DNA of 64,000 bases from a virus. Made by a program: the position numbers and the translations under genes. The stretch spans positions 62,001-126,000 of the IMG/VR virus record IMGVR_UViG_3300009181_000033; one strand, given 5' to 3'. The notes beneath the pieces are model-generated. The model did no database searches. It was not told the DNA's origin and saw only the letters and a program-made list of their open reading frames with translations. Below are positions 1 to 64,000 of this stretch, in pieces. Numbering within the stretch: the first letter of the stretch is position 1; the number at the start of each line of letters is the position of its first letter.

Positions 1-66
1 GCAACCTGATTGTAGTTAATCCTACCTCCGGGCCTCCCCAATGTATCGAGGAAGGGATTGTAAAAA

Positions 67-237
67 TCACCCCATAAAACCCTCCACCTGATTATTGGAG
101 TTTTTTCTCACAATGGTTCCGGTGGAACTGGAGTAAAGGAAACGAACCATATCTCCAATTTTCCAATCAACCTCATCGAGTAGTTTTCCATCGAGGGTGA
201 GGAGGGAGGAGATGAATACCGTGTTTATTTCACTCAT
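67..237 (-). CDS. small PGD-like protein, 56 aa
   Basis: The protein carries WKIGDMVRF at about residues 21-29, a looser version of the PGD motif that opens most small proteins of this region, followed by a short GTIVRK strand. I chose the ATG at 237 because it overlaps the stop of the upstream gene as ATGA, the junction used throughout this run. A longer frame extends upstream but has no such support. Last gene of its run before the window edge; the first 66 bases hold nothing I can call. Function unknown; an SH3/KOW-like small barrel is a guess from the motif pattern. Confidence 0.7.
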   Translation of the reverse strand: MSEINTVFISSLLTLDGKLLDEVDWKIGDMVRFLYSSSTGTIVRKNSNNQVEGFMG

Positions 238-419
238 GATTCTTTCTCCAGTTCCCCTGGGGCGATGATTTGTTCCGGACGGAAATAAATCTGTTTCCCA
301 TCGGGTAGCAGGGTGAGGTAGGATTGAATCCCATAGGAATTCCACCTTATATCCAGGATTATCCCGGTTCTTGTTGGCTCACCAAAAAAGTTTGTAAAAC
401 ACAGATCACCAACATCCAT
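234..419 (-). CDS. PGD-family small protein, 61 aa
   Basis: It starts MDVGDLCF, then has a TRTGIILDIRW strand at about residues 16-26 and a LLPDGKQIYF segment, the three-block layout of the PGD family. It is the first gene after the promoter at 426-454, with its ATG 6 nt from the -10 box, so its mRNA is probably leaderless. It overlaps the next gene by 4 bp. Function unknown. Confidence 0.75.
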   Translation of the reverse strand: MDVGDLCFTNFFGEPTRTGIILDIRWNSYGIQSYLTLLPDGKQIYFRPEQIIAPGELEKES

Positions 420-425
420 AACCCT

Positions 426-454
426 ATCCTATCATGGTTCCTCAGGGTTTTGCA
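426..454 (-). promoter_or_regulatory. TGCAAA-class promoter
   Basis: -35 TGCAAA at 449-454, 17-bp spacer, -10 TAGGAT at 426-431. The ATG at 419 lies 6 nt downstream. The site lies inside the 3' end of the upstream gene. Confidence 0.75.
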
Positions 455-701
455 CCGTTCCTAGAACAATATAGGTTCCATCGGTTACGTAAGAATAGTT
501 CTCACACCTTCTCATGGGAACTTCGTGTTTAAAAACCGTTCCAGGCCGGGAAGAATGAATCAATAGGATCTTTGAAACACCATCACCAGGAATTCCAGGA
601 AGTTCACCAACGATTGTATAAATTGTGTTTCTGGATTGGGATAGGATAACATCACCAACCTGTAATTCACTCTCCAGGGCAACGGAACCGATCTCCCTCA
701 C
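432..701 (-). CDS. small protein with LQVGDVIL motif, 89 aa
   Basis: LQVGDVIL at about residues 14-21 corresponds to the PGD block, and IYTIVGELPGIPG follows where other members have GIVLE. A 13-residue N-terminal extension (MREIGSVALESEL) precedes the motif. Two bases separate it from the upstream gene, consistent with cotranslation. Its 3' end contains the promoter of the next gene. Function unknown. Confidence 0.7.
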   Translation of the reverse strand: MREIGSVALESELQVGDVILSQSRNTIYTIVGELPGIPGDGVSKILLIHSSRPGTVFKHEVPMRRCENYSYVTDGTYIVLGTVQNPEEP

Positions 702-703
702 CG

Positions 704-886
704 TTACCCCACAAGGTGTTTATCGTGGCGGAATTCTGTTAGGATCTCCCACAGGAGGGCCGGAAGTGAATCATGGATGTGAAGGTAACCTGGTATACCA
801 TCATACATGCAACACCAGGCCGGGCCAGGTGAAATAACTCCGGGCTTTTCTCTCCAAATCCTGAATGATTTCATTAGGTTAAACAT
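704..886 (-). CDS. hypothetical protein, 60 aa
   Basis: No PGD motif and no family I recognise. The sequence is rich in aromatic and Pro residues, with PGPAWCCMYDGIPGYLHI in the middle. It is supported mainly by position: its ATG begins on the base next to the stop of the upstream gene and its stop lies 2 bp before the next start, so it fills the run without a gap. The sequence itself gives little coding evidence. Confidence 0.5.
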   Translation of the reverse strand: MFNLMKSFRIWREKPGVISPGPAWCCMYDGIPGYLHIHDSLPALLWEILTEFRHDKHLVG

Positions 887-1099
887 TCAACTACGAATTT
901 CTAGTTCAGCTTCGAGTTCGGTGATTTGCCTTTTTAATTCAGCAATTTGTAATCTAATCTGAGCGGTGGAAAGATTACTAAAATCTTTTGGTTTAGGTAA
1001 ACCAATCATTCTACTTTTTTCTTTCTTATCTTCGGTTAGTTGGGCTCGCTTAATTTCTTCTGTAATAATCTGCTTAAGTTGTGCTGCGGTGATTTTCAT
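887..1099 (-). CDS. small protein with REEI-type N-terminal helix, 70 aa
   Basis: The protein opens MKITAAQLKQIITEEI, the N-terminal helix shared with the genes at 24,721, 25,075 and the ART-like gene ending at 18,320. The rest is charged and ends in a coiled-coil-like segment (QLRLQIAEL-type heptads, residues about 47-68). An AGGAG lies 13 nt before the ATG, with an ATATATTTATC box between. By analogy with the other tagged proteins it may be a virion-associated protein; that is inference. IS element 1 sits just upstream. Confidence 0.75.
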   Translation of the reverse strand: MKITAAQLKQIITEEIKRAQLTEDKKEKSRMIGLPKPKDFSNLSTAQIRLQIAELKRQITELEAELEIRS

Positions 1100-1215
1100 G
1101 GTGATAAATATATCTCCTAATTAAAAATGTCAGTGAAGTTGAAAATATCATATACTGATGATTAGCAACGCGAGGTGTATCATAGGGATATTTATTTATT
1201 GTGAGTTAGAGAAAA

Positions 1216-1236
1216 GATACGGCCTTGTGCCGTATC
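1216..1236. repeat. left-end subterminal hairpin of IS element 1
   Basis: Perfect 8-bp stem GATACGGC/GCCGTATC with loop CTTGT. The sequence CTTGTGCCGTATCATGAAT is also present at the left end of element 2, tying the two elements to one transposase specificity. Confidence 0.85.
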
Positions 1237-1244
1237 ATGAATCG

Positions 1245-1649
1245 TCATATTCTATCATGCTGAGTTTCAATGTATTTTTTCACACTTTCTTCGTTGGTTT
1301 CTCCAACAGATCCGTAGAAGGTTCCTCTACTCCACAAACCTGATCCCCAAAATTTTCTACCTTTTAGTTTTGGAAACTTAGTGAAGATATACACAGCTGA
1401 TATTGATTTCAACGTTTTTGCTATTTCTATCGGAGCTGTTTGATGATCCGCCTGAACAAAAATGTGAACATGATCTGGCATCACTTCAATGGTATGTAAT
1501 AGCCAACCATATTCTCCACAAGTTTCTGCAATGATATGTTTTGTCTCGACAGCAATATCATCTTTTAACACTGCATGTCGATATTTTGGGCACCAAACGA
1601 TGTGATAACCGAGTGAATGAACGCAATTATTTTCTGATATTTTTTGCAT
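1245..1649 (-). CDS. tnpA: TnpA, Y1 (HUH) transposase of IS200/IS605 type
   Basis: 134 residues, the usual size. It has the CVHSLGYHIVWCPKYRH opening typical of IS200 transposases, the HUH metal site as DHVHIFV, and the catalytic tyrosine region SVGETNEESVKKYIETQ near the C terminus. The start is placed at ATG 1649 (MQKISENN); a longer frame from 1685 runs into tnpB. The enzyme cuts and joins single-stranded DNA at hairpin ends. It should also be able to mobilise element 2, whose left end is nearly identical. Confidence 0.92.
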   Translation of the reverse strand: MQKISENNCVHSLGYHIVWCPKYRHAVLKDDIAVETKHIIAETCGEYGWLLHTIEVMPDHVHIFVQADHQTAPIEIAKTLKSISAVYIFTKFPKLKGRKFWGSGLWSRGTFYGSVGETNEESVKKYIETQHDRI

Positions 1650-1668
1650 ATTGGTTATACTTATAAAC

Positions 1669-2832
1669 GTGAACAGGACGATCAAGGTAAAATTACAACT
1701 TTCTGATGCAGATGTTCTCTCGCTTAGAGAAACTCAGAAGATTGTTTCGTCCTGCTTCAACGATCACGTAGCTTGGTCATTTAAGAAGAAGTCTTGGTCG
1801 AAGTTAACTGCCCATAAAGATCTCTATTTCTCACAGAGAGAAAAATTCCCTCAACTTCCGTCTGCAATGTTGCAATCCACAAGAGATACAGCTCTTGAAT
1901 CTGTAAAAGCGTTAAAATTCAAGTTTCAGCCTAAGAAATCTGAAAACAGCGGGATTAGGTACGATAAGAGATTGTTCTCACTAAGAGGAGAACAACTTAC
2001 TTTGAGCTCTATAAACGGTAGAATTAAGACAATAGTTCAATTCCCTGAATGGTGTAAGGAAGTTGTAAAAAAGGGAAAGGTTCAAGGAATTCAACTTTGC
2101 TGGGACAAGAAAAAGAAACAGTTTAATGCGAGTATAGTCTTTAGCTTGTTCGATATTAAGCCTAAATCAGACGGAACAGTCATAGGCTTAGATAGAGGTT
2201 TGATCAACTTAGTGACGAGTTCAGAAGGTGAAATTTTTGGTGGGAAATCAGTCAGAAAGAATCAGAGGAAGTTCCTCTACTTGAGGAAGAAGTTGTCGAC
2301 AAAAGGTACTCATTCCGCTAAAAGGCTTCTTAGGAAGATTAGTGGAAAAGAGCAGCGGTTCAGTCGAGAAATTAATCACATCATTGCGAAAGAATTGTCT
2401 GAAAGAAGTGAAGTCAAAACGTATGTCATAGAGGATTTAAGCGGAATTAGAAACAAATCAAGAGGAAGAAAGATGAACAAGATTCTCTCCTCTTGGGCTT
2501 TTAAACAGTTTGAATCTTTCTTGACTTATAAGTGCACAGCAAAAGGAATATCTGTCGAAAAAGTTGATGCAAGATATACGTCACAAAGATGTTCTTGTTG
2601 CGGAACAATTAGAAAAGAAAATCGTTTGAGAGGAAGATACTCCTGTAATCGATGTAGTTTCACAAAACACGCAGACATTAATGCAGCAATTAATATCAGA
2701 GATCGTTGGATCTCTAAATCATCTCGCAGCTTGAACTGTGAGCAGGATGCAGTCAATCATCCACACGGAAACAGTGTTGTTCTTGACGTTGGATCAAGCG
2801 CTGAGTTCCAAGGTCACGGCCTCGTGCCGTGA
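1669..2832 (+). CDS. tnpB: TnpB RNA-guided nuclease, 387 aa
   Basis: RuvC motifs are intact: VIGLDRGLINLV (first Asp), VIEDLSGIR (Glu) and HADINAAINI (last Asp). A four-Cys zinc finger (CSCCG ... CNRC) lies between the last two. I prefer GTG 1669 (MNRTIKVKLQLS) over TTG 1651 because the usual TnpB N-terminal fold begins there. The stop codon TGA 2830-2832 lies within the right-end hairpin, so the guide (omega) RNA is expected to overlap the 3' end of the gene and extend into the flank; no separate RNA can be delimited by eye. Confidence 0.92.
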   Translation: MNRTIKVKLQLSDADVLSLRETQKIVSSCFNDHVAWSFKKKSWSKLTAHKDLYFSQREKFPQLPSAMLQSTRDTALESVKALKFKFQPKKSENSGIRYDKRLFSLRGEQLTLSSINGRIKTIVQFPEWCKEVVKKGKVQGIQLCWDKKKKQFNASIVFSLFDIKPKSDGTVIGLDRGLINLVTSSEGEIFGGKSVRKNQRKFLYLRKKLSTKGTHSAKRLLRKISGKEQRFSREINHIIAKELSERSEVKTYVIEDLSGIRNKSRGRKMNKILSSWAFKQFESFLTYKCTAKGISVEKVDARYTSQRCSCCGTIRKENRLRGRYSCNRCSFTKHADINAAINIRDRWISKSSRSLNCEQDAVNHPHGNSVVLDVGSSAEFQGHGLVP

Positions 2833-3109
2833 CTATTTGACCCTCCGCATTACATTTCGGGAAACTCCGTTCATCCGTTAATCCCTCGTGTTGGAAGAAG
2901 ATCTCTTCCGATTCCTTGAATAAGGAACGTAGATCCTCGTAGCCCAGCTCAATGGAATTGGTTCCACTTCCCCAAGGATCGGTGATTCCAATACTAAACC
3001 TCTTGTAGGTTGGATTCCAATGAATGCTTAGATGATTTCCTTCCATATCATGAAAACCAGCCGAGGTGTTCTTCTTCTTTTTTGCCGTGGTGTTCAACCC
3101 CTTCTTCAT
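2753..3109 (-). CDS. hypothetical protein with IS-derived C-terminus, 118 aa
   Basis: The first about 91 residues (MKKGLNTTAKKKKNTSAGFH ...) are a basic-start small protein of unknown function with a GITDPWGSGTNSIELGYEDL core. The frame then runs into the right end of IS element 1, so the last residues (TARGRDLG ... ) are encoded by the transposon. If the IS is removed at its inferred ends, the protein would stop after ...NAEGQLH, about 20 residues shorter. ATG 3109 is set by the promoter at 3116-3144. Confidence 0.75.
   Translation of the reverse strand: MKKGLNTTAKKKKNTSAGFHDMEGNHLSIHWNPTYKRFSIGITDPWGSGTNSIELGYEDLRSLFKESEEIFFQHEGLTDERSFPKCNAEGQIVTARGRDLGTQRLIQRQEQHCFRVDD
2813..2833. repeat. 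right-end hairpin of IS element 1
   Basis: Perfect 8-bp stem GTCACGGC/GCCGTGAC with loop CTCGT, containing the tnpB stop codon. It encodes the shared C-terminal GLVP seen also in the second TnpB. Confidence 0.85.
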
Positions 3110-3115
3110 GATTCT

Positions 3116-3144
3116 ATTCTATCATCCTCCTGCGAAACTTTGCA
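3116..3144 (-). promoter_or_regulatory. TGCAAA-class promoter
   Basis: -35 TGCAAA at 3139-3144, 17-bp spacer, -10 TAGAAT at 3116-3121; ATG 6 nt downstream. Confidence 0.8.
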
Positions 3145-3412
3145 CCGGATCAACATCACTCATGAAAAGGTAGAATTCCTTAACACCTTCGTAATCCCAC
3201 ACACCAACTCGAATTCCAAACTGTTGAACCGCACTGATCCAGGAACCGTGAGGAGATCTTGAGTTCTGTGGGGAATCATAGGTAAATCCCCCGGCCGAGA
3301 TCCATTTTCCACCCTTTTCCACCCCACGAAATCCTCGGTTCTTACCGGATTTTATTGGTGGTTGAGATGAAATATTTCCGTGTGGATCACAGCCAAGTTC
3401 CTCAAGGTTCAT
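3122..3412 (-). CDS. hypothetical protein, 96 aa
   Basis: Starts MNLEELGCDPHG at 3412, one base after the stop of the upstream gene; a longer frame to 3508 would overlap that gene by 95 bp and is rejected. The middle is Gly, Lys and Ser rich (SGKNRGFRGVEKGGKW) and the C-terminus has GIRVGVWDYEGVKEFYLFM, which looks like a small beta domain. No family recognised. Its 3' end carries the promoter of the next gene. Confidence 0.7.
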   Translation of the reverse strand: MNLEELGCDPHGNISSQPPIKSGKNRGFRGVEKGGKWISAGGFTYDSPQNSRSPHGSWISAVQQFGIRVGVWDYEGVKEFYLFMSDVDPVQSFAGG

Positions 3413-3413
3413 G

Positions 3414-3815
3414 TTACGCGTTTTCCCATCCTCCAACCGGCCGATATCCGGAAGGATACTGGCAAACATAACCACGCCAACCATCGGCCTCGCATCCTTC
3501 CAAGGCATCCGAAAGATTGTTCCAGGTGGTTGGATTCCACGAGGCTATTTTTCCTGTTGGAGAACCATCAACAGTGTAGGCAATTCCGTACAACATTCGC
3601 CCATCCAATTCCTTGGTGTGCCTAACCCATTCCTGAAGTGCCCCAATTAGATTTTCTGCCTCCTTCCAACCTTCGGAGGAGGGAGGAAGAGAAAAAGAAG
3701 TACTTTCGTGATAATCAACAGTAACAATTCTCAGTGTTCCATCTACAATCATCTCCAGGAACAAATCACCGTGTTTTTCGGAATCAATTTCGCTTGTGTA
3801 TAGATCTGCACTCAT
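3414..3815 (-). CDS. hypothetical protein, 133 aa
   Basis: Starts MSADLYTSEIDSEKHGDLFL, 6 nt after a -10 box. A predicted beta-strand region (LFLEMIVDGTLRIVTVDYHE) is followed by an Glu/Trp-rich helix (EGWKEAENLIGALQEWVRH) and a C-terminal segment with paired Cys. Not in the PGD family and not recognised. It leads a two-gene unit with the 96-residue gene downstream. Confidence 0.75.
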   Translation of the reverse strand: MSADLYTSEIDSEKHGDLFLEMIVDGTLRIVTVDYHESTSFSLPPSSEGWKEAENLIGALQEWVRHTKELDGRMLYGIAYTVDGSPTGKIASWNPTTWNNLSDALEGCEADGWRGYVCQYPSGYRPVGGWENA

Positions 3816-3821
3816 GTTTCT

Positions 3822-3850
3822 ATTCTACCTCACTCAGGTATGGGTTTGCA
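3822..3850 (-). promoter_or_regulatory. TGCAAA-class promoter
   Basis: -35 TGCAAA at 3845-3850, 17-bp spacer, -10 TAGAAT at 3822-3827; ATG 3815 lies 6 nt away. Confidence 0.8.
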
Positions 3851-3851
3851 C

Positions 3852-4031
3852 TCACCTGATCACCTCGTAACAACTTCGAAACCCATTGAATTCCCAACGA
3901 ACAATCTCTCCGTTTCCCAAAAGAACCTCAACATTTCTCCAGGATACCTTGAGAATCAATCCAATCTCAGGTGTGTAACGGTGAACCACCAATTTTCCAG
4001 GTTGAATATCGTTAACACTTGAAGGAATCAC
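3852..4031 (-). CDS. PGD-family protein, GTG start, 59 aa
   Basis: The motif appears as IQPGKLVVHR with Lys for Asp, followed by EIGLILKVSWRNVEVLLGNG and a WEFNGF block. It starts with GTG at 4031 in a GTGA overlap with the upstream stop, and it stops just before the -35 of the next promoter. It is easy to miss because of its length and start codon. Function unknown. Confidence 0.75.
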   Translation of the reverse strand: MIPSSVNDIQPGKLVVHRYTPEIGLILKVSWRNVEVLLGNGEIVRWEFNGFRSCYEVIR

Positions 4032-4345
4032 GGATCATCCTTTTCATCCTTACACATGTGATCCAAATAGAATGGAAGGGCACCTGGTGGCATGGGTTGA
4101 ACCTGAAACATTTGTTGGGAAATTTGAGTATAATTCCGTGTGATGGGCCTCACGATATTATCAAAGGGATTCTTAAAATTGCTCCATAACACCTTGGCAT
4201 TGTTTTCATCGATTTTTTCCACCACCGTTCCAAGTGAATGTGGGGCCAAATAAAACCGTACCATATCACCTGGTTTTGGTTCATTACAAAACTTGCCTTC
4301 GATGGTTACCAGGGTTCTAATATCCATGATTCTAATATCACTCAT
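4028..4345 (-). CDS. PGD-family protein with extensions, 105 aa
   Basis: A 22-residue leader precedes PKPGDMVRF, then LGTVVEKIDENNAKVLWSNF forms the second block. The C-terminal third (QPMPPGALPFYL ... ) is unlike other members. It overlaps the upstream gene by ATGA and the downstream one by GTGA. The leader resembles residues 1-20 of the gene at 67-237 (both have T-L-x-T/D-G-K before the motif), suggesting these two are close paralogues. Confidence 0.75.
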   Translation of the reverse strand: MSDIRIMDIRTLVTIEGKFCNEPKPGDMVRFYLAPHSLGTVVEKIDENNAKVLWSNFKNPFDNIVRPITRNYTQISQQMFQVQPMPPGALPFYLDHMCKDEKDDP

Positions 4346-4599
4346 GATTCACCTTCCACCTGTTGAGGAATTGCCCGATTTAACCAACCAATAATACCCC
4401 TTGAGGTGATAACCCGGCAACCATTTCCACCTCGTTCAAAGGAATCCTCCAATACCATTGCGAGTTCTCCTGTTTCAAAGAATCCACTAAAACCATTGGG
4501 ATTTTCTTCGATCTTTCCCCACCTGGCACGGAGAACATTACCGAACATCTTATCAATCTCAGGAATTCCTCCTAAACGAACGAGTTCACCAGGTTTCAC
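4342..4599 (-). CDS. PGD-family protein, GTG start, 85 aa
   Basis: MKPGELVRLGGIPEIDKM with Glu in place of Asp; a TGELAMVLEDSF block and a VITSRGIIGWLNRAI block follow. The GTG at 4599 has GAGG 7 nt upstream, so unlike most promoter-proximal genes here this one has a normal leader of about 11 nt with a ribosome site. Confidence 0.75.
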   Translation of the reverse strand: MKPGELVRLGGIPEIDKMFGNVLRARWGKIEENPNGFSGFFETGELAMVLEDSFERGGNGCRVITSRGIIGWLNRAIPQQVEGES

Positions 4600-4616
4600 T
4601 TGAGCACCTCTATGCT

Positions 4617-4645
4617 AGAGTACCACACTGATCGGGTGTTTTACA
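4617..4645 (-). promoter_or_regulatory. TGCAAA-class promoter, variant
   Basis: -35 TGTAAA at 4640-4645, 17-bp spacer, -10 TACTCT at 4617-4622. The start GTG 4599 is 17 nt downstream and has its own GAGG. Confidence 0.6.
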
Positions 4646-4835
4646 CGCACGAGATCATCTCAAGACTGACCGGTTGGAGGCTCAAGGTTCTCCCGTCTTG
4701 AAGCACGATCTTCCAAACATCCAGTGTTCCACGTTTCCCAGGGCTCAACACGATACCCAACATCCCGTTGTACTCTTTGGTCCAGGACTTGTCACCCGCC
4801 CTCACTTTCACTCGAACCAGATCACCAGGTTTCAT
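4641..4835 (-). CDS. PGD-family protein, 64 aa
   Basis: MKPGDLVRVKVRAGDKSW, then MLGIVLSPGKRGTLDVWKIV and a LQDGRTLSLQPVSLEMI tail: the full family layout in minimal form. ATGA overlap with the gene upstream. Its stop touches the -35 of the promoter at 4617-4645. Confidence 0.8.
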   Translation of the reverse strand: MKPGDLVRVKVRAGDKSWTKEYNGMLGIVLSPGKRGTLDVWKIVLQDGRTLSLQPVSLEMISCV

Positions 4836-5047
4836 ACGATCACCTCAGTTTTAAGGTGTGTTACCTGAGATGATTCGGATAAATCCGGCCATAAAATACG
4901 TACCCTATTTTTATCAAATATTTCTAGTACAATTCCAAGCCTCATGTGGCCATTGTAGAAGTTACCTACCATATCACCTGGTTGTGGATTGTGTACCGGG
5001 CCACCGGTGGGGGCAGAAAGTGAAAGTGTGTAGTGATTAGAGATCAC
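4832..5047 (-). CDS. PGD-family protein with 21-residue leader, 71 aa
   Basis: The leader MISNHYTLSLSAPTGGPVHN precedes QPGDMVGNFYNGHMRLGIVLE. The second block is followed by a WPDLSESSQV segment. Three bases separate it from the gene upstream. Same leader-plus-motif arrangement as the 105-residue gene at 4028. Confidence 0.75.
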   Translation of the reverse strand: MISNHYTLSLSAPTGGPVHNPQPGDMVGNFYNGHMRLGIVLEIFDKNRVRILWPDLSESSQVTHLKTEVIV

Positions 5048-5050
5048 AAT

Positions 5051-5269
5051 TCACTTTACCTCATCTGTGTAACCTGAGAAAATATTGATTACTCCACGAT
5101 CGGTAATCACATGGTAAAATACCCGAGGATTATCACCGCTTTCCACAGATTCCTCCAGAAAAATTCCGATGGTATCCGAAGAAAATCGAATCACAGGTTC
5201 CCCTGGTTTATAATCAAGAGGATATCCATGGGAATGTGCATAGATTCGAATCAAATCACCCGGTTTCAT
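5051..5269 (-). CDS. PGD-family protein, 72 aa
   Basis: MKPGDLIRIYAHSHGYPLDY, then TIGIFLEESVESGDNPRVFY and VITDRGVINIFSGY. The last block matches the VITSRGIIGW segment of the gene at 4342. Overlaps the upstream gene by ATGA. Confidence 0.8.
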   Translation of the reverse strand: MKPGDLIRIYAHSHGYPLDYKPGEPVIRFSSDTIGIFLEESVESGDNPRVFYHVITDRGVINIFSGYTDEVK

Positions 5270-5433
5270 GTGGGAAACTCCGTTAGGTTGTGTTCCTGAT
5301 ATGCCAACTTCTGACCCGTGGATGGGTCAAGAACAACACAATAATCCTTTCCAAAAGTTTCAATGATAATCAATGGGGTTCGAGAATCAATGAGTCTGGA
5401 TCCCTTAAGAAAAACCATATCACCTGGTTTCAC
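5266..5433 (-). CDS. PGD-family protein, GTG start, 55 aa
   Basis: Begins VKPGDMVFLKGSRLID with a GTG in a GTGA overlap, then PLIIIETFGKDYCVVLDPSTG and ends AYQEHNLTEFPT. Stop overlaps the next start. One of the shortest members; it keeps all three blocks. Confidence 0.75.
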   Translation of the reverse strand: MKPGDMVFLKGSRLIDSRTPLIIIETFGKDYCVVLDPSTGQKLAYQEHNLTEFPT

Positions 5434-5606
5434 GAGATCACCTGGTAATAGTTAAGGAAGTATGCTTGTGCACCATGATTCACCTTGCCATTTGTGAATA
5501 AAACAACAAACCCGTATTCAGTTTCCTCAAGAATCACACCCATCTCCTCATCATGAAAAACCGAGGCATTTGTATAGATGGTATGAATCATATCACCGGT
5601 TTTCAT
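5430..5606 (-). CDS. PGD-family protein, 58 aa
   Basis: MKTGDMIHTIYTNASVFHDE, a MGVILEETEYGFVVLFTNGK block, and an AYFLNYYQVIS end. First gene of a run whose promoter has an unusual 5-nt gap between -10 and ATG. Leaderless translation likely. Confidence 0.75.
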   Translation of the reverse strand: MKTGDMIHTIYTNASVFHDEEMGVILEETEYGFVVLFTNGKVNHGAQAYFLNYYQVIS

Positions 5607-5611
5607 GATTC

Positions 5612-5640
5612 ACTCTACCATCCCTTTACGGAACTTTGCA
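5612..5640 (-). promoter_or_regulatory. TGCAAA-class promoter
   Basis: -35 TGCAAA at 5635-5640, 17-bp spacer, -10 TAGAGT at 5612-5617; ATG 5 nt downstream, one less than usual. Confidence 0.75.
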
Positions 5641-5642
5641 CC

Positions 5643-5837
5643 TCAAAGTGATTCTATTTCATCATAGAAAACTGGGAATATCTTTGCAGTTGCTGGATGA
5701 AGAACCTGAGATGGTTCGGATTGATCCACACCCATATCCTCCAGGAGTATGAAAAAATCATCTCGAATTTCACGAATCACCAAGGAACCATAGATATCGG
5801 AATCCACAGTCAATCGTACGAGATCACCACGAATCAT
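5643..5837 (-). CDS. PGD-family variant (MIRGDLVRL), 64 aa
   Basis: The motif is RGD rather than PGD. Downstream are DDFFILLEDMGVDQSEPSQV and an acidic end. Overlaps the upstream gene by ATGA; last gene before the promoter of the next run. Confidence 0.75.
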   Translation of the reverse strand: MIRGDLVRLTVDSDIYGSLVIREIRDDFFILLEDMGVDQSEPSQVLHPATAKIFPVFYDEIESL

Positions 5838-6028
5838 ACAGGTTTAATCCTTTCCAGGCCAATTCTTTTCACACCGGTGCTGGTGATGATTTCACAGGTT
5901 GGAAATGATGGTGAATAATCTGGATGATTCCACAGAATTTGCTGAACATAAATTCCAAGATAAGGAATGGCATAAGTGTAGGAGTTAACCATCATTCCTT
6001 CAACTTTTACGAGATCACCGGGTTTCAT
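5834..6028 (-). CDS. PGD-family protein, 64 aa
   Basis: MKPGDLVKVEGMMVNSYTYA, a YLGIYVQQILWNHPDYSPSF block and CEIITSTGVKRIGLERIKPV at the end. The N-terminal 14 nt overlap the upstream gene in a different frame, longer than the usual 4-bp overlap but repeated exactly at 17,141-17,154. Confidence 0.78.
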   Translation of the reverse strand: MKPGDLVKVEGMMVNSYTYAIPYLGIYVQQILWNHPDYSPSFPTCEIITSTGVKRIGLERIKPV

Positions 6029-6248
6029 TGAGAATCTCCATATCCATTCTATAAACCCAACGTACTCCTCGAGGAAATAAAACCTTCAAAACATCCTGAC
6101 CCCATTGATTCTGATGTTCTTCAAGAAGGCAAACAATCTCATTTTTTTCCATGTGAATTTCCCAGGAATCACACTGATCATCAGTGTATACACGTACCAC
6201 ACCAACCTGAATTTTATTGCTGACACGAAGAAGATCACCAGGTTTCAT
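6015..6248 (-). CDS. PGD-family protein, 77 aa
   Basis: MKPGDLLRVSNKIQVGVVRV, then EIVCLLEEHQNQWGQDVLKV and a LFPRGVRWVYRMDMEIL block. The third block (hydrophobic, Gly-hydrophobic-x-W, acidic-hydrophobic) is the commonest C-terminus in the family. ATGA overlap upstream. Confidence 0.8.
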   Translation of the reverse strand: MKPGDLLRVSNKIQVGVVRVYTDDQCDSWEIHMEKNEIVCLLEEHQNQWGQDVLKVLFPRGVRWVYRMDMEILNETR

Positions 6249-6508
6249 ACCAATTCCAGATCACATCTTTTTATCCAACCACAACCACCTAATGTAGGTA
6301 AAACCTTTACCCAAAATGTTTGGATGTGTTTTCCATCACCAGGAATTTCCTTTTGTTCCAATACAATTCCAACATCAATGTAACTGAATTTTCCTACGTG
6401 GCACTTCCTATAGATCGATTCAAAACTCGGCGGATCATCCCACAGCACCTTAAATGGTTCCTCACCCTCCAATTCAGGAATGATTCGTACCATATCACCG
6501 GGTTTCAT
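6245..6508 (-). CDS. PGD-family protein, 87 aa
   Basis: MKPGDMVRIIPELEGEEPFK with an inserted loop before IDVGIVLEQKEIPGDGKHIQ, then WVKVLPTLGGCGWIKRCDLE. It belongs to the long-loop subgroup with the genes at 6,518, 8,294 and 7,991. Nine bases separate it from the gene upstream. Confidence 0.8.
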   Translation of the reverse strand: MKPGDMVRIIPELEGEEPFKVLWDDPPSFESIYRKCHVGKFSYIDVGIVLEQKEIPGDGKHIQTFWVKVLPTLGGCGWIKRCDLELV

Positions 6509-6517
6509 GATTCCAAT

Positions 6518-6787
6518 CTACCACATCCATTCCACGGTTTGCACATCTTCTTCTCGAATCCAACCAATTCCGGTGGGACAAGAAATCTTCAACCACCTCT
6601 CGTAGATCTCATCATCTTCATCCACGTAAACATCACATTCCAATACCAATCCAACATCCAAGTAGTGAAAATGGGTTGCAGGTGGAATAAGAATTCCAGC
6701 CTTTGTGTACAACACCAAGGTGGCAACATCAGGAAAGTTTGGATCCAAACTTTCCGCACGAATTCGTACGAGATATCCAGGGATCAC
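6518..6787 (-). CDS. PGD-family variant (MIPGYLVRI), 89 aa
   Basis: Asp of the motif is replaced by Tyr. LDVGLVLECDVYVDEDDEIY is an acidic loop variant of block two, and KISCPTGIGWIREEDVQTV closes the protein. The closing block is nearly the same as in the gene at 8,294 (RIVCPTGIGW), so the two are close paralogues. ATGA overlap upstream. Confidence 0.8.
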   Translation of the reverse strand: MIPGYLVRIRAESLDPNFPDVATLVLYTKAGILIPPATHFHYLDVGLVLECDVYVDEDDEIYERWLKISCPTGIGWIREEDVQTVEWMW

Positions 6788-6999
6788 GAGATAACCTCGA
6801 GGATGGAATCTGTGAGTTCCGCAATTCTTCCTTTACCCATCCAATTAGGGAGAGTTTCGTTCATGAGAATCGTACACAGGTGAACCTGATCATATCCACC
6901 CGAATCACGGAAACAACCTTCCATCGGGCGAATGTGTAGGATGATTCCAATCATTTCCCTTCCTTGATCATGGGTTCGTACCAGATCACCAGGTTTCAC
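6784..6999 (-). CDS. PGD-family protein, GTG start, 71 aa
   Basis: MKPGDLVRTHDQGREMIGII, then an aromatic-poor middle (GCFRDSGGYDQVHLCTILMN) and GRIAELTDSILEVIS. GTG at 6999 overlaps the upstream stop; a GAGG lies a few bases before it on the sense strand. Confidence 0.78.
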   Translation of the reverse strand: MKPGDLVRTHDQGREMIGIILHIRPMEGCFRDSGGYDQVHLCTILMNETLPNWMGKGRIAELTDSILEVIS

Positions 7000-7232
7000 G
7001 TGAGAACCTCTATATCATCCTCAATCTCTTCATCCTTCAACCAGGTTCTTCCAACCATTCTAACAGGGGAGGTGAGAAAAACATGGATCTCGTTGTACTT
7101 GGATCCTGGCTTCTTTGGGATGAAATCAATCACCATTCCAAACCAATCACCATAAACGTTATCAAAAACTTGATGACGATGGTAAAAATCAGGCGGAACA
7201 GGTTTGTTTCTAACCATATCACCAGGTTTCAT
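6996..7232 (-). CDS. PGD-family protein, 78 aa
   Basis: MKPGDMVRNKPVPPDFYHRH, DWFGMVIDFIPKKPGSKYNE, VFLTSPVRMVGRTWLKDEEI. First gene after the promoter at 7,239-7,267, start 6 nt from the -10, so probably translated without a leader. Confidence 0.8.
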   Translation of the reverse strand: MKPGDMVRNKPVPPDFYHRHQVFDNVYGDWFGMVIDFIPKKPGSKYNEIHVFLTSPVRMVGRTWLKDEEIEDDIEVLT

Positions 7233-7238
7233 GGTTCT

Positions 7239-7267
7239 ACCTTACCACACTCACATGTGGGTTTGCA
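7239..7267 (-). promoter_or_regulatory. TGCAAA-class promoter
   Basis: -35 TGCAAA at 7262-7267, 17-bp spacer, -10 TAAGGT at 7239-7244; ATG 6 nt away. The spacer ACCCACATGTGAGTGTGG is nearly the same as that of the 8,258 promoter. Confidence 0.8.
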
Positions 7268-7487
7268 TGGTTTGCCGGGTTGATTCCATACGATAAGCGG
7301 TTTGAGGTTCAACCACGATTAGGTCTGATTCCCTACAATGAACGATTCCTTGGGAAGGAAACAACACAGACCACCATGGAAACGGATCATAGGTTTTCGG
7401 TGTGTGACTCTCAAGCAAGAATCCATATTCAATGTCCAGATTCATTTCCCATCGAAACTTCCAACAGACAAGATCACCGGGGCTCAT
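7251..7487 (-). CDS. PGD-family protein, 78 aa
   Basis: MSPGDLVCWKFRWEMNLDIE, YGFLLESHTPKTYDPFPWWS, VLFPSQGIVHCRESDLIVVE. A 14-bp overlap with the upstream gene. The 3' end extends through the spacer and -35 of the next promoter, so transcription of this gene passes over that promoter. Confidence 0.75.
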   Translation of the reverse strand: MSPGDLVCWKFRWEMNLDIEYGFLLESHTPKTYDPFPWWSVLFPSQGIVHCRESDLIVVEPQTAYRMESTRQTMQTHM

Positions 7488-7746
7488 TTCGCTTCACTCT
7501 CTTCAAAAATGAATCCTCACCATGATCACCTGAATACAGATAATCGATATCCCTCATCACCTGTGACAGGTTTCTAAGAATAGGAATCTGTTCACGTAGG
7601 TAACTCAAAACCTCTTCACCGTAACCTCGATAATATCCCCACTCATCTTTTAGATCGTTATTCTCAATCTCGTGCTCAAGCTCATCAGCAAACTGGTGAA
7701 CCTGATAATAGATGTAACCGTTGTTATTGAAACTTCCTCCGCTCAT
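7474..7746 (-). CDS. acidic helical protein, module A copy 1, 90 aa
   Basis: MSGGSFNNNGYIYYQVHQFA opens a mostly helical, acidic protein with RDIDYLYSGDHGEDSFLKRV near the end. It is unrelated to the PGD family. A second copy, interrupted by an amber codon, lies at 9,936-10,202. Both are followed upstream by copies of the MKLYRVTFQTEILVEA gene, so a two-gene module has been duplicated. This layout (helix with YSGDxxED) resembles small phage proteins of unknown role. Confidence 0.8.
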   Translation of the reverse strand: MSGGSFNNNGYIYYQVHQFADELEHEIENNDLKDEWGYYRGYGEEVLSYLREQIPILRNLSQVMRDIDYLYSGDHGEDSFLKRVKRNEPR

Positions 7747-7994
7747 TTGCTTCCTCCTTTCAAGATTTCTTCTACGAGTAACTCAGGCTCACCCCATCTT
7801 TCGATCGAACGCCAAGGTAAAGAACCGAGCTCATTTCGCCGTAGCTGGCTCAAATCGTTGAGCTCAGTGATTCCGTAGATTTCAGCGTTCTCAATCTCTT
7901 CGTGGGCATATTTGAATCCAATTTTGCCAGCCTCGGACTCATCCTTCGCCTCTACGAGAATTTCTGTTTGAAATGTCACGCGATAAAGTTTCAT
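7743..7994 (-). CDS. module B copy 1, 83 aa
   Basis: MKLYRVTFQTEILVEAKDES is an amphipathic strand-strand-helix start; the protein ends LLVEEILKGGSK. Its paralogue is at 10,223-10,489 (MTLYRLTFQTEILVDASDER). Start set by both ATGA coupling and a promoter at 8,001-8,029 lying within the upstream gene. Function unknown. Confidence 0.8.
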   Translation of the reverse strand: MKLYRVTFQTEILVEAKDESEAGKIGFKYAHEEIENAEIYGITELNDLSQLRRNELGSLPWRSIERWGEPELLVEEILKGGSK

Positions 7995-8251
7995 GGTAGC
8001 ACTTTATCATAGTTTGGACTGGGTTTGCACTCAATGGCTACATTTGCGATCCATAATGGTTGTCCATGCACCAGGATTCTCGTGAATTCTTCACGAATCT
8101 CTAGGATGACCCCTACGTCCTCGGAATAAACAATGACAGCCTTGTGATACCCATATTCCCCTGGATAGCTAGCGTATGCTTTTCTTCCAAGATCAAGGCC
8201 ATGCATCACGGCCCACCGTGGGATCGTAGAGACCATATCACCAGGTTTCAT
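7991..8251 (-). CDS. PGD-family protein, 86 aa
   Basis: MKPGDMVSTIPRWAVMHGLD, a long insertion (RKAYASYPGEYGYHKAVIVY), then EDVGVILEIREEFTRILVHG. Its 3' end contains an internal promoter for the module B gene, so that gene can be expressed separately. Confidence 0.8.
   Translation of the reverse strand: MKPGDMVSTIPRWAVMHGLDLGRKAYASYPGEYGYHKAVIVYSEDVGVILEIREEFTRILVHGQPLWIANVAIECKPSPNYDKVLP
8001..8029 (-). promoter_or_regulatory. TGCAAA-class promoter, intragenic
   Basis: -35 TGCAAA at 8024-8029, 17-bp spacer, -10 TAAAGT at 8001-8006; ATG 7994 is 6 nt away. Lies within the 3' end of the upstream coding region. Confidence 0.7.
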
Positions 8252-8257
8252 GGTTTT

Positions 8258-8286
8258 ATCTTACCACACTCACGTGTGGGTTTGCA
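8258..8286 (-). promoter_or_regulatory. TGCAAA-class promoter
   Basis: -35 TGCAAA at 8281-8286, 17-bp spacer, -10 TAAGAT at 8258-8263; ATG 8251 is 6 nt away. Confidence 0.8.
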
Positions 8287-8293
8287 CCGGGTT

Positions 8294-8563
8294 TCATGAT
8301 AACTTCTTGATATACACGAGTGGCAACCAACCGATTCCGGTGGGACAAACTATCCTTGCCCAAACACCATCGAGTTCTGGTGGGTCATACTTGTTGACAT
8401 TCATAATTTCCACAATGGTTCCAATGTGATCATAGTGGAATCGAGCAGTAGACTCAAGCCGAGTGGACCAGATACCGGGGGAAGAGTAGAACAAAACATC
8501 AGGCTCAGGATGGTTACGATTCTGGATTCGTTTGTTGAGGATGACAAGATCACCGGGTTTCAT
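8294..8563 (-). CDS. PGD-family protein, 89 aa
   Basis: MKPGDLVILNKRIQNRNHPE, a loop, YDHIGTIVEIMNVNKYDPPE, then RIVCPTGIGWLPLVYIKKLS. ATGG coupling: its start overlaps the stop of the AAA ATPase gene by 4 bp. Close paralogue of the gene at 6,518. Confidence 0.8.
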   Translation of the reverse strand: MKPGDLVILNKRIQNRNHPEPDVLFYSSPGIWSTRLESTARFHYDHIGTIVEIMNVNKYDPPELDGVWARIVCPTGIGWLPLVYIKKLS

Positions 8564-9558
8564 GGCACCCGAGAGAACACCTTATCGAGTGACATCCCAT
8601 CCGTTTCATCAACCAACCGTGTGTCACCTAGGATCTTCATTCGGGTATCCCGGGAAGGTGGACCAAACTCACGAACGAACTTGAACCTGGAAGGGCGGTT
8701 CTTGATGGAGTCATCGATTCGACTGATGTTGTTTGCTGTCATGATGAAAACATTCCCCCTGTAATCATTGTGCACCCCATCGAGGGCATTGATGATTGCA
8801 TCAAATGTGAACTTCACCTGATCGTTCTTCATGGAACACTCCCTCCCGTCAAAGTAGTTATCAAAGTCCTCGAGGAGAACGATTGAGCGAGGAGGAACGG
8901 AGGCGAACATCATTGCAACATCCAGGTTGTTGTACTCCGGATTGAGGTAGACAACATTGATGGGCAAGGAATACTTTCGCGAGAGATACTTTACGAACTG
9001 TGTCTTTCCGTTTCCTGGTGGGCCATAGAGGAGGCAGCCTGTCTTGTTTGACTCTCCCGAGAGCACCTTTACAACATCCCGCTCAATGTCATTGTAGAGT
9101 TCCTTGTCAAGGACGGGTTCTGTATGAGGATCACACTTGAGTTCCCCCAGCCTGTCACAACCGTGAGGCGTGAGGGCCATCACGGGAGCATAATCTGAAT
9201 CGGTCTCACGGGTGAGGAGTTTGTTGATATTCTCACGGTTCCACCTCATGAACGTGAGGACCGTCATCTCCTCCTTTCCTTGCCATCCGGCAGTGAGCAA
9301 CCTCTCTCCACGAGAGAAATACATGTAAACTCCCCGAAGTTTCACGATTGCATCATAGGTGTTCGGAAACTTTGGCTCGGAAACGTGCTCACCAGCCAGG
9401 ACCCACTTGAACTGTGCCTCCTTTTCAATCAAACTGATTACCCTCTTGGAGGTGTCGTTGTCCAGCCGATACGAACCAGTCAACAAGTACTTGAAGATTG
9501 CCCAGATCGATACAAATGTAGAACCAAGAATTCCAATCAATCCAAAGAATGTGTTCAT
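8560..9558 (-). CDS. membrane-anchored AAA ATPase, BCS1-like, 332 aa
   Basis: Residues about 5-27 form one transmembrane helix (LIGILGSTFVSIWAIFKYLL), followed by a soluble region and a AAA core: Walker A GPPGNGKTQ near residue 165, Walker B IVLLEDFDNYF, sensor MTANNISRID and RPSRFKFVREF as arginine-finger region. This order (N-terminal membrane helix, one AAA domain, DxxNR-type RPSR) is that of BCS1-like ATPases, which thread or remodel proteins at membranes. The three tiny membrane proteins upstream (9,563-9,939) may be its partners; that is inference. Confidence 0.82.
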   Translation of the reverse strand: MNTFFGLIGILGSTFVSIWAIFKYLLTGSYRLDNDTSKRVISLIEKEAQFKWVLAGEHVSEPKFPNTYDAIVKLRGVYMYFSRGERLLTAGWQGKEEMTVLTFMRWNRENINKLLTRETDSDYAPVMALTPHGCDRLGELKCDPHTEPVLDKELYNDIERDVVKVLSGESNKTGCLLYGPPGNGKTQFVKYLSRKYSLPINVVYLNPEYNNLDVAMMFASVPPRSIVLLEDFDNYFDGRECSMKNDQVKFTFDAIINALDGVHNDYRGNVFIMTANNISRIDDSIKNRPSRFKFVREFGPPSRDTRMKILGDTRLVDETDGMSLDKVFSRVP

Positions 9559-9562
9559 TTAT

Positions 9563-9805
9563 TTAACCACCAGAATCTTTCGCCATCCAAAGGCCAAAAG
9601 GTAGACCCGAAAGAGCCGAGATCCAGAACCAGTTCCACCAACCCATGAAAGCGTAACCCGTGAAGAGATTAACACCTACCCAAACGAATGATCCCATGGC
9701 AAGGAAAGCTCCTGGGAACACAACACACCATGCCAAAATCCTGATGAAACCCGGAAATACTGTGGCAATTGCCGCCAGAATTGCTGTCATTACAATGAAT
9801 TGCAT
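9563..9805 (-). CDS. small membrane protein, 80 aa
   Basis: MQFIVMTAILAAIATVFPGF begins a protein with three hydrophobic stretches (about residues 3-20, 25-48, 55-75) and a WWNWFWISALSG motif. Start at ATG 9805; the longer frame upstream overlaps the preceding 43-residue gene. It lies 4 bp before the AAA ATPase start and is likely cotranscribed with it. Confidence 0.72.
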   Translation of the reverse strand: MQFIVMTAILAAIATVFPGFIRILAWCVVFPGAFLAMGSFVWVGVNLFTGYAFMGWWNWFWISALSGLPFGLWMAKDSGG

Positions 9806-9807
9806 TT

Positions 9808-9939
9808 TTACCTCGTGAAGATCTTGATGAGAACAATCACAATGAAACACGGGATCACAATTGAGGCTACTGTACCCCACATCAACCAGGTCGCCATCTT
9901 CAGGAACCACGTAACTGCGTCAACCAAAACATTAATCAT
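9808..9939 (-). CDS. single-pass membrane peptide, 43 aa
   Basis: MINVLVDAVTWFLKMATWLM then GTVASIVIPCFIVIVLIKIF and a basic end (TR). One long hydrophobic helix with a positive C-terminus. ATGA overlap with the pseudogene upstream and 2 bp before the next start. Size and topology resemble phage holin-like or inhibitor peptides, but no function can be assigned. Confidence 0.65.
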   Translation of the reverse strand: MINVLVDAVTWFLKMATWLMWGTVASIVIPCFIVIVLIKIFTR

Positions 9940-10202
9940 AAATTCTTCTTCACCCTCTCTAGGAACGAATCCTCATCGTGATCACCAGAATACAGGTAAT
10001 CAATGTCCCTCATCACCTGCGACATCTTTCTAAGAATAGGAATCTGTTCACGCAGGTAACTCAACACATCTTCACTGTAACCTGGGCAATATCCCTACTC
10101 ATCTTTTCGATCATTATTCTCAATCGCATGCTCAAGTTCATCAACAAACTGACTCACCTGATAATAAATGTACCCATTCGAATTGAAGTGTCCGCCTGAC
10201 AT
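9936..10202 (-). pseudogene. module A copy 2, interrupted by in-frame TAG
   Basis: MSGGHFNSNGYIYYQVSQFV matches the gene at 7,474-7,746 through its length, but codon 36 is TAG (10,095-10,097) where copy 1 has Trp (KDEWGYY). The frame then continues intact to a TGA at 9,936. No tRNA with a CTA anticodon was found in the window, so readthrough is not supported. A 35-residue N-terminal fragment would be made; otherwise this is recent decay or a base-call error. Confidence 0.75.
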
Positions 10203-10222
10203 AATTTCCTCCTACAGCTCTT

Positions 10223-10489
10223 TCACGCAGAGTTTCTTTCTCTCAGGATTTCTTCAACAGTTAGTTCAGGTTCCTTTGCCAAATCACGTTGGATGTTTCT
10301 CCACGGCAAAGAACCACGTTCACCTCGAAGGAGTTGATCCTCTGCTGTGATCTCCTTGATGGAATACACGTTCGTATTTCCATTACCAATCTCCTCTTCT
10401 AGATTATTGTACCCAATTCGTTCTGCCTCACGTTCATCCGAGGCATCCACCAAGATCTCTGTTTGAAATGTCAGCCTATAAAGGGTCAT
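10223..10489 (-). CDS. module B copy 2, 88 aa
   Basis: MTLYRLTFQTEILVDASDER, then an acidic middle with IGNGNTNVYSIKEI and an ELTVEEILRERNSA end. About half the residues match the copy at 7,743. ATG lies 6 nt after the -10 at 10,496. The duplicated module is separated from copy 1 by the AAA ATPase and membrane genes. Confidence 0.8.
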   Translation of the reverse strand: MTLYRLTFQTEILVDASDEREAERIGYNNLEEEIGNGNTNVYSIKEITAEDQLLRGERGSLPWRNIQRDLAKEPELTVEEILRERNSA

Positions 10490-10495
10490 GTCACT

Positions 10496-10524
10496 ACCTT
10501 AAACCACAAGGTATCAGATTTGCA
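10496..10524 (-). promoter_or_regulatory. TGCAAA-class promoter
   Basis: -35 TGCAAA at 10519-10524, 17-bp spacer, -10 TAAGGT at 10496-10501; ATG 6 nt away. Confidence 0.75.
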
Positions 10525-10783
10525 CATCTACATTCATTACTGTTCCAGGAGAAATCAACTTAATCTCATCCTCTTCCTCCACGAAAATTTCTTTCACAAC
10601 ACCTTCACACAAAAGTTTTAAGGTTGAATATGAAGTTTCCCAACGCCCAAATGGATCTTGATTTTGACCTTCATCGTGATTCAATACCACACCCACAATC
10701 ACACCACATTCCATTCCTTCCCAAATCTTGGTAATCTTAATCAAATTACCCCTCATCAAACCTAAACACTGTGATCTAGACAT
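10514..10783 (-). CDS. PGD-like variant (MRGNLIKI), 89 aa
   Basis: The start at 10783 (MSRSQCLGLMRGNLIKITKI) has GGGGGA 8 nt upstream; an alternative start at Met 10 would give the canonical family beginning. GVIVGVVLNHDEGQNQDPFG is block two, and VKEIFVEEEDEIKLI is the acidic third block. First gene of the transcript leftward of the terminator at 10,884. Confidence 0.7.
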   Translation of the reverse strand: MSRSQCLGLMRGNLIKITKIWEGMECGVIVGVVLNHDEGQNQDPFGRWETSYSTLKLLCEGVVKEIFVEEEDEIKLISPGTVMNVDVQI

Positions 10784-10883
10784 ACTTGAATCCCCCAAAG
10801 GTTAATCACGTAAGAAGAATGTCACCACCCACACTCGACAAATTCTCAACAAATTCCATCACTCATTTCCTTCCACATAAAAC

Positions 10884-10918
10884 TTCGGTCGGATCCCCAC
10901 AAAGAAAATCCGACCGAA
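10884..10918. terminator. CGGTCGGA-class bidirectional terminator
   Basis: 11-bp stem TTCGGTCGGAT/ATCCGACCGAA with GTTTT after it on either strand. It ends the adhesin gene at 10,947 and shields the run to its left. Nearly the same stem recurs at 19,180 and 54,756, in each case next to an adhesin gene. Confidence 0.8.
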
Positions 10919-10946
10919 ATTGTTTTAATCGTGTTTAATCATTAAA

Positions 10947-11825
10947 TCAAACCAACCCACCACGAGTCATCAGATCCGTAGTCACAGCGGCACGCTGAGA
11001 ATCGGTCAGAGAACCCTTCCAGATGTGAAGTTGTGAGATTGAAACGTTAAGATCTTTACCCACCAACATTTGGTTTACTGTGATTGCACTTCTTCCACCA
11101 TTTCCATACTGCGCAAAAGAACCATCGTCTTGATAGACAGTTTTACTGACACCATTTTGCCAGAACTTGAACTGACCTGCTGCAGTAGATGCAGATGTAC
11201 CAGTGTATTCCATCAACCACAATTGAGGCACTGCTGTAATATTTGCATCACACTTGAAATTTCCCAAATTATTAATGGTGGATCTTCTGGAGAAATAAAC
11301 ACCAGATCCGTAACCGTAAAGACCTGGTGCTCTACAGAACATATTGCCATCAGTCGTGCTCATGAACGCAGCTAAACCGACAACACCACCAGCATGTGTA
11401 GCACCTTGACCCGAAGTGGGGATAATTAACGCAGCAACCGTGTATGCACCTGTATATCCAGAAATTTTTGACGCCCAATCATTTGCTTTTAAGTATAAAT
11501 CTCCTCCCAAAACAGCAGTTGGTAGTGTTATGCCATTTGAAGACCATCCAGAAGCTCTATATTCTGGTCCATAGTTCGAACCAACGGTCAAGTTTTGTAC
11601 GGCACTGCTGTCTGGAATAGATGAAATTCTACTAGTTCCAGAAACACTGGCAAATGTAGCTGATGCTACATCCCAGTGACTTTGCTCCAAACCTGCAATC
11701 ACGTAAGCGGGATCAGAGCTCCCACCCCCTGATGATGAGACCCCAACTCCCATTGAGGTGCTTTTTGTCGTGTCACCGTTGATCACAACTTGTTTACTTG
11801 TATCTCCACTTATTGTTATCGGCAT
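10947..11825 (-). CDS. LamG/ConA-like adhesin or tail appendage, 292 aa
   Basis: The N-terminus MPITISGDTSKQVVINGDTT resembles the GDMTK repeats that open the large adhesins at 19,239 and 51,565, so it is a likely virion-attachment segment. A GSS-rich linker follows, then one concanavalin-like domain (about residues 90-275: GAYTVAALIIPTSG, QLWLMEYTGT, FKFWQNGV, ISQLHIWKGSLTDSQRAAVT). The final motif is the usual end of LamG-like domains. RBS AGGAG 8 nt before ATG 11825. Predicted surface-glycan binding. Confidence 0.78.
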   Translation of the reverse strand: MPITISGDTSKQVVINGDTTKSTSMGVGVSSSGGGSSDPAYVIAGLEQSHWDVASATFASVSGTSRISSIPDSSAVQNLTVGSNYGPEYRASGWSSNGITLPTAVLGGDLYLKANDWASKISGYTGAYTVAALIIPTSGQGATHAGGVVGLAAFMSTTDGNMFCRAPGLYGYGSGVYFSRRSTINNLGNFKCDANITAVPQLWLMEYTGTSASTAAGQFKFWQNGVSKTVYQDDGSFAQYGNGGRSAITVNQMLVGKDLNVSISQLHIWKGSLTDSQRAAVTTDLMTRGGLV

Positions 11826-12021
11826 AATTTTTCTCCTATGGGTTAAGAATCCTTAATGAATTCTGTGCAAATAAGTATGGTGCAACTGCGGGAAACAAAT
11901 TACGTGAATGTTTGTAACATGATCTGATGCCCACATATACGAACAATTGGTTTGAGATCACAGGTGTAAAAAACTTTTTTCTATCTCTTCTCTCTTCATG
12001 CCAACACCATAAACTACCCCA
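11826..12021. other. intergenic region upstream of adhesin
   Basis: 196 bases without a credible gene. It has an AT-rich stretch and a ACTTATTTG box about 45 nt before the adhesin ribosome site on the minus strand, a possible late promoter, but nothing decisive. Confidence 0.4.
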
Positions 12022-12234
12022 CTAACTCTTTTCACAAACCACCTCAAACTCCACCACATCAAAGAGATCACAGATATCTTTCATCCGACCTCGGTGGGTT
12101 ATTCCATTACTCAACAGGTACTTGTAGGACAATCCCCAGGTGTCTTCAGTCACCGACAGGATAACTCCGGTCAAGTTTGAATGTCCATTTCTCTGCAGGT
12201 ACTCGTTTGGAAGTAATAGATCACCAGGTTTCAT
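12022..12234 (-). CDS. PGD-family protein, 70 aa
   Basis: MKPGDLLLPNEYLQRNGHSN, LTGVILSVTEDTWGLSYKYL, LLSNGITHRGRMKDICDLFD. ATGA overlap with the upstream gene. Last gene of its run; nothing after it reads in the same direction until the adhesin. Confidence 0.78.
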   Translation of the reverse strand: MKPGDLLLPNEYLQRNGHSNLTGVILSVTEDTWGLSYKYLLSNGITHRGRMKDICDLFDVVEFEVVCEKS

Positions 12235-12431
12235 TCCACCAACTCCAGGTAATTTCGATGAAGTCTAACAATCATCTTGCCCGTGTCAGGGTGACCCACC
12301 CTCAACACCTGCAACATCTCCAGCTGGTATTTGGTGTACTTCTTCCCTTTGGTGGGTACGTACTCCGGACCAAGCACCACCCCAAGAATGTCGGGTGAAG
12401 TCTTGAATCGAACCAGGTTACCAGGCTTCAT
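12231..12431 (-). CDS. PGD-family protein, 66 aa
   Basis: MKPGNLVRFKTSPDILGVVL has Asn for Asp; a TKYQLEMLQVLRVGHPDTGK segment replaces block two. ATG lies 6 nt after the -10 at 12,438. Confidence 0.78.
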   Translation of the reverse strand: MKPGNLVRFKTSPDILGVVLGPEYVPTKGKKYTKYQLEMLQVLRVGHPDTGKMIVRLHRNYLELVE

Positions 12432-12437
12432 GATTCA

Positions 12438-12466
12438 AACTTACCACACTGAAATGGGGGTTTGCA
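12438..12466 (-). promoter_or_regulatory. TGCAAA-class promoter
   Basis: -35 TGCAAA at 12461-12466, 17-bp spacer, -10 TAAGTT at 12438-12443; ATG 6 nt away. Confidence 0.75.
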
Positions 12467-12595
12467 CCCGTGCCTAGATCTCCACATCATCTTATCTTTT
12501 GCGCGCCAAGTGAACAACCCGTGGAACCTTCCGATCTCCACGCACAACCTCTTGTTCCGACCCTCCATCGATCTCTTGGATGGGATGCTGAATAA

Positions 12596-12616
12596 CTTAC
12601 GGCACAAGGCCGTAAG
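12596..12616. repeat. right-end hairpin of IS element 2
   Basis: Perfect 8-bp stem CTTACGGC/GCCGTAAG with a 5-base loop. The tnpB stop codon lies inside it, as in element 1. Confidence 0.85.
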
Positions 12617-13688
12617 GTTCGAGGGTAGTCTTGCCTTCATCGACTTTACCCTTTAGGGACTTCAGCTCGGACGGTTTTGCCGTCCTTCGGCCCTTCCTGC
12701 AAATCTCTTTCTTCACAGGATCGATCTTTAGGCGTAATGCGATGTTGAAAGCTGCATTCACGTCCGCATGATCAATGTGTTCACAGTGCAAACAGTGAAA
12801 CACTTTTCCATTTCTGCTCTCTTTATCAACGACTCCGCAACGAGAACACGAGGTTGATGTCCAAGCAGGATCAACAACGTTCAACTCTACACCTTGCTCC
12901 TTGGCTTTGTAAGTGAGAAGCATTCTCACTTGATAGAACGGCCAAGAGTTCAAAGTATGATTTCCTTGTTTGCGGTACTTCTTCGTACAATCTTTTCTGA
13001 TCCCTGAGAGATCTTCTAACTTAATTCCAACTCCACTTTTCTTTGCTTCTTTGACTATTGTAGTTGTGATCTTGTGAATCGTATCGGTCGTCTTCCTTCT
13101 CTCACGATCCTTGATCTTCTTCAGCTGTGACCACTGCTTCTTCTCTTGCAGGTTCTGCCTAATATTCTTATACTTCTTCTTCAAGAAGGGAATCTGTTTT
13201 CCAAACTTCTTGATTTTTCCTGTCTGCGGATTTGCCACAACAATGGAGTGAGAAGTTGAGTTAAGATCGATGCCGATGAAACCTTTAGGTTCATCGACCT
13301 GTTGATCAGGGAAAGTCACAGAAACATAAGCCCAAGTTTTATCAATCTCAACTTGATTAAGCTTTGTCCAATCAGAAGGAAACCAACAGCGAAATTCTAC
13401 CCTAAGACTTGGAATCCGTAGTTTCCTAGTTTCTGCATCAAACTTTAGATTTTGACCAGGAACCGTTAGTTTAACCTTTTTTGGGTTAACTGATTTGATC
13501 TTCTTATTCAGTCCATACTTTCTAACGATCTGATTAGCAATCTCAGATTTTAGGCCGATATGTTTAATAGCTTTTGTTGAGACGAGACCATTTTCAAGAG
13601 CGTACTGAGCAACTTTAATTGCCTTCTCAAAGAGAGAAGGCTCAAAGCTTACACCATGTTTCACCTTGAATGTCTTGATCATCTCCAT
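12597..13688 (-). CDS. tnpB: TnpB RNA-guided nuclease, 363 aa
   Basis: RuvC motifs: GFIGIDLNSTSHSIVV (Asp), IKLEDLSGIR (Glu), HADVNAAFNI (Asp). Zinc finger CSRCG ... CLHC. It is clearly diverged from the first TnpB (different N-terminal domain, MIKTFKVKHGVSFEPSLFEK), yet both end in GLVP because their stops lie in the same hairpin. The expected target-adjacent motif, read from the left flank, is (T)ATTC. Start ATG 13,688 or the Met two codons later. Confidence 0.92.
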   Translation of the reverse strand: MEMIKTFKVKHGVSFEPSLFEKAIKVAQYALENGLVSTKAIKHIGLKSEIANQIVRKYGLNKKIKSVNPKKVKLTVPGQNLKFDAETRKLRIPSLRVEFRCWFPSDWTKLNQVEIDKTWAYVSVTFPDQQVDEPKGFIGIDLNSTSHSIVVANPQTGKIKKFGKQIPFLKKKYKNIRQNLQEKKQWSQLKKIKDRERRKTTDTIHKITTTIVKEAKKSGVGIKLEDLSGIRKDCTKKYRKQGNHTLNSWPFYQVRMLLTYKAKEQGVELNVVDPAWTSTSCSRCGVVDKESRNGKVFHCLHCEHIDHADVNAAFNIALRLKIDPVKKEICRKGRRTAKPSELKSLKGKVDEGKTTLEPYGLVP

Positions 13689-13732
13689 AATAAGTATTCT
13701 TTACTTAAGAAAAGTACTAAACAAAAATTCAT

Positions 13733-13754
13733 GATACGGCACAAGGCCGATATC
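13733..13754. repeat. left-end hairpin of IS element 2
   Basis: Stem GATACGGC/GCCGATATC with one bulged A and loop ACAAG on the plus strand. Confidence 0.8.
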
Positions 13755-13898
13755 CTTTCTTTTTGTTAGCGTGTAAAGTAGCACATGCGAATATTAAATC
13801 GATAGGAAATTACCCACTCAAATCCCGTGCGTTTGCTCTTGCCGGTCTTCGGATCGTAACGAACACCTGTCCAGGAAAAATTCATAGGTTCACCTTCA

Positions 13899-14702
13899 TC
13901 ATACAATAATAGTTTCCTCTGGTCTAACGGTTCCAAAGTAAGATGCCCGGGCCACCACACACTCGATAGAATTAGAAACACGTACCTTACAAGGTGTATG
14001 TGTGTGTCCTGCCAAAACAATCACACGTTTCTTCTTTCTACCTTCCATAACTCTCTCAATCATTTGGCCTAAAACAGTGTTTGCATTGTACGGCAACCAA
14101 AACTTTTCCATCTTGGTTCCAACCGCCCGGGTTGCCTCCTTCCACGGTGGGAAATGTGTAACAATGAAAATCGTCTTGTGACTCTCCAGGGAATCAACCA
14201 ATTTCTTCTCCAGTTGATTCGCAGACATTTCCGCAAGATGCCTAAAGAACTTGATTCTCGATTCCATGTCAGGCAAAACCCTCAAGTCATGTGTCAACAA
14301 CCAATCAGTTGTCCACTTCAAATACGATGGATCACCTGACAATGCATCATACCAACCTTCGGCACCAATCAGGGCAACATCTTCGTTGAGAGAAACAACA
14401 TCACTCTCGGTCAACCAATGAAGATTCGGATAAAAATCACAGAGTCGACGAACATCATCATGAACCGAATCCATGTATCGCCCATGATAATCATGGTTGC
14501 CAAGCACGAAATAGATTGGACCTGGAAAGTTACGTGCAAGATACCGCAAATCGTTTTCAAGATTCTTCCCAGAGGAAATATCCCCAGAAAGAAACAAACC
14601 ATCCGCATGAAGTCCTTCCAACCTTCGAACAAAGAACCTCTTCATCCACGGCAAAACCGACATATTTAAATGCGGATCACTATACCAAACATATCGTTTC
14701 AT
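13899..14702 (-). CDS. calcineurin-type metallophosphoesterase, 267 aa
   Basis: All metal-site motifs are present: SDPHLN (residues 8-13), LSGDISSGK, GNHDYHG, VTHFPPW and AGHTHTPCKV. The family includes phosphodiesterases and protein phosphatases; the substrate cannot be told from sequence. The start overlaps the stop of the gene upstream as ATGA, so the two are coupled. Confidence 0.9.
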   Translation of the reverse strand: MKRYVWYSDPHLNMSVLPWMKRFFVRRLEGLHADGLFLSGDISSGKNLENDLRYLARNFPGPIYFVLGNHDYHGRYMDSVHDDVRRLCDFYPNLHWLTESDVVSLNEDVALIGAEGWYDALSGDPSYLKWTTDWLLTHDLRVLPDMESRIKFFRHLAEMSANQLEKKLVDSLESHKTIFIVTHFPPWKEATRAVGTKMEKFWLPYNANTVLGQMIERVMEGRKKKRVIVLAGHTHTPCKVRVSNSIECVVARASYFGTVRPEETIIV

Positions 14703-15088
14703 ACATCCTCCAAATCAATCTCAAGTTCCCGCTTGCGTACCCAACTCCCGCCTTCCCTCGCCCAAAACTCCAACACCTTCAATGACTCCGAAGTCATGGT
14801 TGGTCCCACATTACAACATCCGGAATTTGGTGGATCACCATAGTAGAGATCTGGAATCAACAGAGAAGGTGGTTCCTTTTGATCTGCGGAGAATTTATCC
14901 CGCGTTAGTGAAACCTTAAAGAGTGTTCCACACGCCTGACAGACAATCAGGTATAAAACTACTTCGTTTGCATAGGGATTCGGTGCCAGGTCCGGATGAA
15001 ATGCACCATACCGTGGAACACCATTGTCATCCCACCACTCAGGCTTCTCAGTGATGCGTGAGAGAATGTCAGAATAACGTGTCTTCAT
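14699..15088 (-). CDS. hypothetical Cys-containing protein, 129 aa
   Basis: LIVCQACGTLFKVSL at about residues 46-60 gives a CxxCG half site and SGCCNVGP at about 91-98 the other, so a zinc knuckle is likely. The C-terminus is strongly charged (KRELEIDLEDV). Resembles phage zinc-ribbon proteins of unknown role. First gene of a transcript that ends with the phosphoesterase and the split gene. Confidence 0.72.
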   Translation of the reverse strand: MKTRYSDILSRITEKPEWWDDNGVPRYGAFHPDLAPNPYANEVVLYLIVCQACGTLFKVSLTRDKFSADQKEPPSLLIPDLYYGDPPNSGCCNVGPTMTSESLKVLEFWAREGGSWVRKRELEIDLEDV

Positions 15089-15127
15089 AAATAACCAGTT
15101 GATCCATAATACTTAGTTAGTATTAAG

Positions 15128-16186
15128 ATGAATAATGAGCAATTATTAAGAGAAGTAATTAGATTATCGTTAGTTGAACAATCGTTTCAACAACCTCAAT
15201 CAAAGATGCGCAAAATTAAACTAACAGTGCCTCAAGAAAGTGGTCTAATAAAGACAATAGAACTTTCTGAGAGTTATATTGTCGGTGTTCTTGGTATACC
15301 AAGAAATCTTCTATTAGAAAGTGTTTACGATTCCAAACTAAATAAAGTCATATTGAAAGAACATCTTCTATTTGAAGGTTGGTGGAGTGAAGCAAAACAA
15401 CTTCTTGGAAAAGGTATTGATAAAATCAAAGAAACAAGCAATGACATTGTTGATGTCATTGAAAACTTTGGATCAAATGCTAAAGGTGTGGTTGCAGGTC
15501 TTTGGGCGGCAGCATCTGACAGTAACATTCTAGGAAAAGTAACAGGCGCTGCATCACAACTTGCAAGTAGAAGAGCAACTGACATTTTTGAGCCACTTAC
15601 CAAGATTACAAACTTATTAAAAAGTACAGAAATTGGCAAAAAAGCAGCTGGTGTATTTTCAAATATCATTGAAAAAATTAAAACTTTACTGAAGTCTTTC
15701 ACTTCGTTAGATGGATGGAAAGGAATGTTGTCTTCTGCTGCTGTTTATCTTGGCATAAAGTTTCTCAGATCTAAAATCGGAACTACAATTCAAGACATAG
15801 CAGATAAATGTAAATCAGGAGATTGGAAAAGCATTGCAAATGAAATTACAAAAGGTGTTTTTGCAAAAAGTTTAGATGCAATATCTGCTCCCGAAACTGA
15901 GCAAGAAAATGAAGAAAATGAAGAAGATGAAGAAGATGAAGAAACTTCATCCGAAGGTTCGTATATACGAATAGTCATCAACTTCATTAACAGCAAAGTT
16001 ATTAATGCGATTAAAAACTTTATTTTTGAAAAAATCAAATCAATCGCCGGCGATGCCATCGCAGCGCTCGCAGGCCCGGTAGCATGGATAAAAACCGCAG
16101 TAACAATATTCAAAACAACAGATTTCGTTGTTGAAACTTTAATGGACATAATTTCACGCGCAAAAGGTCCATTTAACAAATTGTAA
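15128..16186 (+). CDS. virion-associated-type helical protein, 352 aa
   Basis: The opening MNNEQLLREVIRLSLVEQ is a distant version of the N-terminal helix found on putative packaged proteins. Residues about 90-230 are helical and amphipathic with repeated TKITNLLKSTE/KIKTLLKSFT patterns, and about 260-275 is an acidic run (EENEEDEEDEE). Hydrophobic helices near the C-terminus (AIAALAGPVAWIKTAVTIF) could enter a membrane. It is the only plus-strand gene for 7 kb apart from tnpB and is AT rich. A role in the virion or at DNA entry is inference. Confidence 0.65.
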   Translation: MNNEQLLREVIRLSLVEQSFQQPQSKMRKIKLTVPQESGLIKTIELSESYIVGVLGIPRNLLLESVYDSKLNKVILKEHLLFEGWWSEAKQLLGKGIDKIKETSNDIVDVIENFGSNAKGVVAGLWAAASDSNILGKVTGAASQLASRRATDIFEPLTKITNLLKSTEIGKKAAGVFSNIIEKIKTLLKSFTSLDGWKGMLSSAAVYLGIKFLRSKIGTTIQDIADKCKSGDWKSIANEITKGVFAKSLDAISAPETEQENEENEEDEEDEETSSEGSYIRIVINFINSKVINAIKNFIFEKIKSIAGDAIAALAGPVAWIKTAVTIFKTTDFVVETLMDIISRAKGPFNKL

Positions 16187-16343
16187 CCTTACATCGGTGT
16201 AACAACAATTAACTTACGCGAGAAATATAGAAAAATACCTATATATCAAAATACGAAATCAGCAAAAACAAAAAGTAAAAACAAACGATTAAAGTACCTA
16301 CAACCTTCCCTTGTGATTCATCGGACCTGTCGCTGTAATCGTC
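16187..16343. other. convergent intergenic region
   Basis: 157 AT-rich bases between a plus-strand and a minus-strand gene end. I see no clear stem-loop terminator. Confidence 0.35.
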
Positions 16344-16613
16344 CTAAAACTCACTCCCGGCGTCGTCGACAAGTGTCCCCCCCAACTGACACCTGCTTCC
16401 CATCTCCATTAGCCTAACCCAAGAATGCATCACCCAACCAATTTCGGTACCAAACATAACCTTCAACCAATCTTCACCCCACCAATTTTCGATGTCCAAT
16501 ACGAGTCCGGGAATTCCATAAACATTCATTAACCTCTGTCCACCAAAATTTCCAATTTGGACACAAGGCGAAATGTTCTCTGTAGCCGTACACACCAAAT
16601 CGCCGGGTTTCAT
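16344..16613 (-). CDS. PGD-family protein, 89 aa
   Basis: MKPGDLVCTATENISPCVQI, PGLVLDIENWWGEDWLKVMF, GTEIGWVMHSWVRLMEMGSR. The GTEIGW block is the usual third block. ATGA overlap with the upstream membrane protein. Confidence 0.8.
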   Translation of the reverse strand: MKPGDLVCTATENISPCVQIGNFGGQRLMNVYGIPGLVLDIENWWGEDWLKVMFGTEIGWVMHSWVRLMEMGSRCQLGGTLVDDAGSEF

Positions 16614-16942
16614 GGGCTCACTGGATGTCTTTCATCTACGCAACGAAGTGGATCCTCACAAGAACACACAACAAGGGTGCTTCCATCGTCTTTCTCCTGA
16701 ATTTCAATAAATCCCTTTACACACTCAATCCTTGTATCCATCTTCGCTAAAACAACGAAAGGAGTGCACGTTGTGGGAACTGTGGGAGTTGAAACAGTTG
16801 TTGCCTGAGACAATGAATCATCAATGTTTTTCGAAATAAAAAGTGTAATAACAATTAAAGTTGCAACTGCAAATACACCTACGAAAATTCTTCTCTTACT
16901 CATGTCATTCTTCTCCATAAACATAATTTGCTTCAGTTTCAT
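16610..16942 (-). CDS. membrane-anchored small protein, 110 aa
   Basis: A basic start is followed by one membrane helix (RIFVGVFAVATLIVITLFIS, about residues 17-36), then a Thr/Pro linker and a periplasm-side domain with five Cys (CTPF, CVKGF, CSCEDPLRC), which could form disulphides. Start 16,942 makes an ATGA overlap; Met 14 (MSKRR) with a nearer AGAAG is a possible alternative. Function unknown. Confidence 0.7.
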   Translation of the reverse strand: MKLKQIMFMEKNDMSKRRIFVGVFAVATLIVITLFISKNIDDSLSQATTVSTPTVPTTCTPFVVLAKMDTRIECVKGFIEIQEKDDGSTLVVCSCEDPLRCVDERHPVSP

Positions 16943-17154
16943 GTCCATTCGGCCCAATTGTAATCAATCAAATAGATGGCTTGTCCATGTAACACCTCTA
17001 GTCCATGTTTCGTAAGGGTACGTGTGTTTGCCGTGATTGCAATACCTTTTCCCGCGTGTTCACTAACATCATCCAGCAACATTCCAAAGCATACTCGCCA
17101 TCGGGATTTTTCACTCTCCCACTTTCTCCACTTCACCATATCACCTGGCTTCAC
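16939..17154 (-). CDS. PGD-family protein, GTG start, 71 aa
   Basis: VKPGDMVKWRKWESEKSRWR, VCFGMLLDDVSEHAGKGIAI, then a LTKHGLEVLHGQAIYLIDYN end. The GTG at 17,154 lies in a 14-bp overlap with the upstream gene, identical in length to the overlap at 6,015. A longer frame to 17,220 is rejected. Confidence 0.75.
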   Translation of the reverse strand: MKPGDMVKWRKWESEKSRWRVCFGMLLDDVSEHAGKGIAITANTRTLTKHGLEVLHGQAIYLIDYNWAEWT

Positions 17155-17371
17155 TGACAACCTCAAATTCCAGCTCATCATTTGGCATCTGAAAGAAATC
17201 CCAAACATCAACCACACCATCGTTCTTTAGAACACGAAACACGTGGGTAGGATAGACACCAAGTCCTCGTGACCAATAATCGAGCGGATTAAGAACCTCT
17301 AGGATCAATCCAGATTCACCATCCTCAAAGAACGTGGTCTTGATGTAGTCACCCGACTTTGGAGAAATCAC
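17141..17371 (-). CDS. PGD-family variant (PKSGDYIKT), 76 aa
   Basis: MISPKSGDYIKTTFFEDGES, GLILEVLNPLDYWSRGLGVY, VLKNDGVVDVWDFFQMPNDE. ATGA overlap with the upstream gene. Confidence 0.77.
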   Translation of the reverse strand: MISPKSGDYIKTTFFEDGESGLILEVLNPLDYWSRGLGVYPTHVFRVLKNDGVVDVWDFFQMPNDELEFEVVSEAR

Positions 17372-17598
17372 TTTACCTCCGTAAAATAACTAGAGTTACT
17401 CCAACCAACGTATCCATTCGCCAACCACCGAACCCACAATTCACGATTCTTGGCAGTCTCAAGAATGATTCCGGTTGTATTGCGGGGTGCATCTGGAATG
17501 AGAGGATTTACCCAATCGTTCTTGAAATTTTCAGCCCCAGGAATCGACGTAAACATCGGGAGATTACAGAGACACTTGACGAGGCTTCCTGACTGCAT
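17368..17598 (-). CDS. PGD-family variant (MQSGSLVKC), 76 aa
   Basis: Starts MQSGSLVKCLCNLPMFTSIP, then NTTGIILETAKNRELWVRWL and GYVGWSNSSYFTEVK. ATG 6 nt after a -10 box whose spacer is 18 bp. Confidence 0.77.
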   Translation of the reverse strand: MQSGSLVKCLCNLPMFTSIPGAENFKNDWVNPLIPDAPRNTTGIILETAKNRELWVRWLANGYVGWSNSSYFTEVK

Positions 17599-17604
17599 AT
17601 AACT

Positions 17605-17634
17605 ACCATATCACGTCTCAATCACAAATTTGCA
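17605..17634 (-). promoter_or_regulatory. TGCAAA-class promoter, 18-bp spacer
   Basis: -35 TGCAAA at 17629-17634, -10 TATGGT at 17605-17610; ATG 17,598 is 6 nt away. A second TGCAAA lies a few bases further upstream. Confidence 0.65.
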
Positions 17635-17664
17635 AAATTTGCACAAGTTTTTTCTATCTTGAAA

Positions 17665-18320
17665 TCAACCTGAGGAAAGGAAGTTTTGCATTTTCGGACT
17701 AGACTTCGCAAGAGTCGACCACACAACACGACCGATTCTCACCGGTCCCAATGCCAAAACTTCATTCTCGTCAGACTTACTCCTCAACGAGAGCAAATTA
17801 TAAAACCCATCAGGTCCACTCAAAAACGTTCCGCTGTTTTCGGCCACGTCTGCCGCCAAGATCACAATCATTCTCTTTCCAGGTGGCACAGAAGCTGTTG
17901 CAAATCGATACGCAATCGCCGGTTCATTCGTCCACGAATCAGCATTTTTTTGTGGGCTATATGTTCCACCCACAACCGCGTCACCTTCCAGCTCGTCAGC
18001 GAAGTCAGGAGATACTCCAAGTCCCCGGAGAAGCCCCACAGCCTCCTCCTTTGACAGTAACATTCCTCTATAAACTGTTTGAACAGCAGGCGGTTTCAAC
18101 ACGTCATCGTACGATCCATCCGCCAAACCAGCACGTAGCACGGCAACAGATTCAGGCGACATGTTGGTGCTCCACAAGATCTGCTTCGAAAGTTGTCGAA
18201 AAGTATCCTTTTCTATTTCGGTATCAGGTTCAGGCAAACGTTGAACTCTCGAATCACCAAAGGCATATGCACTATTTCTTCCCTAATGAGAGAACGAAGC
18301 TCAGATAAACGTATCTTCAT
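17665..18320 (-). pseudogene. ADP-ribosyltransferase-like protein with N-terminal tag, frameshifted
   Basis: From ATG 18,320 the frame encodes MKIRLSELRSLIREEI, the shared N-terminal helix, then needs a -1 shift near 18,272-18,280 (GAAGAAATAG) to enter the long frame to 17,665. The long part has the R-S-E pattern of arginine-type ADP-ribosyltransferases: VYRGMLLS (Arg), NADSWTNEPAIAYRFA (Ser), and SDENEVLALG (E-x-E). One added A in the A-run would restore a 218-residue protein. T4 Alt and ModA/B are such enzymes, Alt being injected with the DNA. The assignment rests on motifs only. The break may be real, programmed or a consensus error. Confidence 0.6.
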
Positions 18321-18341
18321 GACGTTAAATATGGTCCCATC

Positions 18342-18611
18342 TTATTCAAGATTGTCGACGTTGTCTACGAGAGTCTTGAGAATCCAGCCCATTTTTCCTC
18401 GAGAAGTCAATGCCCACACATAATTTTCACATTCTGACGTCCTAATAACTACTCCTATTTCTTCGTACTTAAAGGTGCCGATTGTGTCGATTATCTCTTC
18501 ATTCCATATGCGTGCAGAAATGGAAGGAGTGATGAGATCGCCAGGAAATATTTTTTTTGATTTTTCTCCGCCGATCTTCTTGGGAGCGTTGCCCACATAT
18601 CGATGTTTCAT
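18342..18611 (-). CDS. PGD-family protein with basic leader, 89 aa
   Basis: A 21-residue Lys/Gly leader precedes FPGDLITPSISARI; YEEIGVVIRTSECENYVWAL and SRGKMGWILKTLVDNVDNLE follow. AT-rich codon use differs from the runs at 4-8 kb. Confidence 0.77.
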   Translation of the reverse strand: MKHRYVGNAPKKIGGEKSKKIFPGDLITPSISARIWNEEIIDTIGTFKYEEIGVVIRTSECENYVWALTSRGKMGWILKTLVDNVDNLE

Positions 18612-18612
18612 G

Positions 18613-18843
18613 TTATGATATTTTTTCTATTGAAAATATAAGATTTGAATTTAAAGAAGAATAGTCATCACCTATCAAAAAGCGAAGCCACGTAAATTCG
18701 CCCCATTTCCCAGAGCCTGATCTTGAATTTTGTTGTGTTTCAATAAAAATGCCGACGTACACGGAACCCATGATGCTCCGAATTTTAACCAGATCACCCG
18801 GGTCCAATTCAATTTCTTTGGAGCTATTATATTTCACCAACAT
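18613..18843 (-). CDS. PGD-family protein, 76 aa
   Basis: MLVKYNSSKEIELDPGDLVK places the motif at residues 15-19; YVGIFIETQQNSRSGSGKWG and an Asp/Ser-rich end follow. One base separates it from the gene downstream. Confidence 0.77.
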   Translation of the reverse strand: MLVKYNSSKEIELDPGDLVKIRSIMGSVYVGIFIETQQNSRSGSGKWGEFTWLRFLIGDDYSSLNSNLIFSIEKIS

Positions 18844-19084
18844 GGCTCAAAACTCTCACCAAAAAATTATTTTCCAATTCCTTGCTGGTTATCCAAACAC
18901 TCTTAACACAACCATCCACCAATAGCTTCATTGCAAAAACCCCGACCATCTCCAAATCACAAATCTTATTATCAAATCCCAAAAAAATTGCCAAAAAATG
19001 ATTGTTCTCTATCGAGTGACTATACACCCCTCTGATCTCGAGAAGATCACCGATAGTGATTTTTTCATTTTTATTTTTCGACAT
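18827..19084 (-). CDS. PGD-like protein, 85 aa
   Basis: MSKNKNEKITIGDLLEIRGV has IGD for PGD; FLAIFLGFDNKICDLEMVGV and LVDGCVKSVWITSKELENNF are blocks two and three. Overlaps the next gene by 17 bp. ATATAATTA lies just before the start on the sense strand. Confidence 0.7.
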   Translation of the reverse strand: MSKNKNEKITIGDLLEIRGVYSHSIENNHFLAIFLGFDNKICDLEMVGVFAMKLLVDGCVKSVWITSKELENNFLVRVLSHVGEI

Positions 19085-19179
19085 CGAAAATAATTATATT
19101 TGATTTGTTGAAAGTGAAATCATTGGCTTGGCCAACTCCCAATAATTCAATTCCTGATAAAATGAGTTTCATAAGAAAA

Positions 19180-19212
19180 TCGGTCGGACTCCCACAAAGA
19201 GAATCCGACCGA
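19180..19212. terminator. CGGTCGGA-class bidirectional terminator
   Basis: 9-bp stem TCGGTCGGA/TCCGACCGA; GTTGTTTTTTG follows on the plus strand and ATTTTC on the minus. Ends the adhesin gene at 19,239. Confidence 0.8.
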
Positions 19213-19238
19213 AGTTGTTTTTTGTGTTACCTAACGAA

Positions 19239-22200
19239 TCAACCAATTAGGGTGAATGGTGCAGTGGGTGGCGTGAAGTCTCCACTGTACAACGCAGTTC
19301 CCTTGGTGAATCGCACTTCGTCAATGTAGCCATTGAACTCAATTCCCAAAACAGTGGAATAGTCAAACACGTTGCCCAAAATCAAACCATTTTGAGCCAA
19401 GTTAAACGAAAATGTTGTTGAGCCATCGCACACACCGTTCAAGTAAACGTATACTGTGTTTCCTTTTCTAGAAACTGCAACGTGATACCAGGTGTTTAAT
19501 TGGATCGCAGTATTGCAAGTCAGATAGGTACCACCTGCTGTATAGAGCTTCAACTTATTCGCAGAGTTCGTACAGATGAGGAGACCATCCTGTGAACTAA
19601 CTCTGGTGTCAACCATACTATTGTAGTAGTCTCCAGGGAAACCCGTGCTCATGGCACTCATATTGAACCAATACTCTATTGTAAAGTCACCTGTTCCAAG
19701 CGCAAAGTCAGAAGAAGTCGCCGCAACCCTTGCGCCCGACCCTCTACCTCCTGGTAGATAGAGCGAAGAACTTCCAAATTTCGACTTGGTCGTTGAGATA
19801 GCAGTCCCGGTCCCATACGCTGTAAATGTCTTTGGTGAAGTTGAACTGTCCGTGAACGTTGTGCTTCCATTTGATCCCTCAAAGTGAAGCAAACAATTAT
19901 TCCCATCGGTAAATGGTGCAGTGGGTGGCGTGAAGCTGTTGTTGTAGGCACACTTTCCAACCAATATGCGGAATTCATCAAAGTAACCATTGGTTGTTCT
20001 GGCACCGCCGGCGGCTGTCGGACAATTTCCGATATAAATTGTATCAGTGTATAAGGTTCCTGTAGCCCCTGACGTTCCAACAAGATTTCCATCGTAATAG
20101 ATCTTTATTGGACCCGAGCTGGTTTCTCTTGTTACTGCGAAATGGTGCCAAGCATTTGCAGTGACTGTACCAGTCGCCGCCAATGAACCACCCCAGCTAG
20201 TACCGTTATATGACCAATACGAATACAATTGATTTGCACCAGTCACCATCAAAAGCAATCCTTTAAATTCATCACCTGTTATTATAAATTGCTCACCTGC
20301 GCTTAAAGCATTCAGGTAGAACCAACCCTCAATGGTGAAGGGACGGTCGAGGAGAGCAATGGGTCTAGCTTCGGTGCGATCCATTTTGACATAATTTGCA
20401 ACATTTCCATTTAGTTTTAGAGAAGAACCTCCAAATTTTGACTGCAATGTTGAAATTTGAGCGGCACCGATAAATGAAACTCTACAAGGCGCAATATTCG
20501 TTGTTTCGTCTATCGTTGAAGTTTGACCATTGATGCCATCAAAATTTAACAAAACTGCAGTCTTTGAATTGCCGGTAACTGGTGTGGTTGGAGCAGTGAA
20601 ATTTCCAGTATAAACTGCCTCACCTAATTGAACCCTTATGTTGTCCATGTAACCATCAAAAGGTGATATTGACTGGGCATGCGCAGCCAAACCTACGTAG
20701 AAATAACGGTAGGAACCAAATGTTGTATTGCAAGCTTGTGACAACACAGATGTACCATTAACATAAATGTTAAATGTGGATCCATTACGAACTGCTGCTA
20801 TGTGGTACCACTGATTAATCTGTGGAACAAACGAAGTGACCCCCGCATAACCGGTCGCATCATCAACAAATCTCAGTACATTTGTTGAACTTTGAATAAA
20901 CAATTGAGGACCAGCAACACCCGCAGAACCATTCCAGAACTCTATGAGATTTTGGAAACCAATGTTGTTGGAATTAAAGTAGAACCAACCTTCCATCGTG
21001 AAGTCTTGTGTTCCAAAGGAATAAGTGTTTGCACTTGGGTTTGCGAACTGGAGCTTGTTGGTGTTGGTGCCATTGAGGTAAAGGGATTTGCCACCGAACT
21101 TTGATTGGGCGGTGGAGGTGGCAACGGTGCCGATGCGATGCTGGGTTAGGGGAGATTGGGCAGAGTCTAAAAGGGGAGAAACGTCTTTTACGGTAACAGT
21201 ACTGTTGCCATTATTTGAAACAAATAATTTTGAATTTGCAGCAACAACACCATAAGGATTAGTAAATCCTGCAAAAGTTGTCGTAACTGAATTTGTTGAA
21301 ATGTCTATAACAGAAACTGTGTTTCCACTATAATTAGCAACATATAGTTTTTTGCCATCTGGACTCACAGATGATCCATATGGTGCTGCACCGACAGTGA
21401 TATCGGTTCCTTTTGTTGAGCTTGAAAAATAAACTGGTGACACGGTCCCGCTAGCATTAGTGTAATTTGAATAGTAAGCAGCGTTAGTTGCTTTTGTTGC
21501 AACATAAGCTCCGGAAAAACCGGTTAAAGTTGACAACAGAGATATAGCACCAGTATCTTGGTTTAAAGAATAAACCTTTACGCTAGATCCTAAGCTTACA
21601 TATAATTTAGTGCCATCAGACGATACTACTGGGGCATATACACCCCATGTCGTGTCTCCCAATAGTGTAGCCGAAGGTGTTGCGGCAGTTAAATCAATCC
21701 TATATAAACCTGCGTTTTGACATGCGACGAATAAAAATTTATCATTTGTAGTTATTGCCGACGAATGAACGCCAGTTCCTGTTGTCACAGAGCTAAAAGA
21801 GCCATTTGTTGTGTCTACAATATAAACTTTATTTTGACTGTAGTTAGTTCCATAAATTTTCGTACCCGTTGAATTTATTGTCAACTGGTGAATTTTATTA
21901 CCCTCTGTTTCGAGAGTTTGTGTTTTCGTTCCTGAGGCAACGTCAATTACATGAATTCCACTTCCCGAAGCGAGAGACCATGAACCAATATAAGCTTTTG
22001 CACCATCAGGCGAAAGAATACCTTGCATTGGTGTTGTGGCGCTTATTGTTGAGTCTGCCACCGAAGCAGCGTCATCGAAGTGCAGCAACATCTTCGTATA
22101 AGGATCAGTAGTGATCGTGGCGGTTCCATTGATAATCTGCTGGATGATAGAAGATGTCCTCTTACGAAGAGCGGTCTTCGACATGTCACCCTTGTTCTTG

Positions 22201-22241
22201 GCGACGACCTTGGTCATGTCGCCCTTAAATTTTATAGGCAT
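19239..22241 (-). CDS. large adhesin: attachment segment, beta-propeller, three LamG domains, 1000 aa
   Basis: MPIKFKGDMTKVVAKNKGDM is the attachment segment, almost the same as in the adhesin at 51,565. Residues about 60-330 are YVTN-type propeller repeats (SPDGAKAYIGSWSLASGSGI, TGTKIYGTNYSQNKVYIVDT, SSDGTKLYVSLGSSVKVYSL). Three concanavalin/LamG-like domains follow, each with FTMEGWFYFNSN, FTIEGWFYLNAL or FTIEYWFNMSAM and an IDEVRFTKGTALYSGDFTPP-like end. Start 22,241 is set by the match with the other adhesin; upst translation is leader. Expected receptor-binding fibre or spike. Leader of 66 nt contains a GGAACT/AGTTCC hairpin. Confidence 0.85.
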   Translation of the reverse strand: MPIKFKGDMTKVVAKNKGDMSKTALRKRTSSIIQQIINGTATITTDPYTKMLLHFDDAASVADSTISATTPMQGILSPDGAKAYIGSWSLASGSGIHVIDVASGTKTQTLETEGNKIHQLTINSTGTKIYGTNYSQNKVYIVDTTNGSFSSVTTGTGVHSSAITTNDKFLFVACQNAGLYRIDLTAATPSATLLGDTTWGVYAPVVSSDGTKLYVSLGSSVKVYSLNQDTGAISLLSTLTGFSGAYVATKATNAAYYSNYTNASGTVSPVYFSSSTKGTDITVGAAPYGSSVSPDGKKLYVANYSGNTVSVIDISTNSVTTTFAGFTNPYGVVAANSKLFVSNNGNSTVTVKDVSPLLDSAQSPLTQHRIGTVATSTAQSKFGGKSLYLNGTNTNKLQFANPSANTYSFGTQDFTMEGWFYFNSNNIGFQNLIEFWNGSAGVAGPQLFIQSSTNVLRFVDDATGYAGVTSFVPQINQWYHIAAVRNGSTFNIYVNGTSVLSQACNTTFGSYRYFYVGLAAHAQSISPFDGYMDNIRVQLGEAVYTGNFTAPTTPVTGNSKTAVLLNFDGINGQTSTIDETTNIAPCRVSFIGAAQISTLQSKFGGSSLKLNGNVANYVKMDRTEARPIALLDRPFTIEGWFYLNALSAGEQFIITGDEFKGLLLMVTGANQLYSYWSYNGTSWGGSLAATGTVTANAWHHFAVTRETSSGPIKIYYDGNLVGTSGATGTLYTDTIYIGNCPTAAGGARTTNGYFDEFRILVGKCAYNNSFTPPTAPFTDGNNCLLHFEGSNGSTTFTDSSTSPKTFTAYGTGTAISTTKSKFGSSSLYLPGGRGSGARVAATSSDFALGTGDFTIEYWFNMSAMSTGFPGDYYNSMVDTRVSSQDGLLICTNSANKLKLYTAGGTYLTCNTAIQLNTWYHVAVSRKGNTVYVYLNGVCDGSTTFSFNLAQNGLILGNVFDYSTVLGIEFNGYIDEVRFTKGTALYSGDFTPPTAPFTLIG

Positions 22242-22307
22242 AATAGTACTAATTTCCTTTCCGGAACTCCGCGAAAGTTCCGTCGACGTATAAATATAAT
22301 TCAATGT
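22201..22307. repeat. 107-bp inverted repeat copy, adhesin 5' end
   Basis: Identical over 107 bp, in opposite orientation, to 51,499-51,605. It covers a TATATTTATA box, the leader and the first 13 codons of both large adhesins. Confidence 0.85.
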
Positions 22308-22314
22308 CGAATAT

Positions 22315-22560
22315 TTAAAATTTAAAAGCGCTGTCCTTCGGCGCGTCCAGGACCAGGTGCATGTCTCCTTCCCACACATCGAAAGACTTGATGAATCCAT
22401 CGATTAAAATGGTGGCTGTGACCATCGGTGGGAAAACCAATTGTCCTTCTTCTGGCAGCTCGAGCGCCAACAACAGGCCCGTATAGCGCCGGCCGCCGGA
22501 ATATACGTCGACAAAATCGCCGGGCTTGAAATCTTTCCAATTCGAATTTTTCACGGCCAT
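22315..22560 (-). CDS. PGD-family protein, 81 aa
   Basis: Start at 22,560 (MAVKNSNWKDFKPGDFVDVY), one base after the transporter stop. YTGLLLALELPEEGQLVFPP is block two; ILIDGFIKSFDVWEGDMHLV is block three. High-GC codons, unlike the PGD genes just to the left. Confidence 0.75.
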   Translation of the reverse strand: MAVKNSNWKDFKPGDFVDVYSGGRRYTGLLLALELPEEGQLVFPPMVTATILIDGFIKSFDVWEGDMHLVLDAPKDSAFKF

Positions 22561-22561
22561 C

Positions 22562-22984
22562 TCACTTGACATTGAACAGGAAAAATCCAAACAACATCAC
22601 GGCCGTCGCAACAACTTTCCTCACCGTCAACTGCTCACCTAAAAATATCACGGTCAAAGCAGTCGTCACCACCGGGCTCGTCGACACCATCGTCGACAAC
22701 ATCCCAGGGTCAGAACTCCCCTTCAACAAGGTGCCAAACATGACGGCCGCAAACACGTTCATCAAGAGGCTTATGACGGCAAATAAAACGCCCAAAGAAC
22801 TGTACCCAACAATCCCATTCCTATTTATCAAATAAAGGAAAACTGGAATCTCCAACGCGTATACGGCGCCGGCGACGATCTGCATCTGATACGGATGAAT
22901 GCGATCCACCGCCATCTTTCTGAAAAATGCCGACACACCAAACAACAGGATCGTCGGAATCAATAAACCCAGGTGCTTCAACAT
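22562..22984 (-). CDS. EamA/DMT-type small transporter, 140 aa
   Basis: Four to five membrane helices in one EamA-type half: LIPTILLFGVSAFFRKMAVD at the start and MVSTSPVVTTALTVIFLGEQ, the conserved last-helix motif of the family, near the end. Single-domain members of this size usually dimerise. Substrate unknown. A host-derived accessory gene is the likely origin. Confidence 0.8.
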   Translation of the reverse strand: MLKHLGLLIPTILLFGVSAFFRKMAVDRIHPYQMQIVAGAVYALEIPVFLYLINRNGIVGYSSLGVLFAVISLLMNVFAAVMFGTLLKGSSDPGMLSTMVSTSPVVTTALTVIFLGEQLTVRKVVATAVMLFGFFLFNVK

Positions 22985-23048
22985 AAATTTCGAAAACTAT
23001 ATATTGTCGTTCCCCAGCGTTTTAGCAATTTTTAATTTTATTTTTAGA

Positions 23049-23609
23049 TCAACATCCGTCGTCGTCCAACACCTTTTCCCTCATGCGACCCAAAAGGCCA
23101 CCCAGGCCTTCCTTTTTAATGATCCTGTCGAACTGTCTCCGATAATTCTCTGATAAACTCATCCCCTCGAATTCTATGTCAACCACCTTATATCCGCCAT
23201 CCTCATTCCTCAGCCTATAACCAACCTCAACAGGCTCGGCACGAGAACTCCTTGGCGGAACAGCAACTCCCCTAACAAAATCACCCTCGGAAGTCCACGC
23301 AACCTTCCAACCAACGACACCCTTGATGTTTCTCTGATAACTCCTCCTCACCAGAATTCCCATCATCATACGAAACTCAAGGCGCTCAACATCTGTCATC
23401 CCAGACCAGTGGTCATGCATTGCAGACTGCGCCATCGCCTCGTAATCAACCACCTCGTCAAGCACAAGCAACAAAGCAGTCGGATTCTTTGCACTCCTCA
23501 GAATCTCGGAATGCTTGGCAACCACGTACTCCTGGGGAGTCAGGGCAAAAACATCACAAGCAGATAGTCCAACAAAACAAAAAACAAAGGCACACAAGGA
23601 CTTCTTCAT
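23049..23609 (-). CDS. MlaC/Ttg2D-like periplasmic protein, 186 aa
   Basis: A signal peptide (MKKSLCAFVFCFVGLSAC ... FA, possible lipobox LSAC) leads a domain with the MlaC layout: YEAMAQSAMHDHWSGMTDVE, RRSYQRNIKGVVGW, GGYKVVDIEFEGMSLSENYR and QFDRIIKKEGLGGLLGRMRE. MlaC carries phospholipids between inner and outer membranes. It is 20-25 residues shorter than E. coli MlaC. A copy next to phage genes suggests envelope modification during infection; no other Mla gene is nearby. Confidence 0.78.
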   Translation of the reverse strand: MKKSLCAFVFCFVGLSACDVFALTPQEYVVAKHSEILRSAKNPTALLLVLDEVVDYEAMAQSAMHDHWSGMTDVERLEFRMMMGILVRRSYQRNIKGVVGWKVAWTSEGDFVRGVAVPPRSSRAEPVEVGYRLRNEDGGYKVVDIEFEGMSLSENYRRQFDRIIKKEGLGGLLGRMREKVLDDDGC

Positions 23610-23837
23610 GGCACAAATCTATGTTCCTTCAATAAGCATGTATAAAACATTTCATGACATTTTGATCACGAAATAATCACGCAGTCACAGCACCCTTGAG
23701 GCTCGTGCCAAATCCTTCAACAAATTTGATTCGATACGTGAATAACTTTCCTCCCACCGAGCTCACACAAAGCCACCCCTATTTTTTCTCAAATATATTC
23801 ACACACAAAAACTTTAATCTACATATATAGCTTCGTC
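23610..23837. other. divergent intergenic region
   Basis: 228 bases between divergent genes. No gene and no TGCAAA-class promoter seen. A TATATA box precedes the HNH gene at about 23,822-23,827. Confidence 0.4.
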
Positions 23838-24209
23838 ATGAAGCTACTCAATAAACTCGTTGCCAAAATACACGAAATAAAGAAGTCACACCTCAGGTCA
23901 CCACAATGGGACGAAGTCAGGGACGCGTTCGTCAAAAAATACCCGACATGTGCAGCATGCGGCGGCACGGAATCCCTACAAGTCCACCACATAAAACCAT
24001 TCCACCTACATCCGGAATTGGAACTCGACGAGGGTAACCTCATCAGCCTATGCATGGGCGAACACAACTGTCACCTCAACATCGGCCACGGCGACTCATT
24101 CAAATGCTACAACCCGGACGTCGACATCGACTCCGCCCACTTCAGGCTCGGCTCCCCCAACGAGAGAAAATTTATCATAGAAAACGCAAAAAAGAAGCGG
24201 CGCTCCTGA
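23838..24209 (+). CDS. HNH endonuclease, 123 aa
   Basis: CAACGG at about residues 38-43, then LQVHHIKPFHLHPELELDEG NLISLC and HNCHLNIGHGD form the beta-beta-alpha-metal HNH fold with Cys zinc ligands. The HHIKP core is typical of McrA-like and phage HNH nucleases. Could act in packaging, in host DNA breakdown or as a homing enzyme; none is shown. Confidence 0.88.
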   Translation: MKLLNKLVAKIHEIKKSHLRSPQWDEVRDAFVKKYPTCAACGGTESLQVHHIKPFHLHPELELDEGNLISLCMGEHNCHLNIGHGDSFKCYNPDVDIDSAHFRLGSPNERKFIIENAKKKRRS

Positions 24210-24215
24210 GAATAT

Positions 24216-24626
24216 TCACCGCGACCTGAACGCCGGCTTATACCGCTCAACAACCTGAACGTTCTCGCTCTCAACGCCCATCACCTCACGAATAACTCCC
24301 AAGGCACGATCCACGTCAAACGTCTTGCAGCTGAACGCGTCCAAACTAAAGAACCGCTGCAACGGCCACGCATGCACACTCAAATGCGAAGTCGATATAA
24401 CCTGTACCCCGGTTATCCCTCCCTCGTCCTCAAAACACCCCGTCTCACGCACACGCTCGAGCACTTCAGGATCCACAGGAACCTCGTATATCATCGGTCG
24501 ATCCAATGGCTTCATCTCCAGCACATCGGTCAAAGCAGCAAACAATCTCCCTAAACCCGCGCGCGTGAACACAGCAACATCCCGCACACGAGCGTCAACA
24601 ATAATATGCAATCCAGCGTCTTCCAT
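24216..24626 (-). CDS. speD: SpeD-like S-adenosylmethionine decarboxylase, 136 aa
   Basis: Size and layout fit the small prokaryotic SpeD: ISTSHLSVHAWP holds the serine that becomes the pyruvoyl group, and LDAFSCKTFD matches the FTCG region with its proton-donor Cys. The residue before the serine is Thr where Glu is usual, and the second half of the core motif is LQRFF rather than a Gly-Tyr-Ala. The enzyme makes decarboxylated SAM for spermidine. Known as an accessory gene in some phages. Activity uncertain because of the Thr. Confidence 0.75.
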   Translation of the reverse strand: MEDAGLHIIVDARVRDVAVFTRAGLGRLFAALTDVLEMKPLDRPMIYEVPVDPEVLERVRETGCFEDEGGITGVQVISTSHLSVHAWPLQRFFSLDAFSCKTFDVDRALGVIREVMGVESENVQVVERYKPAFRSR

Positions 24627-24672
24627 CAGAAACTCCTTTCAGCGAACACGCATAACTATTCAACAAAAAAGA

Positions 24673-24696
24673 AAGGGCACCACACATGATGCCCTT
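24673..24696 (-). terminator. rho-independent terminator
   Basis: Stem AAGGGCA/TGCCCTT with a 10-base loop, followed on the minus strand by TCTTTTTT. Ends the gene at 24,721. Confidence 0.85.
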
Positions 24697-24720
24697 CTAA
24701 TCATCTTTTCTAACTTCTAG

Positions 24721-24912
24721 TCACATCATCATAGGATCAATGTCGCCCATTTTCTTGTGAGCAGCCTGAGCCTCAGCCGGCTCATACTCGTGATCATATC
24801 CACAGGTACCACACGCCTCATAATCTGCCGGCACGTCAGCAGGAACTGCACCCATCACACGACTCACTTCTTCTTTAATAATTCTTCTTAATTGTGAAAC
24901 TGTTAATCTCAT
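24721..24912 (-). CDS. REEI-tagged small Cys protein, 63 aa
   Basis: MRLTVSQLRRIIKEEVSRVM is the clearest copy of the shared N-terminal helix. The rest has CGTCGYDHEYEPAEAQAAHK, a CxxC knuckle with acidic residues, and a Met-rich end. GGGAG lies 11 nt before the ATG. Single-gene transcript bounded by its own terminator. Likely a virion-type protein by the tag; function unknown. Confidence 0.8.
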   Translation of the reverse strand: MRLTVSQLRRIIKEEVSRVMGAVPADVPADYEACGTCGYDHEYEPAEAQAAHKKMGDIDPMMM

Positions 24913-24967
24913 CGTATATTTTCTCCCTGCTTGCTTATTGCTTAGTTATATATATTTCATAAAACAA

Positions 24968-24992
24968 AATGGGGGTTTTTACGCCCCCATTT
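24968..24992. terminator. bidirectional terminator
   Basis: Stem AATGGGGG/CCCCCATT, flanked by T-runs on both strands. Ends the gene at 25,075 on the minus strand. A further 8-bp inverted repeat GATCGAGC/GCTCGATC lies between at 25,027-25,068. Confidence 0.8.
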
Positions 24993-25074
24993 TTATTAAC
25001 AATATTCCCGGGCTCCCCGGGCGCGCGATCGAGCACCCTTTTACAACCAACATTTTCAAGCTCGATCAATAAGG

Positions 25075-25446
25075 TTAGGCTGACAGCTCTCTTGAACTGA
25101 TCTCATCTGCCAAATTTCTTGAACTTGTTCCAATATAACCAAGAACCTCGCCCAAGGCTCGGGCCGCAGGATTCTTGCCCTCACCGGTCATCTTAAACCC
25201 AGCTGAATCAAGAATGTACCCATAGAGGCCTCGAAGATCCAACTTCCTCGAAAGAGCTCCAACAGCCTTCGGCGTCGACATCAGCTCCTTCGCTGCCTCA
25301 AGAACACCAGGCACATCATGCATCTTCCGTATCACAACAGCCCCTCCCACCGTATCCTCATGCTCACCACCAACATTCTTCATGTCCTCAGACAAACCAA
25401 TCTCTTCCCGAATAATCCGCCTGAGCTGCAACGTCGTCAACTTCAT
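25075..25446 (-). CDS. REEI-tagged protein, 123 aa
   Basis: Starts at 25,446 with MKLTTLQLRRIIREEIGLSE; a longer frame exists but the tag fixes the start. The rest is helical with GLYGYILDSAGFKMTGEGKN and an ARALGEVLGYIGTSSRNLAD end. No family recognised. Same tag as the ART-like protein, so export in the virion is a reasonable guess. Confidence 0.78.
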   Translation of the reverse strand: MKLTTLQLRRIIREEIGLSEDMKNVGGEHEDTVGGAVVIRKMHDVPGVLEAAKELMSTPKAVGALSRKLDLRGLYGYILDSAGFKMTGEGKNPAARALGEVLGYIGTSSRNLADEISSRELSA

Positions 25447-25476
25447 GCCCATAACTATGGACCCCTCCCACAAAAC

Positions 25477-25740
25477 CTAAAACTCTCTCGTCGTACGATA
25501 ATCAAACTCAATCGCACCATCATCGTTCTTGTACGCTATCACTGACACACGCCACTTCTCCCGACCCTCCTCAGCAAACGTATCCGCCATCACCTCAACA
25601 GCATCCATCACATCATCCAACACCCCAGGATCTGTCGTCCACTGTTCCACAAATTCAGACAACGACTGCTCACTCCCCTCAAACATCCCATGCGTACAAT
25701 CCTCACGATGCGAATCCCAAATGTATTGCAACCTCGACAT
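25477..25740 (-). CDS. hypothetical acidic protein, 87 aa
   Basis: MSRLQYIWDSHREDCTHGMF, SLSEFVEQWTTDPGVLDDVM, REKWRVSVIAYKNDDGAIEF. AAGGA lies 10 nt before the ATG; a start 7 codons upstream is weaker. Not recognised. Thirty bases upstream of the tagged gene and likely cotranscribed. Confidence 0.72.
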   Translation of the reverse strand: MSRLQYIWDSHREDCTHGMFEGSEQSLSEFVEQWTTDPGVLDDVMDAVEVMADTFAEEGREKWRVSVIAYKNDDGAIEFDYRTTREF

Positions 25741-26024
25741 AATAAAATCTTCCTTTCTCAACTCAAATCACACATAAAACAAATTCCAAAAAAAATTTCC
25801 GGGAAATTTTCGAGAATACAACTGACACCAAAAAAACCATCCCACGGAAAATAGCCCGCAAGGCAAAGCAAACGAATGGGAAAAAATCCCCGGGAATTTT
25901 CGAACACCCTTAGCCGCGGCGGTGCTGCAGAAAGCCCACATAGTTCGCATATGGCCGGGGGGCCCCGGGGCTAAAAGGGGCTGTTTTGGGGCTGTTTTTG
26001 GGGCCCACCTGGCTGCATTTAGGC
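25741..26024. other. intergenic region with repeated CCGGGAA boxes
   Basis: 284 bases. Two near copies of CCGGGAAATTTTCGA-type sequence lie at about 25,798 and 25,891, each centred on a palindromic core, and a G-run (GGCCGGGGGGCCCCGGGGC) is at 25,952-25,970. No gene found. Confidence 0.45.
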
Positions 26025-26276
26025 TTATTTTGGCGCCTTTTTGAGGGGGGCTGGTGGGTTGTTGTGGGGGCTGGAGGAGGCTGGGGGTGGCTGGGGTGTA
26101 TACCATTCGATGTCATCTAGGTTATAGGTATCGAAGAGGGAGGGGGAGTGTGAGGGTAGGGGGATTGAGGATAGGTCGAGTTCGAAGTTGTCGTGCCAAA
26201 TTGCCATAGTTTCGTGGATGTTGTGTGGGGGTGAGGGGAGTGATTCTGGGGGTTGGGTGATTTTGAAGGACTGCAT
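26025..26276 (-). CDS. Pro/Ser-rich hypothetical protein, 83 aa
   Basis: MQSFKITQPPESLPSPPHNI, then MAIWHDNFELDLSSIPLPSH and a long Pro-rich end (QPPPASSSPHNNPPAPLKKA). C-rich third positions match the gene at 26,306 and the genes at 48-49 kb, supporting coding. Likely an unstructured tail. Function unknown. Confidence 0.6.
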   Translation of the reverse strand: MQSFKITQPPESLPSPPHNIHETMAIWHDNFELDLSSIPLPSHSPSLFDTYNLDDIEWYTPQPPPASSSPHNNPPAPLKKAPK

Positions 26277-26305
26277 TCTGATAAGTAGGTGGAGATTCCT
26301 TTGTT

Positions 26306-26482
26306 TCAGCCGAAGATTTTGAAGTAGAGCCAGATGAAGGGTGAGGTGAAGAGGCCGAGGAGGATGATGGAGAGGATTGCGCAGCCTGGGGCTATGGATG
26401 TGGTGCCTTTGCCTTTGTTGGTGATGAGGTCTGTGGCTACGGCGGTTGCGAAGATCTTTCCTGTGTTGCTGGCTTTGAACAT
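26306..26482 (-). CDS. small membrane protein, 58 aa
   Basis: MFKASNTGKIFATAVATDLI, then APGCAILSIILLGLFTSPFI and WLYFKIFG: one membrane helix with aromatic end. GGAGAAACACC precedes the ATG, a good ribosome site. Lies just downstream of the tRNA-Gly. Function unknown. Confidence 0.68.
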   Translation of the reverse strand: MFKASNTGKIFATAVATDLITNKGKGTTSIAPGCAILSIILLGLFTSPFIWLYFKIFG

Positions 26483-26514
26483 GGTGTTTCTCCTTTTTGT
26501 TTGGTTGTGTTTGG

Positions 26515-26586
26515 AGCGGGATGTCGGTAATGCTCCGACCTTTCGGGCTTGGAAAGCCCGCGCACATCTGTCTATACCAATCCCGC
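26515..26586 (-). tRNA. tRNA-Gly(TCC), atypical T-loop
   Basis: Acceptor GCGGGAT/ATCCCGC pairs fully. Anticodon arm CGGGC-TTTCCAA-GCCCG reads TCC. T-stem GTCGG/CCGAC is intact but the loop is AGCATTA in place of the usual TTCRANY. D-arm is weak. Either a divergent functional tRNA or an early pseudogene. Confidence 0.6.
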
Positions 26587-26597
26587 GAATGTGTGGG

Positions 26598-26670
26598 TGG
26601 GGCCGAACGGAATTGAACCGTTAACCTACCGGTTAAAAGCCGGCTGCTCTACCTGTTGAGCTACGGTCCC
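26598..26670 (-). tRNA. tRNA-Lys(TTT)
   Basis: Anticodon loop CTTTTAA in a GCCGG/CCGGT stem, D-loop AACAGGTAGA, T-loop TTCAATT. Acceptor GGGACCG/CGGCCCC has one A-C mismatch. Confidence 0.9.
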
Positions 26671-26767
26671 GGGTGTGTTACTTGGGATCCCCCATATGGA
26701 TCCTTTTCACTTATTCAATAATAAATACAATCTGCTGTTTCCTCGCACATGGGTTGAGGTAACATGG

Positions 26768-26839
26768 CGACCTCACGGAGACTTGAACTCCGATATCGAC
26801 CTTGAAAGGGTCGAGTCCTGACCTTTAGACGATGAGGCC
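26768..26839 (-). tRNA. tRNA-Glu(TTC)
   Basis: Acceptor GGCCTCA/TGAGGTC, anticodon arm CGACC-CTTTCAA-GGTCG, T-loop TTCAAGT. Confidence 0.93.
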
Positions 26840-26872
26840 GTTGTGATTAATTGTCAAGTTAAGTTAGATTGG

Positions 26873-26960
26873 CGGATTCTCAAGGATTCGAACCTTGGGT
26901 GGGCTATTAACCCACGGCGGTTTTCAAAACCGCTGCCTTAAACCTCTCGGCCAAGAATCC
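26873..26960 (-). tRNA. tRNA-Ser(TGA)
   Basis: Acceptor GGATTCT/AGAATCC, anticodon loop TTTGAAA, long variable arm GTGGGTTAATAGCCCAC as expected for serine. Confidence 0.95.
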
Positions 26961-27100
26961 ATATGACTTACAGTGTTTCATTTGACTTTCTTAACTTAAT
27001 CTACCGAGTCTTAGTTTTACACCACCAGATTCACATTTTTTCATCCTCAAATCTTATTAGCTAAAAAAGTTAGACTAGCTGTCTAGGTCGTAATATATAT

Positions 27101-27883
27101 ATGATTATGGAACATAAAGATTTTCTGTGTGAGCATTGTGAGCGTGTCTGCAAGAATGCCATGTCGCTATCTCAACATCGTTTAAGATGTGAGAAGAATC
27201 CTGGGAATATTAAAGATAATTTCTATCTACCTTCTAGGAAGGGAAAATACAAGAAAGACAATCCTTCAGAGTTGACGTTGAAGAGGCGAGCTGCTCGAGC
27301 TAGAAAAGTCTTATTTGAGGAGAATGGCTCACTATCTTGCTTGTACTGTGAAAAACTCACCGAGGATTATTCATGTTTAACTGTACATGAATCAATGTGT
27401 CCAAAGAATCCCAACAGAGGAGACAGAAGCCTTAGTGAAGAGACTAAAAAGAAATTATCACTTATCACGAAGGGTAGAAAGATGTCAGATGAGTTTAAGA
27501 CAAAGATTAGTGAGGCAATGAAGCGAGCTATTCTTGAGCATCCTGAATCTTATACGTCATCCAACAGAGGAAGGGTAAAACAGATTATTGTCGATGGAGT
27601 TAAGCTTCATGGTTCATGGGAGGCAACTTTTTATTCCTGGGCAAAAGAAAATAATCTGAATCCTGAAAGGTGTTTGACTGGATTTGATTACTTCTGGAAT
27701 GGGAAGAACAGAAAGTATTTTCCGGATTTTTATCTTCCGAATCTTGATCTTTATGTCGAAGTGAAAGGATATGAGACCGAACAAGATAGAGAAAAATGGA
27801 GACAGTTTCCTGAGAAGATTATTGTTCTAAAAAAAGAAGAGATAAGAAGCATTCTGAAAGGATCTTATTCAATCCGATTTTAA
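27101..27883 (+). CDS. homing-type PD-(D/E)XK endonuclease with zinc fingers, 260 aa
   Basis: Two C2H2-like fingers (CEHCERVCKNAMSLSQHRLRC and CLYCEKLTEDYSCLTVHESM), then NUMOD3-type DNA-binding repeats (SLSEETKKKLSLITKGRKMS), then a nuclease core FPDFYLPNLDLYVEVKG with the PD...ExK residues. This domain order is that of free-standing homing nucleases. It lies between tRNA-Ser and tRNA-Met on the opposite strand, a common insertion place. AT-rich codons differ from its neighbours. Start 27,101 or 27,107. Confidence 0.85.
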   Translation: MIMEHKDFLCEHCERVCKNAMSLSQHRLRCEKNPGNIKDNFYLPSRKGKYKKDNPSELTLKRRAARARKVLFEENGSLSCLYCEKLTEDYSCLTVHESMCPKNPNRGDRSLSEETKKKLSLITKGRKMSDEFKTKISEAMKRAILEHPESYTSSNRGRVKQIIVDGVKLHGSWEATFYSWAKENNLNPERCLTGFDYFWNGKNRKYFPDFYLPNLDLYVEVKGYETEQDREKWRQFPEKIIVLKKEEIRSILKGSYSIRF

Positions 27884-27892
27884 AGAGTTTGG

Positions 27893-27967
27893 TGGAACGG
27901 GTGGGACTCGAACCCACACATGTCCGGTTATGAGCCGGGTAATCTGAACCAATTGATTTACCGTTCC
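27893..27967 (-). tRNA. tRNA with CAT anticodon (Met or Ile2), first copy
   Basis: Acceptor GGAACGG/CCGTTCC, anticodon loop CTCATAA. Elongator Met or lysidine-modified Ile cannot be told apart by eye. Confidence 0.93.
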
Positions 27968-27981
27968 ATTTAGAGATTTGG

Positions 27982-28056
27982 TGGGACAGGAGGGACTCGA
28001 ACCCCCACATGTTCGCTTATGAGGCGACTAATCTGAACCTATTGATTTACTGTCCC
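27982..28056 (-). tRNA. tRNA with CAT anticodon (Met or Ile2), second copy
   Basis: Acceptor GGGACAG/CTGTCCC, anticodon loop CTCATAA. D-arm and variable region match the first copy, so the pair looks like a tandem duplication followed by acceptor change. Confidence 0.93.
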
Positions 28057-28070
28057 ATTTTAGTATTTGG

Positions 28071-28144
28071 CACCCCCAGATGGATTCGAACCACCGACCG
28101 GTCGGGTAGAAACCGACAGCTCTAATCCGCTGAGCTATGGGGGC
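28071..28144 (-). tRNA. tRNA-Arg(TCT)
   Basis: Acceptor GCCCCCA/TGGGGGT with a G-T pair, anticodon arm GTCGG-TTTCTAC-CCGAC, T-loop TTCGAAT. Confidence 0.94.
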
Positions 28145-28172
28145 GTGTTGTGTTTTCTTTTGTGATTTTTGG

Positions 28173-28254
28173 TGGAAGGTGATGGATTCGAACCATCGAA
28201 GGCGGTGCCGGCAGATTTACAGTCTGCTCCCTTTAGCCACTCGGGAAACCTTCC
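28173..28254 (-). tRNA. tRNA-Tyr(GTA)
   Basis: Acceptor GGAAGGT/ACCTTCC, anticodon arm GCAGA-CTGTAAA-TCTGC, long variable arm CGGCACCGCCTTC. Confidence 0.95.
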
Positions 28255-28288
28255 TTGGAGACGTTACGTTGATTATCAAAGAACGTGG

Positions 28289-28371
28289 TACCAGGGACGG
28301 GACTCGAACCCGTACGACTGTGAGGTCCGCGGATTTTAAGTCCGCTGCGTATACCATTCCGCCACCCTGGC
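28289..28371 (-). tRNA. tRNA-Leu(TAA)
   Basis: Acceptor GCCAGGG/CCCTGGT, anticodon arm GCGGA-CTTAAAA-TCCGC, long variable arm typical of Leu. Confidence 0.95.
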
Positions 28372-28417
28372 AAGGTGAGGGACCTATTGTGACCGGGTCC
28401 CTGGGCGGTGTATTTAT

Positions 28418-28738
28418 TTACTTAGTTTTGGTCTTGGTCGCCGTTGGTGTCTTCTTGGTGGGTGTTGTCTTCTCGAGGAGGACTGGAACGACCTGTGCGT
28501 AGTAGGATGATGGGACGTCAGGTCGACGATGGTTGATGTTGGAGGCGCATGAGGCAGCCTTGGATCGTGAGTAGAAGATCTGGGCTTCGGCCTTGACAGA
28601 CCAGATTCCACGGAGTCGACCGGAGTATGCACGGCGGTTGAGGAACTTGCCTGCGTTTGCCTCCCGCACGATGTAGGCGGTGTAGTACTTGTCCATGTCG
28701 ATGTCTGAGGCGAACTGCTGCGTCTTGGTGTTATTCAT
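28418..28738 (-). CDS. hypothetical basic protein, 106 aa
   Basis: MNNTKTQQFASDIDMDKYYT leads a mixed domain with AYSGRLRGIWSVKAEAQIFY, and a KTTPTKKTPTATKTKTK tail rich in Lys and Thr that looks nucleic-acid binding and unstructured. It sits inside the tRNA cluster on the same strand. No family recognised. Confidence 0.7.
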   Translation of the reverse strand: MNNTKTQQFASDIDMDKYYTAYIVREANAGKFLNRRAYSGRLRGIWSVKAEAQIFYSRSKAASCASNINHRRPDVPSSYYAQVVPVLLEKTTPTKKTPTATKTKTK

Positions 28739-28798
28739 GTTGTTTATATTATTCTTTCCTTGGCTGGATTTACAAACTATTTTTTGGGGTGGAATCTG

Positions 28799-29014
28799 TT
28801 AGGCTGCGAGGATTGTGGCGGTGTTGGAGGCGATGTGTTTGGCGTTGTCGTTGGTGGTGATGATGGCTTCTTGTGAGTTTGAGAAGAAGATGTTGTTGCG
28901 TGGGTCGATGATGGGGTCGATGTGGATGATGGGGAGGAAGGATCCTGAGGGAGTGAGGATGACTTGACCGATTTGGAGGGAGCTGACCTTGGTGGTTGTT
29001 GTGTTGTTGCTCAT
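28799..29014 (-). CDS. hypothetical protein, 71 aa
   Basis: MSNNTTTTKVSSLQIGQVIL carries a Q-I-G-Q-V motif like the opening of a small beta barrel, then SGSFLPIIHIDPIIDPRNNI and an ASNTATILAA end. Looks like a distant PGD-like fold (IGQ for PGD), low certainty. Between tRNA-Leu and the chimeric tRNA-Lys. Confidence 0.65.
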   Translation of the reverse strand: MSNNTTTTKVSSLQIGQVILTPSGSFLPIIHIDPIIDPRNNIFFSNSQEAIITTNDNAKHIASNTATILAA

Positions 29015-29040
29015 GGTGGGTATAAGTATGTTGATTTTGA

Positions 29041-29112
29041 GCCACCTGTCGGAATCGAACCGACGACCTACGGGTTAAAAGCCCGCTGCTCTACCGACTG
29101 AGATACAGTCCC
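29041..29112 (-). tRNA. chimeric tRNA-Lys(TTT), acceptor does not pair
   Basis: D, anticodon (GCGGG-CTTTTAA-CCCGT) and T arms (GTCGG/CCGAC) are intact. The 5' acceptor strand is GGGACTG while the 3' strand is AGGTGGC, which cannot pair. GCCACCT, the perfect partner of that 3' strand, heads a tRNA fragment at 29,774-29,780. It looks like a recombinant of two tRNA genes and is probably non-functional. Confidence 0.65.
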
Positions 29113-29152
29113 ATGACGTCAATCTAAGCGAGGCGACCCCAGTGGGAATGGA

Positions 29153-29232
29153 GCCTGAGGTCAGATTCGAACTGACGTGGGTTACCCGCCGCGTTACAAA
29201 TGCGGTCCAATCGACCTCTATGGGACTCAGGC
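29153..29232 (-). tRNA. tRNA-Thr(TGT)
   Basis: Acceptor GCCTGAG/CTCAGGC pairs fully; anticodon loop TTTGTAA; T-stem GTCAG/CTGAC. The D-stem has only three pairs and the anticodon stem one mismatch. Its 5' end overlaps the stop of the HNH gene. Confidence 0.85.
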
Positions 29233-29703
29233 TTGATTCTTGAATTCTCTGTTACCTTTTCTTATTCGTGTTGATGTTTTTTCTTTTGATGATCTTCCCC
29301 AATTTCTAAAGTTAGGTGTTAGTGCGTGACAGTTAGGACATAATACTCTAAGATTTTCTTTTGTATTATTAGTATGATTACCGTCGATATGATCGATTTC
29401 TAGAATTGTCTGTCCATTATCTCGTGTCTTATTATAACCGCATTGAGAACAAGTATTATTCGCTTCTTGCAATAATCGTTCTCGTCGTTTACCGTAACCC
29501 AGCTTTTCAAAAGGAACCGAAGACCAATCAGTATAAGAATGTTGATTCTTTGCTTCTTTACCTCTTCTCGACTTCATTGCTTCGTAAAAAGCTTCTGTCT
29601 TGGGAGGAACAGCAATCCTATCAGGGTTTTCCTTACAGTGCCTTTCATGATATTTCAATCCTCTTTTTCCACATTCTCTTGAACAATATTTACATGTATC
29701 CAT
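29227..29703 (-). CDS. HNH homing-type endonuclease, 158 aa
   Basis: An N-terminal zinc finger (CKYCSRECGKRGLKYHERHC) precedes CSQCGYN, then LEIDHIDGNHTNNTKENLRV and LCPNCHALTPNF, the HNH-N core with Cys ligands. Sited between a truncated tRNA and tRNA-Thr and AT rich compared with neighbours, so a mobile homing gene that damaged a tRNA is likely. Confidence 0.9.
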   Translation of the reverse strand: MDTCKYCSRECGKRGLKYHERHCKENPDRIAVPPKTEAFYEAMKSRRGKEAKNQHSYTDWSSVPFEKLGYGKRRERLLQEANNTCSQCGYNKTRDNGQTILEIDHIDGNHTNNTKENLRVLCPNCHALTPNFRNWGRSSKEKTSTRIRKGNREFKNQA

Positions 29704-29750
29704 ATTACTAAGTATTAGTTACATGCAACCGTTGACCAAAAAAAGTGAAA

Positions 29751-29780
29751 CCGTTGCTCTACCAGCTGAGCTAAGGTGGC
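29751..29780 (-). pseudogene. 5' half of a tRNA gene
   Basis: GCCACCTTAGCTCAGCTGG, then TAGAGCAACGG: acceptor 5' strand, D-arm and start of an anticodon stem. No matching 3' half follows; the AGGTGGC that would pair with it is at 29,041, beyond the HNH gene and tRNA-Thr. Confidence 0.7.
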
Positions 29781-29815
29781 GGGTTGTGGGCGGGTTGTTT
29801 CCGCCCGAGGTGTGT

Positions 29816-30514
29816 TTATCCGTTCATCGTCTTGGAGGGCTTGACGGTGTCGTCGCTCCTGGTGATGAGCTCAACATCGGAGGTGAAGAGGTAGATGGGC
29901 TTGCGGCCTTCGATCTCCACGTAGCATCTGATGCGCTGTGAGCTGTCGACGATGCCGGTGAGTCCGATGAAGCGAGGATCTCCGCCGATGATGCGGACGA
30001 GGTCGCCTTGTTCGATCCTGACGTTGCGAGATCGCTCGGTGGCGGCGACACGGTTGTGATGTTGGAGATGGAGTGAAATTGATGCGATGGTGGCTGCATC
30101 GAAGTTGGAGATGATGTCGCTGAAGATGACAGCGGCTTGGTCGTTGAGCTTCGGCAGCTTGGCGCCGGCCTTCTCGACCTTCTTCATGTGTGCCGGCTTC
30201 TTGTTGTCGTTGAGAGCCTGTAGCGCTGCCAGCTTCTCTGCCTTGGCTGCAGCTCGGGCGCCGCGCCGGTCGGCACGCTCTGCCTCGAGCTTGGAGAGCT
30301 TGTTGGCCTTGTTTGCCTCGCGGGTGGCCTTGCGCTCGGCCTTTGCCTCGTCGTCGGTGGATGGCGACTTCTTGCCCTTGGCAAGTTCGGCCTTGACAGG
30401 CTTTGCCATGGCAACGGCCGGCTCGGAGGAAGCGGATGCGTCCTTGGCAGCCTTGCGAGCCTTGGCAGCAGCGAGAGCCTTATCGATTGCGGAGAGCTTG
30501 GTCGTGTCAGTCAT
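29816..30514 (-). CDS. Ala/Lys-rich protein with C-terminal KOW-like domain, 232 aa
   Basis: Residues 1-115 are long charged Ala/Lys/Arg/Glu helices (AKARKAAKDASAS, EAKAERKATREANKANKLSK), like a DNA-binding or stalk region. Residues about 165-220 (IEQGDLVRIIGGDPRFIGLT then GIVDSSQRIRCYVEIEGRKP) are a PGD-type domain most like a KOW/SH3 barrel, showing the same module as in the small proteins, here fused. Start at 30,514 because AAGGA is 8 nt upstream. It has a leader of about 38 nt, unlike the leaderless genes. Confidence 0.75.
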   Translation of the reverse strand: MTDTTKLSAIDKALAAAKARKAAKDASASSEPAVAMAKPVKAELAKGKKSPSTDDEAKAERKATREANKANKLSKLEAERADRRGARAAAKAEKLAALQALNDNKKPAHMKKVEKAGAKLPKLNDQAAVIFSDIISNFDAATIASISLHLQHHNRVAATERSRNVRIEQGDLVRIIGGDPRFIGLTGIVDSSQRIRCYVEIEGRKPIYLFTSDVELITRSDDTVKPSKTMNG

Positions 30515-30552
30515 TTCCATATTCCTTGTTGTTTGGTTGCCGTTACTTTCTT

Positions 30553-30580
30553 AATTTACTCTGTGGTTGCCGACTTTGCA
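30553..30580 (-). promoter_or_regulatory. TGCAAA-class promoter with leader
   Basis: -35 TGCAAA at 30575-30580, 16-bp spacer, -10 TAAATT at 30553-30558. The gene starts 38 nt downstream after an AAGGA ribosome site. Confidence 0.65.
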
Positions 30581-30584
30581 CCGA

Positions 30585-30860
30585 CTATTTTTCGTTTGCG
30601 ATTTTAATTTCTTCCTCCGTTGGAGGGCGCAGTTTGAAGCTGGAGGAAGGAATGACGAAGATTCCGTCGTAGATGAGATCCCCTGCCATGTTGAGGCAAC
30701 CCCCGATGGTGTCGATGATGGGGAAGGTCTCGCCGATGTAGTGATTCACGTAGACTCGTTTATTGACGTCGAAGTATATCCAGTCTTTGGTGAGTACCGC
30801 CATCAGGCGAGGTGTCGTGTTGTTGAGTTTTGGATAGAGAGGCTTTTGCTTTTCTTCCAT
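30585..30860 (-). CDS. hypothetical protein, 91 aa
   Basis: MEEKQKPLYPKLNNTTPRLM, then DWIYFDVNKRVYVNHYIGET and LIYDGIFVIPSSSFKLRPPT, ending in a charged helix. Start one base after the upstream stop. A frame extending to 31,043 overlaps the upstream gene and is rejected. Not recognised. Confidence 0.72.
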   Translation of the reverse strand: MEEKQKPLYPKLNNTTPRLMAVLTKDWIYFDVNKRVYVNHYIGETFPIIDTIGGCLNMAGDLIYDGIFVIPSSSFKLRPPTEEEIKIANEK

Positions 30861-30861
30861 G

Positions 30862-31212
30862 TCAGTAGTGTCCTGGTCGAGTGGTGTGACCCGACCAGGC
30901 GGTACCGTCCCAGATGTATGCATGTTCTGTGCCAAAATCTGGCCAAGCTTCTCGAAGCATCTCGTCGAGGTTGTCGTAGAAGACGAATTCCTTGTCTTCC
31001 CCACGATCCCTGGCGTATGCCACGGTCTCGGCGAGGGTGTCACCCAAGGAGCTCAGGTTGCCGAGCTCCACGAGTTCTCGAGCTAGCTTGGATGAGTTGT
31101 AATGATTCGTGAGGGTTGCGCCTACTCCCTCAGGGCGGCCGTCGTAGTGACAGTAAACGCCCTCGATGGATCCGTTAGCGTGAATGATTCCGATGCATGA
31201 GCGAGTTGACAT
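30862..31212 (-). CDS. conserved phage protein with YCHYDGRPEGVG motif, 116 aa
   Basis: MSTRSCIGIIHANGSIEGVY CHYDGRPEGVGATLTNHYN-type sequence is a pattern I know from many phage genomes as a conserved unknown protein of 110-150 residues. The middle is acidic helix and the end is aromatic and Thr rich. No activity is established. In a unit with the genes on both sides. Confidence 0.8.
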   Translation of the reverse strand: MSTRSCIGIIHANGSIEGVYCHYDGRPEGVGATLTNHYNSSKLARELVELGNLSSLGDTLAETVAYARDRGEDKEFVFYDNLDEMLREAWPDFGTEHAYIWDGTAWSGHTTRPGHY

Positions 31213-31221
31213 GTGTACCTT

Positions 31222-31452
31222 TCAGTGATTGGATGCGAGGGCGAGAGGTTGGACTTCGGTGCGTAGTCTCTGGACGGTGGAGAGGAAGCCGATGTAGGCT
31301 TCGTCGATGGCATCGATCTCCCTGAAGTCAGGGTCGGTGGCGTTCTCCTCCAGGACTTGCAGCTCTTTGATGCGATTCTTCATCTGTCTCAGCTCGAATT
31401 CGAGTGAGGTGAGGTGAGACATCTTCAGGGTGTAGAACAGCTGAGGAATCAT
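31222..31452 (-). CDS. coiled-coil small protein, 76 aa
   Basis: Start 31,452 (MIPQLFYTLKMSHLTSLEFE) has AAGGA 7 nt upstream. Residues about 17-35 are a helix with LEFELRQMKNRIKELQ heptads. Likely a dimer; function unknown. Ten bases before the 116-residue gene. Confidence 0.68.
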   Translation of the reverse strand: MIPQLFYTLKMSHLTSLEFELRQMKNRIKELQVLEENATDPDFREIDAIDEAYIGFLSTVQRLRTEVQPLALASNH

Positions 31453-31463
31453 TCTTTTTCCTT

Positions 31464-31721
31464 TCAGTAGGAAGCCTGGCGACAGATGACTGGCTTTTGG
31501 CTTGACGGCATTAGGAGCCTCTTCTTGTAGCCGTTTCCGACATTGATGCAGTTGAAGTAGAAGACTGCTTGAGCCAGATCACCACGGAACGAGTAGCGGG
31601 TTCGGTAGCTACCCTTGCTGTACCGGCCGACCTGCACGAGGAACTCGGTGGCGGAGGAGTATGCAATGTGCTTGCCGTTGAGTGTTGCGGTCTTGAGGTT
31701 CGTCTGCATTCCGTTCATCAT
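31464..31721 (-). CDS. hypothetical protein, 85 aa
   Basis: MMNGMQTNLKTATLNGKHIA, then SSATEFLVQVGRYSKGSYRT and FNCINVGNGYKKRLLMPSSQ: a short basic beta-rich protein. ATG lies 6 nt after the -10, and heads the unit running to 30,585. Confidence 0.72.
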   Translation of the reverse strand: MMNGMQTNLKTATLNGKHIAYSSATEFLVQVGRYSKGSYRTRYSFRGDLAQAVFYFNCINVGNGYKKRLLMPSSQKPVICRQASY

Positions 31722-31727
31722 GATCTT

Positions 31728-31756
31728 AATCTACCTTGAGGATTGTTGACTTTGCA
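31728..31756 (-). promoter_or_regulatory. TGCAAA-class promoter
   Basis: -35 TGCAAA at 31751-31756, 17-bp spacer, -10 TAGATT at 31728-31733; ATG 6 nt away. Confidence 0.8.
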
Positions 31757-31757
31757 C

Positions 31758-31928
31758 TCAGTCGAGAGAGGCCTTCAGATTCGCGATGCCGATCTCGAAC
31801 GCCCGGATGTCGAGAGGATCCGTGGCGGTACGCAGGGACTCCGTCATGCTGTCGAGCAGCGTTCGACGGTATTCCACCGGCAGATTGGTGAGGTCGAGCT
31901 TCTTAACTTCGGATCGGTTGGCTTCCAT
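31758..31928 (-). CDS. hypothetical helical protein, 56 aa
   Basis: MEANRSEVKKLDLTNLPVEY then LLDSMTESLRTATDPLDIRA and FEIGIANLKASLD. Two helices with a Pro turn. Start is fixed by the promoter at 31,935. Short but codon use and promoter support it. Confidence 0.72.
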   Translation of the reverse strand: MEANRSEVKKLDLTNLPVEYRRTLLDSMTESLRTATDPLDIRAFEIGIANLKASLD

Positions 31929-31934
31929 GGTTCT

Positions 31935-31963
31935 ACTCTATCAGGTTGAGGTGGAACTTTTCA
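31935..31963 (-). promoter_or_regulatory. TGCAAA-class promoter, TGAAAA variant
   Basis: -35 TGAAAA at 31958-31963, 17-bp spacer, -10 TAGAGT at 31935-31940; ATG 6 nt away. Confidence 0.75.
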
Positions 31964-32152
31964 CTACCTGCCCCATTGCTGAGGAATCGACTTTCGAAGA
32001 ATCTCGAGGATTCCGCCGAAGTTGCCCAAATCATCATCATCATCGAGATCATCTAGTGCGGCACGAATCCGCTTCGCCTCCTCGAGGGTCATGCACATGG
32101 AGACACAGTCAGACTTACCTGGCACACCTGGTACATACTTTGTGATGATCAT
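31964..32152 (-). CDS. hypothetical acidic protein, 62 aa
   Basis: MIITKYVPGVPGKSDCVSMC, then TLEEAKRIRAALDDLDDDDD and GGILEILRKSIPQQWGR. The start is moved from 32,188 to 32,152 because the promoter at 32,159 has its -10 exactly 6 nt before this ATG. Confidence 0.7.
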   Translation of the reverse strand: MIITKYVPGVPGKSDCVSMCMTLEEAKRIRAALDDLDDDDDLGNFGGILEILRKSIPQQWGR

Positions 32153-32158
32153 GATCTC

Positions 32159-32187
32159 TTTGTACTCCTTCTCAGTTGAGCTTTTCA
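32159..32187 (-). promoter_or_regulatory. TGCAAA-class promoter, TGAAAA variant
   Basis: -35 TGAAAA at 32182-32187, 17-bp spacer, -10 TACAAA at 32159-32164; ATG 6 nt away. Overlaps the end of the upstream gene. Confidence 0.7.
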
Positions 32188-32535
32188 CACTCGGCCGATG
32201 GCGGAAAGGAACTGCTTCTTCGCCTCGGCGCCGAGGACCGCACCGACCATCACGTAGAGCGCCTCGCGGAAGGACGTGAACTTGGCGAGGGTCGCCGAGA
32301 ACTCCATGACGTGGTTACCGTGGATGGGGGAGATGTAGGAGGCGTTCCGTTTGACCGCGTCATTGATCTCATCGAGTGAGCGGACGAGGCGACATCCGAT
32401 ACTCTCAAGTTCCTCAGCGTGTCGATCGACCGTCGCGGCGATGGTCAGGAGGTCGCACTGTGTGAGGGTCCACTCCCTCTCGTTGGGGGAGATGAGGGTG
32501 AGAACAGCGTTCTCGAACTTATTGGTGTTGTTCAT
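32185..32535 (-). CDS. hypothetical protein, 116 aa
   Basis: MNNTNKFENAVLTLISPNER, TIAATVDRHAEELESIGCRL, EFSATLAKFTSFREALYVMV. Mostly helical, neutral, with a hydrophobic C-terminal helix. No family recognised. Leaderless by promoter position. Confidence 0.73.
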   Translation of the reverse strand: MNNTNKFENAVLTLISPNEREWTLTQCDLLTIAATVDRHAEELESIGCRLVRSLDEINDAVKRNASYISPIHGNHVMEFSATLAKFTSFREALYVMVGAVLGAEAKKQFLSAIGRV

Positions 32536-32541
32536 AGATTA

Positions 32542-32570
32542 GTTATACTTCAGCGAATGTTGACTTTGCA
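32542..32570 (-). promoter_or_regulatory. TGCAAA-class promoter
   Basis: -35 TGCAAA at 32565-32570, 17-bp spacer, -10 TATAAC at 32542-32547; ATG 6 nt away. Almost identical to the site at 45,412 on the other strand. Confidence 0.85.
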
Positions 32571-32571
32571 C

Positions 32572-32724
32572 TCACATGCAGAAGAAGAGCACCACGGTGG
32601 CGTAGAAGCAAGCTAGTGTGAAGCACCCGACGATTCCGTACGCCACCGTCCGCACCGCGAACTGCGCGGGAGAGATGCGTTCACCACGGCTGTTCACCAT
32701 CAGTTCCTTCAGCTCGTCAACCAT
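32572..32724 (-). CDS. single-pass membrane protein, 50 aa
   Basis: MVDELKELMVNSRGERISPA is polar; AYGIVGCFTLACFYATVVLF is a membrane helix at the C-terminus. Start 32,724 comes from the promoter. A tail-anchored layout. Confidence 0.7.
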   Translation of the reverse strand: MVDELKELMVNSRGERISPAQFAVRTVAYGIVGCFTLACFYATVVLFFCM

Positions 32725-32730
32725 GAGACA

Positions 32731-32759
32731 AGTGTACTCCGCAGAATGTTGACCTTGCA
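32731..32759 (-). promoter_or_regulatory. TGCAAA-class promoter, TGCAAG variant
   Basis: -35 TGCAAG at 32754-32759, 17-bp spacer, -10 TACACT at 32731-32736; ATG 6 nt away. Confidence 0.75.
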
Positions 32760-33049
32760 CCGCTCCAAAAATATTTTTTATTTTCTTCCCTCCCCAGGAC
32801 CCTCCGACAATCCCCGGACTGCATCCCCAGGCTGCCCAGGATGCCCTCAGAATAGTCTTTGCCACCAGGACGGGTTGACATCCATGCCGGCATTTGAAAA
32901 CACTCCTGAAGGCATCCTGGCGCAAGTATGTCAAAGAGCGGGATTAGAATGGTGTCAAATCTGACCCATGGGTCTATCTCGAATCAGCTTGTTTTCAAAT
33001 GCCGGGTATGACAATAAATGTCACATTGACATGTGCTTTTTTGTGTACT
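32760..33049. repeat. 290-bp noncoding region with 15-bp inverted repeat
   Basis: CCGGCATTTGAAAAC at 32,887-32,901 is repeated in reverse complement at 32,991-33,005 with 89 bp between. The piece AGGATGCCCTCAGAATAG (from about 32,839) recurs with one change at about 37,559-37,576. No gene found. Candidate regulatory or recombination site. Confidence 0.55.
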
Positions 33050-33277
33050 TTAGAGAGCAGATGGGACAGTGGGTCTAGGGGGTAGGATGACTTCCTCGTC
33101 GTCGATGATTGAGGTGTCGATGAGATCGTTCATGTCCTTAGCAGACCTCTTAAGGTAATACCTCCCGCCGTCAACCGAAATGGAACCACACTTGCAGGTG
33201 ACGAAGTCATGCACGCCTCTGCTCTCGATGTTGTCGCTGCACTTCCTGCATTGAGCTGAGTTTCTGAGGATGCCCAT
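33050..33277 (-). CDS. zinc-ribbon small protein, DUF7695-like, 75 aa
   Basis: MGILRNSAQCRKCSDNIESR, GVHDFVTCKCGSISVDGGRY, then YLKRSAKDMNDLIDTS. The CxxC ... HDFVTCKCG ... VDGG pattern is the one I associate with DUF7695, a short zinc-ribbon family common in phages and bacteria, role unknown. AAAGG lies 11 nt before ATG 33,277. Confidence 0.78.
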   Translation of the reverse strand: MGILRNSAQCRKCSDNIESRGVHDFVTCKCGSISVDGGRYYLKRSAKDMNDLIDTSIIDDEEVILPPRPTVPSAL

Positions 33278-33290
33278 GGTGTTAAGCCTT

Positions 33291-34607
33291 TCAGCGCCAG
33301 GCGCCGTTGATCTGCTTCGCGTTGTCCATCTGGACGAGGACGTCCGAGGTGTGGAAGTGCATCTTGCAACCCTTGCCAAGGACGTAGCCTCGGCGGATCC
33401 TCGAGGGACCAGGAGCTGCACACTCTCCGTCGGTCATGATGAGCAAGCCATCCCAGCGGCCACGGTTCTTCGGATCGTTGGCGAGCTGAGTGGGAGCATT
33501 GAAGTCGGTTCCGCCACCACGAACCCTCTTGGCAGGAATGTTTGCGCCCTTGCGCCAGGTGTAGACATCCTTGTTGAGAGCGATCGTGTCGAAGGGAACA
33601 ACGTCGATGGTGACGTTCTTGGTGAGGCTACCGAGTTCACCGAAGAATTCTGCCAGCATGTTGTTGCTGACCGATCCCGACTGATCGATGGCGACAAGGA
33701 TCTTGGCTACGTAGCCTTTCTTGACGCCTGGGTGGATGTAAGGGTAGCGCTTGTTGATTCGCTTGATCGAGGTGCTGCGGCCGCCCTTGACGAGGTTGCC
33801 GACGAACTGGCGAAGGACGTTCCGCCAATTGATCACGGTGGTGATCGACTTGCGGATGGCTTCAATCATGTCGGCCGACATGTTTCCCCAGCCATTGGCC
33901 TGGGCGTCGGCGTGCTTGGCTGCCTTCTCGACCATTGCCCTGACCTTGCCTTCAACGTATTCACGCTTCTCCTCCGGAATGCTGTCCCAGGCGTCATGGT
34001 CGTCCATCGAGACAATGATGTTGCCTTCCCCGGTGAGTTCTTCGGGAGTCATGCCTTGCTTCTCGGCTTCCTCCTTGATCTTTTCGAAGTACCATTCGGA
34101 AGACTGCATGGGTGGAAGCTTGGCGATGATCTCCGCCAGCTTCATGCCCTGCTTCTCGTCTGCCGTGAAGTCTCGGCCTTCGGGGTGCTTTGGGAAGACA
34201 CCGGGAACGAGTGCGAATTCGGGGAGGATGCGATCACCCGTGACGTGGGAGGAATATTGCTTATTTTCCTTGTCGAGGAGGATGGAGTTAATGGCAAGAT
34301 CGGTGGCGACGTTCCAAAGTTGGGGTGGTGTCTTGCGGCGTGCCTGGACGTGGCCGAACACGAGGTGATAGTATTCGTGATTGATGACACCACGGATCTC
34401 GCGTGGCGAGAGGGAACCGAAGAATTCCGGGTTCCAGTACATCACGATTTCGTCGTTCTTCTCATTGAAGGCGACCGCGGCTGTGGGGATCGATCGAGTC
34501 GGAGTCTTCTGGATATGTCTGCTGAGCTCTGCGAAGAAAGGAGAATCCTGCAGGAAAGAAATGAGATGCCTGTCAAGGTTGAAATCCGTCTCAGCTTGAG
34601 TGAACAT
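33291..34607 (-). CDS. putative metallopeptidase + VWA domain protein (DUF2201-like), 438 aa
   Basis: GVINHEYYHLVFGH at about residues 90-103 supplies an HExxH site in the N-terminal domain. The C-terminal half is a von Willebrand factor A domain: VAIDQSGSVSNNMLAEF gives the DxSxS MIDAS, GGGTDFNAP the second ligand and LLIMTDGECA the third. This two-domain architecture pairs with MoxR ATPases, one of which lies at 38,527. Such pairs act as chaperones for assembling metal or protein complexes. Start 34,607 is set by the promoter. Confidence 0.85.
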   Translation of the reverse strand: MFTQAETDFNLDRHLISFLQDSPFFAELSRHIQKTPTRSIPTAAVAFNEKNDEIVMYWNPEFFGSLSPREIRGVINHEYYHLVFGHVQARRKTPPQLWNVATDLAINSILLDKENKQYSSHVTGDRILPEFALVPGVFPKHPEGRDFTADEKQGMKLAEIIAKLPPMQSSEWYFEKIKEEAEKQGMTPEELTGEGNIIVSMDDHDAWDSIPEEKREYVEGKVRAMVEKAAKHADAQANGWGNMSADMIEAIRKSITTVINWRNVLRQFVGNLVKGGRSTSIKRINKRYPYIHPGVKKGYVAKILVAIDQSGSVSNNMLAEFFGELGSLTKNVTIDVVPFDTIALNKDVYTWRKGANIPAKRVRGGGTDFNAPTQLANDPKNRGRWDGLLIMTDGECAAPGPSRIRRGYVLGKGCKMHFHTSDVLVQMDNAKQINGAWR

Positions 34608-34613
34608 AAATTA

Positions 34614-34642
34614 CCCTTATCACTGAAGGTGCGGACTTTGCA
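34614..34642 (-). promoter_or_regulatory. TGCAAA-class promoter
   Basis: -35 TGCAAA at 34637-34642, 17-bp spacer, -10 TAAGGG at 34614-34619; ATG 6 nt away. Confidence 0.7.
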
Positions 34643-34686
34643 CCGGTGGTCAAAACAATTTCTTTCCCACAAGATCCTATTTAAAT

Positions 34687-34956
34687 TCAGTCGAATCTCT
34701 TCACTGTCACAGTTGTCGTGGTGACGACTTCCTCGGTGCAAACTCTGAAGTTCTCCTTGGGAATGTCCCAGTAGAACCATCTGAGATTGCCGTTCGACAG
34801 GAGCTGAGTATTGCTATATTCCCCGAATATATACTCAGTTCCTGCCGGCACAACGGTGATGGTCTCTGACTGGAGATTATTATATGACCATTCCTTTGTG
34901 AGGATGGCCACCTTACGCGTATTTTTTGAGGTGGATGTTTCGCTCTTGCTGCCCAT
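34687..34956 (-). CDS. hypothetical protein, 89 aa
   Basis: MGSKSETSTSKNTRKVAILT, then ITVVPAGTEYIFGEYSNTQL and WFYWDIPKENFRVCTEEVVT. The VVPAGTEY segment resembles IVIPAGTTYYY and VTLPAGTKYHW in the genes at 46,829 and 46,040, so all three may share a small beta domain. I chose Met 34,956 because AGG lies 9 nt upstream; 34,965 is possible. Confidence 0.7.
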   Translation of the reverse strand: MGSKSETSTSKNTRKVAILTKEWSYNNLQSETITVVPAGTEYIFGEYSNTQLLSNGNLRWFYWDIPKENFRVCTEEVVTTTTVTVKRFD

Positions 34957-35021
34957 GGTGTACATCCTAAAATGCTGTTGAGCAATCTTACAACTATTTT
35001 TAGAAAATCATTTTAAGCAGA

Positions 35022-35105
35022 TCATCTGCTCCCAGGAGGGAACATCAAAGCTACTGAGCCTATCACGATTGTGATCCAAAAAATGGAAACTATGATATCG
35101 CTCAT
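35022..35105 (-). CDS. possible membrane peptide, 27 aa
   Basis: MSDIIVSIFWITIVIGSVAL then MFPPGSR: a single hydrophobic helix. It follows the gene at 35,114 by 8 bp. Weak ribosome site; kept because tiny membrane peptides are frequent in this genome. Confidence 0.4.
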   Translation of the reverse strand: MSDIIVSIFWITIVIGSVALMFPPGSR

Positions 35106-35113
35106 GGCAGGTT

Positions 35114-35335
35114 TCAGATTGGATTCTTTTCGAGAGCCTCGAGTGTTGCTTCTGTGACCCGCTGTTCTCTTCTCTGGAGGAGCTCTAACCAGGATTCATC
35201 TGAACTGATCATTGCTTGGATCGTCTGGGTGACGGCGTCTGTGATCTGATCGTTAACTCCGTTGGGAAAAGACATGTGATTGAGCAGAAGCACGATGAGC
35301 TCTTCGTTGGTGTAACGTTTTGTGATGGACAACAT
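35114..35335 (-). CDS. hypothetical helical protein, 73 aa
   Basis: MLSITKRYTNEELIVLLLNH, DQITDAVTQTIQAMISSDES, LELLQRREQRVTEATLEALE. All-helical acidic protein. Starts 3 bp after the upstream stop, with AAGGTGAAAC before it. Confidence 0.7.
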   Translation of the reverse strand: MLSITKRYTNEELIVLLLNHMSFPNGVNDQITDAVTQTIQAMISSDESWLELLQRREQRVTEATLEALEKNPI

Positions 35336-35338
35336 GTT

Positions 35339-35512
35339 TCACCTTTTCATGGCGCTGAGCTTGCCCAGTACCTTCTCCAAAGAGCCTTGTCGAACCTTTA
35401 AATCATTCTCTTCCTCAGAGTCCTCGAGGGTACTGTATAATCGAAGCTCAATCTCATCCAGCTTGTAACGGACGAGCGTGTGTAGGTGTGTGATGTCGAT
35501 ATTGTCTAGCAT
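35339..35512 (-). CDS. hypothetical helical protein, 57 aa
   Basis: MLDNIDITHLHTLVRYKLDE, IELRLYSTLEDSEEENDLKV, RQGSLEKVLGKLSAMKR. Coiled-coil-prone. Followed closely by the 73-residue gene; they look like a pair. Confidence 0.7.
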   Translation of the reverse strand: MLDNIDITHLHTLVRYKLDEIELRLYSTLEDSEEENDLKVRQGSLEKVLGKLSAMKR

Positions 35513-35556
35513 AGCCCAAGCATTTTAAGACATCTTTTTTCATTGTACAAATTTGG

Positions 35557-35628
35557 TGGATCCAGTGGGATTCGAACCTACAGCCTACGGGTTAAAAGCC
35601 CGCTGCACTACCGTTGTGCTATGGATCC
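35557..35628 (-). tRNA. tRNA-Lys(TTT), isolated copy
   Basis: Acceptor GGATCCA/TGGATCC, anticodon arm GCGGG-CTTTTAA-CCCGT, T-loop TTCGAAT with one T-stem mismatch. It lies 6 kb from the main cluster and resembles the fragment at 46,768 in its D-arm. Confidence 0.9.
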
Positions 35629-35688
35629 AGAAAAGAAAAGAGAAGGAGGAGCATTAAGGAAGCTTGGGCTAGAAGAAAAGCTGAGAAA

Positions 35689-36465
35689 TCAAGAACATTG
35701 GATGATGCCTTTCTCATAGAGACCTCGGTTGTTGATACCAAGGACGTACGTCCTGCCTGACGTACCAAACCTATTTTTAGAAACTGTGAAGATTCTCTCA
35801 CCGTATGTCTCCGACTTCTTCTCAAGGTCCACGTAGACCTCACCTCTCACGTCGACGGCATGCAGGATTGTGTTCTTTCCTGCGAAGACGGCCGGTCCAT
35901 TGCCGTGGCTTTTTGTCACCTGACCGATGAAGATCACAACACCGAAGTTCTTCTTGGCCCAGTCGGTCAAAGCCTCGACCGAACGGACGGCCGTCATGGA
36001 ATTCGTGAGGGCACCGTTGTACTTGCCATCGTCCAGGGTCTGAAGCGAGTCCTGGAGGATGAACACCTGCTTGCCGGGGTTCGCCTTGCGGAGAGAATCG
36101 GCATGCTTCAGCAGGTCGCTGACCAAGGTGTCCTGTCCGACGACGAAGCCGTTGCGGAGACCGAGGCGCTCCACGACCATCTTGACCTGATAGAGGCTTT
36201 CCTCACCGGTATTGTAGAGACAGATGTGACCGGCTGAGGTGATGGCGTTGGCAAGCTGGAGGAGCAAGGTTGTCTTGCCGGCGCCAGGGGTGCCGGTGAG
36301 CATCATGACGGAGGAGGGCACGAAGCCGTCACCGCCGAGGGCGTCGTCGAACCAGGAGATGCCGACCTTCTTGCGATCGCGGAGAGCATCGGGGACCTGG
36401 ATGTCCATGATGTTCATGCCGCGCTTGAGACCACGAATTCCGACGTTCAGATTCATCTTCGACAT
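35689..36465 (-). CDS. radA: RadA/Sms-like ATPase, 258 aa
   Basis: Walker A GTPGAGKTT, YNTGEES as in RadA, VFILQDSLQTLDDG as Walker B and KNRFGTSGRTYVLGINNRGL with the RadA-specific KNRFG motif. It lacks the N-terminal zinc finger and the C-terminal Lon-like domain of bacterial RadA, so it is a core-only version. RadA drives branch migration in recombination; here it may serve phage recombination or replication. GAGGAAATC precedes the ATG. Confidence 0.85.
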   Translation of the reverse strand: MSKMNLNVGIRGLKRGMNIMDIQVPDALRDRKKVGISWFDDALGGDGFVPSSVMMLTGTPGAGKTTLLLQLANAITSAGHICLYNTGEESLYQVKMVVERLGLRNGFVVGQDTLVSDLLKHADSLRKANPGKQVFILQDSLQTLDDGKYNGALTNSMTAVRSVEALTDWAKKNFGVVIFIGQVTKSHGNGPAVFAGKNTILHAVDVRGEVYVDLEKKSETYGERIFTVSKNRFGTSGRTYVLGINNRGLYEKGIIQCS

Positions 36466-36500
36466 TTCGATTTCCTCTCGGCGTTCCGGGTTACTCTCTT

Positions 36501-36529
36501 AACCTATCATGCCGGTTGCAGACCTTGCA
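36501..36529 (-). promoter_or_regulatory. TGCAAA-class promoter with leader
   Basis: -35 TGCAAG at 36524-36529, 17-bp spacer, -10 TAGGTT at 36501-36506. A 35-nt leader with GAGGAAAT leads to the RadA gene. Confidence 0.7.
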
Positions 36530-36545
36530 CCAGGCACCCAACTTT

Positions 36546-36764
36546 TTATTGAACCACGATAGAATACGCGGGTCGAGAGAGATTCATGGAGCACCTCACC
36601 CCGCTCTCATTGAAGACGACGTCGACGAACGAACAGGCCGAACCGCCTTCGTAGCCAGCGGCCGCAAGATCGTAGTCCTGCAAGTCGTAGACCATGCGAG
36701 TGTAGCAGTCGGACGTGGTCGTTGCAAGACGACCGTTCACCTTGAGGAGCGTTCCCTTGTTCAT
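36546..36764 (-). CDS. hypothetical protein, 72 aa
   Basis: MNKGTLLKVNGRLATTTSDC, VYDLQDYDLAAAGYEGGSAC, NESGVRCSMNLSRPAYSIVV. Three Cys; small beta-type protein. Start 36,764 is fixed by the promoter; a frame reaching 36,806 is rejected. Confidence 0.7.
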   Translation of the reverse strand: MNKGTLLKVNGRLATTTSDCYTRMVYDLQDYDLAAAGYEGGSACSFVDVVFNESGVRCSMNLSRPAYSIVVQ

Positions 36765-36770
36765 AGTTAA

Positions 36771-36799
36771 GTTGTACCTTGCTGGTTGCAGACCTTGCA
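36771..36799 (-). promoter_or_regulatory. TGCAAA-class promoter
   Basis: -35 TGCAAG at 36794-36799, 17-bp spacer, -10 TACAAC at 36771-36776; ATG 6 nt away. Confidence 0.78.
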
Positions 36800-36802
36800 C
36801 CA

Positions 36803-37237
36803 TCAATCGAAAATAGGCTCAAAGTCACGCAAATTTGAGGCGAGATAAATCCTTCCGCCCACGAGGAACTTGAAGCGCTGGACTCTCCTCGTGCTCTTCC
36901 CCAGGTTCCAAGGGGATTCTTCCACGCGACAGTCGCCCATGTATACCGCGAGGGTTCCACTCTCAATCATCCGGACACTAACACGTGAACCGATCTTGGC
37001 GGAGACAAGGTAGGAGTGCTCGTGTCGACGGTAGATTTTCTCGTCGAAGCGGGCATCCTCGTATAAATGAATTCTGTTATTCCAGAGCGAACCCACCGTG
37101 AGGTGCGGGGCGCGGATCTCCATTTCCTCGTCAGTGCTGTAATCGTGGACCAACGGAAATGGCAGGAGTTCCTTAGGTCGGGAGACCTGATCATCTTTCC
37201 ACTGGACCTTGGGACGGCTAGTTCGATAATAGCTCAT
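36803..37237 (-). CDS. hypothetical protein, 144 aa
   Basis: MSYYRTSRPKVQWKDDQVSR, TVGSLWNNRIHLYEDARFDE, SAKIGSRVSVRMIESGTLAV, FKFLVGGRIYLASNLRDFEP. The TVGSLWNN and IGSRVSV segments resemble opening strands of the PGD family, so it may hold two small barrels. ATGA coupling with the upstream gene. Confidence 0.7.
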   Translation of the reverse strand: MSYYRTSRPKVQWKDDQVSRPKELLPFPLVHDYSTDEEMEIRAPHLTVGSLWNNRIHLYEDARFDEKIYRRHEHSYLVSAKIGSRVSVRMIESGTLAVYMGDCRVEESPWNLGKSTRRVQRFKFLVGGRIYLASNLRDFEPIFD

Positions 37238-37434
37238 GTCTCCACCCTGGAATTGTTTTCGAAGGCCACCTGGAGAGAACAGGGCTCGAGGACGAAAGTG
37301 TCGTACCCACTTACCACGACGGCCATGCCTTCACGGGTGATATCAACCCATCGCCCAGTACGCCCCTCGGCCGTGATGACGTACGACCCCAACTGAGGGA
37401 TCTTCGACGTCTTTCTTCTCTCGTTCCAGTTCAC
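37234..37434 (-). CDS. hypothetical protein, GTG start, 66 aa
   Basis: Starts GTG at 37,434, exactly 6 nt after the -10, which shows that the leaderless rule also holds for GTG. IPQLGSYVITAEGRTGRWVD and ITREGMAVVVSGYDTFVLEP are the strands of a PGD-like domain with LGS in place of PGD. Confidence 0.75.
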   Translation of the reverse strand: MNWNERRKTSKIPQLGSYVITAEGRTGRWVDITREGMAVVVSGYDTFVLEPCSLQVAFENNSRVET

Positions 37435-37440
37435 TTTCTT

Positions 37441-37469
37441 AATCTACTCCGCCAACCGCCAAACTTGCA
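37441..37469 (-). promoter_or_regulatory. TGCAAA-class promoter
   Basis: -35 TGCAAG at 37464-37469, 17-bp spacer, -10 TAGATT at 37441-37446; GTG start 6 nt away. Confidence 0.78.
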
Positions 37470-37607
37470 CCAACCACAAAAAATATTTGAAGGCCTGAAA
37501 CAATACCCCCAAATCCCCGCACCCGCGACCGGTCGGAAACCATCCCCAGAAGAGCCCAGAATGCCCTCAGAATAGCTTTACTCCCAATGCCATAGGTTCT
37601 TTTGTCG
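37470..37607. other. intergenic region with repeat shared with 32.8 kb
   Basis: 138 bases. CAGAATGCCCTCAGAATAGC at about 37,558 nearly repeats the sequence at 32,838. No gene seen. Confidence 0.45.
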
Positions 37608-37970
37608 TTAGCCAGAAAGTTTTTTCTTGGCTAGCTTCTTCATCGGCAAGAGAATATCCTGGCATGCGTGGTTTAACACCATCCTCTTGCGGTTGAGCTT
37701 CTGGCTCCTCGTGGGAGGAGTGGATCCACCCTCTTCAGGAAACAAGCCAAATGTCTTCATTGTCGCAGGCTTGTTAACCCTGGGCTTCTCCAGCCTCTTC
37801 TTCACAAGCGTACGCCAGATCTTCCGAAACTTTCTCTTCATCACAAGAGCCTCATCAGGGGGAAGGCTTGACAAGACGATGCAGATGTCATTGCTCACAG
37901 GTTCAATGGGCGCAATTCCCATCATGTGCCAAATGGCATTGAGCAACATCCGATCATGTTCGTTATTCAT
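37608..37970 (-). CDS. hypothetical basic protein, 120 aa
   Basis: MNNEHDRMLLNAIWHMMGIA, VLSSLPPDEALVMKRKFRKI, WRTLVKKRLEKPRVNKPATM, then a basic tail ending KKLAKKKLSG. Likely binds nucleic acid through its C-terminus. Start 37,970 lies 2 bp after the upstream stop. Confidence 0.72.
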   Translation of the reverse strand: MNNEHDRMLLNAIWHMMGIAPIEPVSNDICIVLSSLPPDEALVMKRKFRKIWRTLVKKRLEKPRVNKPATMKTFGLFPEEGGSTPPTRSQKLNRKRMVLNHACQDILLPMKKLAKKKLSG

Positions 37971-37972
37971 TT

Positions 37973-38530
37973 TCAATTTCCCCTGGATACAGACCACTTC
38001 AGGTAAGTCTTCAAACACGCTAGCTTCAGAGAATCAAATGCTTCCTTTCGAACCGTTAGCTTGAGCCTCTTCGCCAACTTCCATCCCCTGTGCCACGCCT
38101 CGATCTCTTCCTCAACACAAGCGACCTTGTGCTGGAAGGTCCTGTTGACACCCGGATGACTCATGAACGGATAACCCATTCCGAATCGATCGTGATTTTC
38201 GTTCGAATTAATCAGGAAGTGACCACACTCGTGGAGCAGGTACATGAACTGGTTCTCAGGTTTCGCCGAAGAACAGATGGAGATGTTCTTGTTTTCATGG
38301 TCGTAGGCACCTGCTAGCTTTGACTTGAAGGTTACCGAGATTCCTTTTGAGGCGCACCAATTAACCAAACGATCGAGATTGCGAATAGAAACAGTATCAA
38401 CACACCATTGCATCTCCAGGGTTGTCTTGGCCGTCCCGGAACGCAGGTCCCGCTGAAAGCGGTCCCACGCCCGGGTACGCCAGAGCTCCCTATCAAAGCT
38501 CCGACCGGCCGTCGATGACATCGACATCAC
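37973..38530 (-). CDS. HExxH metallopeptidase-like protein, 185 aa
   Basis: MYLLHECGHFLI at about residue 95 is a zinc-binding HExxH, preceded by a strand KNISICSSAKPENQ and followed by EEEIEAWHRGWKLAKRLKL, a pairing I know from phage ImmA/IrrE-like or SprT-like peptidases. It overlaps the MoxR gene by ATGA. Could process virion or regulatory proteins; substrate unknown. Confidence 0.78.
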   Translation of the reverse strand: MMSMSSTAGRSFDRELWRTRAWDRFQRDLRSGTAKTTLEMQWCVDTVSIRNLDRLVNWCASKGISVTFKSKLAGAYDHENKNISICSSAKPENQFMYLLHECGHFLINSNENHDRFGMGYPFMSHPGVNRTFQHKVACVEEEIEAWHRGWKLAKRLKLTVRKEAFDSLKLACLKTYLKWSVSRGN

Positions 38531-39645
38531 TTCCTGCTCTTCTTGGCTCGAGCAGGTGCTTCAGTTGTCTGTCCGCTCAACGCCTTGGCCTGTGTCTCCT
38601 CGTTAACGCCAAACACCTCGAGGATGGTCGAAACACAATGCTTGTGAACCTGCTTCGAGAGAGCCAGATTCTCAGTGCCATTGCTCGTCATTTTCGACCA
38701 AGCCGACACACGAAGTTCACCAGGGAGATCCTTCATGAACTTGTGAAGATTCTCACCTTGCTTGTCGGTGAGCTCCTTCAGGGTCTTGGTGATGTAGTCA
38801 GCCACCTTTTCGATCAGGACATTCTGTTTCTCCTGGCCGAGCTTGGCAACCTTCTTCTTCACCTTGTCATAGTCGCTCAACACCTCCTCGCCGGTGACCT
38901 GATTGTCGATGGTCTTGGCGAAGGAGTGATAGGCGATGGTCGCCTCCGTGCCGACGTAGCCGAGGCACATCGGGTAGAAGAGCGGGTCGTTGGGCTGGTC
39001 GGCAATCCCGGCCGTGACCAGTGCACGGCTCAGGCGCTCCCACGAACGGCGGCTAGGCGTAACCTTGCCAGGCTCCACGTCCTTGGGCGCATCGAGCCAC
39101 TTCTCGTTGCTGGCGATAAAATCGACAACGAATTCGTGGACGCCACCATCCGCTCGGGCCCACGTGGCCCAATCCTCAACCGTGGGAGTTAGGTCGATGG
39201 TCCAGAAGCGGTCCAGGAGGGCGGGATCCATCTCGTTAACGGTGTAGCTTGCACCGGTGTTGACGGCCGCATAGACGCGTGTCTTGGGATGGAGCTTCCA
39301 TCCGTTTAACTCGCGGTCCAGGACGATCTGGAAAGCGGCCTGTTGCACCTCGTTGGTGCCGCGATTTAGCTCGTCCAGGAAGAGACAGACAGGCTCCATG
39401 CAGGAACGCTTGAACCAGTCAGGAGGGTTGAAGCGAGTCACCTCGCCGTCGGTGCTGGGGAGACCGACCATGTCGCCCTCGGTCATTTGCGAGAGACGGC
39501 GGTCAATAACATCCAAGCCAAACACCTTCGCAACCTGCCGCACAATCTGCGACTTGCCGATACCGTGTGGACCACGGAGCAGCACCGAGTCGAAGGGAAG
39601 CTTGGAAGCCACGGACATGAAGGTCTTGATGCTCATCGTCGTCAT
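38527..39645 (-). CDS. MoxR-type AAA ATPase, 372 aa
   Basis: Walker A GPHGIGKSQ, Walker B CLFLDELNRG, sensor 1 AAVNTG, DPALLDRFW as arginine-finger region. The C-terminal third is helical with a Lys-rich tail (APARAKKSRK). Likely partner of the VWA protein at 33,291, although five kilobases apart. Start 39,645 (MTTMSIKTF) has AGGAG 11 nt upstream, after a leader of about 39 nt. Confidence 0.9.
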   Translation of the reverse strand: MTTMSIKTFMSVASKLPFDSVLLRGPHGIGKSQIVRQVAKVFGLDVIDRRLSQMTEGDMVGLPSTDGEVTRFNPPDWFKRSCMEPVCLFLDELNRGTNEVQQAAFQIVLDRELNGWKLHPKTRVYAAVNTGASYTVNEMDPALLDRFWTIDLTPTVEDWATWARADGGVHEFVVDFIASNEKWLDAPKDVEPGKVTPSRRSWERLSRALVTAGIADQPNDPLFYPMCLGYVGTEATIAYHSFAKTIDNQVTGEEVLSDYDKVKKKVAKLGQEKQNVLIEKVADYITKTLKELTDKQGENLHKFMKDLPGELRVSAWSKMTSNGTENLALSKQVHKHCVSTILEVFGVNEETQAKALSGQTTEAPARAKKSRK

Positions 39646-39684
39646 GCTGTATGTTCTCCTGATTCGCTGTCAGTTGATAGTTTA

Positions 39685-39713
39685 GTTATGCTGCTTGCTC
39701 AGCCGACCTTGCA
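39685..39713 (-). promoter_or_regulatory. TGCAAA-class promoter with leader
   Basis: -35 TGCAAG at 39708-39713, 17-bp spacer, -10 CATAAC at 39685-39690. The MoxR gene starts 39 nt downstream after AGGAG. Confidence 0.65.
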
Positions 39714-39929
39714 CCCCTCAGCAAAAATTTTTTCAACCTCAATTTTGAGGAGCTTGTACGCAATACGCCAGTCACGATCCTTGGCAGTCGCAAGCTGCTG
39801 GTCGTTCACCGTCAAGGCTGTGACATAATACTTCCCAAGCCTTTCTCCCGTCACGATAGGCTTGAGAGACTTGCCAAAGAGCTCAGTAAACTTGAGCTCA
39901 ACCTGCTTCTTAGGGTTCGGCTTGAACAT
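39699..39929 (-). CDS. hypothetical basic protein, 76 aa
   Basis: MFKPNPKKQVELKFTELFGK, SLKPIVTGERLGKYYVTALT, VNDQQLATAKDRDWRIAYKL. Beta strands then a helix; no family recognised. The 3' end covers the -35 of the MoxR promoter. Confidence 0.72.
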   Translation of the reverse strand: MFKPNPKKQVELKFTELFGKSLKPIVTGERLGKYYVTALTVNDQQLATAKDRDWRIAYKLLKIEVEKIFAEGCKVG

Positions 39930-39933
39930 GTTC

Positions 39934-40122
39934 TTATACTACCTCAGGAGCCTGCAGGTTTGCACCGGCAAGATAATTTTCCTTCTGTTTTTCACTGGCA
40001 ATGTCAAAGGATGGTCGGTCACAATTGGCACAGAGGAAGTCCCCTGCCTCGTCCACCGTGCCCACGTTCTTATCGGTACAGACAACACAATACTGGGTGC
40101 AGATCTTGTAATTCTTGTTCAT
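39934..40122 (-). CDS. zinc-ribbon small protein, 62 aa
   Basis: MNKNYKICTQYCVVCTDKNV then EAGDFLCANCDRPSFDIASE. Two CxxC pairs make a zinc ribbon. Its 3' end holds the promoter of the next gene. Overlaps the membrane gene upstream by ATGA. Confidence 0.75.
   Translation of the reverse strand: MNKNYKICTQYCVVCTDKNVGTVDEAGDFLCANCDRPSFDIASEKQKENYLAGANLQAPEVV
39936..39964 (-). promoter_or_regulatory. TGCAAA-class promoter
   Basis: -35 TGCAAA at 39959-39964, 17-bp spacer, -10 TAGTAT at 39936-39941; ATG 6 nt away. Confidence 0.8.
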
Positions 40123-40313
40123 TTCATCTTTCCAATTTCTTCTTTGAGCGCCTTATAAGACCAAAAGCAATACATCACCGTCAACACGAACCAAAACAGC
40201 AAAGCCATCTCGAGGAGAGCAGAGTTCCGAGATGCCCAGTACGTGTTCAGAACAGTGCTAAGGAATCCGTAAGAAAAAGACATGTAAATCACCGTCACAA
40301 TGAATAACGGCAT
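40119..40313 (-). CDS. small membrane protein, 64 aa
   Basis: MPLFIVTVIYMSFSYGFLST and LLEMALLFWFVLTVMYCFWS are two membrane helices joined by a polar loop (NTYWASRNSA); the end is a charged helix (YKALKEEIGKMK). Start at 40,313. Layout fits two-helix hairpin proteins; function unknown. Confidence 0.7.
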   Translation of the reverse strand: MPLFIVTVIYMSFSYGFLSTVLNTYWASRNSALLEMALLFWFVLTVMYCFWSYKALKEEIGKMK

Positions 40314-40320
40314 GTTGTCT

Positions 40321-40530
40321 TCAACCAGTCTTCTCTGTGTACGATCTTGCCAGAATGCTCCTGACCGGCGCATCGGCCGCCTCGAGAGTCACCAGGATGT
40401 CATAGAGCTCACCCAGCCTGGCATTGTTACTCTTCTTCTCAATCTCGAGAAGCGTTGCCACCGTACGGCGAGCCGCCAAGGTGAGCTCCGTAAGCCTCTC
40501 AAGCTGATCGATCTTCATGTCTTCGTCCAT
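40321..40530 (-). CDS. hypothetical helical protein, 69 aa
   Basis: MDEDMKIDQLERLTELTLAA, RRTVATLLEIEKKSNNARLG, YDILVTLEAADAPVRSILAR. Coiled-coil-like. Start ATG 40,530 with GAG upstream, 2 bp after the stop of the preceding gene. Confidence 0.7.
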   Translation of the reverse strand: MDEDMKIDQLERLTELTLAARRTVATLLEIEKKSNNARLGELYDILVTLEAADAPVRSILARSYTEKTG

Positions 40531-40532
40531 GT

Positions 40533-40895
40533 TCAATCTCCAATCGTGTTGCTGTTGTTGATGATCATCACGGTGTAGGTGTCGCCCTCGATAACCACCT
40601 TGGGCTCACGTACACACTTCAACATCTCGCTGAACCTCTTCACCATGCGTTCAGCTGCCTCCTTCACCTCAGGCTTGTGGCTGTCAAGCGGCGCCAACCT
40701 GAAGGTGAGATAGTAGCCTGTGTAGTCGATCCAGGATCCCTGCTCGAGCACGGAACCGAACTCCTCGAAGATGAGACATCTGAAGTGCTTGGAGACAGCT
40801 TCGGTTACCTGCCTGAAGATGCGAGCAACCTCACCGAGAATTTGGTAGTAGTGCTCGTTGAGAGCGTCAGCCGGGGTGAACGGGTACTTGATCAC
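40533..40895 (-). CDS. hypothetical protein, GTG start, 120 aa
   Basis: Starts GTG in a GTGA overlap at 40,895: MIKYPFTPADALNEHYYQIL. Then RIFRQVTEAVSKHFRCLIFE, DYTGYYLTFRLAPLDSHKPE, KVVIEGDTYTVMIINNSNTI. Alpha-beta mixture, not recognised. The overlap decides the start over upstream options. Confidence 0.72.
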   Translation of the reverse strand: MIKYPFTPADALNEHYYQILGEVARIFRQVTEAVSKHFRCLIFEEFGSVLEQGSWIDYTGYYLTFRLAPLDSHKPEVKEAAERMVKRFSEMLKCVREPKVVIEGDTYTVMIINNSNTIGD

Positions 40896-41662
40896 ATATC
40901 CTCCGAGGTAAACCAGGCGACATCGCCCTTGGTGTTCTTGAGACCGAACCGGGCAGCCCACGTGCCACGGAACTGGGTAACCTTCTTCCAGAAGAGACGG
41001 CCGGTGAAACCCTTCACGGTGAGCTCCGTGCCGTTGGCGGGAAGGTTGACGAAAGCAGCCTCGGCGTCAACCTTGGTAGCGGCAGCCTTCGCCTCACGCT
41101 TGGCTTCCCGCTTCGCCGCATGAGCCGCCTCGGCAGCGACACGCTTCTCCTCATTGATCCTGCGCGCCGCGGCAACAGCAGTTGCCTTGGCGGAGCGGTC
41201 GCGGTTTGAGGCATCCATATAGGCTTCCCAGGCGATGAAGTTGGCCCACATCAGGGGATCACCCGAGACGAAGGTAGCAGCGTCGGTTTGAGGGTTAACG
41301 AGCTTGCTGGCCATCCGGTCGCCGTGAAGGTTGGTGCAGTCGACCCAAGCGAACTGCTCGAAGAACTCGAGCTCGCGCACCTTGTCGGTGAGGTAGTCAG
41401 GCAGCTGTTCGTGGTCTCCGCGCAGCGAACCCCAGTGAGCCCGGGGACGATCGGTGTTGATGTGCTCCGGCGGGATGCCGTGGGTGCCGAGCCACACCAG
41501 GGCGTAGGTGCACTGGGTGGTGCGGTAGTCGGAGTAGTCCATCGTGTCGGACCAGTTACGGGTCTCGGTGGTGCGCTCGACGCGGAGCACCCGGCTAACG
41601 AACACCTCAGACTCGAGGTCGATGTTGTTGTCGTAGTCGCGGGTGATGAGGGTGATTGCCAT
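40892..41662 (-). CDS. hypothetical protein with Ala/Lys hinge, 256 aa
   Basis: The N-terminal half has MAITLITRDYDNNIDLESEV and SDYRTTQCTYALVWLGTHGI. Residues about 150-195 are Ala/Lys/Glu helix (AKATAVAAARRINEEKRVAA). The C-terminal domain VKGFTGRLFWKKVTQFRGTW then GLKNTKGDVAWFTSEDM is a compact beta module with a PGD-like beginning (LTVKGFTG). Leader of about 49 nt before ATG holds a GGTGGC/GCCACC stem-loop and a GGAG site. Confidence 0.72.
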   Translation of the reverse strand: MAITLITRDYDNNIDLESEVFVSRVLRVERTTETRNWSDTMDYSDYRTTQCTYALVWLGTHGIPPEHINTDRPRAHWGSLRGDHEQLPDYLTDKVRELEFFEQFAWVDCTNLHGDRMASKLVNPQTDAATFVSGDPLMWANFIAWEAYMDASNRDRSAKATAVAAARRINEEKRVAAEAAHAAKREAKREAKAAATKVDAEAAFVNLPANGTELTVKGFTGRLFWKKVTQFRGTWAARFGLKNTKGDVAWFTSEDM

Positions 41663-41709
41663 GTCGTTCGCTCCGAGTTATCGGGTGGCTCCATTGCCAC
41701 CTGATAGAA

Positions 41710-41985
41710 TTAGTATACCAAGCTGGTTGCCGACTTTGCACCGGCGATGTTCGTGCGGAAGCAGACGCGTCCGTTCTCGATAACATACTCCCATCCCATC
41801 AGCTGCGCAAAAGCATACGCCTCGCGGTGATCAATAGGACAGACAGGAGCATGGTCGAGGTGGTGGAAGTGGTTGCATGGGTTGTTGTCGTTGTCGAAGG
41901 CGTCCGGGCCCTCGACGATGAACGTGGTATCGAGCGGAGCATAGGTGGGGTTGTTGACGCTATCATCGAAGCAGACGTAGAGCAT
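41710..41985 (-). CDS. hypothetical His-rich protein, 91 aa
   Basis: MLYVCFDDSVNNPTYAPLDT, NPCNHFHHLDHAPVCPIDHR, EAYAFAQLMGWEYVIENGRV. The HFHHLDH cluster with flanking Cys suggests metal binding. Its stop reaches the -10 of the promoter at 41,712. AAGGAATAC lies before ATG. Confidence 0.72.
   Translation of the reverse strand: MLYVCFDDSVNNPTYAPLDTTFIVEGPDAFDNDNNPCNHFHHLDHAPVCPIDHREAYAFAQLMGWEYVIENGRVCFRTNIAGAKSATSLVY
41712..41740 (-). promoter_or_regulatory. TGCAAA-class promoter with hairpin leader
   Basis: -35 TGCAAA at 41735-41740, 17-bp spacer, -10 TATACT at 41712-41717. The leader has GGTGGC-AATGGA-GCCACC before the ATG 41,662. Confidence 0.75.
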
Positions 41986-42017
41986 GATGTATTCCTTTCA
42001 GCACTGGGTTGAGGTGA

Positions 42018-42293
42018 TCAGTCGTTGAAGATCTCGATGGAGATCCCATCAGTCGACTTGAACTGGAGGGAGATGACGTCTCCGTGCATCCGCCTAGGGC
42101 GGTCAAAGACGAATAGCTTCGAGACGCCGGTCTTGGATGATCGCACGTAGAATCCCTCGTCCAGGGAATCGTTGCTCACCTGTGCCACACGGAAATTCGG
42201 AATGGAGCTCATCTCGCACGTGCCGAGCTTGCCATCCCAGACGAAGAGACGGCCGTCATATACAGGAACTTGCTGCTTTCCGTTAACCTTCAT
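42018..42293 (-). CDS. hypothetical protein, 91 aa
   Basis: MKVNGKQQVPVYDGRLFVWD, FRVAQVSNDSLDEGFYVRSS, KLFVFDRPRRMHGDVISLQF. Beta-rich. Two ATGs are possible: 42,299 is 1 nt after the -10 and cannot be reached by a normal transcript start, while 42,293 lies 7 nt after it, so 42,293 is preferred. Confidence 0.72.
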   Translation of the reverse strand: MKVNGKQQVPVYDGRLFVWDGKLGTCEMSSIPNFRVAQVSNDSLDEGFYVRSSKTGVSKLFVFDRPRRMHGDVISLQFKSTDGISIEIFND

Positions 42294-42300
42294 ATTCATG

Positions 42301-42329
42301 GTTATACCTCCCCCGTTGTTGACTTTGCA
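42301..42329 (-). promoter_or_regulatory. TGCAAA-class promoter
   Basis: -35 TGCAAA at 42324-42329, 17-bp spacer, -10 TATAAC at 42301-42306; start 42,293 is 7 nt away. Confidence 0.78.
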
Positions 42330-42352
42330 CCTTCAAAGAGAATTTTCTTCAG

Positions 42353-42544
42353 TCACCTTACGAAGACAGGAGCACACTCGTAGAGGGGAGAGCTGGAGAC
42401 CCTGATGTTGTAGTAACCCCTCTTCTCGAGGGCCGTGACGGCCGAGGGTACCTTATTGGAACTGACCTGCTTGCGTCCAGGCTTGCCTGCGGGAGTGCGG
42501 TAGGCGAGCTCATATACGCTGATCTTCTCGGCGAAGCTGCTCAT
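42353..42544 (-). CDS. hypothetical basic protein, 63 aa
   Basis: MSSFAEKISVYELAYRTPAG, KPGRKQVSSNKVPSAVTALE, KRGYYNIRVSSSPLYECAPV. First minus-strand gene left of the orientation switch. AAGGAATTGGAC precedes the ATG. Confidence 0.72.
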   Translation of the reverse strand: MSSFAEKISVYELAYRTPAGKPGRKQVSSNKVPSAVTALEKRGYYNIRVSSSPLYECAPVFVR

Positions 42545-42567
42545 GTCCAATTCCTTTCCATAAATCA

Positions 42568-42596
42568 AAACTAACACTCGACAACGCGACATTGCA
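42568..42596 (-). promoter_or_regulatory. TGCAAA-class promoter with leader
   Basis: -35 TGCAAT at 42591-42596, 17-bp spacer, -10 TAGTTT at 42568-42573. The gene start is 23 nt downstream with its own AAGGA. Confidence 0.6.
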
Positions 42597-42663
42597 CCAA
42601 AAAACAAGAAAAAAATTTCTTTGCGCAATATTGCGGTGCTTTTGAACAAATTTATTTTTGGTG
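42597..42663. other. AT-rich divergence point with 12-bp palindrome
   Basis: CGCAATATTGCG at 42,624-42,635 is a perfect palindrome between divergent promoters, in a sequence with several A and T runs. To the left almost all genes run leftward for 13 kb, to the right rightward for 6 kb. Possible operator or replication start. Confidence 0.5.
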
Positions 42664-42692
42664 TGCAAAGCGTGAACTGGGCGAGGTACAAC
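42664..42692 (+). promoter_or_regulatory. TGCAAA-class promoter
   Basis: -35 TGCAAA at 42664-42669, 17-bp spacer, -10 TACAAC at 42687-42692; ATG is 10 nt downstream. Confidence 0.7.
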
Positions 42693-42702
42693 AGGATAAT
42701 CG

Positions 42703-42882
42703 ATGGACTTCAACGATTTCCTGAAGGAAGCACTTGAACCTGACGTCAACCTGAGGCAGGGACAGAAGCTCATGATCAACCTTCACTCGGTTCGGAAAGA
42801 CCTATACGGGAAGCTCTTCAACGGCTCACTCGAAGGCAAGACTTTTTCGTGGGTGTTGTACGACTGTTTCTACGAAGACTAG
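42703..42882 (+). CDS. small protein with QG-L-N-L motif, 59 aa
   Basis: MDFNDFLKEALEPDVNLRQG, QKLMINLHSVRKDLYGKLFN, GSLEGKTFSWVLYDCFYED. The pattern R-Q-G-Q-x-hydrophobic-hydrophobic-N-hydrophobic, then D-C/P-F-Y-x-D, is one I know from short phage proteins of unknown role. First gene of the rightward arm. Confidence 0.72.
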   Translation: MDFNDFLKEALEPDVNLRQGQKLMINLHSVRKDLYGKLFNGSLEGKTFSWVLYDCFYED

Positions 42883-42885
42883 AAG

Positions 42886-42942
42886 ATGTGGGCGACAATT
42901 GAGTGGCTTGGAGAAAACTGGTGCAAAGTCGGCAACGAGTGA
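42886..42942 (+). CDS. possible small peptide, 18 aa
   Basis: MWATIEWLGENWCKVGNE overlaps the next promoter. The IEWLGENW composition, Trp rich, is unusual. Only weak support from position. Confidence 0.3.
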   Translation: MWATIEWLGENWCKVGNE

Positions 42943-42950
42943 GGTGCAAC
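42922..42950 (+). promoter_or_regulatory. TGCAAA-class promoter
   Basis: -35 TGCAAA at 42922-42927, 17-bp spacer, -10 TGCAAC at 42945-42950; ATG 6 nt away. Confidence 0.65.
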
Positions 42951-42956
42951 TGAATC

Positions 42957-43150
42957 ATGAACGAAGAAGTCAACGTGACGTTAACTGCTCGTGAGCTTGT
43001 CGACACGTATCGTGCCGTGCGATCCCTGATGGGTCACTCGTGTCGGACGAAGCTATCAGTAACTACTACGAGCGACTGGACAGAATTCACTCCAAACTGA
43101 TTGATGCAACTGTGCAAGTGGCTTCCAAGAACAAGGAGGATGGACAATGA
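42957..43150 (+). pseudogene. small helical protein gene with a frame break
   Basis: MNEEVNVTLTARELVDTYRA is in frame with the ATG, but the sequence that looks like the rest of the protein, SDEAISNYYERLDRIHSKLI and VQVASKNKEDGQ, is in another frame; one base appears to be missing at about 43,037-43,043. The second part ends in an ATGA overlap with the next gene. As written, translation would give only 47 residues. Confidence 0.6.
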
Positions 43151-43317
43151 GTAACACACGTAAGGTAACGAGACTTCTTATTGACATGATGGATAACGGC
43201 GTGCTTGATCCTAATAATCTGGCTCTGCTGTGTCTCGGTTACATGTCTGAAGATGACGTGGCTGATATGGCTCGCCTCAACGATCTTCTCGAGGAGGAGG
43301 AGGATGATGATGCATGA
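43147..43317 (+). CDS. small acidic protein, 56 aa
   Basis: MSNTRKVTRLLIDMMDNGVL, DPNNLALLCLGYMSEDDVAD, MARLNDLLEEEEDDDA. Helical with an acidic tail. ATGA overlaps at both ends: strict coupling in a row with its neighbours. Confidence 0.72.
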   Translation: MSNTRKVTRLLIDMMDNGVLDPNNLALLCLGYMSEDDVADMARLNDLLEEEEDDDA

Positions 43318-43679
43318 TTGAGCCAATAGTCGAATTCAGACTGGAGCGTGTGGAAAATCGGCCGGACCGGTTTAACTATTATCCCATAGGCAATGGCATG
43401 GTGGCGTCCATACAAGCTGGACATGCCAACTATTGTCATCCTCGAATTACAGATCCATCGTCTGACGCTTACACCGAATTTGAAGTTGCCCTATTCTTCC
43501 TCAACGAGTGGTACCACCCTCACACCAACGAGAAGCTCTGTGACAGAAAATGGGCTTCGCATTGGTCGCCTAACGACCAAGTTGGAGCCTACGTTCCCCG
43601 GGTAGAAGTTATCAACATGATCAACGACCTTCGAGATTATTTCAAGGTCACGTACGCAGGAAAGGAAACAGACACATGA
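43314..43679 (+). CDS. hypothetical protein, 121 aa
   Basis: MIEPIVEFRLERVENRPDRF, IGNGMVASIQAGHANYCHPR, FALFFLNEWYHPHTNEKLCD-like middle. Contains His and Cys spaced for metal binding (HANYCHP ... LCDRKW). Not recognised. ATGA overlap downstream. Confidence 0.73.
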   Translation: MIEPIVEFRLERVENRPDRFNYYPIGNGMVASIQAGHANYCHPRITDPSSDAYTEFEVALFFLNEWYHPHTNEKLCDRKWASHWSPNDQVGAYVPRVEVINMINDLRDYFKVTYAGKETDT

Positions 43680-43975
43680 TGATCAAGGCGAATGACGTTG
43701 TCTTCTGGAAGGGTCCCAATGGTCTCTACCGCCGCTGGGCAGACGTGGTAGACACGAACGGTGACCAGGTAAAGATCAAGCTCCGCCACGACATTTTCGA
43801 CTACGACCCTTGCAACGGAAAGCGCCACCTGCGGGAAGGAGAGATCCTCAGTGTGCCAATCAACGAAGTCATTTACAACAGCGAATACTATCGATCGAAG
43901 GAGAAGATCAAGGATCACATGGAGTCAGTGAGGAAAGAAAGCAAGAAACCCATTGCCGTAGGAGAAATCTGGTGA
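43676..43975 (+). CDS. PGD-like protein (IKANDVVFW), 99 aa
   Basis: MMIKANDVVFWKGPNGLYRR, WADVVDTNGDQVKIKLRHDI, GEILSVPINEVIYNSEYYRS. IKANDVV corresponds to PGD-V; the two strands that follow fit. A charged C-terminal helix is added. Coupled on both sides (ATGA and GTGA). Confidence 0.72.
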   Translation: MMIKANDVVFWKGPNGLYRRWADVVDTNGDQVKIKLRHDIFDYDPCNGKRHLREGEILSVPINEVIYNSEYYRSKEKIKDHMESVRKESKKPIAVGEIW

Positions 43976-44175
43976 AGAAAGTCATTTGCTTGCTGTTGCT
44001 TGCTTCTTTCACCCTGGTTTCAACAGCACAAGCTGGCACGGCCGAGTGCGCAACCATCACAGACCACGACACAAGAATGATGTGCTTTGCCTCCCAAACT
44101 AACAACTCCTCGTACTGCTCTTTCATCAAAGACCACGACAAGCGTGCACAGTGCCGCATTATGACGGGGAATTAA
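43972..44175 (+). CDS. small secreted Cys protein, GTG start, 67 aa
   Basis: A signal peptide (MKKVICLLLLASFTLVSTAQ then A) is cleaved likely before GTAECA. The mature part has repeated ITDHDTRMMC and IKDHDKRAQC units with four Cys, so two disulphides are likely. Start GTG overlaps the stop of the gene before. A phage protein exported to the periplasm, function unknown. Confidence 0.75.
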   Translation: MKKVICLLLLASFTLVSTAQAGTAECATITDHDTRMMCFASQTNNSSYCSFIKDHDKRAQCRIMTGN

Positions 44176-44193
44176 AATAATCTCACCCGTCGG

Positions 44194-44222
44194 TGCAAAG
44201 TCAACTCCGAACAAGGTAATCT
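44194..44222 (+). promoter_or_regulatory. TGCAAA-class promoter
   Basis: -35 TGCAAA at 44194-44199, 17-bp spacer, -10 TAATCT at 44217-44222; ATG 6 nt away. Confidence 0.8.
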
Positions 44223-44228
44223 AGAACC

Positions 44229-44948
44229 ATGAAGACGAAGAAGAGCACCGACGAGCTGGAAAACGACGACTTCATCATCGAATCCCCCGCCGGAGAATCC
44301 TCCGACGACTGGGACACCGTCTCCGATAACGTTCCACGCTCCATGCTCGGAGCTCCTTCAAAGGATCGATCAGCCTCACGACCGGACATCTCCAAGCTCC
44401 CCAGCGGAATCGGACCTGACGGAATCCCAACCTTCGTGCGAGGTGACAAGGTCGTCATCGAACGATACTCCGGAGCACTCAAGGGTCACCCGTACCTCGA
44501 CACCCGTACCTACGTCATCCAGAACGTAGACACGGTCACCGGAAAGATCACCATGTACGACGCCGCCCAAGGCCAGTTCGCCACCGACAACTGGAAGGCC
44601 GGACTGCAGAACGGCAACGTCTACAAGCTAGCCAAGAATACCACCATCGATCTCTCCTCCAAGCGCAAGCGCGGTCGTCCCCGCAAGAACCCCGACGCTC
44701 CCACCAACGTCGCCAAGCCCCCTCCCGCCCTCGACGCCAACGGCATGCCCGTCGTCAAGAAGCGCGGCCGTCCCGCAGGCTCAAAGAACCGTCCCAAGGA
44801 AGTCATCATCAACGAAAAGCGGGCAAAGAAGGACGCACGATTCTTCAAGCGCTACGCCAAGCACCCTTCCTCCCACCAACAGAAGGCCGATCCCAAGTGG
44901 ATCTTCCTCCTCCCCATGGTCGACCTCCTCAAGGTCCTCACCAGGTAA
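44229..44948 (+). CDS. AT-hook DNA-binding protein with central KOW-like module, 239 aa
   Basis: An acidic N-terminus (ELENDDFIIESPAGESSDDW) is followed by VRGDKVVIERYSGALKGHPY, a PGD-type strand pattern, then two AT-hooks: KRKRGRPRKNPD and KKRGRPAGSKNRP, and a basic C-terminus. AT-hooks bind the minor groove of AT-rich DNA, so it could organise phage DNA or act on promoters. Leaderless by promoter position. Strong C-ending codon bias. Confidence 0.82.
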   Translation: MKTKKSTDELENDDFIIESPAGESSDDWDTVSDNVPRSMLGAPSKDRSASRPDISKLPSGIGPDGIPTFVRGDKVVIERYSGALKGHPYLDTRTYVIQNVDTVTGKITMYDAAQGQFATDNWKAGLQNGNVYKLAKNTTIDLSSKRKRGRPRKNPDAPTNVAKPPPALDANGMPVVKKRGRPAGSKNRPKEVIINEKRAKKDARFFKRYAKHPSSHQQKADPKWIFLLPMVDLLKVLTR

Positions 44949-44951
44949 CCC

Positions 44952-45227
44952 ATGCAAGGCTCACTCTGGCGGGTGAAGATGCATGTCTACGGACACACCT
45001 TCAATGGGAACGGTGACATGTTCCTCTTGAAGCCAGGTGAGCTCGTCGTTGTAGGAGACGGAATGGTTCAAGGCGACATGCTAGGGTGGGCAGACTCACA
45101 ATTCAGACCATTCGATCGAAAACTCGTGAACGCCCATCTGTGGGTCAAGGTGCTCCTACCACGCCAGTGTTGGATGAATCGGACATACTTCAACCGTGAT
45201 TCCATGTGGCTGGATAGGGTCTCATGA
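44952..45227 (+). CDS. PGD-family protein (KPGELVVV), 91 aa
   Basis: A 25-residue start (MQGSLWRVKMHVYGHTFNGN) precedes LLKPGELVVVGDGMVQGDML; LWVKVLLPRQCWMNRTYFNR closes it. Starts 3 bp after the AT-hook gene and overlaps the next gene by ATGA. Confidence 0.76.
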   Translation: MQGSLWRVKMHVYGHTFNGNGDMFLLKPGELVVVGDGMVQGDMLGWADSQFRPFDRKLVNAHLWVKVLLPRQCWMNRTYFNRDSMWLDRVS

Positions 45228-45439
45228 GGAGGTTCGAGGCGGGCGACTTGATCACCCTGAAATATGCGTACGCTTACTCCCCATCATCGATCGCACCCGC
45301 AATCGTACTCGAGGTCATTCGAGGTGGATACAAGGTGCTCTTCCCAAACGGCGTCTACGAACTCAGCTCAGACTACGCCCACGAATCATGCCAACTTCTT
45401 CAAGATTTCGGTGCAAAGTCAACATTCGCTGAAGTATAA
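45224..45439 (+). CDS. PGD-family variant (FEAGDLITL), 71 aa
   Basis: MRRFEAGDLITLKYAYAYSP, SIAPAIVLEVIRGGYKVLFP, NGVYELSSDYAHESCQLLQD. Only plus-strand member with the full layout. The 3' end contains the next promoter. Confidence 0.78.
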   Translation: MRRFEAGDLITLKYAYAYSPSSIAPAIVLEVIRGGYKVLFPNGVYELSSDYAHESCQLLQDFGAKSTFAEV

Positions 45440-45440
45440 C
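45412..45440 (+). promoter_or_regulatory. TGCAAA-class promoter with leader
   Basis: -35 TGCAAA at 45412-45417, 17-bp spacer, -10 TATAAC at 45435-45440. A 33-nt leader with GGAAGG leads to GTG 45,474. Confidence 0.8.
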
Positions 45441-45473
45441 TGAATTGAAGGTGAGGAAAGGAAGGGCAAGAAC

Positions 45474-45773
45474 GTGAACAAGAACGTGAACAACTTCGTC
45501 GTCCAGGTTATCGAGCACTACAACGACCGCGGCGGTGACGGTGGCATGGCCACGACCATCGTCGGTGTGGTGAAGACCCTCGAGGCGGGCATGCAGATGC
45601 TCGATGATATGGGTGCCAAGGAAGGCCGAGTCCTTCAGATCTTCCCTCCCATGGTCCGCGAGGACGGACGGCTCGTCCCTGGTCCGCCCGACGTCTTCCC
45701 TTACTGTGCTCCTCCTCAGAAGAAGGCCCGTGGCAAGAAGATCGCTGCGGATGTAGCCGAAACTGCTGAGTGA
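45474..45773 (+). CDS. hypothetical protein, GTG start, 99 aa
   Basis: MNKNVNNFVVQVIEHYNDRG, MATTIVGVVKTLEAGMQMLD, KEGRVLQIFPPMVREDGRLV, then a Pro/Lys tail. Resembles a small alpha-beta protein. GTG 45,474 has GGAAGG 10 nt upstream; GTG 45,486 is an alternative. Confidence 0.72.
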   Translation: MNKNVNNFVVQVIEHYNDRGGDGGMATTIVGVVKTLEAGMQMLDDMGAKEGRVLQIFPPMVREDGRLVPGPPDVFPYCAPPQKKARGKKIAADVAETAE

Positions 45774-45790
45774 GAAAATCTGACGGACAG

Positions 45791-45820
45791 TGAAAAGCTC
45801 AACATCAAAAGGAGTATAAC
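45791..45820 (+). promoter_or_regulatory. TGCAAA-class promoter, TGAAAA variant
   Basis: -35 TGAAAA at 45791-45796, 18-bp spacer, -10 TATAAC at 45815-45820; ATG 6 nt away. Confidence 0.7.
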
Positions 45821-45826
45821 AGGATC

Positions 45827-46003
45827 ATGAACGAATTCAGTCACGCGGAACTGCGGCTCATCCTCGAAGGCCTTGATGTCGTCCGTGAACGGATGCGGGA
45901 AGATATCAGTGTCAACCTCAACCTCGGCGAGGAAGAGTACAACCAGGTGGTCAGGCTCCAAGACAAGATCATCGAGGCCCTGGAATCTCGCTGCTTCTAC
46001 TGA
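45827..46003 (+). CDS. small helical protein, 58 aa
   Basis: MNEFSHAELRLILEGLDVVR, ERMREDISVNLNLGEEEYNQ, VVRLQDKIIEALESRCFY. Two amphipathic helices. Promoter-defined start. Confidence 0.74.
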   Translation: MNEFSHAELRLILEGLDVVRERMREDISVNLNLGEEEYNQVVRLQDKIIEALESRCFY

Positions 46004-46004
46004 G

Positions 46005-46033
46005 TATAAAGTCAACACCCTCTGGAGTATAAC
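46005..46033 (+). promoter_or_regulatory. TGCAAA-class promoter, TATAAA variant
   Basis: -35 TATAAA at 46005-46010, 17-bp spacer, -10 TATAAC at 46028-46033; ATG 6 nt away. Confidence 0.72.
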
Positions 46034-46039
46034 TGAATC

Positions 46040-46408
46040 ATGAAGGGCATGAAGAAGGTTGTCACCCTCCCAGCCGGAACCAAATACCACTGGAATCGCT
46101 CACCAGAAGAAGTAAAAGATATCTACAGTCGACTCCCTCCACTCGATGACGCCGGCGAACCCACCATCGTCAACTCCACAGGCACCTCCCACCTCAATGA
46201 ACCAACGATAGTCACCATCACCAAAACACGTAAGATCGACTGGCACTCCTGGTTCAATAAACCCAAATTCCTCGTCGAAGGGCTAACCACCATCAACGGA
46301 AACCCAAAAATCATCATGTTCTCCCTACCCCCCAACGAGTTCTTCCGCCTCGAGGAAGAGGAAGTCATCGTTAACGCCTCGCGAGTCCGCCGGCCCGTGG
46401 CACGCTGA
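46040..46408 (+). CDS. PAGTKY-type protein, copy 1, 122 aa
   Basis: MKGMKKVVTLPAGTKYHWNR, then VTITKTRKIDWHSWFNKPKF, LVEGLTTINGNPKIIMFSLP. Paralogue of the gene at 46,829: both have PAGTxY, DAGEP/SAGEP, W-x-x-WFNKP and TINGxP. Function unknown; the WFNKP motif does not match a family I know. Confidence 0.75.
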   Translation: MKGMKKVVTLPAGTKYHWNRSPEEVKDIYSRLPPLDDAGEPTIVNSTGTSHLNEPTIVTITKTRKIDWHSWFNKPKFLVEGLTTINGNPKIIMFSLPPNEFFRLEEEEVIVNASRVRRPVAR

Positions 46409-46418
46409 ACTTCGCCAG

Positions 46419-46447
46419 TGCAAAGTCAACATCAAAAGGAGTATAAT
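46419..46447 (+). promoter_or_regulatory. TGCAAA-class promoter, best match
   Basis: -35 TGCAAA at 46419-46424, 17-bp spacer with AAAAGGAG, -10 TATAAT at 46442-46447; ATG 6 nt away. A textbook -10. Confidence 0.88.
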
Positions 46448-46453
46448 AGAATC

Positions 46454-46618
46454 ATGGTCAGCAAGGATAAGCAGGCACAGGTTGCTCAGGACGCTCTCTA
46501 CGAGATTGGTTGGGAGATGACTCCTGCCGAGGCTCGTGAGCAGCTCGATTTCTTCGCGAAGATGAGCATTGATATTTGGCTTCAATCTGGTCAGACGGAC
46601 CAATTTGCTTGGGAGTGA
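46454..46618 (+). CDS. small acidic protein, 54 aa
   Basis: MVSKDKQAQVAQDALYEIGW, EMTPAEAREQLDFFAKMSID, IWLQSGQTDQFAWE. Helical. The frame extends upstream through the promoter, but the ATG 6 nt after the -10 is the start. Confidence 0.74.
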   Translation: MVSKDKQAQVAQDALYEIGWEMTPAEAREQLDFFAKMSIDIWLQSGQTDQFAWE

Positions 46619-46620
46619 TC

Positions 46621-46761
46621 ATGACATTATACGATGTTGTTTATACTAATTCGTTGGGAATTCGCCAGCTCACCGTTGTATCTTCTTTGGTGATTAAAGA
46701 GACGATTGCTCTTTATTCTCGTGAAGGTGGAGTGATTTTTTCGATCAAGCAGCGGACATAA
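46621..46761 (+). CDS. small protein, 46 aa
   Basis: MTLYDVVYTNSLGIRQLTVV, SSLVIKETIALYSREGGVIF, SIKQRT. Begins 2 bp after the previous stop. Beta-rich; ends just before the tRNA fragment. Confidence 0.65.
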   Translation: MTLYDVVYTNSLGIRQLTVVSSLVIKETIALYSREGGVIFSIKQRT

Positions 46762-46767
46762 CCGCTT

Positions 46768-46812
46768 GGGACTGTAGCACAATGGCAGTGCAGCTGGCTT
46801 TTAACCAGTGGC
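46768..46812 (+). pseudogene. 5' part of a tRNA-Lys(TTT)
   Basis: GGGACTGTA, D-arm GCACAATGGCAGTGC and anticodon arm GCTGG-CTTTTAA-CCAGT are complete, then the homology stops. No T-arm or CAGTCCC follows. The same 5' acceptor strand GGGACTG heads the chimeric tRNA at 29,041. It sits where a promoter would be expected for the next gene. Confidence 0.75.
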
Positions 46813-46828
46813 TCAACGGCTACGACCT

Positions 46829-47167
46829 GTGAAAGCAAGGGAGACGATCGTCATTCCGGCGGGCACCACGTACTACTACACCCGCACCAAGGAAGAGTGC
46901 GAAGACATCCGCCAACGTGACATCGCAACCGGCAACAACTACGACTCGGCAGGCGAACCAAAAATCTACAGCCGAATCACATCCAGCCGAATCCAAGAAA
47001 ACACCTTCTGCACGATCATCAAGAACCGCAACATCGAGTGGGACACTTGGTTCAATAAGCCATCCCACCTCCTCGAGGTGCTAGCAACGATAAACGGCGC
47101 ACCAAGAATTATTTTAGTCAAAGACCCACGCCGGGTGCAAAGTCAACATCAAAAGGAGTTTAACTAA
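46829..47167 (+). CDS. PAGTKY-type protein, copy 2, 112 aa
   Basis: Start taken as GTG 46,829 (MKARETIVIPAGTTYYYTRT), by match with copy 1 at 46,040; GTG 46,808 would lie within the tRNA fragment. IIKNRNIEWDTWFNKPSHLL and EVLATINGAPRIILVKDPRR follow. No TGCAAA-class promoter precedes it, so the insertion of the tRNA piece may have replaced it. Confidence 0.7.
   Translation: MKARETIVIPAGTTYYYTRTKEECEDIRQRDIATGNNYDSAGEPKIYSRITSSRIQENTFCTIIKNRNIEWDTWFNKPSHLLEVLATINGAPRIILVKDPRRVQSQHQKEFN
47136..47164 (+). promoter_or_regulatory. TGCAAA-class promoter
   Basis: -35 TGCAAA at 47136-47141, 17-bp spacer, -10 TTTAAC at 47159-47164; ATG 6 nt away. Spacer identical to the 46,419 site. Confidence 0.82.
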
Positions 47168-47170
47168 ACT

Positions 47171-47668
47171 ATGAACGCTGAACAACTCAAGGAGATTCTC
47201 CACCACCATGCCCTCTGGATCCTCAACCCCGAAGAGGGTTGCAGAGCGAATCTGAGTGGAGCGAATCTGAGCGGAGCGAATCTGTTCAGGGCGAATCTGA
47301 GCGAAGCGTTTCTGTGCGAAGCGTTTCTGTGGGGAGCGTATCTGAACGGAGCGTATCTGAACGGAGCTGATCTGAGTGGAGCGGATCTGAGCAGAGCGAA
47401 TCTGTGGGAAGCGAATCTGTTCAGGGCGTATCTGTGGGAAGCGAATCTGAGTGGAGCGAATCTGAGCGGAGCGAATCTGAGCAGAGCGAATCTGAGTGGA
47501 GCGAATCTGAGTGGAGCCGATCTGCGCGGAGCCGATCTGCTGGATGCAAAGTTCACAGTGGAACTGAAGGACGCAAGAAATCTTCACGCCGTTGTTTACC
47601 ATCCACAACAATTGCCATTTTTGGCACTGAACCCTAGTTTCCTGGAATCTGTGCAAAGTTCCACCTGA
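47171..47668 (+). CDS. pentapeptide-repeat protein, 165 aa
   Basis: About 20 consecutive A-N/D/Y/F-L-x-x repeats (residues 27-127), such as ANLSGANLSGANLFRANLSE, forming the quadrilateral beta-helix seen in MfpA and Qnr. The DNA has 15-base tandem units of the type GCGAATCTGAGTGGA, nearly unmutated, which points to recent expansion. A helical N-terminus (MNAEQLKEILHHHALWIL) and a hydrophobic end flank the helix. Known members mimic DNA and bind gyrase; here that is inference. Start by promoter. Confidence 0.88.
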   Translation: MNAEQLKEILHHHALWILNPEEGCRANLSGANLSGANLFRANLSEAFLCEAFLWGAYLNGAYLNGADLSGADLSRANLWEANLFRAYLWEANLSGANLSGANLSRANLSGANLSGADLRGADLLDAKFTVELKDARNLHAVVYHPQQLPFLALNPSFLESVQSST

Positions 47669-47680
47669 AAGAGGTATAAC
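47652..47680 (+). promoter_or_regulatory. TGCAAA-class promoter
   Basis: -35 TGCAAA at 47652-47657, 17-bp spacer, -10 TATAAC at 47675-47680; ATG 6 nt away. Confidence 0.82.
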
Positions 47681-47686
47681 TAAACC

Positions 47687-47884
47687 ATGAACAACGACAC
47701 GATCCGAGGTCTCTCCCCCTACGCCGACTTTAAACACGCTGATCTCGTCCGAAGCTCGCGATTGGCGGCGATCGTCAATTCAGCCGCTTCCAAGGGCCAC
47801 AAGGTCCGTCACGACATTGCCGAGGCTTTGGCCATGGAGCTCGAGTACCTCGCTCTTAACTTCGACCTGGTGCCGAAGAAGTGA
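47687..47884 (+). CDS. NFDLVPKK protein, copy 1, 65 aa
   Basis: MNNDTIRGLSPYADFKHADL, VRSSRLAAIVNSAASKGHKV, then LEYLALNFDLVPKK. Its C-terminal motif recurs exactly as YLRLNFDLVPKK in the gene at 48,079. Helical; role unknown. Confidence 0.74.
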   Translation: MNNDTIRGLSPYADFKHADLVRSSRLAAIVNSAASKGHKVRHDIAEALAMELEYLALNFDLVPKK

Positions 47885-47893
47885 CTCGAACGG

Positions 47894-47922
47894 TGCAAAG
47901 TTCGCCTGAGAAAGGATATACT
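47894..47922 (+). promoter_or_regulatory. TGCAAA-class promoter
   Basis: -35 TGCAAA at 47894-47899, 17-bp spacer, -10 TATACT at 47917-47922; ATG 6 nt away. Confidence 0.82.
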
Positions 47923-47928
47923 AGGACC

Positions 47929-48066
47929 ATGGAACAAGATTGGGAACAAGACCTGCAGTACCTTCCCGACCCCAATGAACACGCCAAGGAATGCTGGGAG
48001 TGGTTCAGGGACGCGATCGAGACACTCGACGTCACAGAAGCGGTGCAAAGTTCAACCGAGAAGTGA
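47929..48066 (+). CDS. small acidic protein, 45 aa
   Basis: MEQDWEQDLQYLPDPNEHAK, ECWEWFRDAIETLDVTEAVQ, SSTEK. Sits between the two NFDLVPKK genes. Its last codons lie inside the next promoter. Confidence 0.7.
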   Translation: MEQDWEQDLQYLPDPNEHAKECWEWFRDAIETLDVTEAVQSSTEK

Positions 48067-48072
48067 TAGGAT
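48044..48072 (+). promoter_or_regulatory. TGCAAA-class promoter
   Basis: -35 TGCAAA at 48044-48049, 17-bp spacer, -10 TAGGAT at 48067-48072; ATG 6 nt away. Rightmost copy found. Confidence 0.8.
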
Positions 48073-48078
48073 AGAACC

Positions 48079-48267
48079 ATGAGCAACGACAAGTCCCACC
48101 TCCATCCCGACCTCCACGATGCCTCCCTCGAGAAGGCCTGCAAGATGGCCAATGGCCTCACCCACACGGCCCACAAGAGCCGCACCACGGTCGAGAGCGA
48201 TGCCGCCGACCTCCACTACATGCTCGAATACCTCAGACTTAACTTTGACCTCGTCCCGAAGAAGTGA
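48079..48267 (+). CDS. NFDLVPKK protein, copy 2, 62 aa
   Basis: MSNDKSHLHPDLHDASLEKA, CKMANGLTHTAHKSRTTVES, LEYLRLNFDLVPKK. Paralogue of the gene at 47,687; sequence outside the C-terminal motif is diverged. Confidence 0.75.
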   Translation: MSNDKSHLHPDLHDASLEKACKMANGLTHTAHKSRTTVESDAADLHYMLEYLRLNFDLVPKK

Positions 48268-48276
48268 GGAACAACC

Positions 48277-48483
48277 ATGAACATAACAGATGAATTTGTC
48301 ATCCACCGGGCCAAACGAACCAACTCCGGCGCCTACATCCTCCTCTGCAACCTTCCACAGAACGAAGTAACTCCCTGGGTCACCTGGTACTCGGAAGATA
48401 TCACAGGCACACACAGGATCAACGGCAACTACTTCTACTCAGATGAAGCAGCAGACGCCTTCAAGGACTTCGAGGAGAGATAA
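48277..48483 (+). CDS. hypothetical protein, 68 aa
   Basis: MNITDEFVIHRAKRTNSGAY, ILLCNLPQNEVTPWVTWYSE, DITGTHRINGNYFYSDEAAD. Looks like a short beta-sheet with a C-terminal helix, similar in size to many phage unknowns. Starts 9 bp after the previous stop. Confidence 0.72.
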   Translation: MNITDEFVIHRAKRTNSGAYILLCNLPQNEVTPWVTWYSEDITGTHRINGNYFYSDEAADAFKDFEER

Positions 48484-48489
48484 ACCACA

Positions 48490-48729
48490 ATGCCCCTACT
48501 ACTAGTCGCAGCCATCGCAATCGCCATCGCCTACTTCTCCCCCCGCGCCGCCAACATCATCGCAGGCCTAATCACATTCGGCTTCATCGTCCCATTCTAC
48601 ACATTCGGCGGAGGCACATTCATCTGGACCATCACCACCCTCTGCGGACTATCCATCCCATACATCATCTGCTGCTTCGGCGGACTAATCATCGGCTCCC
48701 TCCTCGCCATGGCCATCTACTCAGAATAA
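48490..48729 (+). CDS. membrane protein, 79 aa
   Basis: Hydrophobic throughout, with helices at about residues 1-20, 23-45 and 50-76 (MPLLLVAAIAIAIAYFSPRA, FIVPFYTFGGGTFIWTITTL, IICCFGGLIIGSLLAMAIYS). Three-helix topology. C-ending codons. Unknown function. Confidence 0.7.
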   Translation: MPLLLVAAIAIAIAYFSPRAANIIAGLITFGFIVPFYTFGGGTFIWTITTLCGLSIPYIICCFGGLIIGSLLAMAIYSE

Positions 48730-48736
48730 ATACACC

Positions 48737-49081
48737 ATGCCCTTCCCTCCAATCGGCTCCCTCTGGCATGCAATCCCCAACTCCCAAGAAATCTTCGCCT
48801 ACCCAATCGGCCCATCATCCAACATCACCACCATCAGAAATCACCACACCATCCTCGTACTAAAACACCCCGACCCTCGCCACACCACAAACTCATCCCC
48901 CAATAACCCAAAAGGCCTCATCAACGTAATCGTCTTCCCCGAAACACTCCACGCCACCATCTTCTCCTCCAACTTCCACAACACCCTATCCCCAATCGCC
49001 GGAGAAAACAAAAGCACCCCCACACTCCCCCAGGACAACCAACCCAAAACCGAGACTACTTTTCCCCCAGGGAGAGACTAA
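48737..49081 (+). CDS. hypothetical protein, 114 aa
   Basis: MPFPPIGSLWHAIPNSQEIF, HHTILVLKHPDPRHTTNSSP, LINVIVFPETLHATIFSSNF. GSLWHAI plus a TILVL strand loosely resembles PGD-type beginnings. The C-terminus TETTFPPGRD is part of a repeat that continues beyond the stop. Confidence 0.65.
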   Translation: MPFPPIGSLWHAIPNSQEIFAYPIGPSSNITTIRNHHTILVLKHPDPRHTTNSSPNNPKGLINVIVFPETLHATIFSSNFHNTLSPIAGENKSTPTLPQDNQPKTETTFPPGRD

Positions 49082-49260
49082 CCAAATATCACCCAAAATG
49101 CCCAACACCACACCCACACGCCGTGAGGGCACTTTACCCAACAGAGACTACAATTCCCCCAGGGAGAGACCAACACACCCCACAACCAACACCCCACAAT
49201 GCCCCCACAACACAAGAAAGCATACCCACCAAAAGAACTACTTCTCCCCCAAGGAGAACA
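49054..49260 (+). repeat. three copies of a CCCCCAGGGAG-containing unit
   Basis: Units of about 25 bases start at 49,054, 49,146 and 49,235 (spacing 92 and 89): GACTAC, then 3-4 bases, then TCCCCCAGGGAGAGAC or its variant. Each has a short CCC/GGG-type hairpin. The first codes for TETTFPPGRD at the end of the gene at 48,737; the second would code for TETTIPPGRD. Either tandem decay of that gene end or a set of protein-binding sites. Confidence 0.6.
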
Positions 49261-49290
49261 CAACAACACACACAACACCTAACAAAAAAG

Positions 49291-49411
49291 GCGCCCAGGG
49301 CAGCGCAAACCGCATAATGAGTTTTTCGAGGAAAAAAACGCATTTTTTTCACTTTTTTTTGGGACTTAGTCATCGCCGGCCCGATAGTGCGCTTTTTGCC
49401 ACCCTGGGCGC
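49291..49411. repeat. 10-bp inverted repeat flanking T-rich region
   Basis: GCGCCCAGGG at 49,291-49,300 is matched by CCCTGGGCGC at 49,402-49,411, with A- and T-runs between. It lies at the meeting point of plus-strand genes and minus-strand genes, where base skew changes from C-rich to G-rich. Could be a large bidirectional terminator or a replication-related site. Confidence 0.5.
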
Positions 49412-49812
49412 AATTGTCTCCTGCTAGCCTCGTCTCCGGGGCGCTCCAGGCGTGTATGCACGTGCACGCTTGTGGGGGCCGTGGGAGGGCATTTGTGGGT
49501 TAGTTGAGTTTCCCGGGGATTTTGTTGGTGGTGGTGGTGGGTTTGGGGGGGTGATATCTGTTTCGCCCATGGGTTGAGGCTAGGGACGCGTCCCAGTCTA
49601 TGGTGTTGGGGATGATGGGGTGGAGACCTGTGTCTTGGGGTTTTCTTTGTTGTTGAAGTTCTAGTGGGAGAAGTCTTCTGTGGTTTCTATGTTATGTGAT
49701 TAGGGGTGATGGTTGGGTATCTTTTGGGGGTGGGGTGTGGATGAGCGTATTAGTTGGTTTGTTTTTCGTGTTGTGGGGAGCTGGGTTTTTAAGGTTTGTC
49801 ACTCGCTGGTGG
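49412..49812. other. G-rich noncoding region
   Basis: About 400 bases of G- and T-rich sequence. On the minus strand a Pro-rich open stretch (NTIDWDASLASTHGRNRYHP) lacks a usable start codon and may be a gene remnant. No gene is called. Confidence 0.4.
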
Positions 49813-50070
49813 TTATGTGTCGTCTTTGATTTCTTGGCAGTCTTCGTCTAGTGTTGGGTAGATGAGGGCGTTGAGCATTTTGAGTAGGTCTTCTTGGAGG
49901 TCCCATTTTGAGGAGCCGGATGGGAGGTATTCTTCGGAGTAGTTGGTGATGTTGCCGTGTGTGTTGTGGAAGACTTCTCTGATGGTGAAGATGTATGAGG
50001 GAGGGTGGTTGTTGTCGCCGTCTTCTAGGGTAGACCTGATGATCCTGTATTTTGGGTGTGTTTTTTTCAT
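49813..50070 (-). CDS. hypothetical protein, 85 aa
   Basis: MKKTHPKYRIIRSTLEDGDN, YIFTIREVFHNTHGNITNYS, EEYLPSGSSKWDLQEDLLKM. Beta strands then a helix; ends acidic. Follows the terminator at 50,090 so must have its own promoter. Confidence 0.7.
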   Translation of the reverse strand: MKKTHPKYRIIRSTLEDGDNNHPPSYIFTIREVFHNTHGNITNYSEEYLPSGSSKWDLQEDLLKMLNALIYPTLDEDCQEIKDDT

Positions 50071-50089
50071 TGGTGTGTTTGAATTAGAA

Positions 50090-50121
50090 AATCCTCCTCC
50101 CGGGGTTTTGGAAGGAGGATT
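50090..50121 (-). terminator. rho-independent terminator
   Basis: Stem AATCCTCCT/AGGAGGATT with a 14-base loop, followed on the minus strand by TTTTCT. Ends the gene at 50,134. Confidence 0.82.
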
Positions 50122-50133
50122 GGTGTGGGTGGG

Positions 50134-51372
50134 TTAGGAGATTGTGATTTCTAGTTCGAAGCCGAGGAATTCTATGAGTGATTTCCATCCTGAGTTGGCT
50201 GTTGATTGGAGGGTGGAGATTGCGTATTCGTAGAGGGAGTTGATTTTTTGGGTTGTTTTTTCCCAGAGGGATTGTGCCCAGGAGGAGATTTTTTCCCATG
50301 TGTTGGAGAGGGCTGATTTGGCTGAGTCTTTGGCGGCTTCGATGGAGTCGAAGAATCCTTCTTTGAGGAGTGATTGGTGTTGTGAGATTATTTCTCTGTT
50401 TTCTTTTTTGAGTTTTGAGGAGACGAGTGCTTTGAATTTTTCTGCTTCGTTGAGCATTGCGCCGATGACGTCGTTCATGGAGCGTTGTCCTTTGGTGGAT
50501 TTGCGTGATTTGAACTTGACTTGGATGGAGACGTCGGAGTATTTTTTGGCGAGTGCCGTTGTGATTCTTTTTAGTTCGAATGCTTTTTGGAGGGATGATT
50601 CTTGGTCTTTTGGGTTTGTGCCGGAGATGCCTTTTTTCTTTTTGTCTCCGTAGATTGTGGTGGCGCCTGCTGTGGTGAGGAGCCAGTCTGCATGTCCTTG
50701 TGATTCTTTGCCGAACTTCATGAGTCCGCTCATGGATTCGAAGACGAAGGCGTCTTTTAGTTCTGGGTTGGATTCTGGGTCGAGGATGCTGTCGAGTTCT
50801 GTTTGGATTTCTTCTTGGATTTTTTCTTGTTGGATGAGTTGTTTTTCTTCTTTGGTTTTCCCGCCGGCGGCGTAGCCTGAGCTCTTTCTGATTTCGGAGA
50901 CGTCCATTGAGTATTCGACTCCGCTGCGCATTTTCTTGATTTTTTCTAGGACTTCCCCTGCGTAGCCTGAGGCGTCGTAGCCTGCTATTTCGAGGGCGGC
51001 CATGTAGGTTGCCACGGCTTCTCCTCTCTCGCCCGACATGAATTGTCCTGATCCCATCTTGAGGGATATCTTTTGTCCCCCGATGATGAGGTCTGTCTTT
51101 GGTGTTGGGTTGGTTCCGCCGTTTTCCGACCAGAACTTGGAGACGGGTTGGGCGGCGGGCTTGTTGGCTTCGGGGTCTGGGATGGTGTAGCCGAGGTCCC
51201 CTTGGATTCCCTTTGCTATGGCTTTTGCGAGGGTGTTGAAGTGTTGTGGTTCTTCTCCTTTCGCTGCGTCTATGATGGCTGTTTCCAGTTGTGATGCGGC
51301 GCCTAGTTTGTCTTTGGCCAGGTTTTCTTTGAGGCAGAGCTTGACGTAATTTCTCAGGATGGTTTCGTTCAT
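50134..51372 (-). CDS. putative virion protein with nuclease-like motif, 412 aa
   Basis: MNETILRNYVKLCLKENLAK is a distant version of the shared N-terminal helix. Residues about 90-120 (TPKTDLIIGGQKISLKMGS then GQFMSGERGEAVATY) resemble the D...x-K strand pair of PD-(D/E)XK nucleases, preceded by an acidic region. The last 80 residues form amphipathic helices (FFDSIEAAKDSAKSALSNTW) like those of the protein at 15,128. A nuclease injected with the DNA is one reading; it is unproven. A CATATTTAATG box precedes ATG 51,372. Confidence 0.65.
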   Translation of the reverse strand: MNETILRNYVKLCLKENLAKDKLGAASQLETAIIDAAKGEEPQHFNTLAKAIAKGIQGDLGYTIPDPEANKPAAQPVSKFWSENGGTNPTPKTDLIIGGQKISLKMGSGQFMSGERGEAVATYMAALEIAGYDASGYAGEVLEKIKKMRSGVEYSMDVSEIRKSSGYAAGGKTKEEKQLIQQEKIQEEIQTELDSILDPESNPELKDAFVFESMSGLMKFGKESQGHADWLLTTAGATTIYGDKKKKGISGTNPKDQESSLQKAFELKRITTALAKKYSDVSIQVKFKSRKSTKGQRSMNDVIGAMLNEAEKFKALVSSKLKKENREIISQHQSLLKEGFFDSIEAAKDSAKSALSNTWEKISSWAQSLWEKTTQKINSLYEYAISTLQSTANSGWKSLIEFLGFELEITIS

Positions 51373-51498
51373 GATGACATTAAATATGCCATCTTTTTTC
51401 TTTTATTCGCCCGGCCCGAAAAGATGCCATCTCGAACCTTTTCACCTGAAGTTGTTGGTTTAGCGCTGCGGCGGACTTCTTTTGCCTCCGATAATTCA

Positions 51499-51605
51499 AC
51501 ATTGAATTATATTTATACGTCGACGGAACTTTCGCGGAGTTCCGGAAAGGAAATTAGTACTATTATGCCTATAAAATTTAAGGGCGACATGACCAAGGTC
51601 GTCGC
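51499..51605. repeat. 107-bp inverted repeat copy, adhesin 5' end
   Basis: Identical in reverse orientation to 22,201-22,307, 29.2 kb away. Contains TATATTTATA at 51,508-51,517, the GGAACT/AGTTCC hairpin and the first 13 codons of the adhesin. Confidence 0.85.
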
Positions 51606-54600
51606 TAAAAACAAGGGTGATATGACAAAGACAACCCTCCGTAAAAGGGTATCACAGATTTTAAGTGGAGGATCTTCGGGTTCTTCAACAAATGACATCT
51701 ACACCAAGATGCTCCTTCATTTTGACGATACCACAACATCTTCATCTTCAATATCTGCATATTATCCTTTTAGGTGCATCAAATCTTTTGATGGAACAAA
51801 GTTATATGTGGGAACCCACGGTCCGGACACGGGAAGTCAAGGAATTCACGTAATTGATGTCGCAACCAATACAAAAATAAAAACAATTTCTACAACTGGC
51901 AGTGTAATATCTCTTGTTACAAATTCAACGGGAACTAGAATTTATCGTACAAATTACGGTGTGAACAGTTCCTCGAATAGTGGTTCAACAGTTGAAGTAA
52001 TCGATACGTCAAATGATGCTGTCTTAAGTACAATTACTGTTGGATCATCAACAATGTACATTGCAATAACTCCTGATGATAAATTTCTATATGTCACAAG
52101 AGAGTACGGGGGTTTATATCGAATAGATACAGCCACGTTAACCCTAACTGATCTAGGAATTACAACAGCAAAATTTTCACCCATAATATCATCTGATGGA
52201 ACAAAGTTAATTGTAAATGATTCTACATCGGTTTATTGTTACTCAATAAATAAAACGACGGGTGGTTTGACTTTAGTGACCACATTGACAGGTTTTACTA
52301 ATCCTTTTACGTCGTGTTCAGATTCCACTAACGTATATGTTATGAATAAAACTACTTCTGGAACTGTGATACCAGTATCATGGTCAACCTTTACAAAGGG
52401 AACTGCAATAAGCGTGGGCCAGGAACCTTATGGCGGTAGCGTAAGTTCAGATGGAAAACTGTACGTTCCAAACGTTGCTGGCAATACGATTTCTGTCATT
52501 GACACTGCGACCTTGAAAGTTGTTGGTACGTTAACTGGATATACTTCGCCTCGTGATGCAATTGTTTTTGGTTCAAAGTTATTTGTTGCTAATTACACAG
52601 CGAGTGGTTCCATTTCCGTTATTGATCAAGCATCTTTCTCCGATGCAGCCCCGTCAGCAATAAAACAATTTAAGTTTGGCACCGTGACCACTTCCACCGC
52701 CCAGTCCAAGTTCGGTGGCAAGTCACTCGCCCTCGACGGCACCAACACCAACAAGCTCCAGTTTGCCAATCCAAAGACGAAGGCAATGGATTTCTCAAAT
52801 CAACCGTTCTGTGTTGAAGGTTGGTTCTACTTGAATTCACTAACAGGCAATTCATGGTTATTCGGATTTGCCAACAGTGATACAGGCGATTGGCAAGGTC
52901 TCCATGTCGAATTAGATCCCTCTAATCGATTTGCAGTTTACTTGACAACGAATGGTGCAACATGGGATTTGGGTCAACCAGGTATTTCAACAACGACAAC
53001 ACCTTCAATTAATTCTTGGTTTCACCTTGCCTTGACAAGGGAGACAGTCGGGGGCGATATAAAATTGTTCCATAACGGAACCCTGATCGGAACCAAGTCA
53101 ACAACTGCCACGCTTTACACTGGCGATTACATGCAAATTGGTAGAACCAATTATGTTAACGCCACTAGGGTTAATGGTTACGTCGATGATTTCCGTGTTG
53201 TTGTTGGTTCTTGTCCTTACTCTGCATCTGCCTTCGTTGTTCCCACGGCAGAGCTCACTGCAACCGCAGATACAAAGTTGCTCATCAAGGGATCAACCAC
53301 CATCAAGGATGAATCCTCGCTCAACCTCTACACGCAAGCACTTGGTTCTGCCGCATCCTCAACGGTTCAGTCCAAATTCGGTGGTTCTTCCATCAAGATT
53401 GCCTCTGCAACGGGTGATTACGTTAGGGTTTACAACAACACCCAACCCATCGACCTCCGCGACCGTGATTTTACTATCGAGGGTTGGTTCTATTTCAATC
53501 AAAAGAATGTTGGCTATCAACCTCTTTTGGGGATGTATACCGATGGTGACATGCAAGGATTTAACATGTGCCATGAGTCTGGTTCCGGACAAATAGTTTT
53601 TGCATATCTTGCAAATGGATCGTGGGGATCATTAAACTCTGGAGTGAATGCAGACACTGGTTCATGGCATCACATTGCTGTGACTAGATCTGGAACTTCC
53701 CTAAGATTCTTTTTTAACGGACAATTAAAGGCAACAAATACACTCGCTGCTGGTGCATCATTTGCAAGTAAAGACTATATTTTTGCGGGTTACTATCAAC
53801 ACCTGCCTGGCGGTGCAAAAACTTTCAACGGTTACATTGACGAAGTCCGCATATTGGTTGAAAAGTGTGCGTATGCTACCAACTTTACTCCTCAAACAAC
53901 ACAACATCAATTAGGTGCCAATATTGGTCTACCTAACACTGCTGCCCTCACGAATTCATTTACAAATACCACCTTGCCAGGTCTAAAGGTTTGGTACAAG
54001 GCAGACTCGATAACTGGATTGGCGGATGGTGCTTCCGTTACAAGTTGGGTTGACAGTTCAGGCAATGGAAAGAGTCTATCAGGCACAGGGGCAATCTATC
54101 AAGCAACGGGCATCAATGGTAGACCCATTGTTTACTTCAATGGTTCAGGTAATCTCACGGCAACCAATACAGGTCTCCCAACGGGTAATCCAGCAAGGAC
54201 AGTTTATACGGTTGGTTATAAGGGTGGAACTAACGCAAATCAAGAAATGTGGGGTTGGGGTGATAACTCAACCGGTCGCGTGGGTCTTTGGTGGGGCAAT
54301 AATGCTGTATGTTATGAATCCATGGGACCGACGACGGGATGGTATTCTACGGTTGTGGGGAACAAATTTATTTTAACTCATGCCCACGGCGCCGGAGAGA
54401 ACCTCACCCAAAATCCACTTTATGCAAACGGGGTTCCTACAACAATGTCAGCGACAGGAACGGCCAACATAGGCACTAGCACTATTGCTGTTGGTCACAT
54501 TCCAGGTTATACTGACGCCCTTTATTGGGTGGGTGGGTGTGCAGAAATATTGGTATTTGATAGAAAACATACTAATTCAGAGCGCCAGCAAGTTGAAGCA

Positions 54601-54633
54601 TATCTGGCAGAAAAGTATGGAATCTCCGTTTAG
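51565..54633 (+). CDS. large adhesin: attachment segment, beta-propeller, LamG domains, 1022 aa
   Basis: MPIKFKGDMTKVVAKNKGDM, then a propeller (about residues 60-340: SSDGTKLIVNDSTSVYCYSI, SSDGKLYVPNVAGNTISVID), two LamG domains (FCVEGWFYLNSL, FTIEGWFYFNQK) and a third concanavalin-like domain (LKVWYKADSITGLADGASVT) ending RQQVEAYLAEKYGISV. The N-terminus and leader match the adhesin at 19,239, while the tips differ: receptor-binding proteins on a shared base. A remnant of another LamG end follows the stop. Confidence 0.85.
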   Translation: MPIKFKGDMTKVVAKNKGDMTKTTLRKRVSQILSGGSSGSSTNDIYTKMLLHFDDTTTSSSSISAYYPFRCIKSFDGTKLYVGTHGPDTGSQGIHVIDVATNTKIKTISTTGSVISLVTNSTGTRIYRTNYGVNSSSNSGSTVEVIDTSNDAVLSTITVGSSTMYIAITPDDKFLYVTREYGGLYRIDTATLTLTDLGITTAKFSPIISSDGTKLIVNDSTSVYCYSINKTTGGLTLVTTLTGFTNPFTSCSDSTNVYVMNKTTSGTVIPVSWSTFTKGTAISVGQEPYGGSVSSDGKLYVPNVAGNTISVIDTATLKVVGTLTGYTSPRDAIVFGSKLFVANYTASGSISVIDQASFSDAAPSAIKQFKFGTVTTSTAQSKFGGKSLALDGTNTNKLQFANPKTKAMDFSNQPFCVEGWFYLNSLTGNSWLFGFANSDTGDWQGLHVELDPSNRFAVYLTTNGATWDLGQPGISTTTTPSINSWFHLALTRETVGGDIKLFHNGTLIGTKSTTATLYTGDYMQIGRTNYVNATRVNGYVDDFRVVVGSCPYSASAFVVPTAELTATADTKLLIKGSTTIKDESSLNLYTQALGSAASSTVQSKFGGSSIKIASATGDYVRVYNNTQPIDLRDRDFTIEGWFYFNQKNVGYQPLLGMYTDGDMQGFNMCHESGSGQIVFAYLANGSWGSLNSGVNADTGSWHHIAVTRSGTSLRFFFNGQLKATNTLAAGASFASKDYIFAGYYQHLPGGAKTFNGYIDEVRILVEKCAYATNFTPQTTQHQLGANIGLPNTAALTNSFTNTTLPGLKVWYKADSITGLADGASVTSWVDSSGNGKSLSGTGAIYQATGINGRPIVYFNGSGNLTATNTGLPTGNPARTVYTVGYKGGTNANQEMWGWGDNSTGRVGLWWGNNAVCYESMGPTTGWYSTVVGNKFILTHAHGAGENLTQNPLYANGVPTTMSATGTANIGTSTIAVGHIPGYTDALYWVGGCAEILVFDRKHTNSERQQVEAYLAEKYGISV

Positions 54634-54731
54634 CTCAAGTTGCAATGTATAATGTGGTTTTGAATGACTCACAAGTCCTCCAAAATTACAATGCGATGAA
54701 AGATCAACTTAGATTTACACTAACACTATAA
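54630..54731 (+). pseudogene. remnant of a LamG domain C-terminus
   Basis: LAQVAMYNVVLNDSQVLQNY then NAMKDQLRFTLTL is the standard end of a LamG-type domain, in a different frame from the adhesin and starting at its stop codon. It has no start of its own. It is a trace of the domain that was replaced when the present third domain was acquired. Confidence 0.75.
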
Positions 54732-54755
54732 GTCTAAGGCAACACAAAAAACAAC

Positions 54756-54790
54756 TTCGGTCGGATTCTCTTCGTGGGAGTCCGACCGAT
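54756..54790. terminator. CGGTCGGA-class terminator
   Basis: Stem TTCGGTCGGA/TCCGACCGA with loop TTCTCTTCGTGGGAG, followed by TTTTTATT. Third copy of this terminator, again at an adhesin 3' end. Confidence 0.85.
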
Positions 54791-54911
54791 TTTTATTGCA
54801 TTGTTGAATTCGGCCACAACTTTTCTTTTTGTTCAAATTCAATATCGAATAATTTGAAATTGGTTGTTATTTATGTTTGTGGGCCTGGCGGTTCCATAGG
54901 AGGTTGAGACA

Positions 54912-55211
54912 ATGAAGGGAATTGTTGTTTTGCTCTGTGCGTTGGCTTTACTGGGTTGTGATGAAGACTGGGGGGTTGCTGGATCTGGTGGCGGGAGCGT
55001 TGACGCAGGAATCGATTCTGCCGGAAGTGGCGGGATGTCTTTGCCGCACAACTTGCCATGGGTCATATGTGGTGGCTACATTGAAAGGGAAGTCATTATA
55101 GAAGGTCAGGCGCATATCTTAGAGGAACCCGTTGATTGCAATGAACACATTGAGCCCGGCGATGACGTGATGGGAGGCTGGAGATCACCGTTCGAATCTG
55201 TGGTGAGGTGA
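54912..55211 (+). CDS. predicted lipoprotein, 99 aa
   Basis: Signal peptide MKGIVVLLCALALLGC with lipobox LLGC; after Cys, DEDW. Then a Gly/Ser linker (GSGGGSVDAGIDSAGSGGMS) and a small domain with two Cys (WVICGG, VDCNEH). GGAGG lies 8 nt before ATG. Phage lipoproteins often block superinfection, a plausible but unproven role. Confidence 0.82.
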   Translation: MKGIVVLLCALALLGCDEDWGVAGSGGGSVDAGIDSAGSGGMSLPHNLPWVICGGYIEREVIIEGQAHILEEPVDCNEHIEPGDDVMGGWRSPFESVVR

Positions 55212-55218
55212 CGCCAAC

Positions 55219-55629
55219 TTATTGTTCATTGACAATTTTGAAATGATAGTGCATTTCTCTCTTGATGCGAGGGACAGCTAGGAATCTCGGGATGATTTGC
55301 GGAAAATTGAAGATCTCAACCTCCACGCTGTGTGGGGAGAGTGAGAGTGTTCCTCGCACACCTTCTAGCAAGCCTCTGTCTATCCCAAAAGACATCTTTG
55401 AGCTATTCCTGTGCCAATGCATGCCATGTTTTTCAAGGCGTTTTGCAAGCGCCTCTGCTGCTGCAATTGCCTCGCTGTCACTTAAGGAGTGATCGTGGAC
55501 ATAGCGAATGTCAGGCTTGGGCTTAATTGTCGGAAGAGCATGTGGAGAGATGGCTGCAGTGGTCGGGGTTGGCGTGGGATGACATGCCGTGAGGAAGATA
55601 AAAATCGCAAGTATCGCGGCAGATCTCAT
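55219..55629 (-). CDS. lipoprotein with PHA-granule-region-like domain, 136 aa
   Basis: Signal peptide with lipobox FLTAC, Thr/Pro linker, then HDHSLSDSEAIAAAEALAKR and MSFGIDRGLLEGVRGTLSLS, which match the layout of the polyhydroxyalkanoic acid system family (short alpha-beta protein with H-x-L and a beta sheet). The family function is unclear. Coupled by ATGA to the cupin gene upstream. Confidence 0.7.
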   Translation of the reverse strand: MRSAAILAIFIFLTACHPTPTPTTAAISPHALPTIKPKPDIRYVHDHSLSDSEAIAAAEALAKRLEKHGMHWHRNSSKMSFGIDRGLLEGVRGTLSLSPHSVEVEIFNFPQIIPRFLAVPRIKREMHYHFKIVNEQ

Positions 55630-55973
55630 CTGTTGTAGTCGTCTTGTATCCTAACAATGTCGTCCTCACCAAAGTAAGTGCCTGTTTGGACTTCGATGAA
55701 GGTGAGAACGTCTGCCGGGTGATTGTTGGCAATCCTATGCTTGGCATTTGTGGGGATGTGAAAGTGCTGGTTGGGCCCGCAAGGATATTCCTGGTCTTCG
55801 AGTGTAATTGTGCCATAGCCTGAAAGAATGATCCAGTGCTCTGACCTCTTGGAGTGAGTCTGATAGGAGAGCCTCTGGCCCGGGTCGACAGTAATTAGCT
55901 TGGTGTGGTAGTTGTTTCCCTGCGAGAGGGTTTGGTAAGTCCCCCAAGGCCTTCTTGTTACTGTGCTGTTCAT
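55626..55973 (-). CDS. mannose-6-phosphate isomerase type II cupin, 115 aa
   Basis: RPWGTYQTL, YHTKLITVDPGQRLSYQTHS, KRSEHWIILSGYGTITLEDQ and the tail YFGEDDIVRIQDDYNR match the C-terminal cupin of ManC-type enzymes; metal-binding His and Glu are present. It would supply sugar isomerisation for surface polysaccharide, or modify it. Standalone cupins of this type occur in phages and bacteria. ATGA overlap with the gene upstream. Confidence 0.87.
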   Translation of the reverse strand: MNSTVTRRPWGTYQTLSQGNNYHTKLITVDPGQRLSYQTHSKRSEHWIILSGYGTITLEDQEYPCGPNQHFHIPTNAKHRIANNHPADVLTFIEVQTGTYFGEDDIVRIQDDYNR

Positions 55974-56668
55974 GTTTCATAGTTCCTGTCGAAGAATTGT
56001 CTACCTGCTTTTCTAATGAGACCACGGAGGTACCTCTGTGAGAAGGTTTCGAGAGCACCGCCAGCACGTGAGAGTCTTGCTTGCAGGTCTTCGTGTTCTG
56101 TTTGCATTCCCGAGAGCATTCCTTTTTCCCAGCCTTCGGCTTCGTAGGCGTAGTTGAGGAAGTCTTCTTTTCGGAGTGAGCAGTCGTCTTGTGCCTCTGG
56201 AGTCTGAGGATCGTCTGCGTTGTCAAGTTTCTTCTTCCCTCGAGTGCCCTTTGAGGCCATGTTATGCCAGGCGCTTATAGCCATTGATGTCATGCTTTCT
56301 CTATCCGAGATGATGAGACCTGATGGTGACGTGGCGTATGCGCAACCGTAGACTATTTTTCCTGGACCTGCGGCCATGGCTATCTGATAGGCATCCCAAC
56401 AAGGATCGTTGGGTTTCGTGATGTTAACGTAACCAATGATGTGTGGTTCAATAAGACTTGATAATTCTTTGAGACCCAAGGTTTCTGCGTTCTCTTCGCT
56501 TGAGAAAGCATCAAGCAGAGAGTCTTCGAAGCCGGGAACGTCATAGATAACCGTGATGATAGCATGGCCGTTGTCGACAACAACGGCGCCGTATCCATCG
56601 ACTGAAGGAGTTCCGGCTTCTTTGAGGAGTCGTTTATAGATTCCCTCGAGGATAACATCGTTTTTCAT
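55970..56668 (-). CDS. phage virion-type protein with GNAT-like segment, 232 aa
   Basis: Start 56,668 (MKNDVILEGIYKRLLKEAGT), whose first helix is again like the shared tag. DPCWDAYQIAMAAGPGKIVY and CAYATSPSGLIISDRESMTS resemble a segment I know from large marine phages where an acetyltransferase-like fold carries S-D-R. The C-terminal helices end in RYLRGLIRKAGRQFFDRNYE. Box CATATTTATG lies just before the start. Role not known. Confidence 0.65.
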   Translation of the reverse strand: MKNDVILEGIYKRLLKEAGTPSVDGYGAVVVDNGHAIITVIYDVPGFEDSLLDAFSSEENAETLGLKELSSLIEPHIIGYVNITKPNDPCWDAYQIAMAAGPGKIVYGCAYATSPSGLIISDRESMTSMAISAWHNMASKGTRGKKKLDNADDPQTPEAQDDCSLRKEDFLNYAYEAEGWEKGMLSGMQTEHEDLQARLSRAGGALETFSQRYLRGLIRKAGRQFFDRNYET

Positions 56669-56727
56669 GTCACATAAATATGATACATTAGTAGACTTTT
56701 TATCGATATGTCGTATTGTTGTGGTGT

Positions 56728-57804
56728 ATGAGTGAAGATTACTATGCCGTGCTGGGAATTGGTCGAGATGCCAGTGATGAAGACATTCGGCGGGCCTACA
56801 AGAACATAGCAAAAAAAGATCATCCTGACCGCAATCCAGGAGACAAATCGGCAGAGGAGCGCTTTAAGAAAGCAAATGAAGCGTACGCCGTGCTGTCAAA
56901 TGCGGAAAAGAAGAGCCATTATGATCAATGGGGAAATGTCGGTCCTTCCCAGGGTGGATGGCCGTCTGGGGGCGATCCATTCTCAAATTTCCAGGATATT
57001 TTTGCTGATATGTTTGGTGGAGGTCGTAGACACGGTCCGAGCCATCACGACCCGACCGCGCAGGTCCGAGGTGAAGACATTCAAATTGTGCAAAGAATAT
57101 CTTTGAGGGATTCGATGTTGGGATGCAGCAAAGAAATGTCGCTGGAGTTGCCGACAGGGTGCGATGATTGTGGTGGAACAGGGGCGAAAAAAGGAACATC
57201 TCGTGCGAGATGCAACGGGTGCGGAGGTGCCGGACATGTGGTGATAAAACAAGGTTTTATGTCAATAACTCATCCGTGCGGAAAGTGTGGCGGCCGTGGT
57301 GACGTTGTGGAGTCTCCATGTGTAAAATGTCGTGGTGAAGGTCATGTGGCAAGGAAGAAAAAAATAAGCGTCACTATCCCGCCAGGAATCGATACGGGCC
57401 AACAATTGAGGGTGACGGCTGCCGGTGTGGCCGGGAGAAATGGTGGGCCGGCGGGTGATGTATATGTAGTTGTCGAAGTTGAGCCCTTGAACAATTGGCG
57501 AAGGGAAGGGAGTGATCTGGTGACCATGCAGTTGATCGACCTCTTTACTGCTTCGAAGGGTGGTGAGGTCAATTTGGAACTTCCAAGCGGAAAGAAAATT
57601 GACGTTACCGTGCCTGCCGGTACACAACCTGGGACCGAAATAACTTCAAGGGACAATGGCATGCCGAGTGTTAGGAGCCAAAACACAAGGGGCAATTTGA
57701 GGGTTTTGATAAATGTAAAAATTCCCGAGGTGACGTCAGAGAGAGGAAAGATCTTGTTGGGAGCATTAGAAAAGGAATTGGCTTCCCCTGGGACGATCAA
57801 TTAG
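56728..57804 (+). CDS. dnaJ: DnaJ-type co-chaperone, full length, 358 aa
   Basis: J-domain with HPD (KKDHPDRNPGD, residues about 33-43), a G/F region, four zinc repeats (CDDCGGTG, CNGCGGAG, CGKCGGRG, CVKCRGEG) and a C-terminal substrate domain. Type A DnaJ normally 370-380 residues; this is slightly shorter in the G/F part. It recruits DnaK and stimulates its ATPase. A full type A DnaJ is rare in phages. Start ATG 56,728; 4-bp overlap at stops with the opposite gene. Confidence 0.93.
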   Translation: MSEDYYAVLGIGRDASDEDIRRAYKNIAKKDHPDRNPGDKSAEERFKKANEAYAVLSNAEKKSHYDQWGNVGPSQGGWPSGGDPFSNFQDIFADMFGGGRRHGPSHHDPTAQVRGEDIQIVQRISLRDSMLGCSKEMSLELPTGCDDCGGTGAKKGTSRARCNGCGGAGHVVIKQGFMSITHPCGKCGGRGDVVESPCVKCRGEGHVARKKKISVTIPPGIDTGQQLRVTAAGVAGRNGGPAGDVYVVVEVEPLNNWRREGSDLVTMQLIDLFTASKGGEVNLELPSGKKIDVTVPAGTQPGTEITSRDNGMPSVRSQNTRGNLRVLINVKIPEVTSERGKILLGALEKELASPGTIN

Positions 57805-58439
57805 GCCCTGTGCTTCTTTCTCTTGTAGCGAAGAAGTTCGTCGACGATGAGAGACTGTTTGTCTTCGGCTGCGTGCCCCCAAGCCCAGAGCATATTTGAT
57901 TCATGTTTCTTTATTTCCTCCTCCATTTGGAAAGCTCTTTTTTCAAGTGCATCCATCATTTCAGGTGAAGGGTCTTGAATTTTTATGTTGAGTTCAGCGG
58001 CCACGTCAATCAAGGTTTCAATTTCGCCTTTGTTCCATGCCTCGAGGGCTGTCTTGTAGGCTTCTGTCAGCTCCGGATCGCCACCATTCTTGTCGGGATG
58101 AGTTTTGAGTGCAATTTGCTTCCACAACTTTTTGAAGACCTCGACCGTTAGCACCTCCGGTTGCACAATGTCTGCCTCTGTTGTGTCCTCTTCGTCCTTT
58201 ATTTGCTCTTCATTATCCCCATCGATTTCCTGCTCTTCTTTTTTTTCGTCATTTTTCTGACTGTCATCTGATTCGTGTGTTGGAGCCGGGATAGGCGAGA
58301 GATCGGGTGCTTTTTCGTAAAGCTTTCCGCCCATCTCGGACTCGAACTTTGACAATTTTTCCTTGCGGTCTTCAAGCTCAACCTTGAGGTATCCAACCTT
58401 GTGCAGAAGCCCCTTCCATTTCTTTTCCAAGTTGTTCAT
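57801..58439 (-). CDS. J-domain protein with acidic linker, 212 aa
   Basis: Residues 1-45 are helical (LEKKWKGLLHKVGYLKVELE), 50-90 acidic (DEKKEEQEIDGDNEEQIKDE), then VFKKLWKQIALKTHPDKNGG DPELTEAYKTAL is a J-domain with HPDK. The last helix is charged. A type C J-protein; it converges on the DnaJ gene with a 4-bp overlap. The pair may act on the same Hsp70. Confidence 0.85.
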   Translation of the reverse strand: MNNLEKKWKGLLHKVGYLKVELEDRKEKLSKFESEMGGKLYEKAPDLSPIPAPTHESDDSQKNDEKKEEQEIDGDNEEQIKDEEDTTEADIVQPEVLTVEVFKKLWKQIALKTHPDKNGGDPELTEAYKTALEAWNKGEIETLIDVAAELNIKIQDPSPEMMDALEKRAFQMEEEIKKHESNMLWAWGHAAEDKQSLIVDELLRYKRKKHRA

Positions 58440-58507
58440 GAAAATAAATATATTTTTGTTTTCAACTTAGATTTTTTTTAAACAATTGTCAAAACATTTT
58501 CACATGC

Positions 58508-58518
58508 GAATATTTATG
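58508..58518 (+). promoter_or_regulatory. possible late promoter (GAATATTTATG)
   Basis: GAATATTTATG, 79 nt before the fibre start. Nearly the same box occurs at 63,912. A TTGGAG ... CTCCAA pair lies in the leader. Confidence 0.5.
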
Positions 58519-58596
58519 CGTTGGAGAGTTTTTCGGTGAAATGGTTGCACCTGCGAGCGCTCCAAGACCTTATATCGATAAAGGAAGGTACAAAAT

Positions 58597-61269
58597 ATGT
58601 CAACAACACGCCTTCAGCAATCTCAAGTTAGCGGCTCATTGTCATACAATGACAATGTTGGCCGTAGCGATTTGTTCAAAGCCAATAGATCGCTAGCTGA
58701 TGATCTCAACTCCCTACGCACTCAGGTGAAGGGAATATTAGGTACACAGACCTGGATGGATGAGCAGGCTTTGAGCCTGAGCAACCTCAAGGCTCAATTG
58801 ACCGGCACATTGAGCGCCAACAACGTTGCTGCAGCGGGGACCCTCTCGGTCGCCGGCGCCGCAACAGTGGGCGGAATCCTCGATGTCAACAACACAATCT
58901 CGGCTTCAGCCATCAAGATCGATTGGGACGTTGCCCAACGCCTCTATATCGTCGATTCAGATGGTTCATTGAAGGACGAAGCAAAACTCGTGTTCAATGG
59001 TTCAAAATTAACAGTCACCGGTTCATTCGAATCGACCGGCAACGCTCTCGTCAATGCATTGACCGCTTCTAACGGGATAAATGTTAGCGCCGGTGGTCTA
59101 AGCATTGCCGGTGATCGTCTCTATGTGGATGGCACACTCGGAGTGACTGGCGTCAGCAATTTCGCCAGCGTATACGCTTCAGGGCTTGCAGGCATCTCCG
59201 GTTCACTCACAGTGGCCGGCGCAACATCCCTCAAGTCAGGCTTGAACGTCACCGGATCCATGTCAGGTTCTGGTGCACTCCAGGTCGGTGGAGCTGCAAC
59301 GGTTGCAGGAATCCTCGATGTCAACAACACAATCTCAGCTTCGGCCCTCAAGATCGATGGGGACGTTGCTCAGAGACTCTACATCGTCGACGCAGACGGC
59401 TCATTGAAGGATGAAGCCAACATGGTGTTCGACGGTTCAGCCTTCAAGGTCACTGGCTCCATCTCTGGCTCAGGTGCCATGCAGGCCGGCGGAGCTCTCA
59501 CCGTTGGTGGTGCTGCGGCCTTCAATAGCTCCATGTCAGTTGCAGGTGCTGCTGCATTCAACAGCAGCATGACACTCACCGGCTCATTTGCAATGACCGG
59601 GTCCATGGACGTGAGCGGGTCAGCTTTGTTCCGCAATGGCCTTGAAATCGCGGGCGATGCCCTCGAGATCACCGGCTCATTCGCTGTCACCGGCTCAACT
59701 TCCTTTGACGGCAGCGTCAAGCTCGTTGGTGACGTTGCAAAACGCCTCTACATCGTCGGAGACGACGGTGCGGTGAAGGACGAAGCCAAACTAGTGTTCA
59801 ACGGCTCTACATTGTTTGTGACAGGTGGGTTGGACGTCAGCAGCGGCCTCACAGTCGCTGGTGTCACCGTCAACACCTCTGTTGCCGACTTCAACGCCGG
59901 GATAACCGCGGACGTGATCAAGATCGACGGTGACGTCGCTCAAAGACTCTACATCGTTGGTGCTTCTGGTGAACTCAATGACGAAGAGAAACTAACGTTT
60001 AATGGGTCTGCCTTCAAGGTCACAGGCGTCGTCTCCGGATCAGGCAACTTCCAGGCCGGCGGATCACTCGCCGTCGCTGGTGCTGCTTCGCTCAGCTCCA
60101 CATTGGGTGTAACAGGCCTCGCCACACTAAACAATGGCTTGACTGTCAACTCTGCGGCCGCTGACTTCAACGCCGGGATAACCGCTAACGAGATCAAGAT
60201 CGACAGCGACGTCGCTCAGCGTCTTTACATCGTTGGTGCTTCTGGTGAGCTCAATGACGAAGAGAAACTAACGTTTGATGGGTCTGCCTTCAAGGTGACC
60301 GGTGCCGTTTCTGGTTCCGGAAACTTCCAAGCTGGTGGAACACTCACCGTTGCCGGTGCAGCTTCACTCAACAGCACTCTAGCTGTTGCTGGTGCCGCTG
60401 ACCTCAATGGTGCATTGGACGTCGCTGGCCAGGTTGACCTCGCCGCTTCAGGTGTTGCGACAAACGTTCGCGGCACTTTGAGCGTTGCGCAGGCAGCCAA
60501 CTTCAGCAACAACGTCGTTGTCGCTGGCGATCTCTTCGTCAACGGTACAACCACATACATCAACACGAGCGAAGTTCGCGTTGCTGATGCGTTCATGTAC
60601 CTCGCCACTGGCTCACTCGGTACAACCGACTCAGGTATCGTCCTCCACGGCGGTGCAGGCGTTGGAATGGACCTCGTCATGGGACAGGACGGTGGTGCCG
60701 GAGAGTTCATCTTCGGTAAGGGCTCTCGTGGGCCCGACGGGAATGGGGAGATGGACGGCATCGAGCTCGTCCCTGCCTGGATGTCTGAGCTCAAGCTCGG
60801 CTCACAAGAAGGGCTCTTCAGCGGCTCGTTGGCGCTCTCCGGATCGGACCTCAAGGTCAAGTCCGCCTCGGGTGCCCTCAAGCTCGTTGCCTTCGGGGAC
60901 GAGGAATTCAGCGTTGCCGCTGACACCCAAATGTCTGCATTCCAGACCCAATTCGGTTCCAGCACAACATTGGTTGGTGCCATCCTCGGCCTAGCCGGTG
61001 TTGGCGGCGCTAGCTCCTTCCGCAAGGGCAAGATCTCAGGTTCAGCCATTTCTACACAGTATGGCGGCACCCTTGACTTCTCTTCGGTTGGTGCTCTCCG
61101 CGCGACCGGCGATGCAGCCGCTGGTATGGACGTATACCTCAACGGTGTGCTCCTCGTCCAAGGCGACGATTATACTGTCGCCGCAGTCGATGAGATAACA
61201 TTCGTCGCTGGATTCAGGGTTGTTGCCGATGACAGCATAGTTGTTGTAATTCGCAACGCTGCTTTGTGA
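58597..61269 (+). CDS. repetitive tail fibre-like protein, 890 aa
   Basis: After a 60-residue opening, repeats of about 75 residues with VAQRLYIVDADGSLKDEANM, FDGSAFKVTGSISGSG and ALTVGGAAAFNSSMSVAG run from about 85 to 680. The C-terminal third has FVNGTTTYINTSEVRVADAF, GIVLHGGAGVGMDLVMGQDG and a final DVYLNGVLLVQGDDYTVAAV domain. This is the architecture of long trimeric fibres. AAGGAAGG lies 7-13 nt before ATG. Confidence 0.82.
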   Translation: MSTTRLQQSQVSGSLSYNDNVGRSDLFKANRSLADDLNSLRTQVKGILGTQTWMDEQALSLSNLKAQLTGTLSANNVAAAGTLSVAGAATVGGILDVNNTISASAIKIDWDVAQRLYIVDSDGSLKDEAKLVFNGSKLTVTGSFESTGNALVNALTASNGINVSAGGLSIAGDRLYVDGTLGVTGVSNFASVYASGLAGISGSLTVAGATSLKSGLNVTGSMSGSGALQVGGAATVAGILDVNNTISASALKIDGDVAQRLYIVDADGSLKDEANMVFDGSAFKVTGSISGSGAMQAGGALTVGGAAAFNSSMSVAGAAAFNSSMTLTGSFAMTGSMDVSGSALFRNGLEIAGDALEITGSFAVTGSTSFDGSVKLVGDVAKRLYIVGDDGAVKDEAKLVFNGSTLFVTGGLDVSSGLTVAGVTVNTSVADFNAGITADVIKIDGDVAQRLYIVGASGELNDEEKLTFNGSAFKVTGVVSGSGNFQAGGSLAVAGAASLSSTLGVTGLATLNNGLTVNSAAADFNAGITANEIKIDSDVAQRLYIVGASGELNDEEKLTFDGSAFKVTGAVSGSGNFQAGGTLTVAGAASLNSTLAVAGAADLNGALDVAGQVDLAASGVATNVRGTLSVAQAANFSNNVVVAGDLFVNGTTTYINTSEVRVADAFMYLATGSLGTTDSGIVLHGGAGVGMDLVMGQDGGAGEFIFGKGSRGPDGNGEMDGIELVPAWMSELKLGSQEGLFSGSLALSGSDLKVKSASGALKLVAFGDEEFSVAADTQMSAFQTQFGSSTTLVGAILGLAGVGGASSFRKGKISGSAISTQYGGTLDFSSVGALRATGDAAAGMDVYLNGVLLVQGDDYTVAAVDEITFVAGFRVVADDSIVVVIRNAAL

Positions 61270-61275
61270 TAACAT

Positions 61276-61313
61276 GATATGCGGCACCTGACCTAGGTCA
61301 GGTGCCGCATATC
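61276..61313 (+). terminator. strong terminator with perfect palindrome
   Basis: GATATGCGGCACCTGACC pairs with its complement around a 2-base centre, then TTTATCTT follows. Confidence 0.9.
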
Positions 61314-61442
61314 TTTATCTTAGAATTTCTAACATCGCAAGGGACACTACTTATATCAGATCCGCTGCAAAGGCTGCTTTTGCATTGTGAATTCCTACGT
61401 TAATAATATTTAACAGCAACAAAAGAAAGGTTATATAACAAC

Positions 61443-61873
61443 ATGGCTGACGTCACGAGAATATCAGGAAGAGGGCCTGCAGGCCCAAAAGGGGATACCG
61501 GACCTTCGGGAGCAGTGTTTCCTCTTTATTAAGCGGTGTTAGCAGCACCAACAACTCATCTTCAGCCCCTCTTGTCGTTGGGTCCGCGTACCTGGATCCT
61601 TCCACGGTCAATGCTTCCAACATTGCTTTTGAGACAATATTGGGAGTTTCTGGTGGTGGTGCTTCATCAGCGGCAAATATCGTTCTATTTGATCTGACAA
61701 CTGGCACAGCAGTATGCACTCTCAGCTCAACATCTAGTGCGGGTGAGTTTAAACAACAAACAATATCGATGCCAAATTCAGCAAAGCACTATGAAGTTAG
61801 ACTTTACGCATCGAACACCTCAGGATCATCTACCAGGGCGATTGCTAGCATGGCTAGACTTCGCTTTTATTGA
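61443..61873 (+). pseudogene. collagen-like tail protein, frame-broken
   Basis: MADVTRISGRGPAGPKGDTG is a short Gly-x-y stretch, then the frame stops (TAA at about 61,530). A -1 shift near 61,516-61,521 (GTGTTTCC) enters SSLLSGVSSTNNSSSAPLVV and continues to 61,873, matching the gene at 61,885 through the domain ending MARLRFY. One T missing from the T-run would explain it. Confidence 0.75.
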
Positions 61874-61884
61874 GGAGAACCATT

Positions 61885-62346
61885 ATGCCCATAAAATGGA
61901 AAGGATCGAATACATCCACTACAAAACTCAATATTTTTGGCGTGGGATCTGAGGGTCCCAGGGGTGAGCAGGGTCCTGCTGGCACCACGCTATTATCAGT
62001 TTTTAATGGATCTATTTCTACAATGAATGGTTCTTCGAGTCCTGAAGTTCTCGGATCAACATATGTTGATCCGACAAAAATTGGAGGCACCAAGATGGTC
62101 CTTGAGGGATCGATAGCTTCTGTTGGTGGAGGTAATTCCACCGCTGCAAACCTGGTGCTCTTCAACAAGACATCGAACTCTGTCGCGACCACAGTTTCGA
62201 CTACACTACAAAATTCGACCTTCGTGAGCTCTGAATTGAACATGCCCGCCTCGCCGGGGTTGTACGAGGTCAGGCTCTACGTATCCAACGCAACTGGTGC
62301 AACCAGCGCCGCTGTGGCGTACATGGCTCGTCTCCGTTTCTATTGA
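61885..62346 (+). CDS. collagen-like tail protein, 153 aa
   Basis: MPIKWKGSNTSTTKLNIFGV resembles the adhesin opening, followed by GPRGEQGPAG (collagen-like), then a domain with SSPEVLGSTYVDPTKIGG, LVLFNKTSNSVATTVS and EVRLYVSNATGATSAAVAYM ending ARLRFY. Paralogue of the broken gene upstream. GAGGAG lies 9 nt before ATG. Confidence 0.8.
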   Translation: MPIKWKGSNTSTTKLNIFGVGSEGPRGEQGPAGTTLLSVFNGSISTMNGSSSPEVLGSTYVDPTKIGGTKMVLEGSIASVGGGNSTAANLVLFNKTSNSVATTVSTTLQNSTFVSSELNMPASPGLYEVRLYVSNATGATSAAVAYMARLRFY

Positions 62347-62371
62347 ATCTAACGAATAAAGGAAAACAAAA

Positions 62372-63418
62372 ATGGCACTACCTACATTAGCAAAAACATG
62401 GGAAATCAACGCAAATGACGCATATAACTATCAAGGATCAGTTCTCGCAGTTGCAAGGCTTGCAACTTGGAAACTTTTCACTGCACTCAAATCCTCGGGT
62501 TGGATAGTTCAGTCGTCATCAAATGGAACAACAGCATCAGCATCAGATTTGTGGACAGATAGCTCTAAACTTAATTGGAATGGGAACGGCCTGGCTAGAT
62601 CATGAGTCGTCTTAAGAAACTCCGTATTCGGTAGCACTTATGACATTTGTATAGATTGCTTGTCAGGCGCCGGCGCTTTGAACGTTAACCCTCAAAATTT
62701 TGCCATTGTTGCTCGTAAACTTGGTTATGTAACAACTTCGTTGGTAACGACGTCTAGACCAGGTGGATCCAACGCTGGAGATGCAGAGCAAGTCATTGGA
62801 AATCATTCACTTGCAACTGGTGGACCATCTTGGAGTCAGCAGTGGTTTGGTGGAGACCAAGCTGATCAAGCCCTAGTTTTTCACTGGCAACGTGCTACAG
62901 ACAATTCGGCATTTAGATTTTTTATCTACAACCAAGATATTCTAACATATTTCTTTATGTTGGAAAAAGCCGGTAATCCATCTGCTGCTTGGACAAGTGC
63001 GTCATCAGACAGTCAGGTTGTGGGCTGGGGTATTTCTAGGTACGCTAGCGCCACAACAGTAGATATTGGCACAAATTTATGGACCAACGGTGTTCTAATG
63101 ACTAGATTGGGAACCTCACCCCAGACTGTCGGACTTCGTACTACGGTTGAAAGTTACAACGGTGGTTGGGTAACTCAGGGCATCATAAATGATCAGACTC
63201 TTGAGTATCCAATGATTCCAATGGGCCTTGTCTGCACGAATGCTCCATACCGCATGCGCCTAGGAAACATTGTTGACATGTGGCATACGCAGATCACCCT
63301 GCCCCATGGATCTACTTTCCCATCCGATGGAACTCGTCAATTCCTTCAGTTGGGCACCGTAATCATTCCTTGGGGAACTTCTGCATCTCCAGGTCCCCTG
63401 CTCCGCACACGTTTCTGA
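62372..63418 (+). pseudogene. tail protein with internal TGA, 348 codons
   Basis: MALPTLAKTWEINANDAYNY is followed by 77 residues and an in-frame TGA (62,603-62,605), after which the same frame continues as VVLRNSVFGSTYDICIDCLS and so on to 63,418. Trp (TGG) is the expected codon at the stop. The second part would need a start at 62,660 to be made. The whole looks like a large-phage structural protein (KTWEINxN beginning, WxxNLWTNGVLMTRLG middle). Confidence 0.75.
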
Positions 63419-63446
63419 TTCTTTGTAGTCAAGAAAGGAGTCTAGA

Positions 63447-63809
63447 ATGGCAGACTATAGCGGAGGTTCTATTTTCACAGGAGATTGGTCTAATATACCA
63501 ATGTCAGAACTTCGTCCTCGTGACAACCCACTCGTCGGTCCGTTCTTGGGGGCGGTAACTGACAACGATCTGATTTGTAAGATTGGTGGAGACTTAAGTC
63601 CACGTGACAACCCACTACCCGGTTGGTTGGGACTTGAGCTACCAGTGCAAAACACGGTCACCTATTACTATGCAATGCGCGGTAAGGACAACACCGGTTA
63701 CAAGACCTGGGTCGCGTCAGGTTCGCCTGACACAACAGCATCACAGTACACAGGCTCGCTCAGTGGAACGATGACAGACATCGTCGTATTGCAGAGTTGG
63801 ACCAAGTAA
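63447..63809 (+). CDS. small tail-type protein, 120 aa
   Basis: MADYSGGSIFTGDWSNIPMS then ELRPRDNPLVGPFLGAVTDN and SPRDNPLPGWLGLELPVQNT: a P-R-D-N-P-L repeat at about residues 23-28 and 52-57, then TVTYYYAMRGKDNTGYKTWV. AAAGGAG lies 8 nt before ATG. Unknown, likely in the tail gene set. Confidence 0.72.
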   Translation: MADYSGGSIFTGDWSNIPMSELRPRDNPLVGPFLGAVTDNDLICKIGGDLSPRDNPLPGWLGLELPVQNTVTYYYAMRGKDNTGYKTWVASGSPDTTASQYTGSLSGTMTDIVVLQSWTK

Positions 63810-63832
63810 CCAAAAACAAAATCACCATTTTT

Positions 63833-63868
63833 CCACCCGGGAGCTATCGAGTTTCCGGGTGGTTTTTT
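63833..63868 (+). terminator. rho-independent terminator
   Basis: Stem CCACCCGG/CCGGGTGG with a 14-base loop, followed by TTTTTT. Confidence 0.9.
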
Positions 63869-63911
63869 ATTTTGTGAAGTTTTTAATTCATATACGAAAA
63901 TATTCAACTGC

Positions 63912-63922
63912 GAATATTTATT
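63912..63922 (+). promoter_or_regulatory. possible late promoter (GAATATTTATT)
   Basis: GAATATTTATT 19 nt before the next start, after a terminator. Same box as at 58,508. Confidence 0.5.
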
Positions 63923-63940
63923 ATTTCGGAGGGTATGTCC

Positions 63941-64000
63941 ATGAGCAAGGGTCCGTTATCTCCAAAGGATATGGAGAATTACATACTAGAAATTAAGTCT
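63941..64000 (+). CDS. partial gene at window edge
   Basis: MSKGPLSPKDMENYILEIKS continues beyond the window. GGAGG lies 8 nt before ATG 63,941; the ATG at 63,935 is too close to it. No family can be named from 20 residues. Confidence 0.65.
   Translation, partial: MSKGPLSPKDMENYILEIKS

Follow-up and report, generated by a model that had tools for sequence, protein, structure and literature searches.

A short basic amphipathic helix opens dozens of otherwise unrelated proteins in a 298-kb phage and in many of its relatives. This helix is most likely a removable N-terminal capsid-targeting propeptide which acts like the T4 CTS and would be stripped by an S77 protease in the head. The initial annotation had proposed loading into the capsid or removal by a prohead protease, a reading supported by the match of the tag to the gp21 consensus, the presence of S77 and gp23 genes, tagged genes in the head operon and a scaffold tail on tagged proteins.

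In the proposed course of head docking, cleavage, packaging and injection, the amphipathic helix would dock its protein on the prohead scaffold core during head assembly. The T4-type (S77) prohead protease would cleave behind IIxE, and a frequent second cleavage at a neighbouring (I/L/M)xE↓(G/A/S) would free the untagged protein within the head. The freed protein would remain next to the DNA and in the following infection would probably be ejected together with it. Some of the cargo also bears the C-terminal tail RWxKLAGI(I/V)K of the scaffold itself. More broadly, many large T4-headed environmental phages may share a modular address system of two interchangeable propeptides, with a scaffold-type tail on part of the cargo, which would bring up to a few dozen unrelated proteins of each phage into the head, where the prohead protease would remove the tag ahead of host delivery. 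This wider proposal as a whole is judged slightly better than an even bet.

Tagged proteins in the window

The window is the whole stretch of 64,000 nt that was analysed. Four ORFs in it, all on the minus strand, begin MK-[IL]-x4-L-[RK]-x-[IL]-I-x-E-E (Table 1), while 100 dinucleotide shuffles of the window gave no match to this strict pattern. All four strict copies of the shared helix that had been annotated were thus found. Two of the annotated positions, 18,320 and 25,446, are starts, but 887 and 24,721 are stop-codon ends and the true starts of these genes are 1099 and 24912. The proteins were also described as otherwise unrelated, and their cargo domains indeed have no mutual sequence relationship. 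A Pfam and PHROGs search of the strictly tagged proteins of the window gave no family over the cut-off. The T4-style late promoter box TATAAATA was not enriched 5' of tagged genes.

Table 1. Tagged ORFs and the ART-like ORF in the window. Arrows mark candidate cuts.
Coordinates	Strand	Feature	Sequence	Remarks
887..1099	-	70-aa protein, class 1 tag	MKITAAQLKQIITEEI	Tag codons 1052-1099; profile score 26.1
15128..16186	+	352-aa protein, class 2 tag	LLREVIRLSLVEQ	Motif inference; second candidate cut HLLFE↓GWWSEAKQLLGKG at residue 83
17665 to about 18255	-	ART-like ORF	TVYRG...SWTNEPAIAYRFA...ENEVLALG	-1 frame relative to the 18320 tag
18213..18320	-	35-codon (35 aa) ORF, class 1 tag	MKIRLSELRSLIREEI	Downstream cargo in -1 frame
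24721..24912	-	63-aa protein, class 1 tag	MRLTVSQLRRIIKEEV	Profile score 32.6
25075..25446	-	123-aa protein, class 1 tag	MKLTTLQLRRIIREEI	Profile score 29.3
50134..51372	-	412-aa protein, class 2 tag	ILRNYVKLCLKEN	Motif inference; fits LRxYIRxILxE; internal SLLKE↓GFFDSIEAAK
55970..56668	-	232-aa protein, class 2 tag	MKNDVILEGIYKRLLKEA	Start about 56668

Two tag classes

The consensus of the class 1 tag is MK[IL]xxxQLRxII[KR]E and that of the class 2 tag is LRxYIRxILxE. The copies at 15128, 50134 and 55970 had been annotated as looser versions of the helix. The class 1 profile gives them low scores, and they fit the class 2 consensus. The homologue of the 55970..56668 protein in another phage contig (L032; 36% identity, E=1e-28) has the class 1 tag MKIRLSQLRKIIREEI. 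As judged from this homology, the class 2 tag takes the place of class 1 on homologous cargo and the phage has at least two interchangeable tags.

Predicted cleavage sites

A search for a cleavage site behind the helix had been suggested as a check, and a predicted site was found. The tag ends in IIxE, which fits the consensus (I/L)xE of the T4 prohead protease (gp21). Residue 14 was left unspecified in the class 1 search, and E directly follows IIx at this position in 158 of the 165 class 1 matches (96%). In three scaffold-tailed tagged proteins (246636 of the phage's own record, L386 and L391) the E is shifted one residue later and position 14 is another residue (D in L386). Residue 15 is variable (E, A, S), as P1' would be. 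Just beyond the tag, between residues 16 and 30, a second site [ILM]xE[GASNT] was observed 48 times compared to 10.9 expected, with a maximum of 20 in 300 shuffles. The predicted propeptide cut of the relatives' capsid proteins follows two aliphatics-x-E in all 27 distinct sequences.

Distribution of the tag

The whole record of 297,894 bases contains eight strict tag starts and none with the reversed pattern. A class 1 profile was made solely from the tags of other phages and used to score the phage's own genome. Thirteen N-termini reached at least 16 bits, where the rate at internal positions predicts 0.03. Among 75,717 positions only one match was internal, and it proved to be another copy of the tag within a tagged protein. 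Across IMG/VR the tag opens many unrelated small proteins, and 153 tagged proteins fall into 119 cargo clusters.

The motif could also have been equally common in non-phage cytosolic proteins. Among 44 matches in bacterial genomes the E was present in only nine, all of them on five phage-like MAG contigs, three of which carry at least two tags. Bacterial genes are thus essentially free of the tag. A tblastn search of annotated phages with the 22-aa tags, queries too short for BLAST, returned only LR756508 at E values of 3-5. No paper printing either motif string, and no virion proteomics or N-terminal mapping of a tagged phage, including Flavobacterium phage immuto, was found in the literature searched. 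The cultured Flavobacterium phage immuto_2-6A, which belongs to this group, carries tagged genes at 102294-103359, 113188-113946 and 123355-123576.

Head genes and alternative explanations

The phage genome has a prohead protease of the T4 type (Peptidase_S77, PF03420, E=1e-25), which retains the GELxHP and SSRGxGS motifs, and a gp23 capsid protein (PF07068, E=1e-64). Among tagged contigs of at least 100 kb, 16 of 17 contain PF03420, a co-occurrence that discriminates poorly because two large untagged contigs carry S77 as well. In all 15 tagged records lacking S77, gp23 is missing too, and gp23 is present in all six tagged 60-100-kb fragments that have S77. Serratia phage BF (L103) was dropped from the co-occurrence count, its apparent tag being a 13-codon chance match. 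Tagged genes of 81, 137 and 106 aa flank the protease and portal genes of the phage, and other phages have tagged genes at similar positions in the head-assembly operon. Some tagged non-scaffold proteins end in the scaffold tail RWxKLAGI(I/V)K.

The tag might recruit proteins to the prohead core and be cut by S77 while most of these proteins are scaffold-like and are degraded or expelled at maturation, not delivered. Such a fate would suit the small tagged proteins beside the protease, which lie near the place of gp67 and gp68 in T4, as well as the scaffold tail on some tagged proteins, and in T4 the core fragments and propeptides mostly exit the head (PMC9026906). It is nevertheless unlikely, as the cargo is too varied and enzyme-like, including a poly(A) polymerase head domain, an L,D-transpeptidase and an AAA_33 kinase (a phosphodiesterase match was weak), and as many tagged genes stand in arrays of tagged genes, often distant from the head locus.

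A localisation or interaction signal without a head role, which might for instance attach proteins to a membrane or bring them to a phage compartment or host partner, is very improbable. Basic amphipathic helices of short length that recur on unrelated proteins are a frequent form of such signals, but the almost invariant E where the protease would cut, the second cut-like site, the tagged genes in the head locus and the scaffold tail would be left unexplained. Least probable is a functionless by-product of gene shuffling, with a recombining 5' end copied to many small ORFs, which would fit the tandem arrays and a codon agreement somewhat above expectation (117 of 248 the same compared to 91.5 expected) but not the different codons at 131 of 248 amino-acid-identical positions, on account of which a recent copying of DNA was rejected as the origin of tag identity, nor the conservation of the peptide between very different phages, nor the alternation of two distinct tag sequences on one cargo family.

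Comparison with known systems

Encapsulin cargo-loading peptides are short peptides that load diverse proteins into an HK97-fold shell. Unlike the tag they are usually C-terminal and are not removed by a protease, and the encapsulin shell is a cellular compartment without a scaffold.

The tag resembles the T4 CTS of IPI, IPII, IPIII and Alt (PMC9026906; Mullaney and Black 1996) in being a short N-terminal segment on unrelated proteins with a hydrophobic-x-E end. The motif in T4 IPII, IPIII, gp22, gp67 and gp23 is hydrophobic-hydrophobic-x-E. As in T4, a single locus of the tagged phage combines scaffold and small core proteins with gp23 and a gp21-type protease. The peptide differs, being MKITKRQLRRIIKEE or MKHLRQYIRQILxE here and MKTYQEFIAEA in T4, and strict copies number up to 22-23 per genome here compared to four in T4. 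The system described here also has two interchangeable classes, part of its cargo bears a C-terminal tail of the scaffold type, and its tag is known from sequence alone. No homology to MKTYQEFIAEA was found beyond MK and hydrophobic-hydrophobic-x-E, and the strict pattern gave no match in T4. The claim is therefore that the tag works like a CTS, not that it is a homologue of the T4 CTS.

DarB of phage P1 is also directed into the head by an N-terminal segment, which carries a reporter there as well (PMC9024508). Unlike the multi-cargo tag this concerns one 250-kDa protein, and P1 apparently lacks a separate scaffold and its Dar N-termini yielded no consensus (PMC9024508). The ejected head proteins of SPN3US have propeptides which the prohead protease cuts after x-x-E, and the mapped mature end (E)GWKETLKDLFER resembles ends predicted here such as E↓GWWSEAKQLLGKG (PMC5694885, PMC10052503). 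The SPN3US cuts are at A-x-E, most of its propeptides exceed 100 residues and there is no short multi-cargo tag (PMC5694885, PMC10052503).

Few of the proteins which large phages bring along in the head for injection are known, and finding them has needed phage-by-phage proteomics. With the helix as a probable head-loading label that is later removed, candidate injected proteins could be listed from sequence. If the reading is true, the tag would make the genomes readable as a catalogue of the injected proteins of these phages, extending to many uncultured phages and often to small proteins without a recognised family. It would also provide short, ready signals by which enzymes could be brought into phage heads. 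The docking of cargo to a core of the T4 type could be tested by way of the two interchangeable tags and the shared scaffold tail.

The ART-like ORF

The tag at 18,320 had been annotated as the head of an ADP-ribosyltransferase-like protein. The tag is present, but in the sequence as it stands it opens its own 35-codon ORF and the ART-like ORF lies in the -1 frame, with the apparent shift at about 18230-18290. R-S-E motifs were sought in the putative ART ORF, and YRG, SWT and ExE-like segments were picked out by eye. It had no Pfam match and no PDB sequence match, and a single-sequence AlphaFold model (pLDDT 43) was too poor for use. The identical -1 frame arrangement of tag and ART-like ORF is found in a 99%-identical contig (L351).

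Tag copies in the phage genome

The four strict class 1 tags (N-terminal helix MK[IL]xxxQLRxII[KR]E) listed in the initial annotation were recovered in the window, with four matches to a degenerate DNA pattern and none in 100 shuffles. In the 297,894-base record, of which the window is positions 62001-126000, the strict pattern matched eight times and the reversed pattern did not match. A profile built from the tags of other phages alone scored 13 N-termini at 16 bits or more among 411 called genes. This threshold was reached at 1 of 75,717 internal positions, an extra tag copy within a tagged protein. The pattern search took in record bases 1-2000 and 286001-297894, which the gene-level scan left out. 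Genome-wide, hydrophobic-hydrophobic-x-E was enriched at residues 6-25 (45 genes; the two residue windows that follow had 21 and 29). No comparable N-terminal excess was found in this genome with D, Q, K, N or S in place of E.

Coordinates of features in the window, the whole record and other contigs (L handles)
Feature	Location	Strand	Remark
Strict tag ORF	window 887-1099	minus	degenerate DNA pattern
Strict tag ORF	window 18213-18320	minus	degenerate DNA pattern
Strict tag ORF	window 24721-24912	minus	degenerate DNA pattern
Strict tag ORF	window 25075-25446	minus	degenerate DNA pattern
ADP-ribosyltransferase (ART)-like ORF	window 17665 to about 18255	minus	-1 frame vs 18320 tag; putative identity
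E↓G(F/W/L)(F/L/W)xxxK end	window 15128-16186		residue 83
E↓G(F/W/L)(F/L/W)xxxK end	window 50134-51372
E↓G(F/W/L)(F/L/W)xxxK end	record 266838
E↓G(F/W/L)(F/L/W)xxxK end	L043, L067, L097, L119, L132
MKPGD(L/M)V starts	window 4641-5269, 6996-8251, 12022-12431, 16344-16613		small ORFs
RWxKLAGI(I/V)K tail	record 252353-254422
RWxKLAGI(I/V)K tail	record 246636-247619		ERWQKLAGIIK
RWxKLAGI(I/V)K tail	record 165413-166324		SRWNKLAGLK
RWxKLAGI(I/V)K tail	L374, L386, L391, L365, L393, L396
Portal gene	record 257774-260902		apparent intein-like insert
IS200/IS605-type TnpA + TnpB, and another TnpB-like gene	window 1245-2832 and 12597-13682
LamG/beta-propeller-like proteins	window 19239-22241 and 51565-54633	opposite

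Occurrence of the tag

IMG/VR was scanned with MK[IL]xxxQLRxII, leaving the glutamate unspecified. Among the matches listed, 165 of 172 distinct hits headed ORFs of at least 40 aa. Of these 158 (96%) had E at position 14, and position 15 was E in 110, A in 22 and S in 12. A codon-permuted control pattern gave 70 stretches in all, and 3 of 41 distinct translated hits headed such ORFs. Bacterial and archaeal genomes totalling 257 billion bases gave at least 44 ORFs of at least 40 aa headed by the pattern. Among the matches listed just nine of the 44 had E14; these lay on five MAG contigs, three with two or more tags. Peptidase_S77 (S77), the T4 gp21-type prohead protease, was found in two of these MAGs.

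Whole-record counts reached 22-23 tags per phage, and the reversed pattern gave 0 in 20/20 records. By the same counts neither T4 nor Pectobacterium phage CBB has the tag, and two large contigs with S77 lack it as well; it is thus confined to part of the T4-headed phages.

Predicted protease sites and the head locus

IIxE is the consensus for T4 gp21. S77 (E=1e-25), in which the gp21 motifs GELxHP and SSRGxGS are conserved, and gp23 (E=1e-64) are encoded in the phage genome. Two aliphatics-x-E occurred at the predicted propeptide site in 27/27 distinct N-termini of relatives' capsid proteins; the phage's own capsid protein has VLKE↓S. T4 IPII/IPIII, gp22, gp67 and gp23 contain MKTYQEFIAEA, MLKEQLIAEA, KLFAEA, FLIEG and FLTEA, which are cut between the E and the last residue (cuts in part after PMC9026906). 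A search for a cleavage site after the helix had been proposed; a second candidate site, (I/L/M)xE followed by G/A/S/N/T, was enriched at residues 16-30 of tagged proteins (48 sites vs 10.9 expected and at most 20 in 300 shuffles). There was no enrichment at residues 31-60 (11 observed, 16.6 expected). Predicted mature ends E↓G(F/W/L)(F/L/W)xxxK resemble membrane-active helices and the mapped SPN3US gp53 end (E)GWKETLKDLFER, their frequency over all proteins being not clearly above chance.

Tagged genes of 81, 137 and 106 aa adjoin the protease and sit between portal and terminase. In several other tagged phages the protease is likewise followed by tagged genes; in T4, gp67 and gp68 directly precede gp21. 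S77 was present in 16/17 verified tagged contigs of at least 100 kb. Tagged records without S77 appear to be missing head modules, since gp23 was absent from 15/15 of them and present in 6/6 tagged 60-100-kb fragments with S77. S77 is present in large untagged T4-headed contigs too, so this co-occurrence is not strongly discriminating. The portal gene has, by eye, an apparent intein-like insert (CLHGDTKIAVPGG...FATDTVISHN).

Second tag class

The looser copies noted at window 15128, 50134 and 55970 fit a separate class of N-terminal start, LRxYIRxILxE (class 2). It was found in arrays such as MKHLRQYIRQILLE alongside class 1 tags. A scan with E unspecified gave 18 hits, 15 with E directly or one residue later; the other three look like chance matches. 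The 55970 protein (MKNDVILEGIYKRLLKEA) and its counterpart on contig L032 (MKIRLSQLRKIIREEI) have different tags on homologous cargo (36% identity, E=1e-28). The ILTGRFKNKRT family (E=4e-24) starts with MKTTERQLRMIIRE in one phage and MKHLREYIRQILLE in another. Such differences between phages indicate that the two classes are interchangeable. Another repeated start, MKPGD(L/M)V, is common to small ORFs of the window, a family with no Pfam match.

Cargo

The 153 tagged proteins formed 119 cargo clusters, of which 97 were singletons. A poly(A) polymerase head domain, an L,D-transpeptidase and an AAA_33 kinase are among the cargo that could be named, along with a weak phosphodiesterase match. Identical residues were encoded by different codons in 131 of 248 comparisons, which argues against recent DNA-level copying.

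One of the four tags was described as heading an ADP-ribosyltransferase-like protein. This tag, at 18320, is present, but the ART-like ORF is not its in-frame cargo, and searches did not confirm the ADP-ribosyltransferase identity. The offset is likewise present in L351, a 99%-identical contig, and may be a true frameshift, an assembly error common to both contigs or a decayed gene. Tandem paralogues in LR756508.1 (177696-183575; L017) have short MRLKEILLE-type starts and YLYRGTS-like segments and are possibly ART-like; the four tested had no Pfam match.

Scaffold tail

In this phage the C-terminus of the scaffold is ERWARLAGIVK. Variants end a tagged 327-aa protein and a HAD-like tagged protein (ERWQKLAGIIK and SRWNKLAGLK, respectively). 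A scan for RxWxKLAGIIK-stop, allowing any residue class that the pattern permits between R and W, gave 54 stretches, read by eye as 43 directly 5' of a gp23 gene, three scaffold-like by N-terminus and eight other proteins. Six of these eight have a readable start, three with a class 1-like tag and three with a different helix ending LRE. E is shifted one residue later in L386 and L391, both with a class 1-like tag. The tail is independent evidence connecting tag-bearing proteins with the prohead core. Judged from sequence, it may be a second loading signal where it occurs on proteins other than the scaffold, several of which are tagged.

Comparison with known systems

The capsid targeting sequence (CTS) of T4, a short N-terminal propeptide that can be removed, directs internal proteins to the core and brings foreign proteins into the head (PMC9026906). 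It is the nearest known counterpart, and the tag would work like it. The tag differs in having no sequence homology to the CTS, far wider use per genome, two interchangeable forms and a link to the scaffold tail. More analogues are known from phage P1 (DarB) and from SPN3US (propeptides). The motif strings had no match in the literature text searched, and mention in figures or other papers is possible. A literature search turned up no experimental data on the tagged phages. Cultured Flavobacterium phage immuto, a distant relative for which a literature search found no proteomics, has MKKSQLRxIIKE-type starts.

Other features of the window

The window also contains TnpA and TnpB genes. Its two LamG/beta-propeller-like proteins, each of roughly 1000 aa, have near-identical starts and ribosome-binding regions. 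GC content rises from about 43% to 52% at about 28000-30000, beside a ten-tRNA gene cluster.
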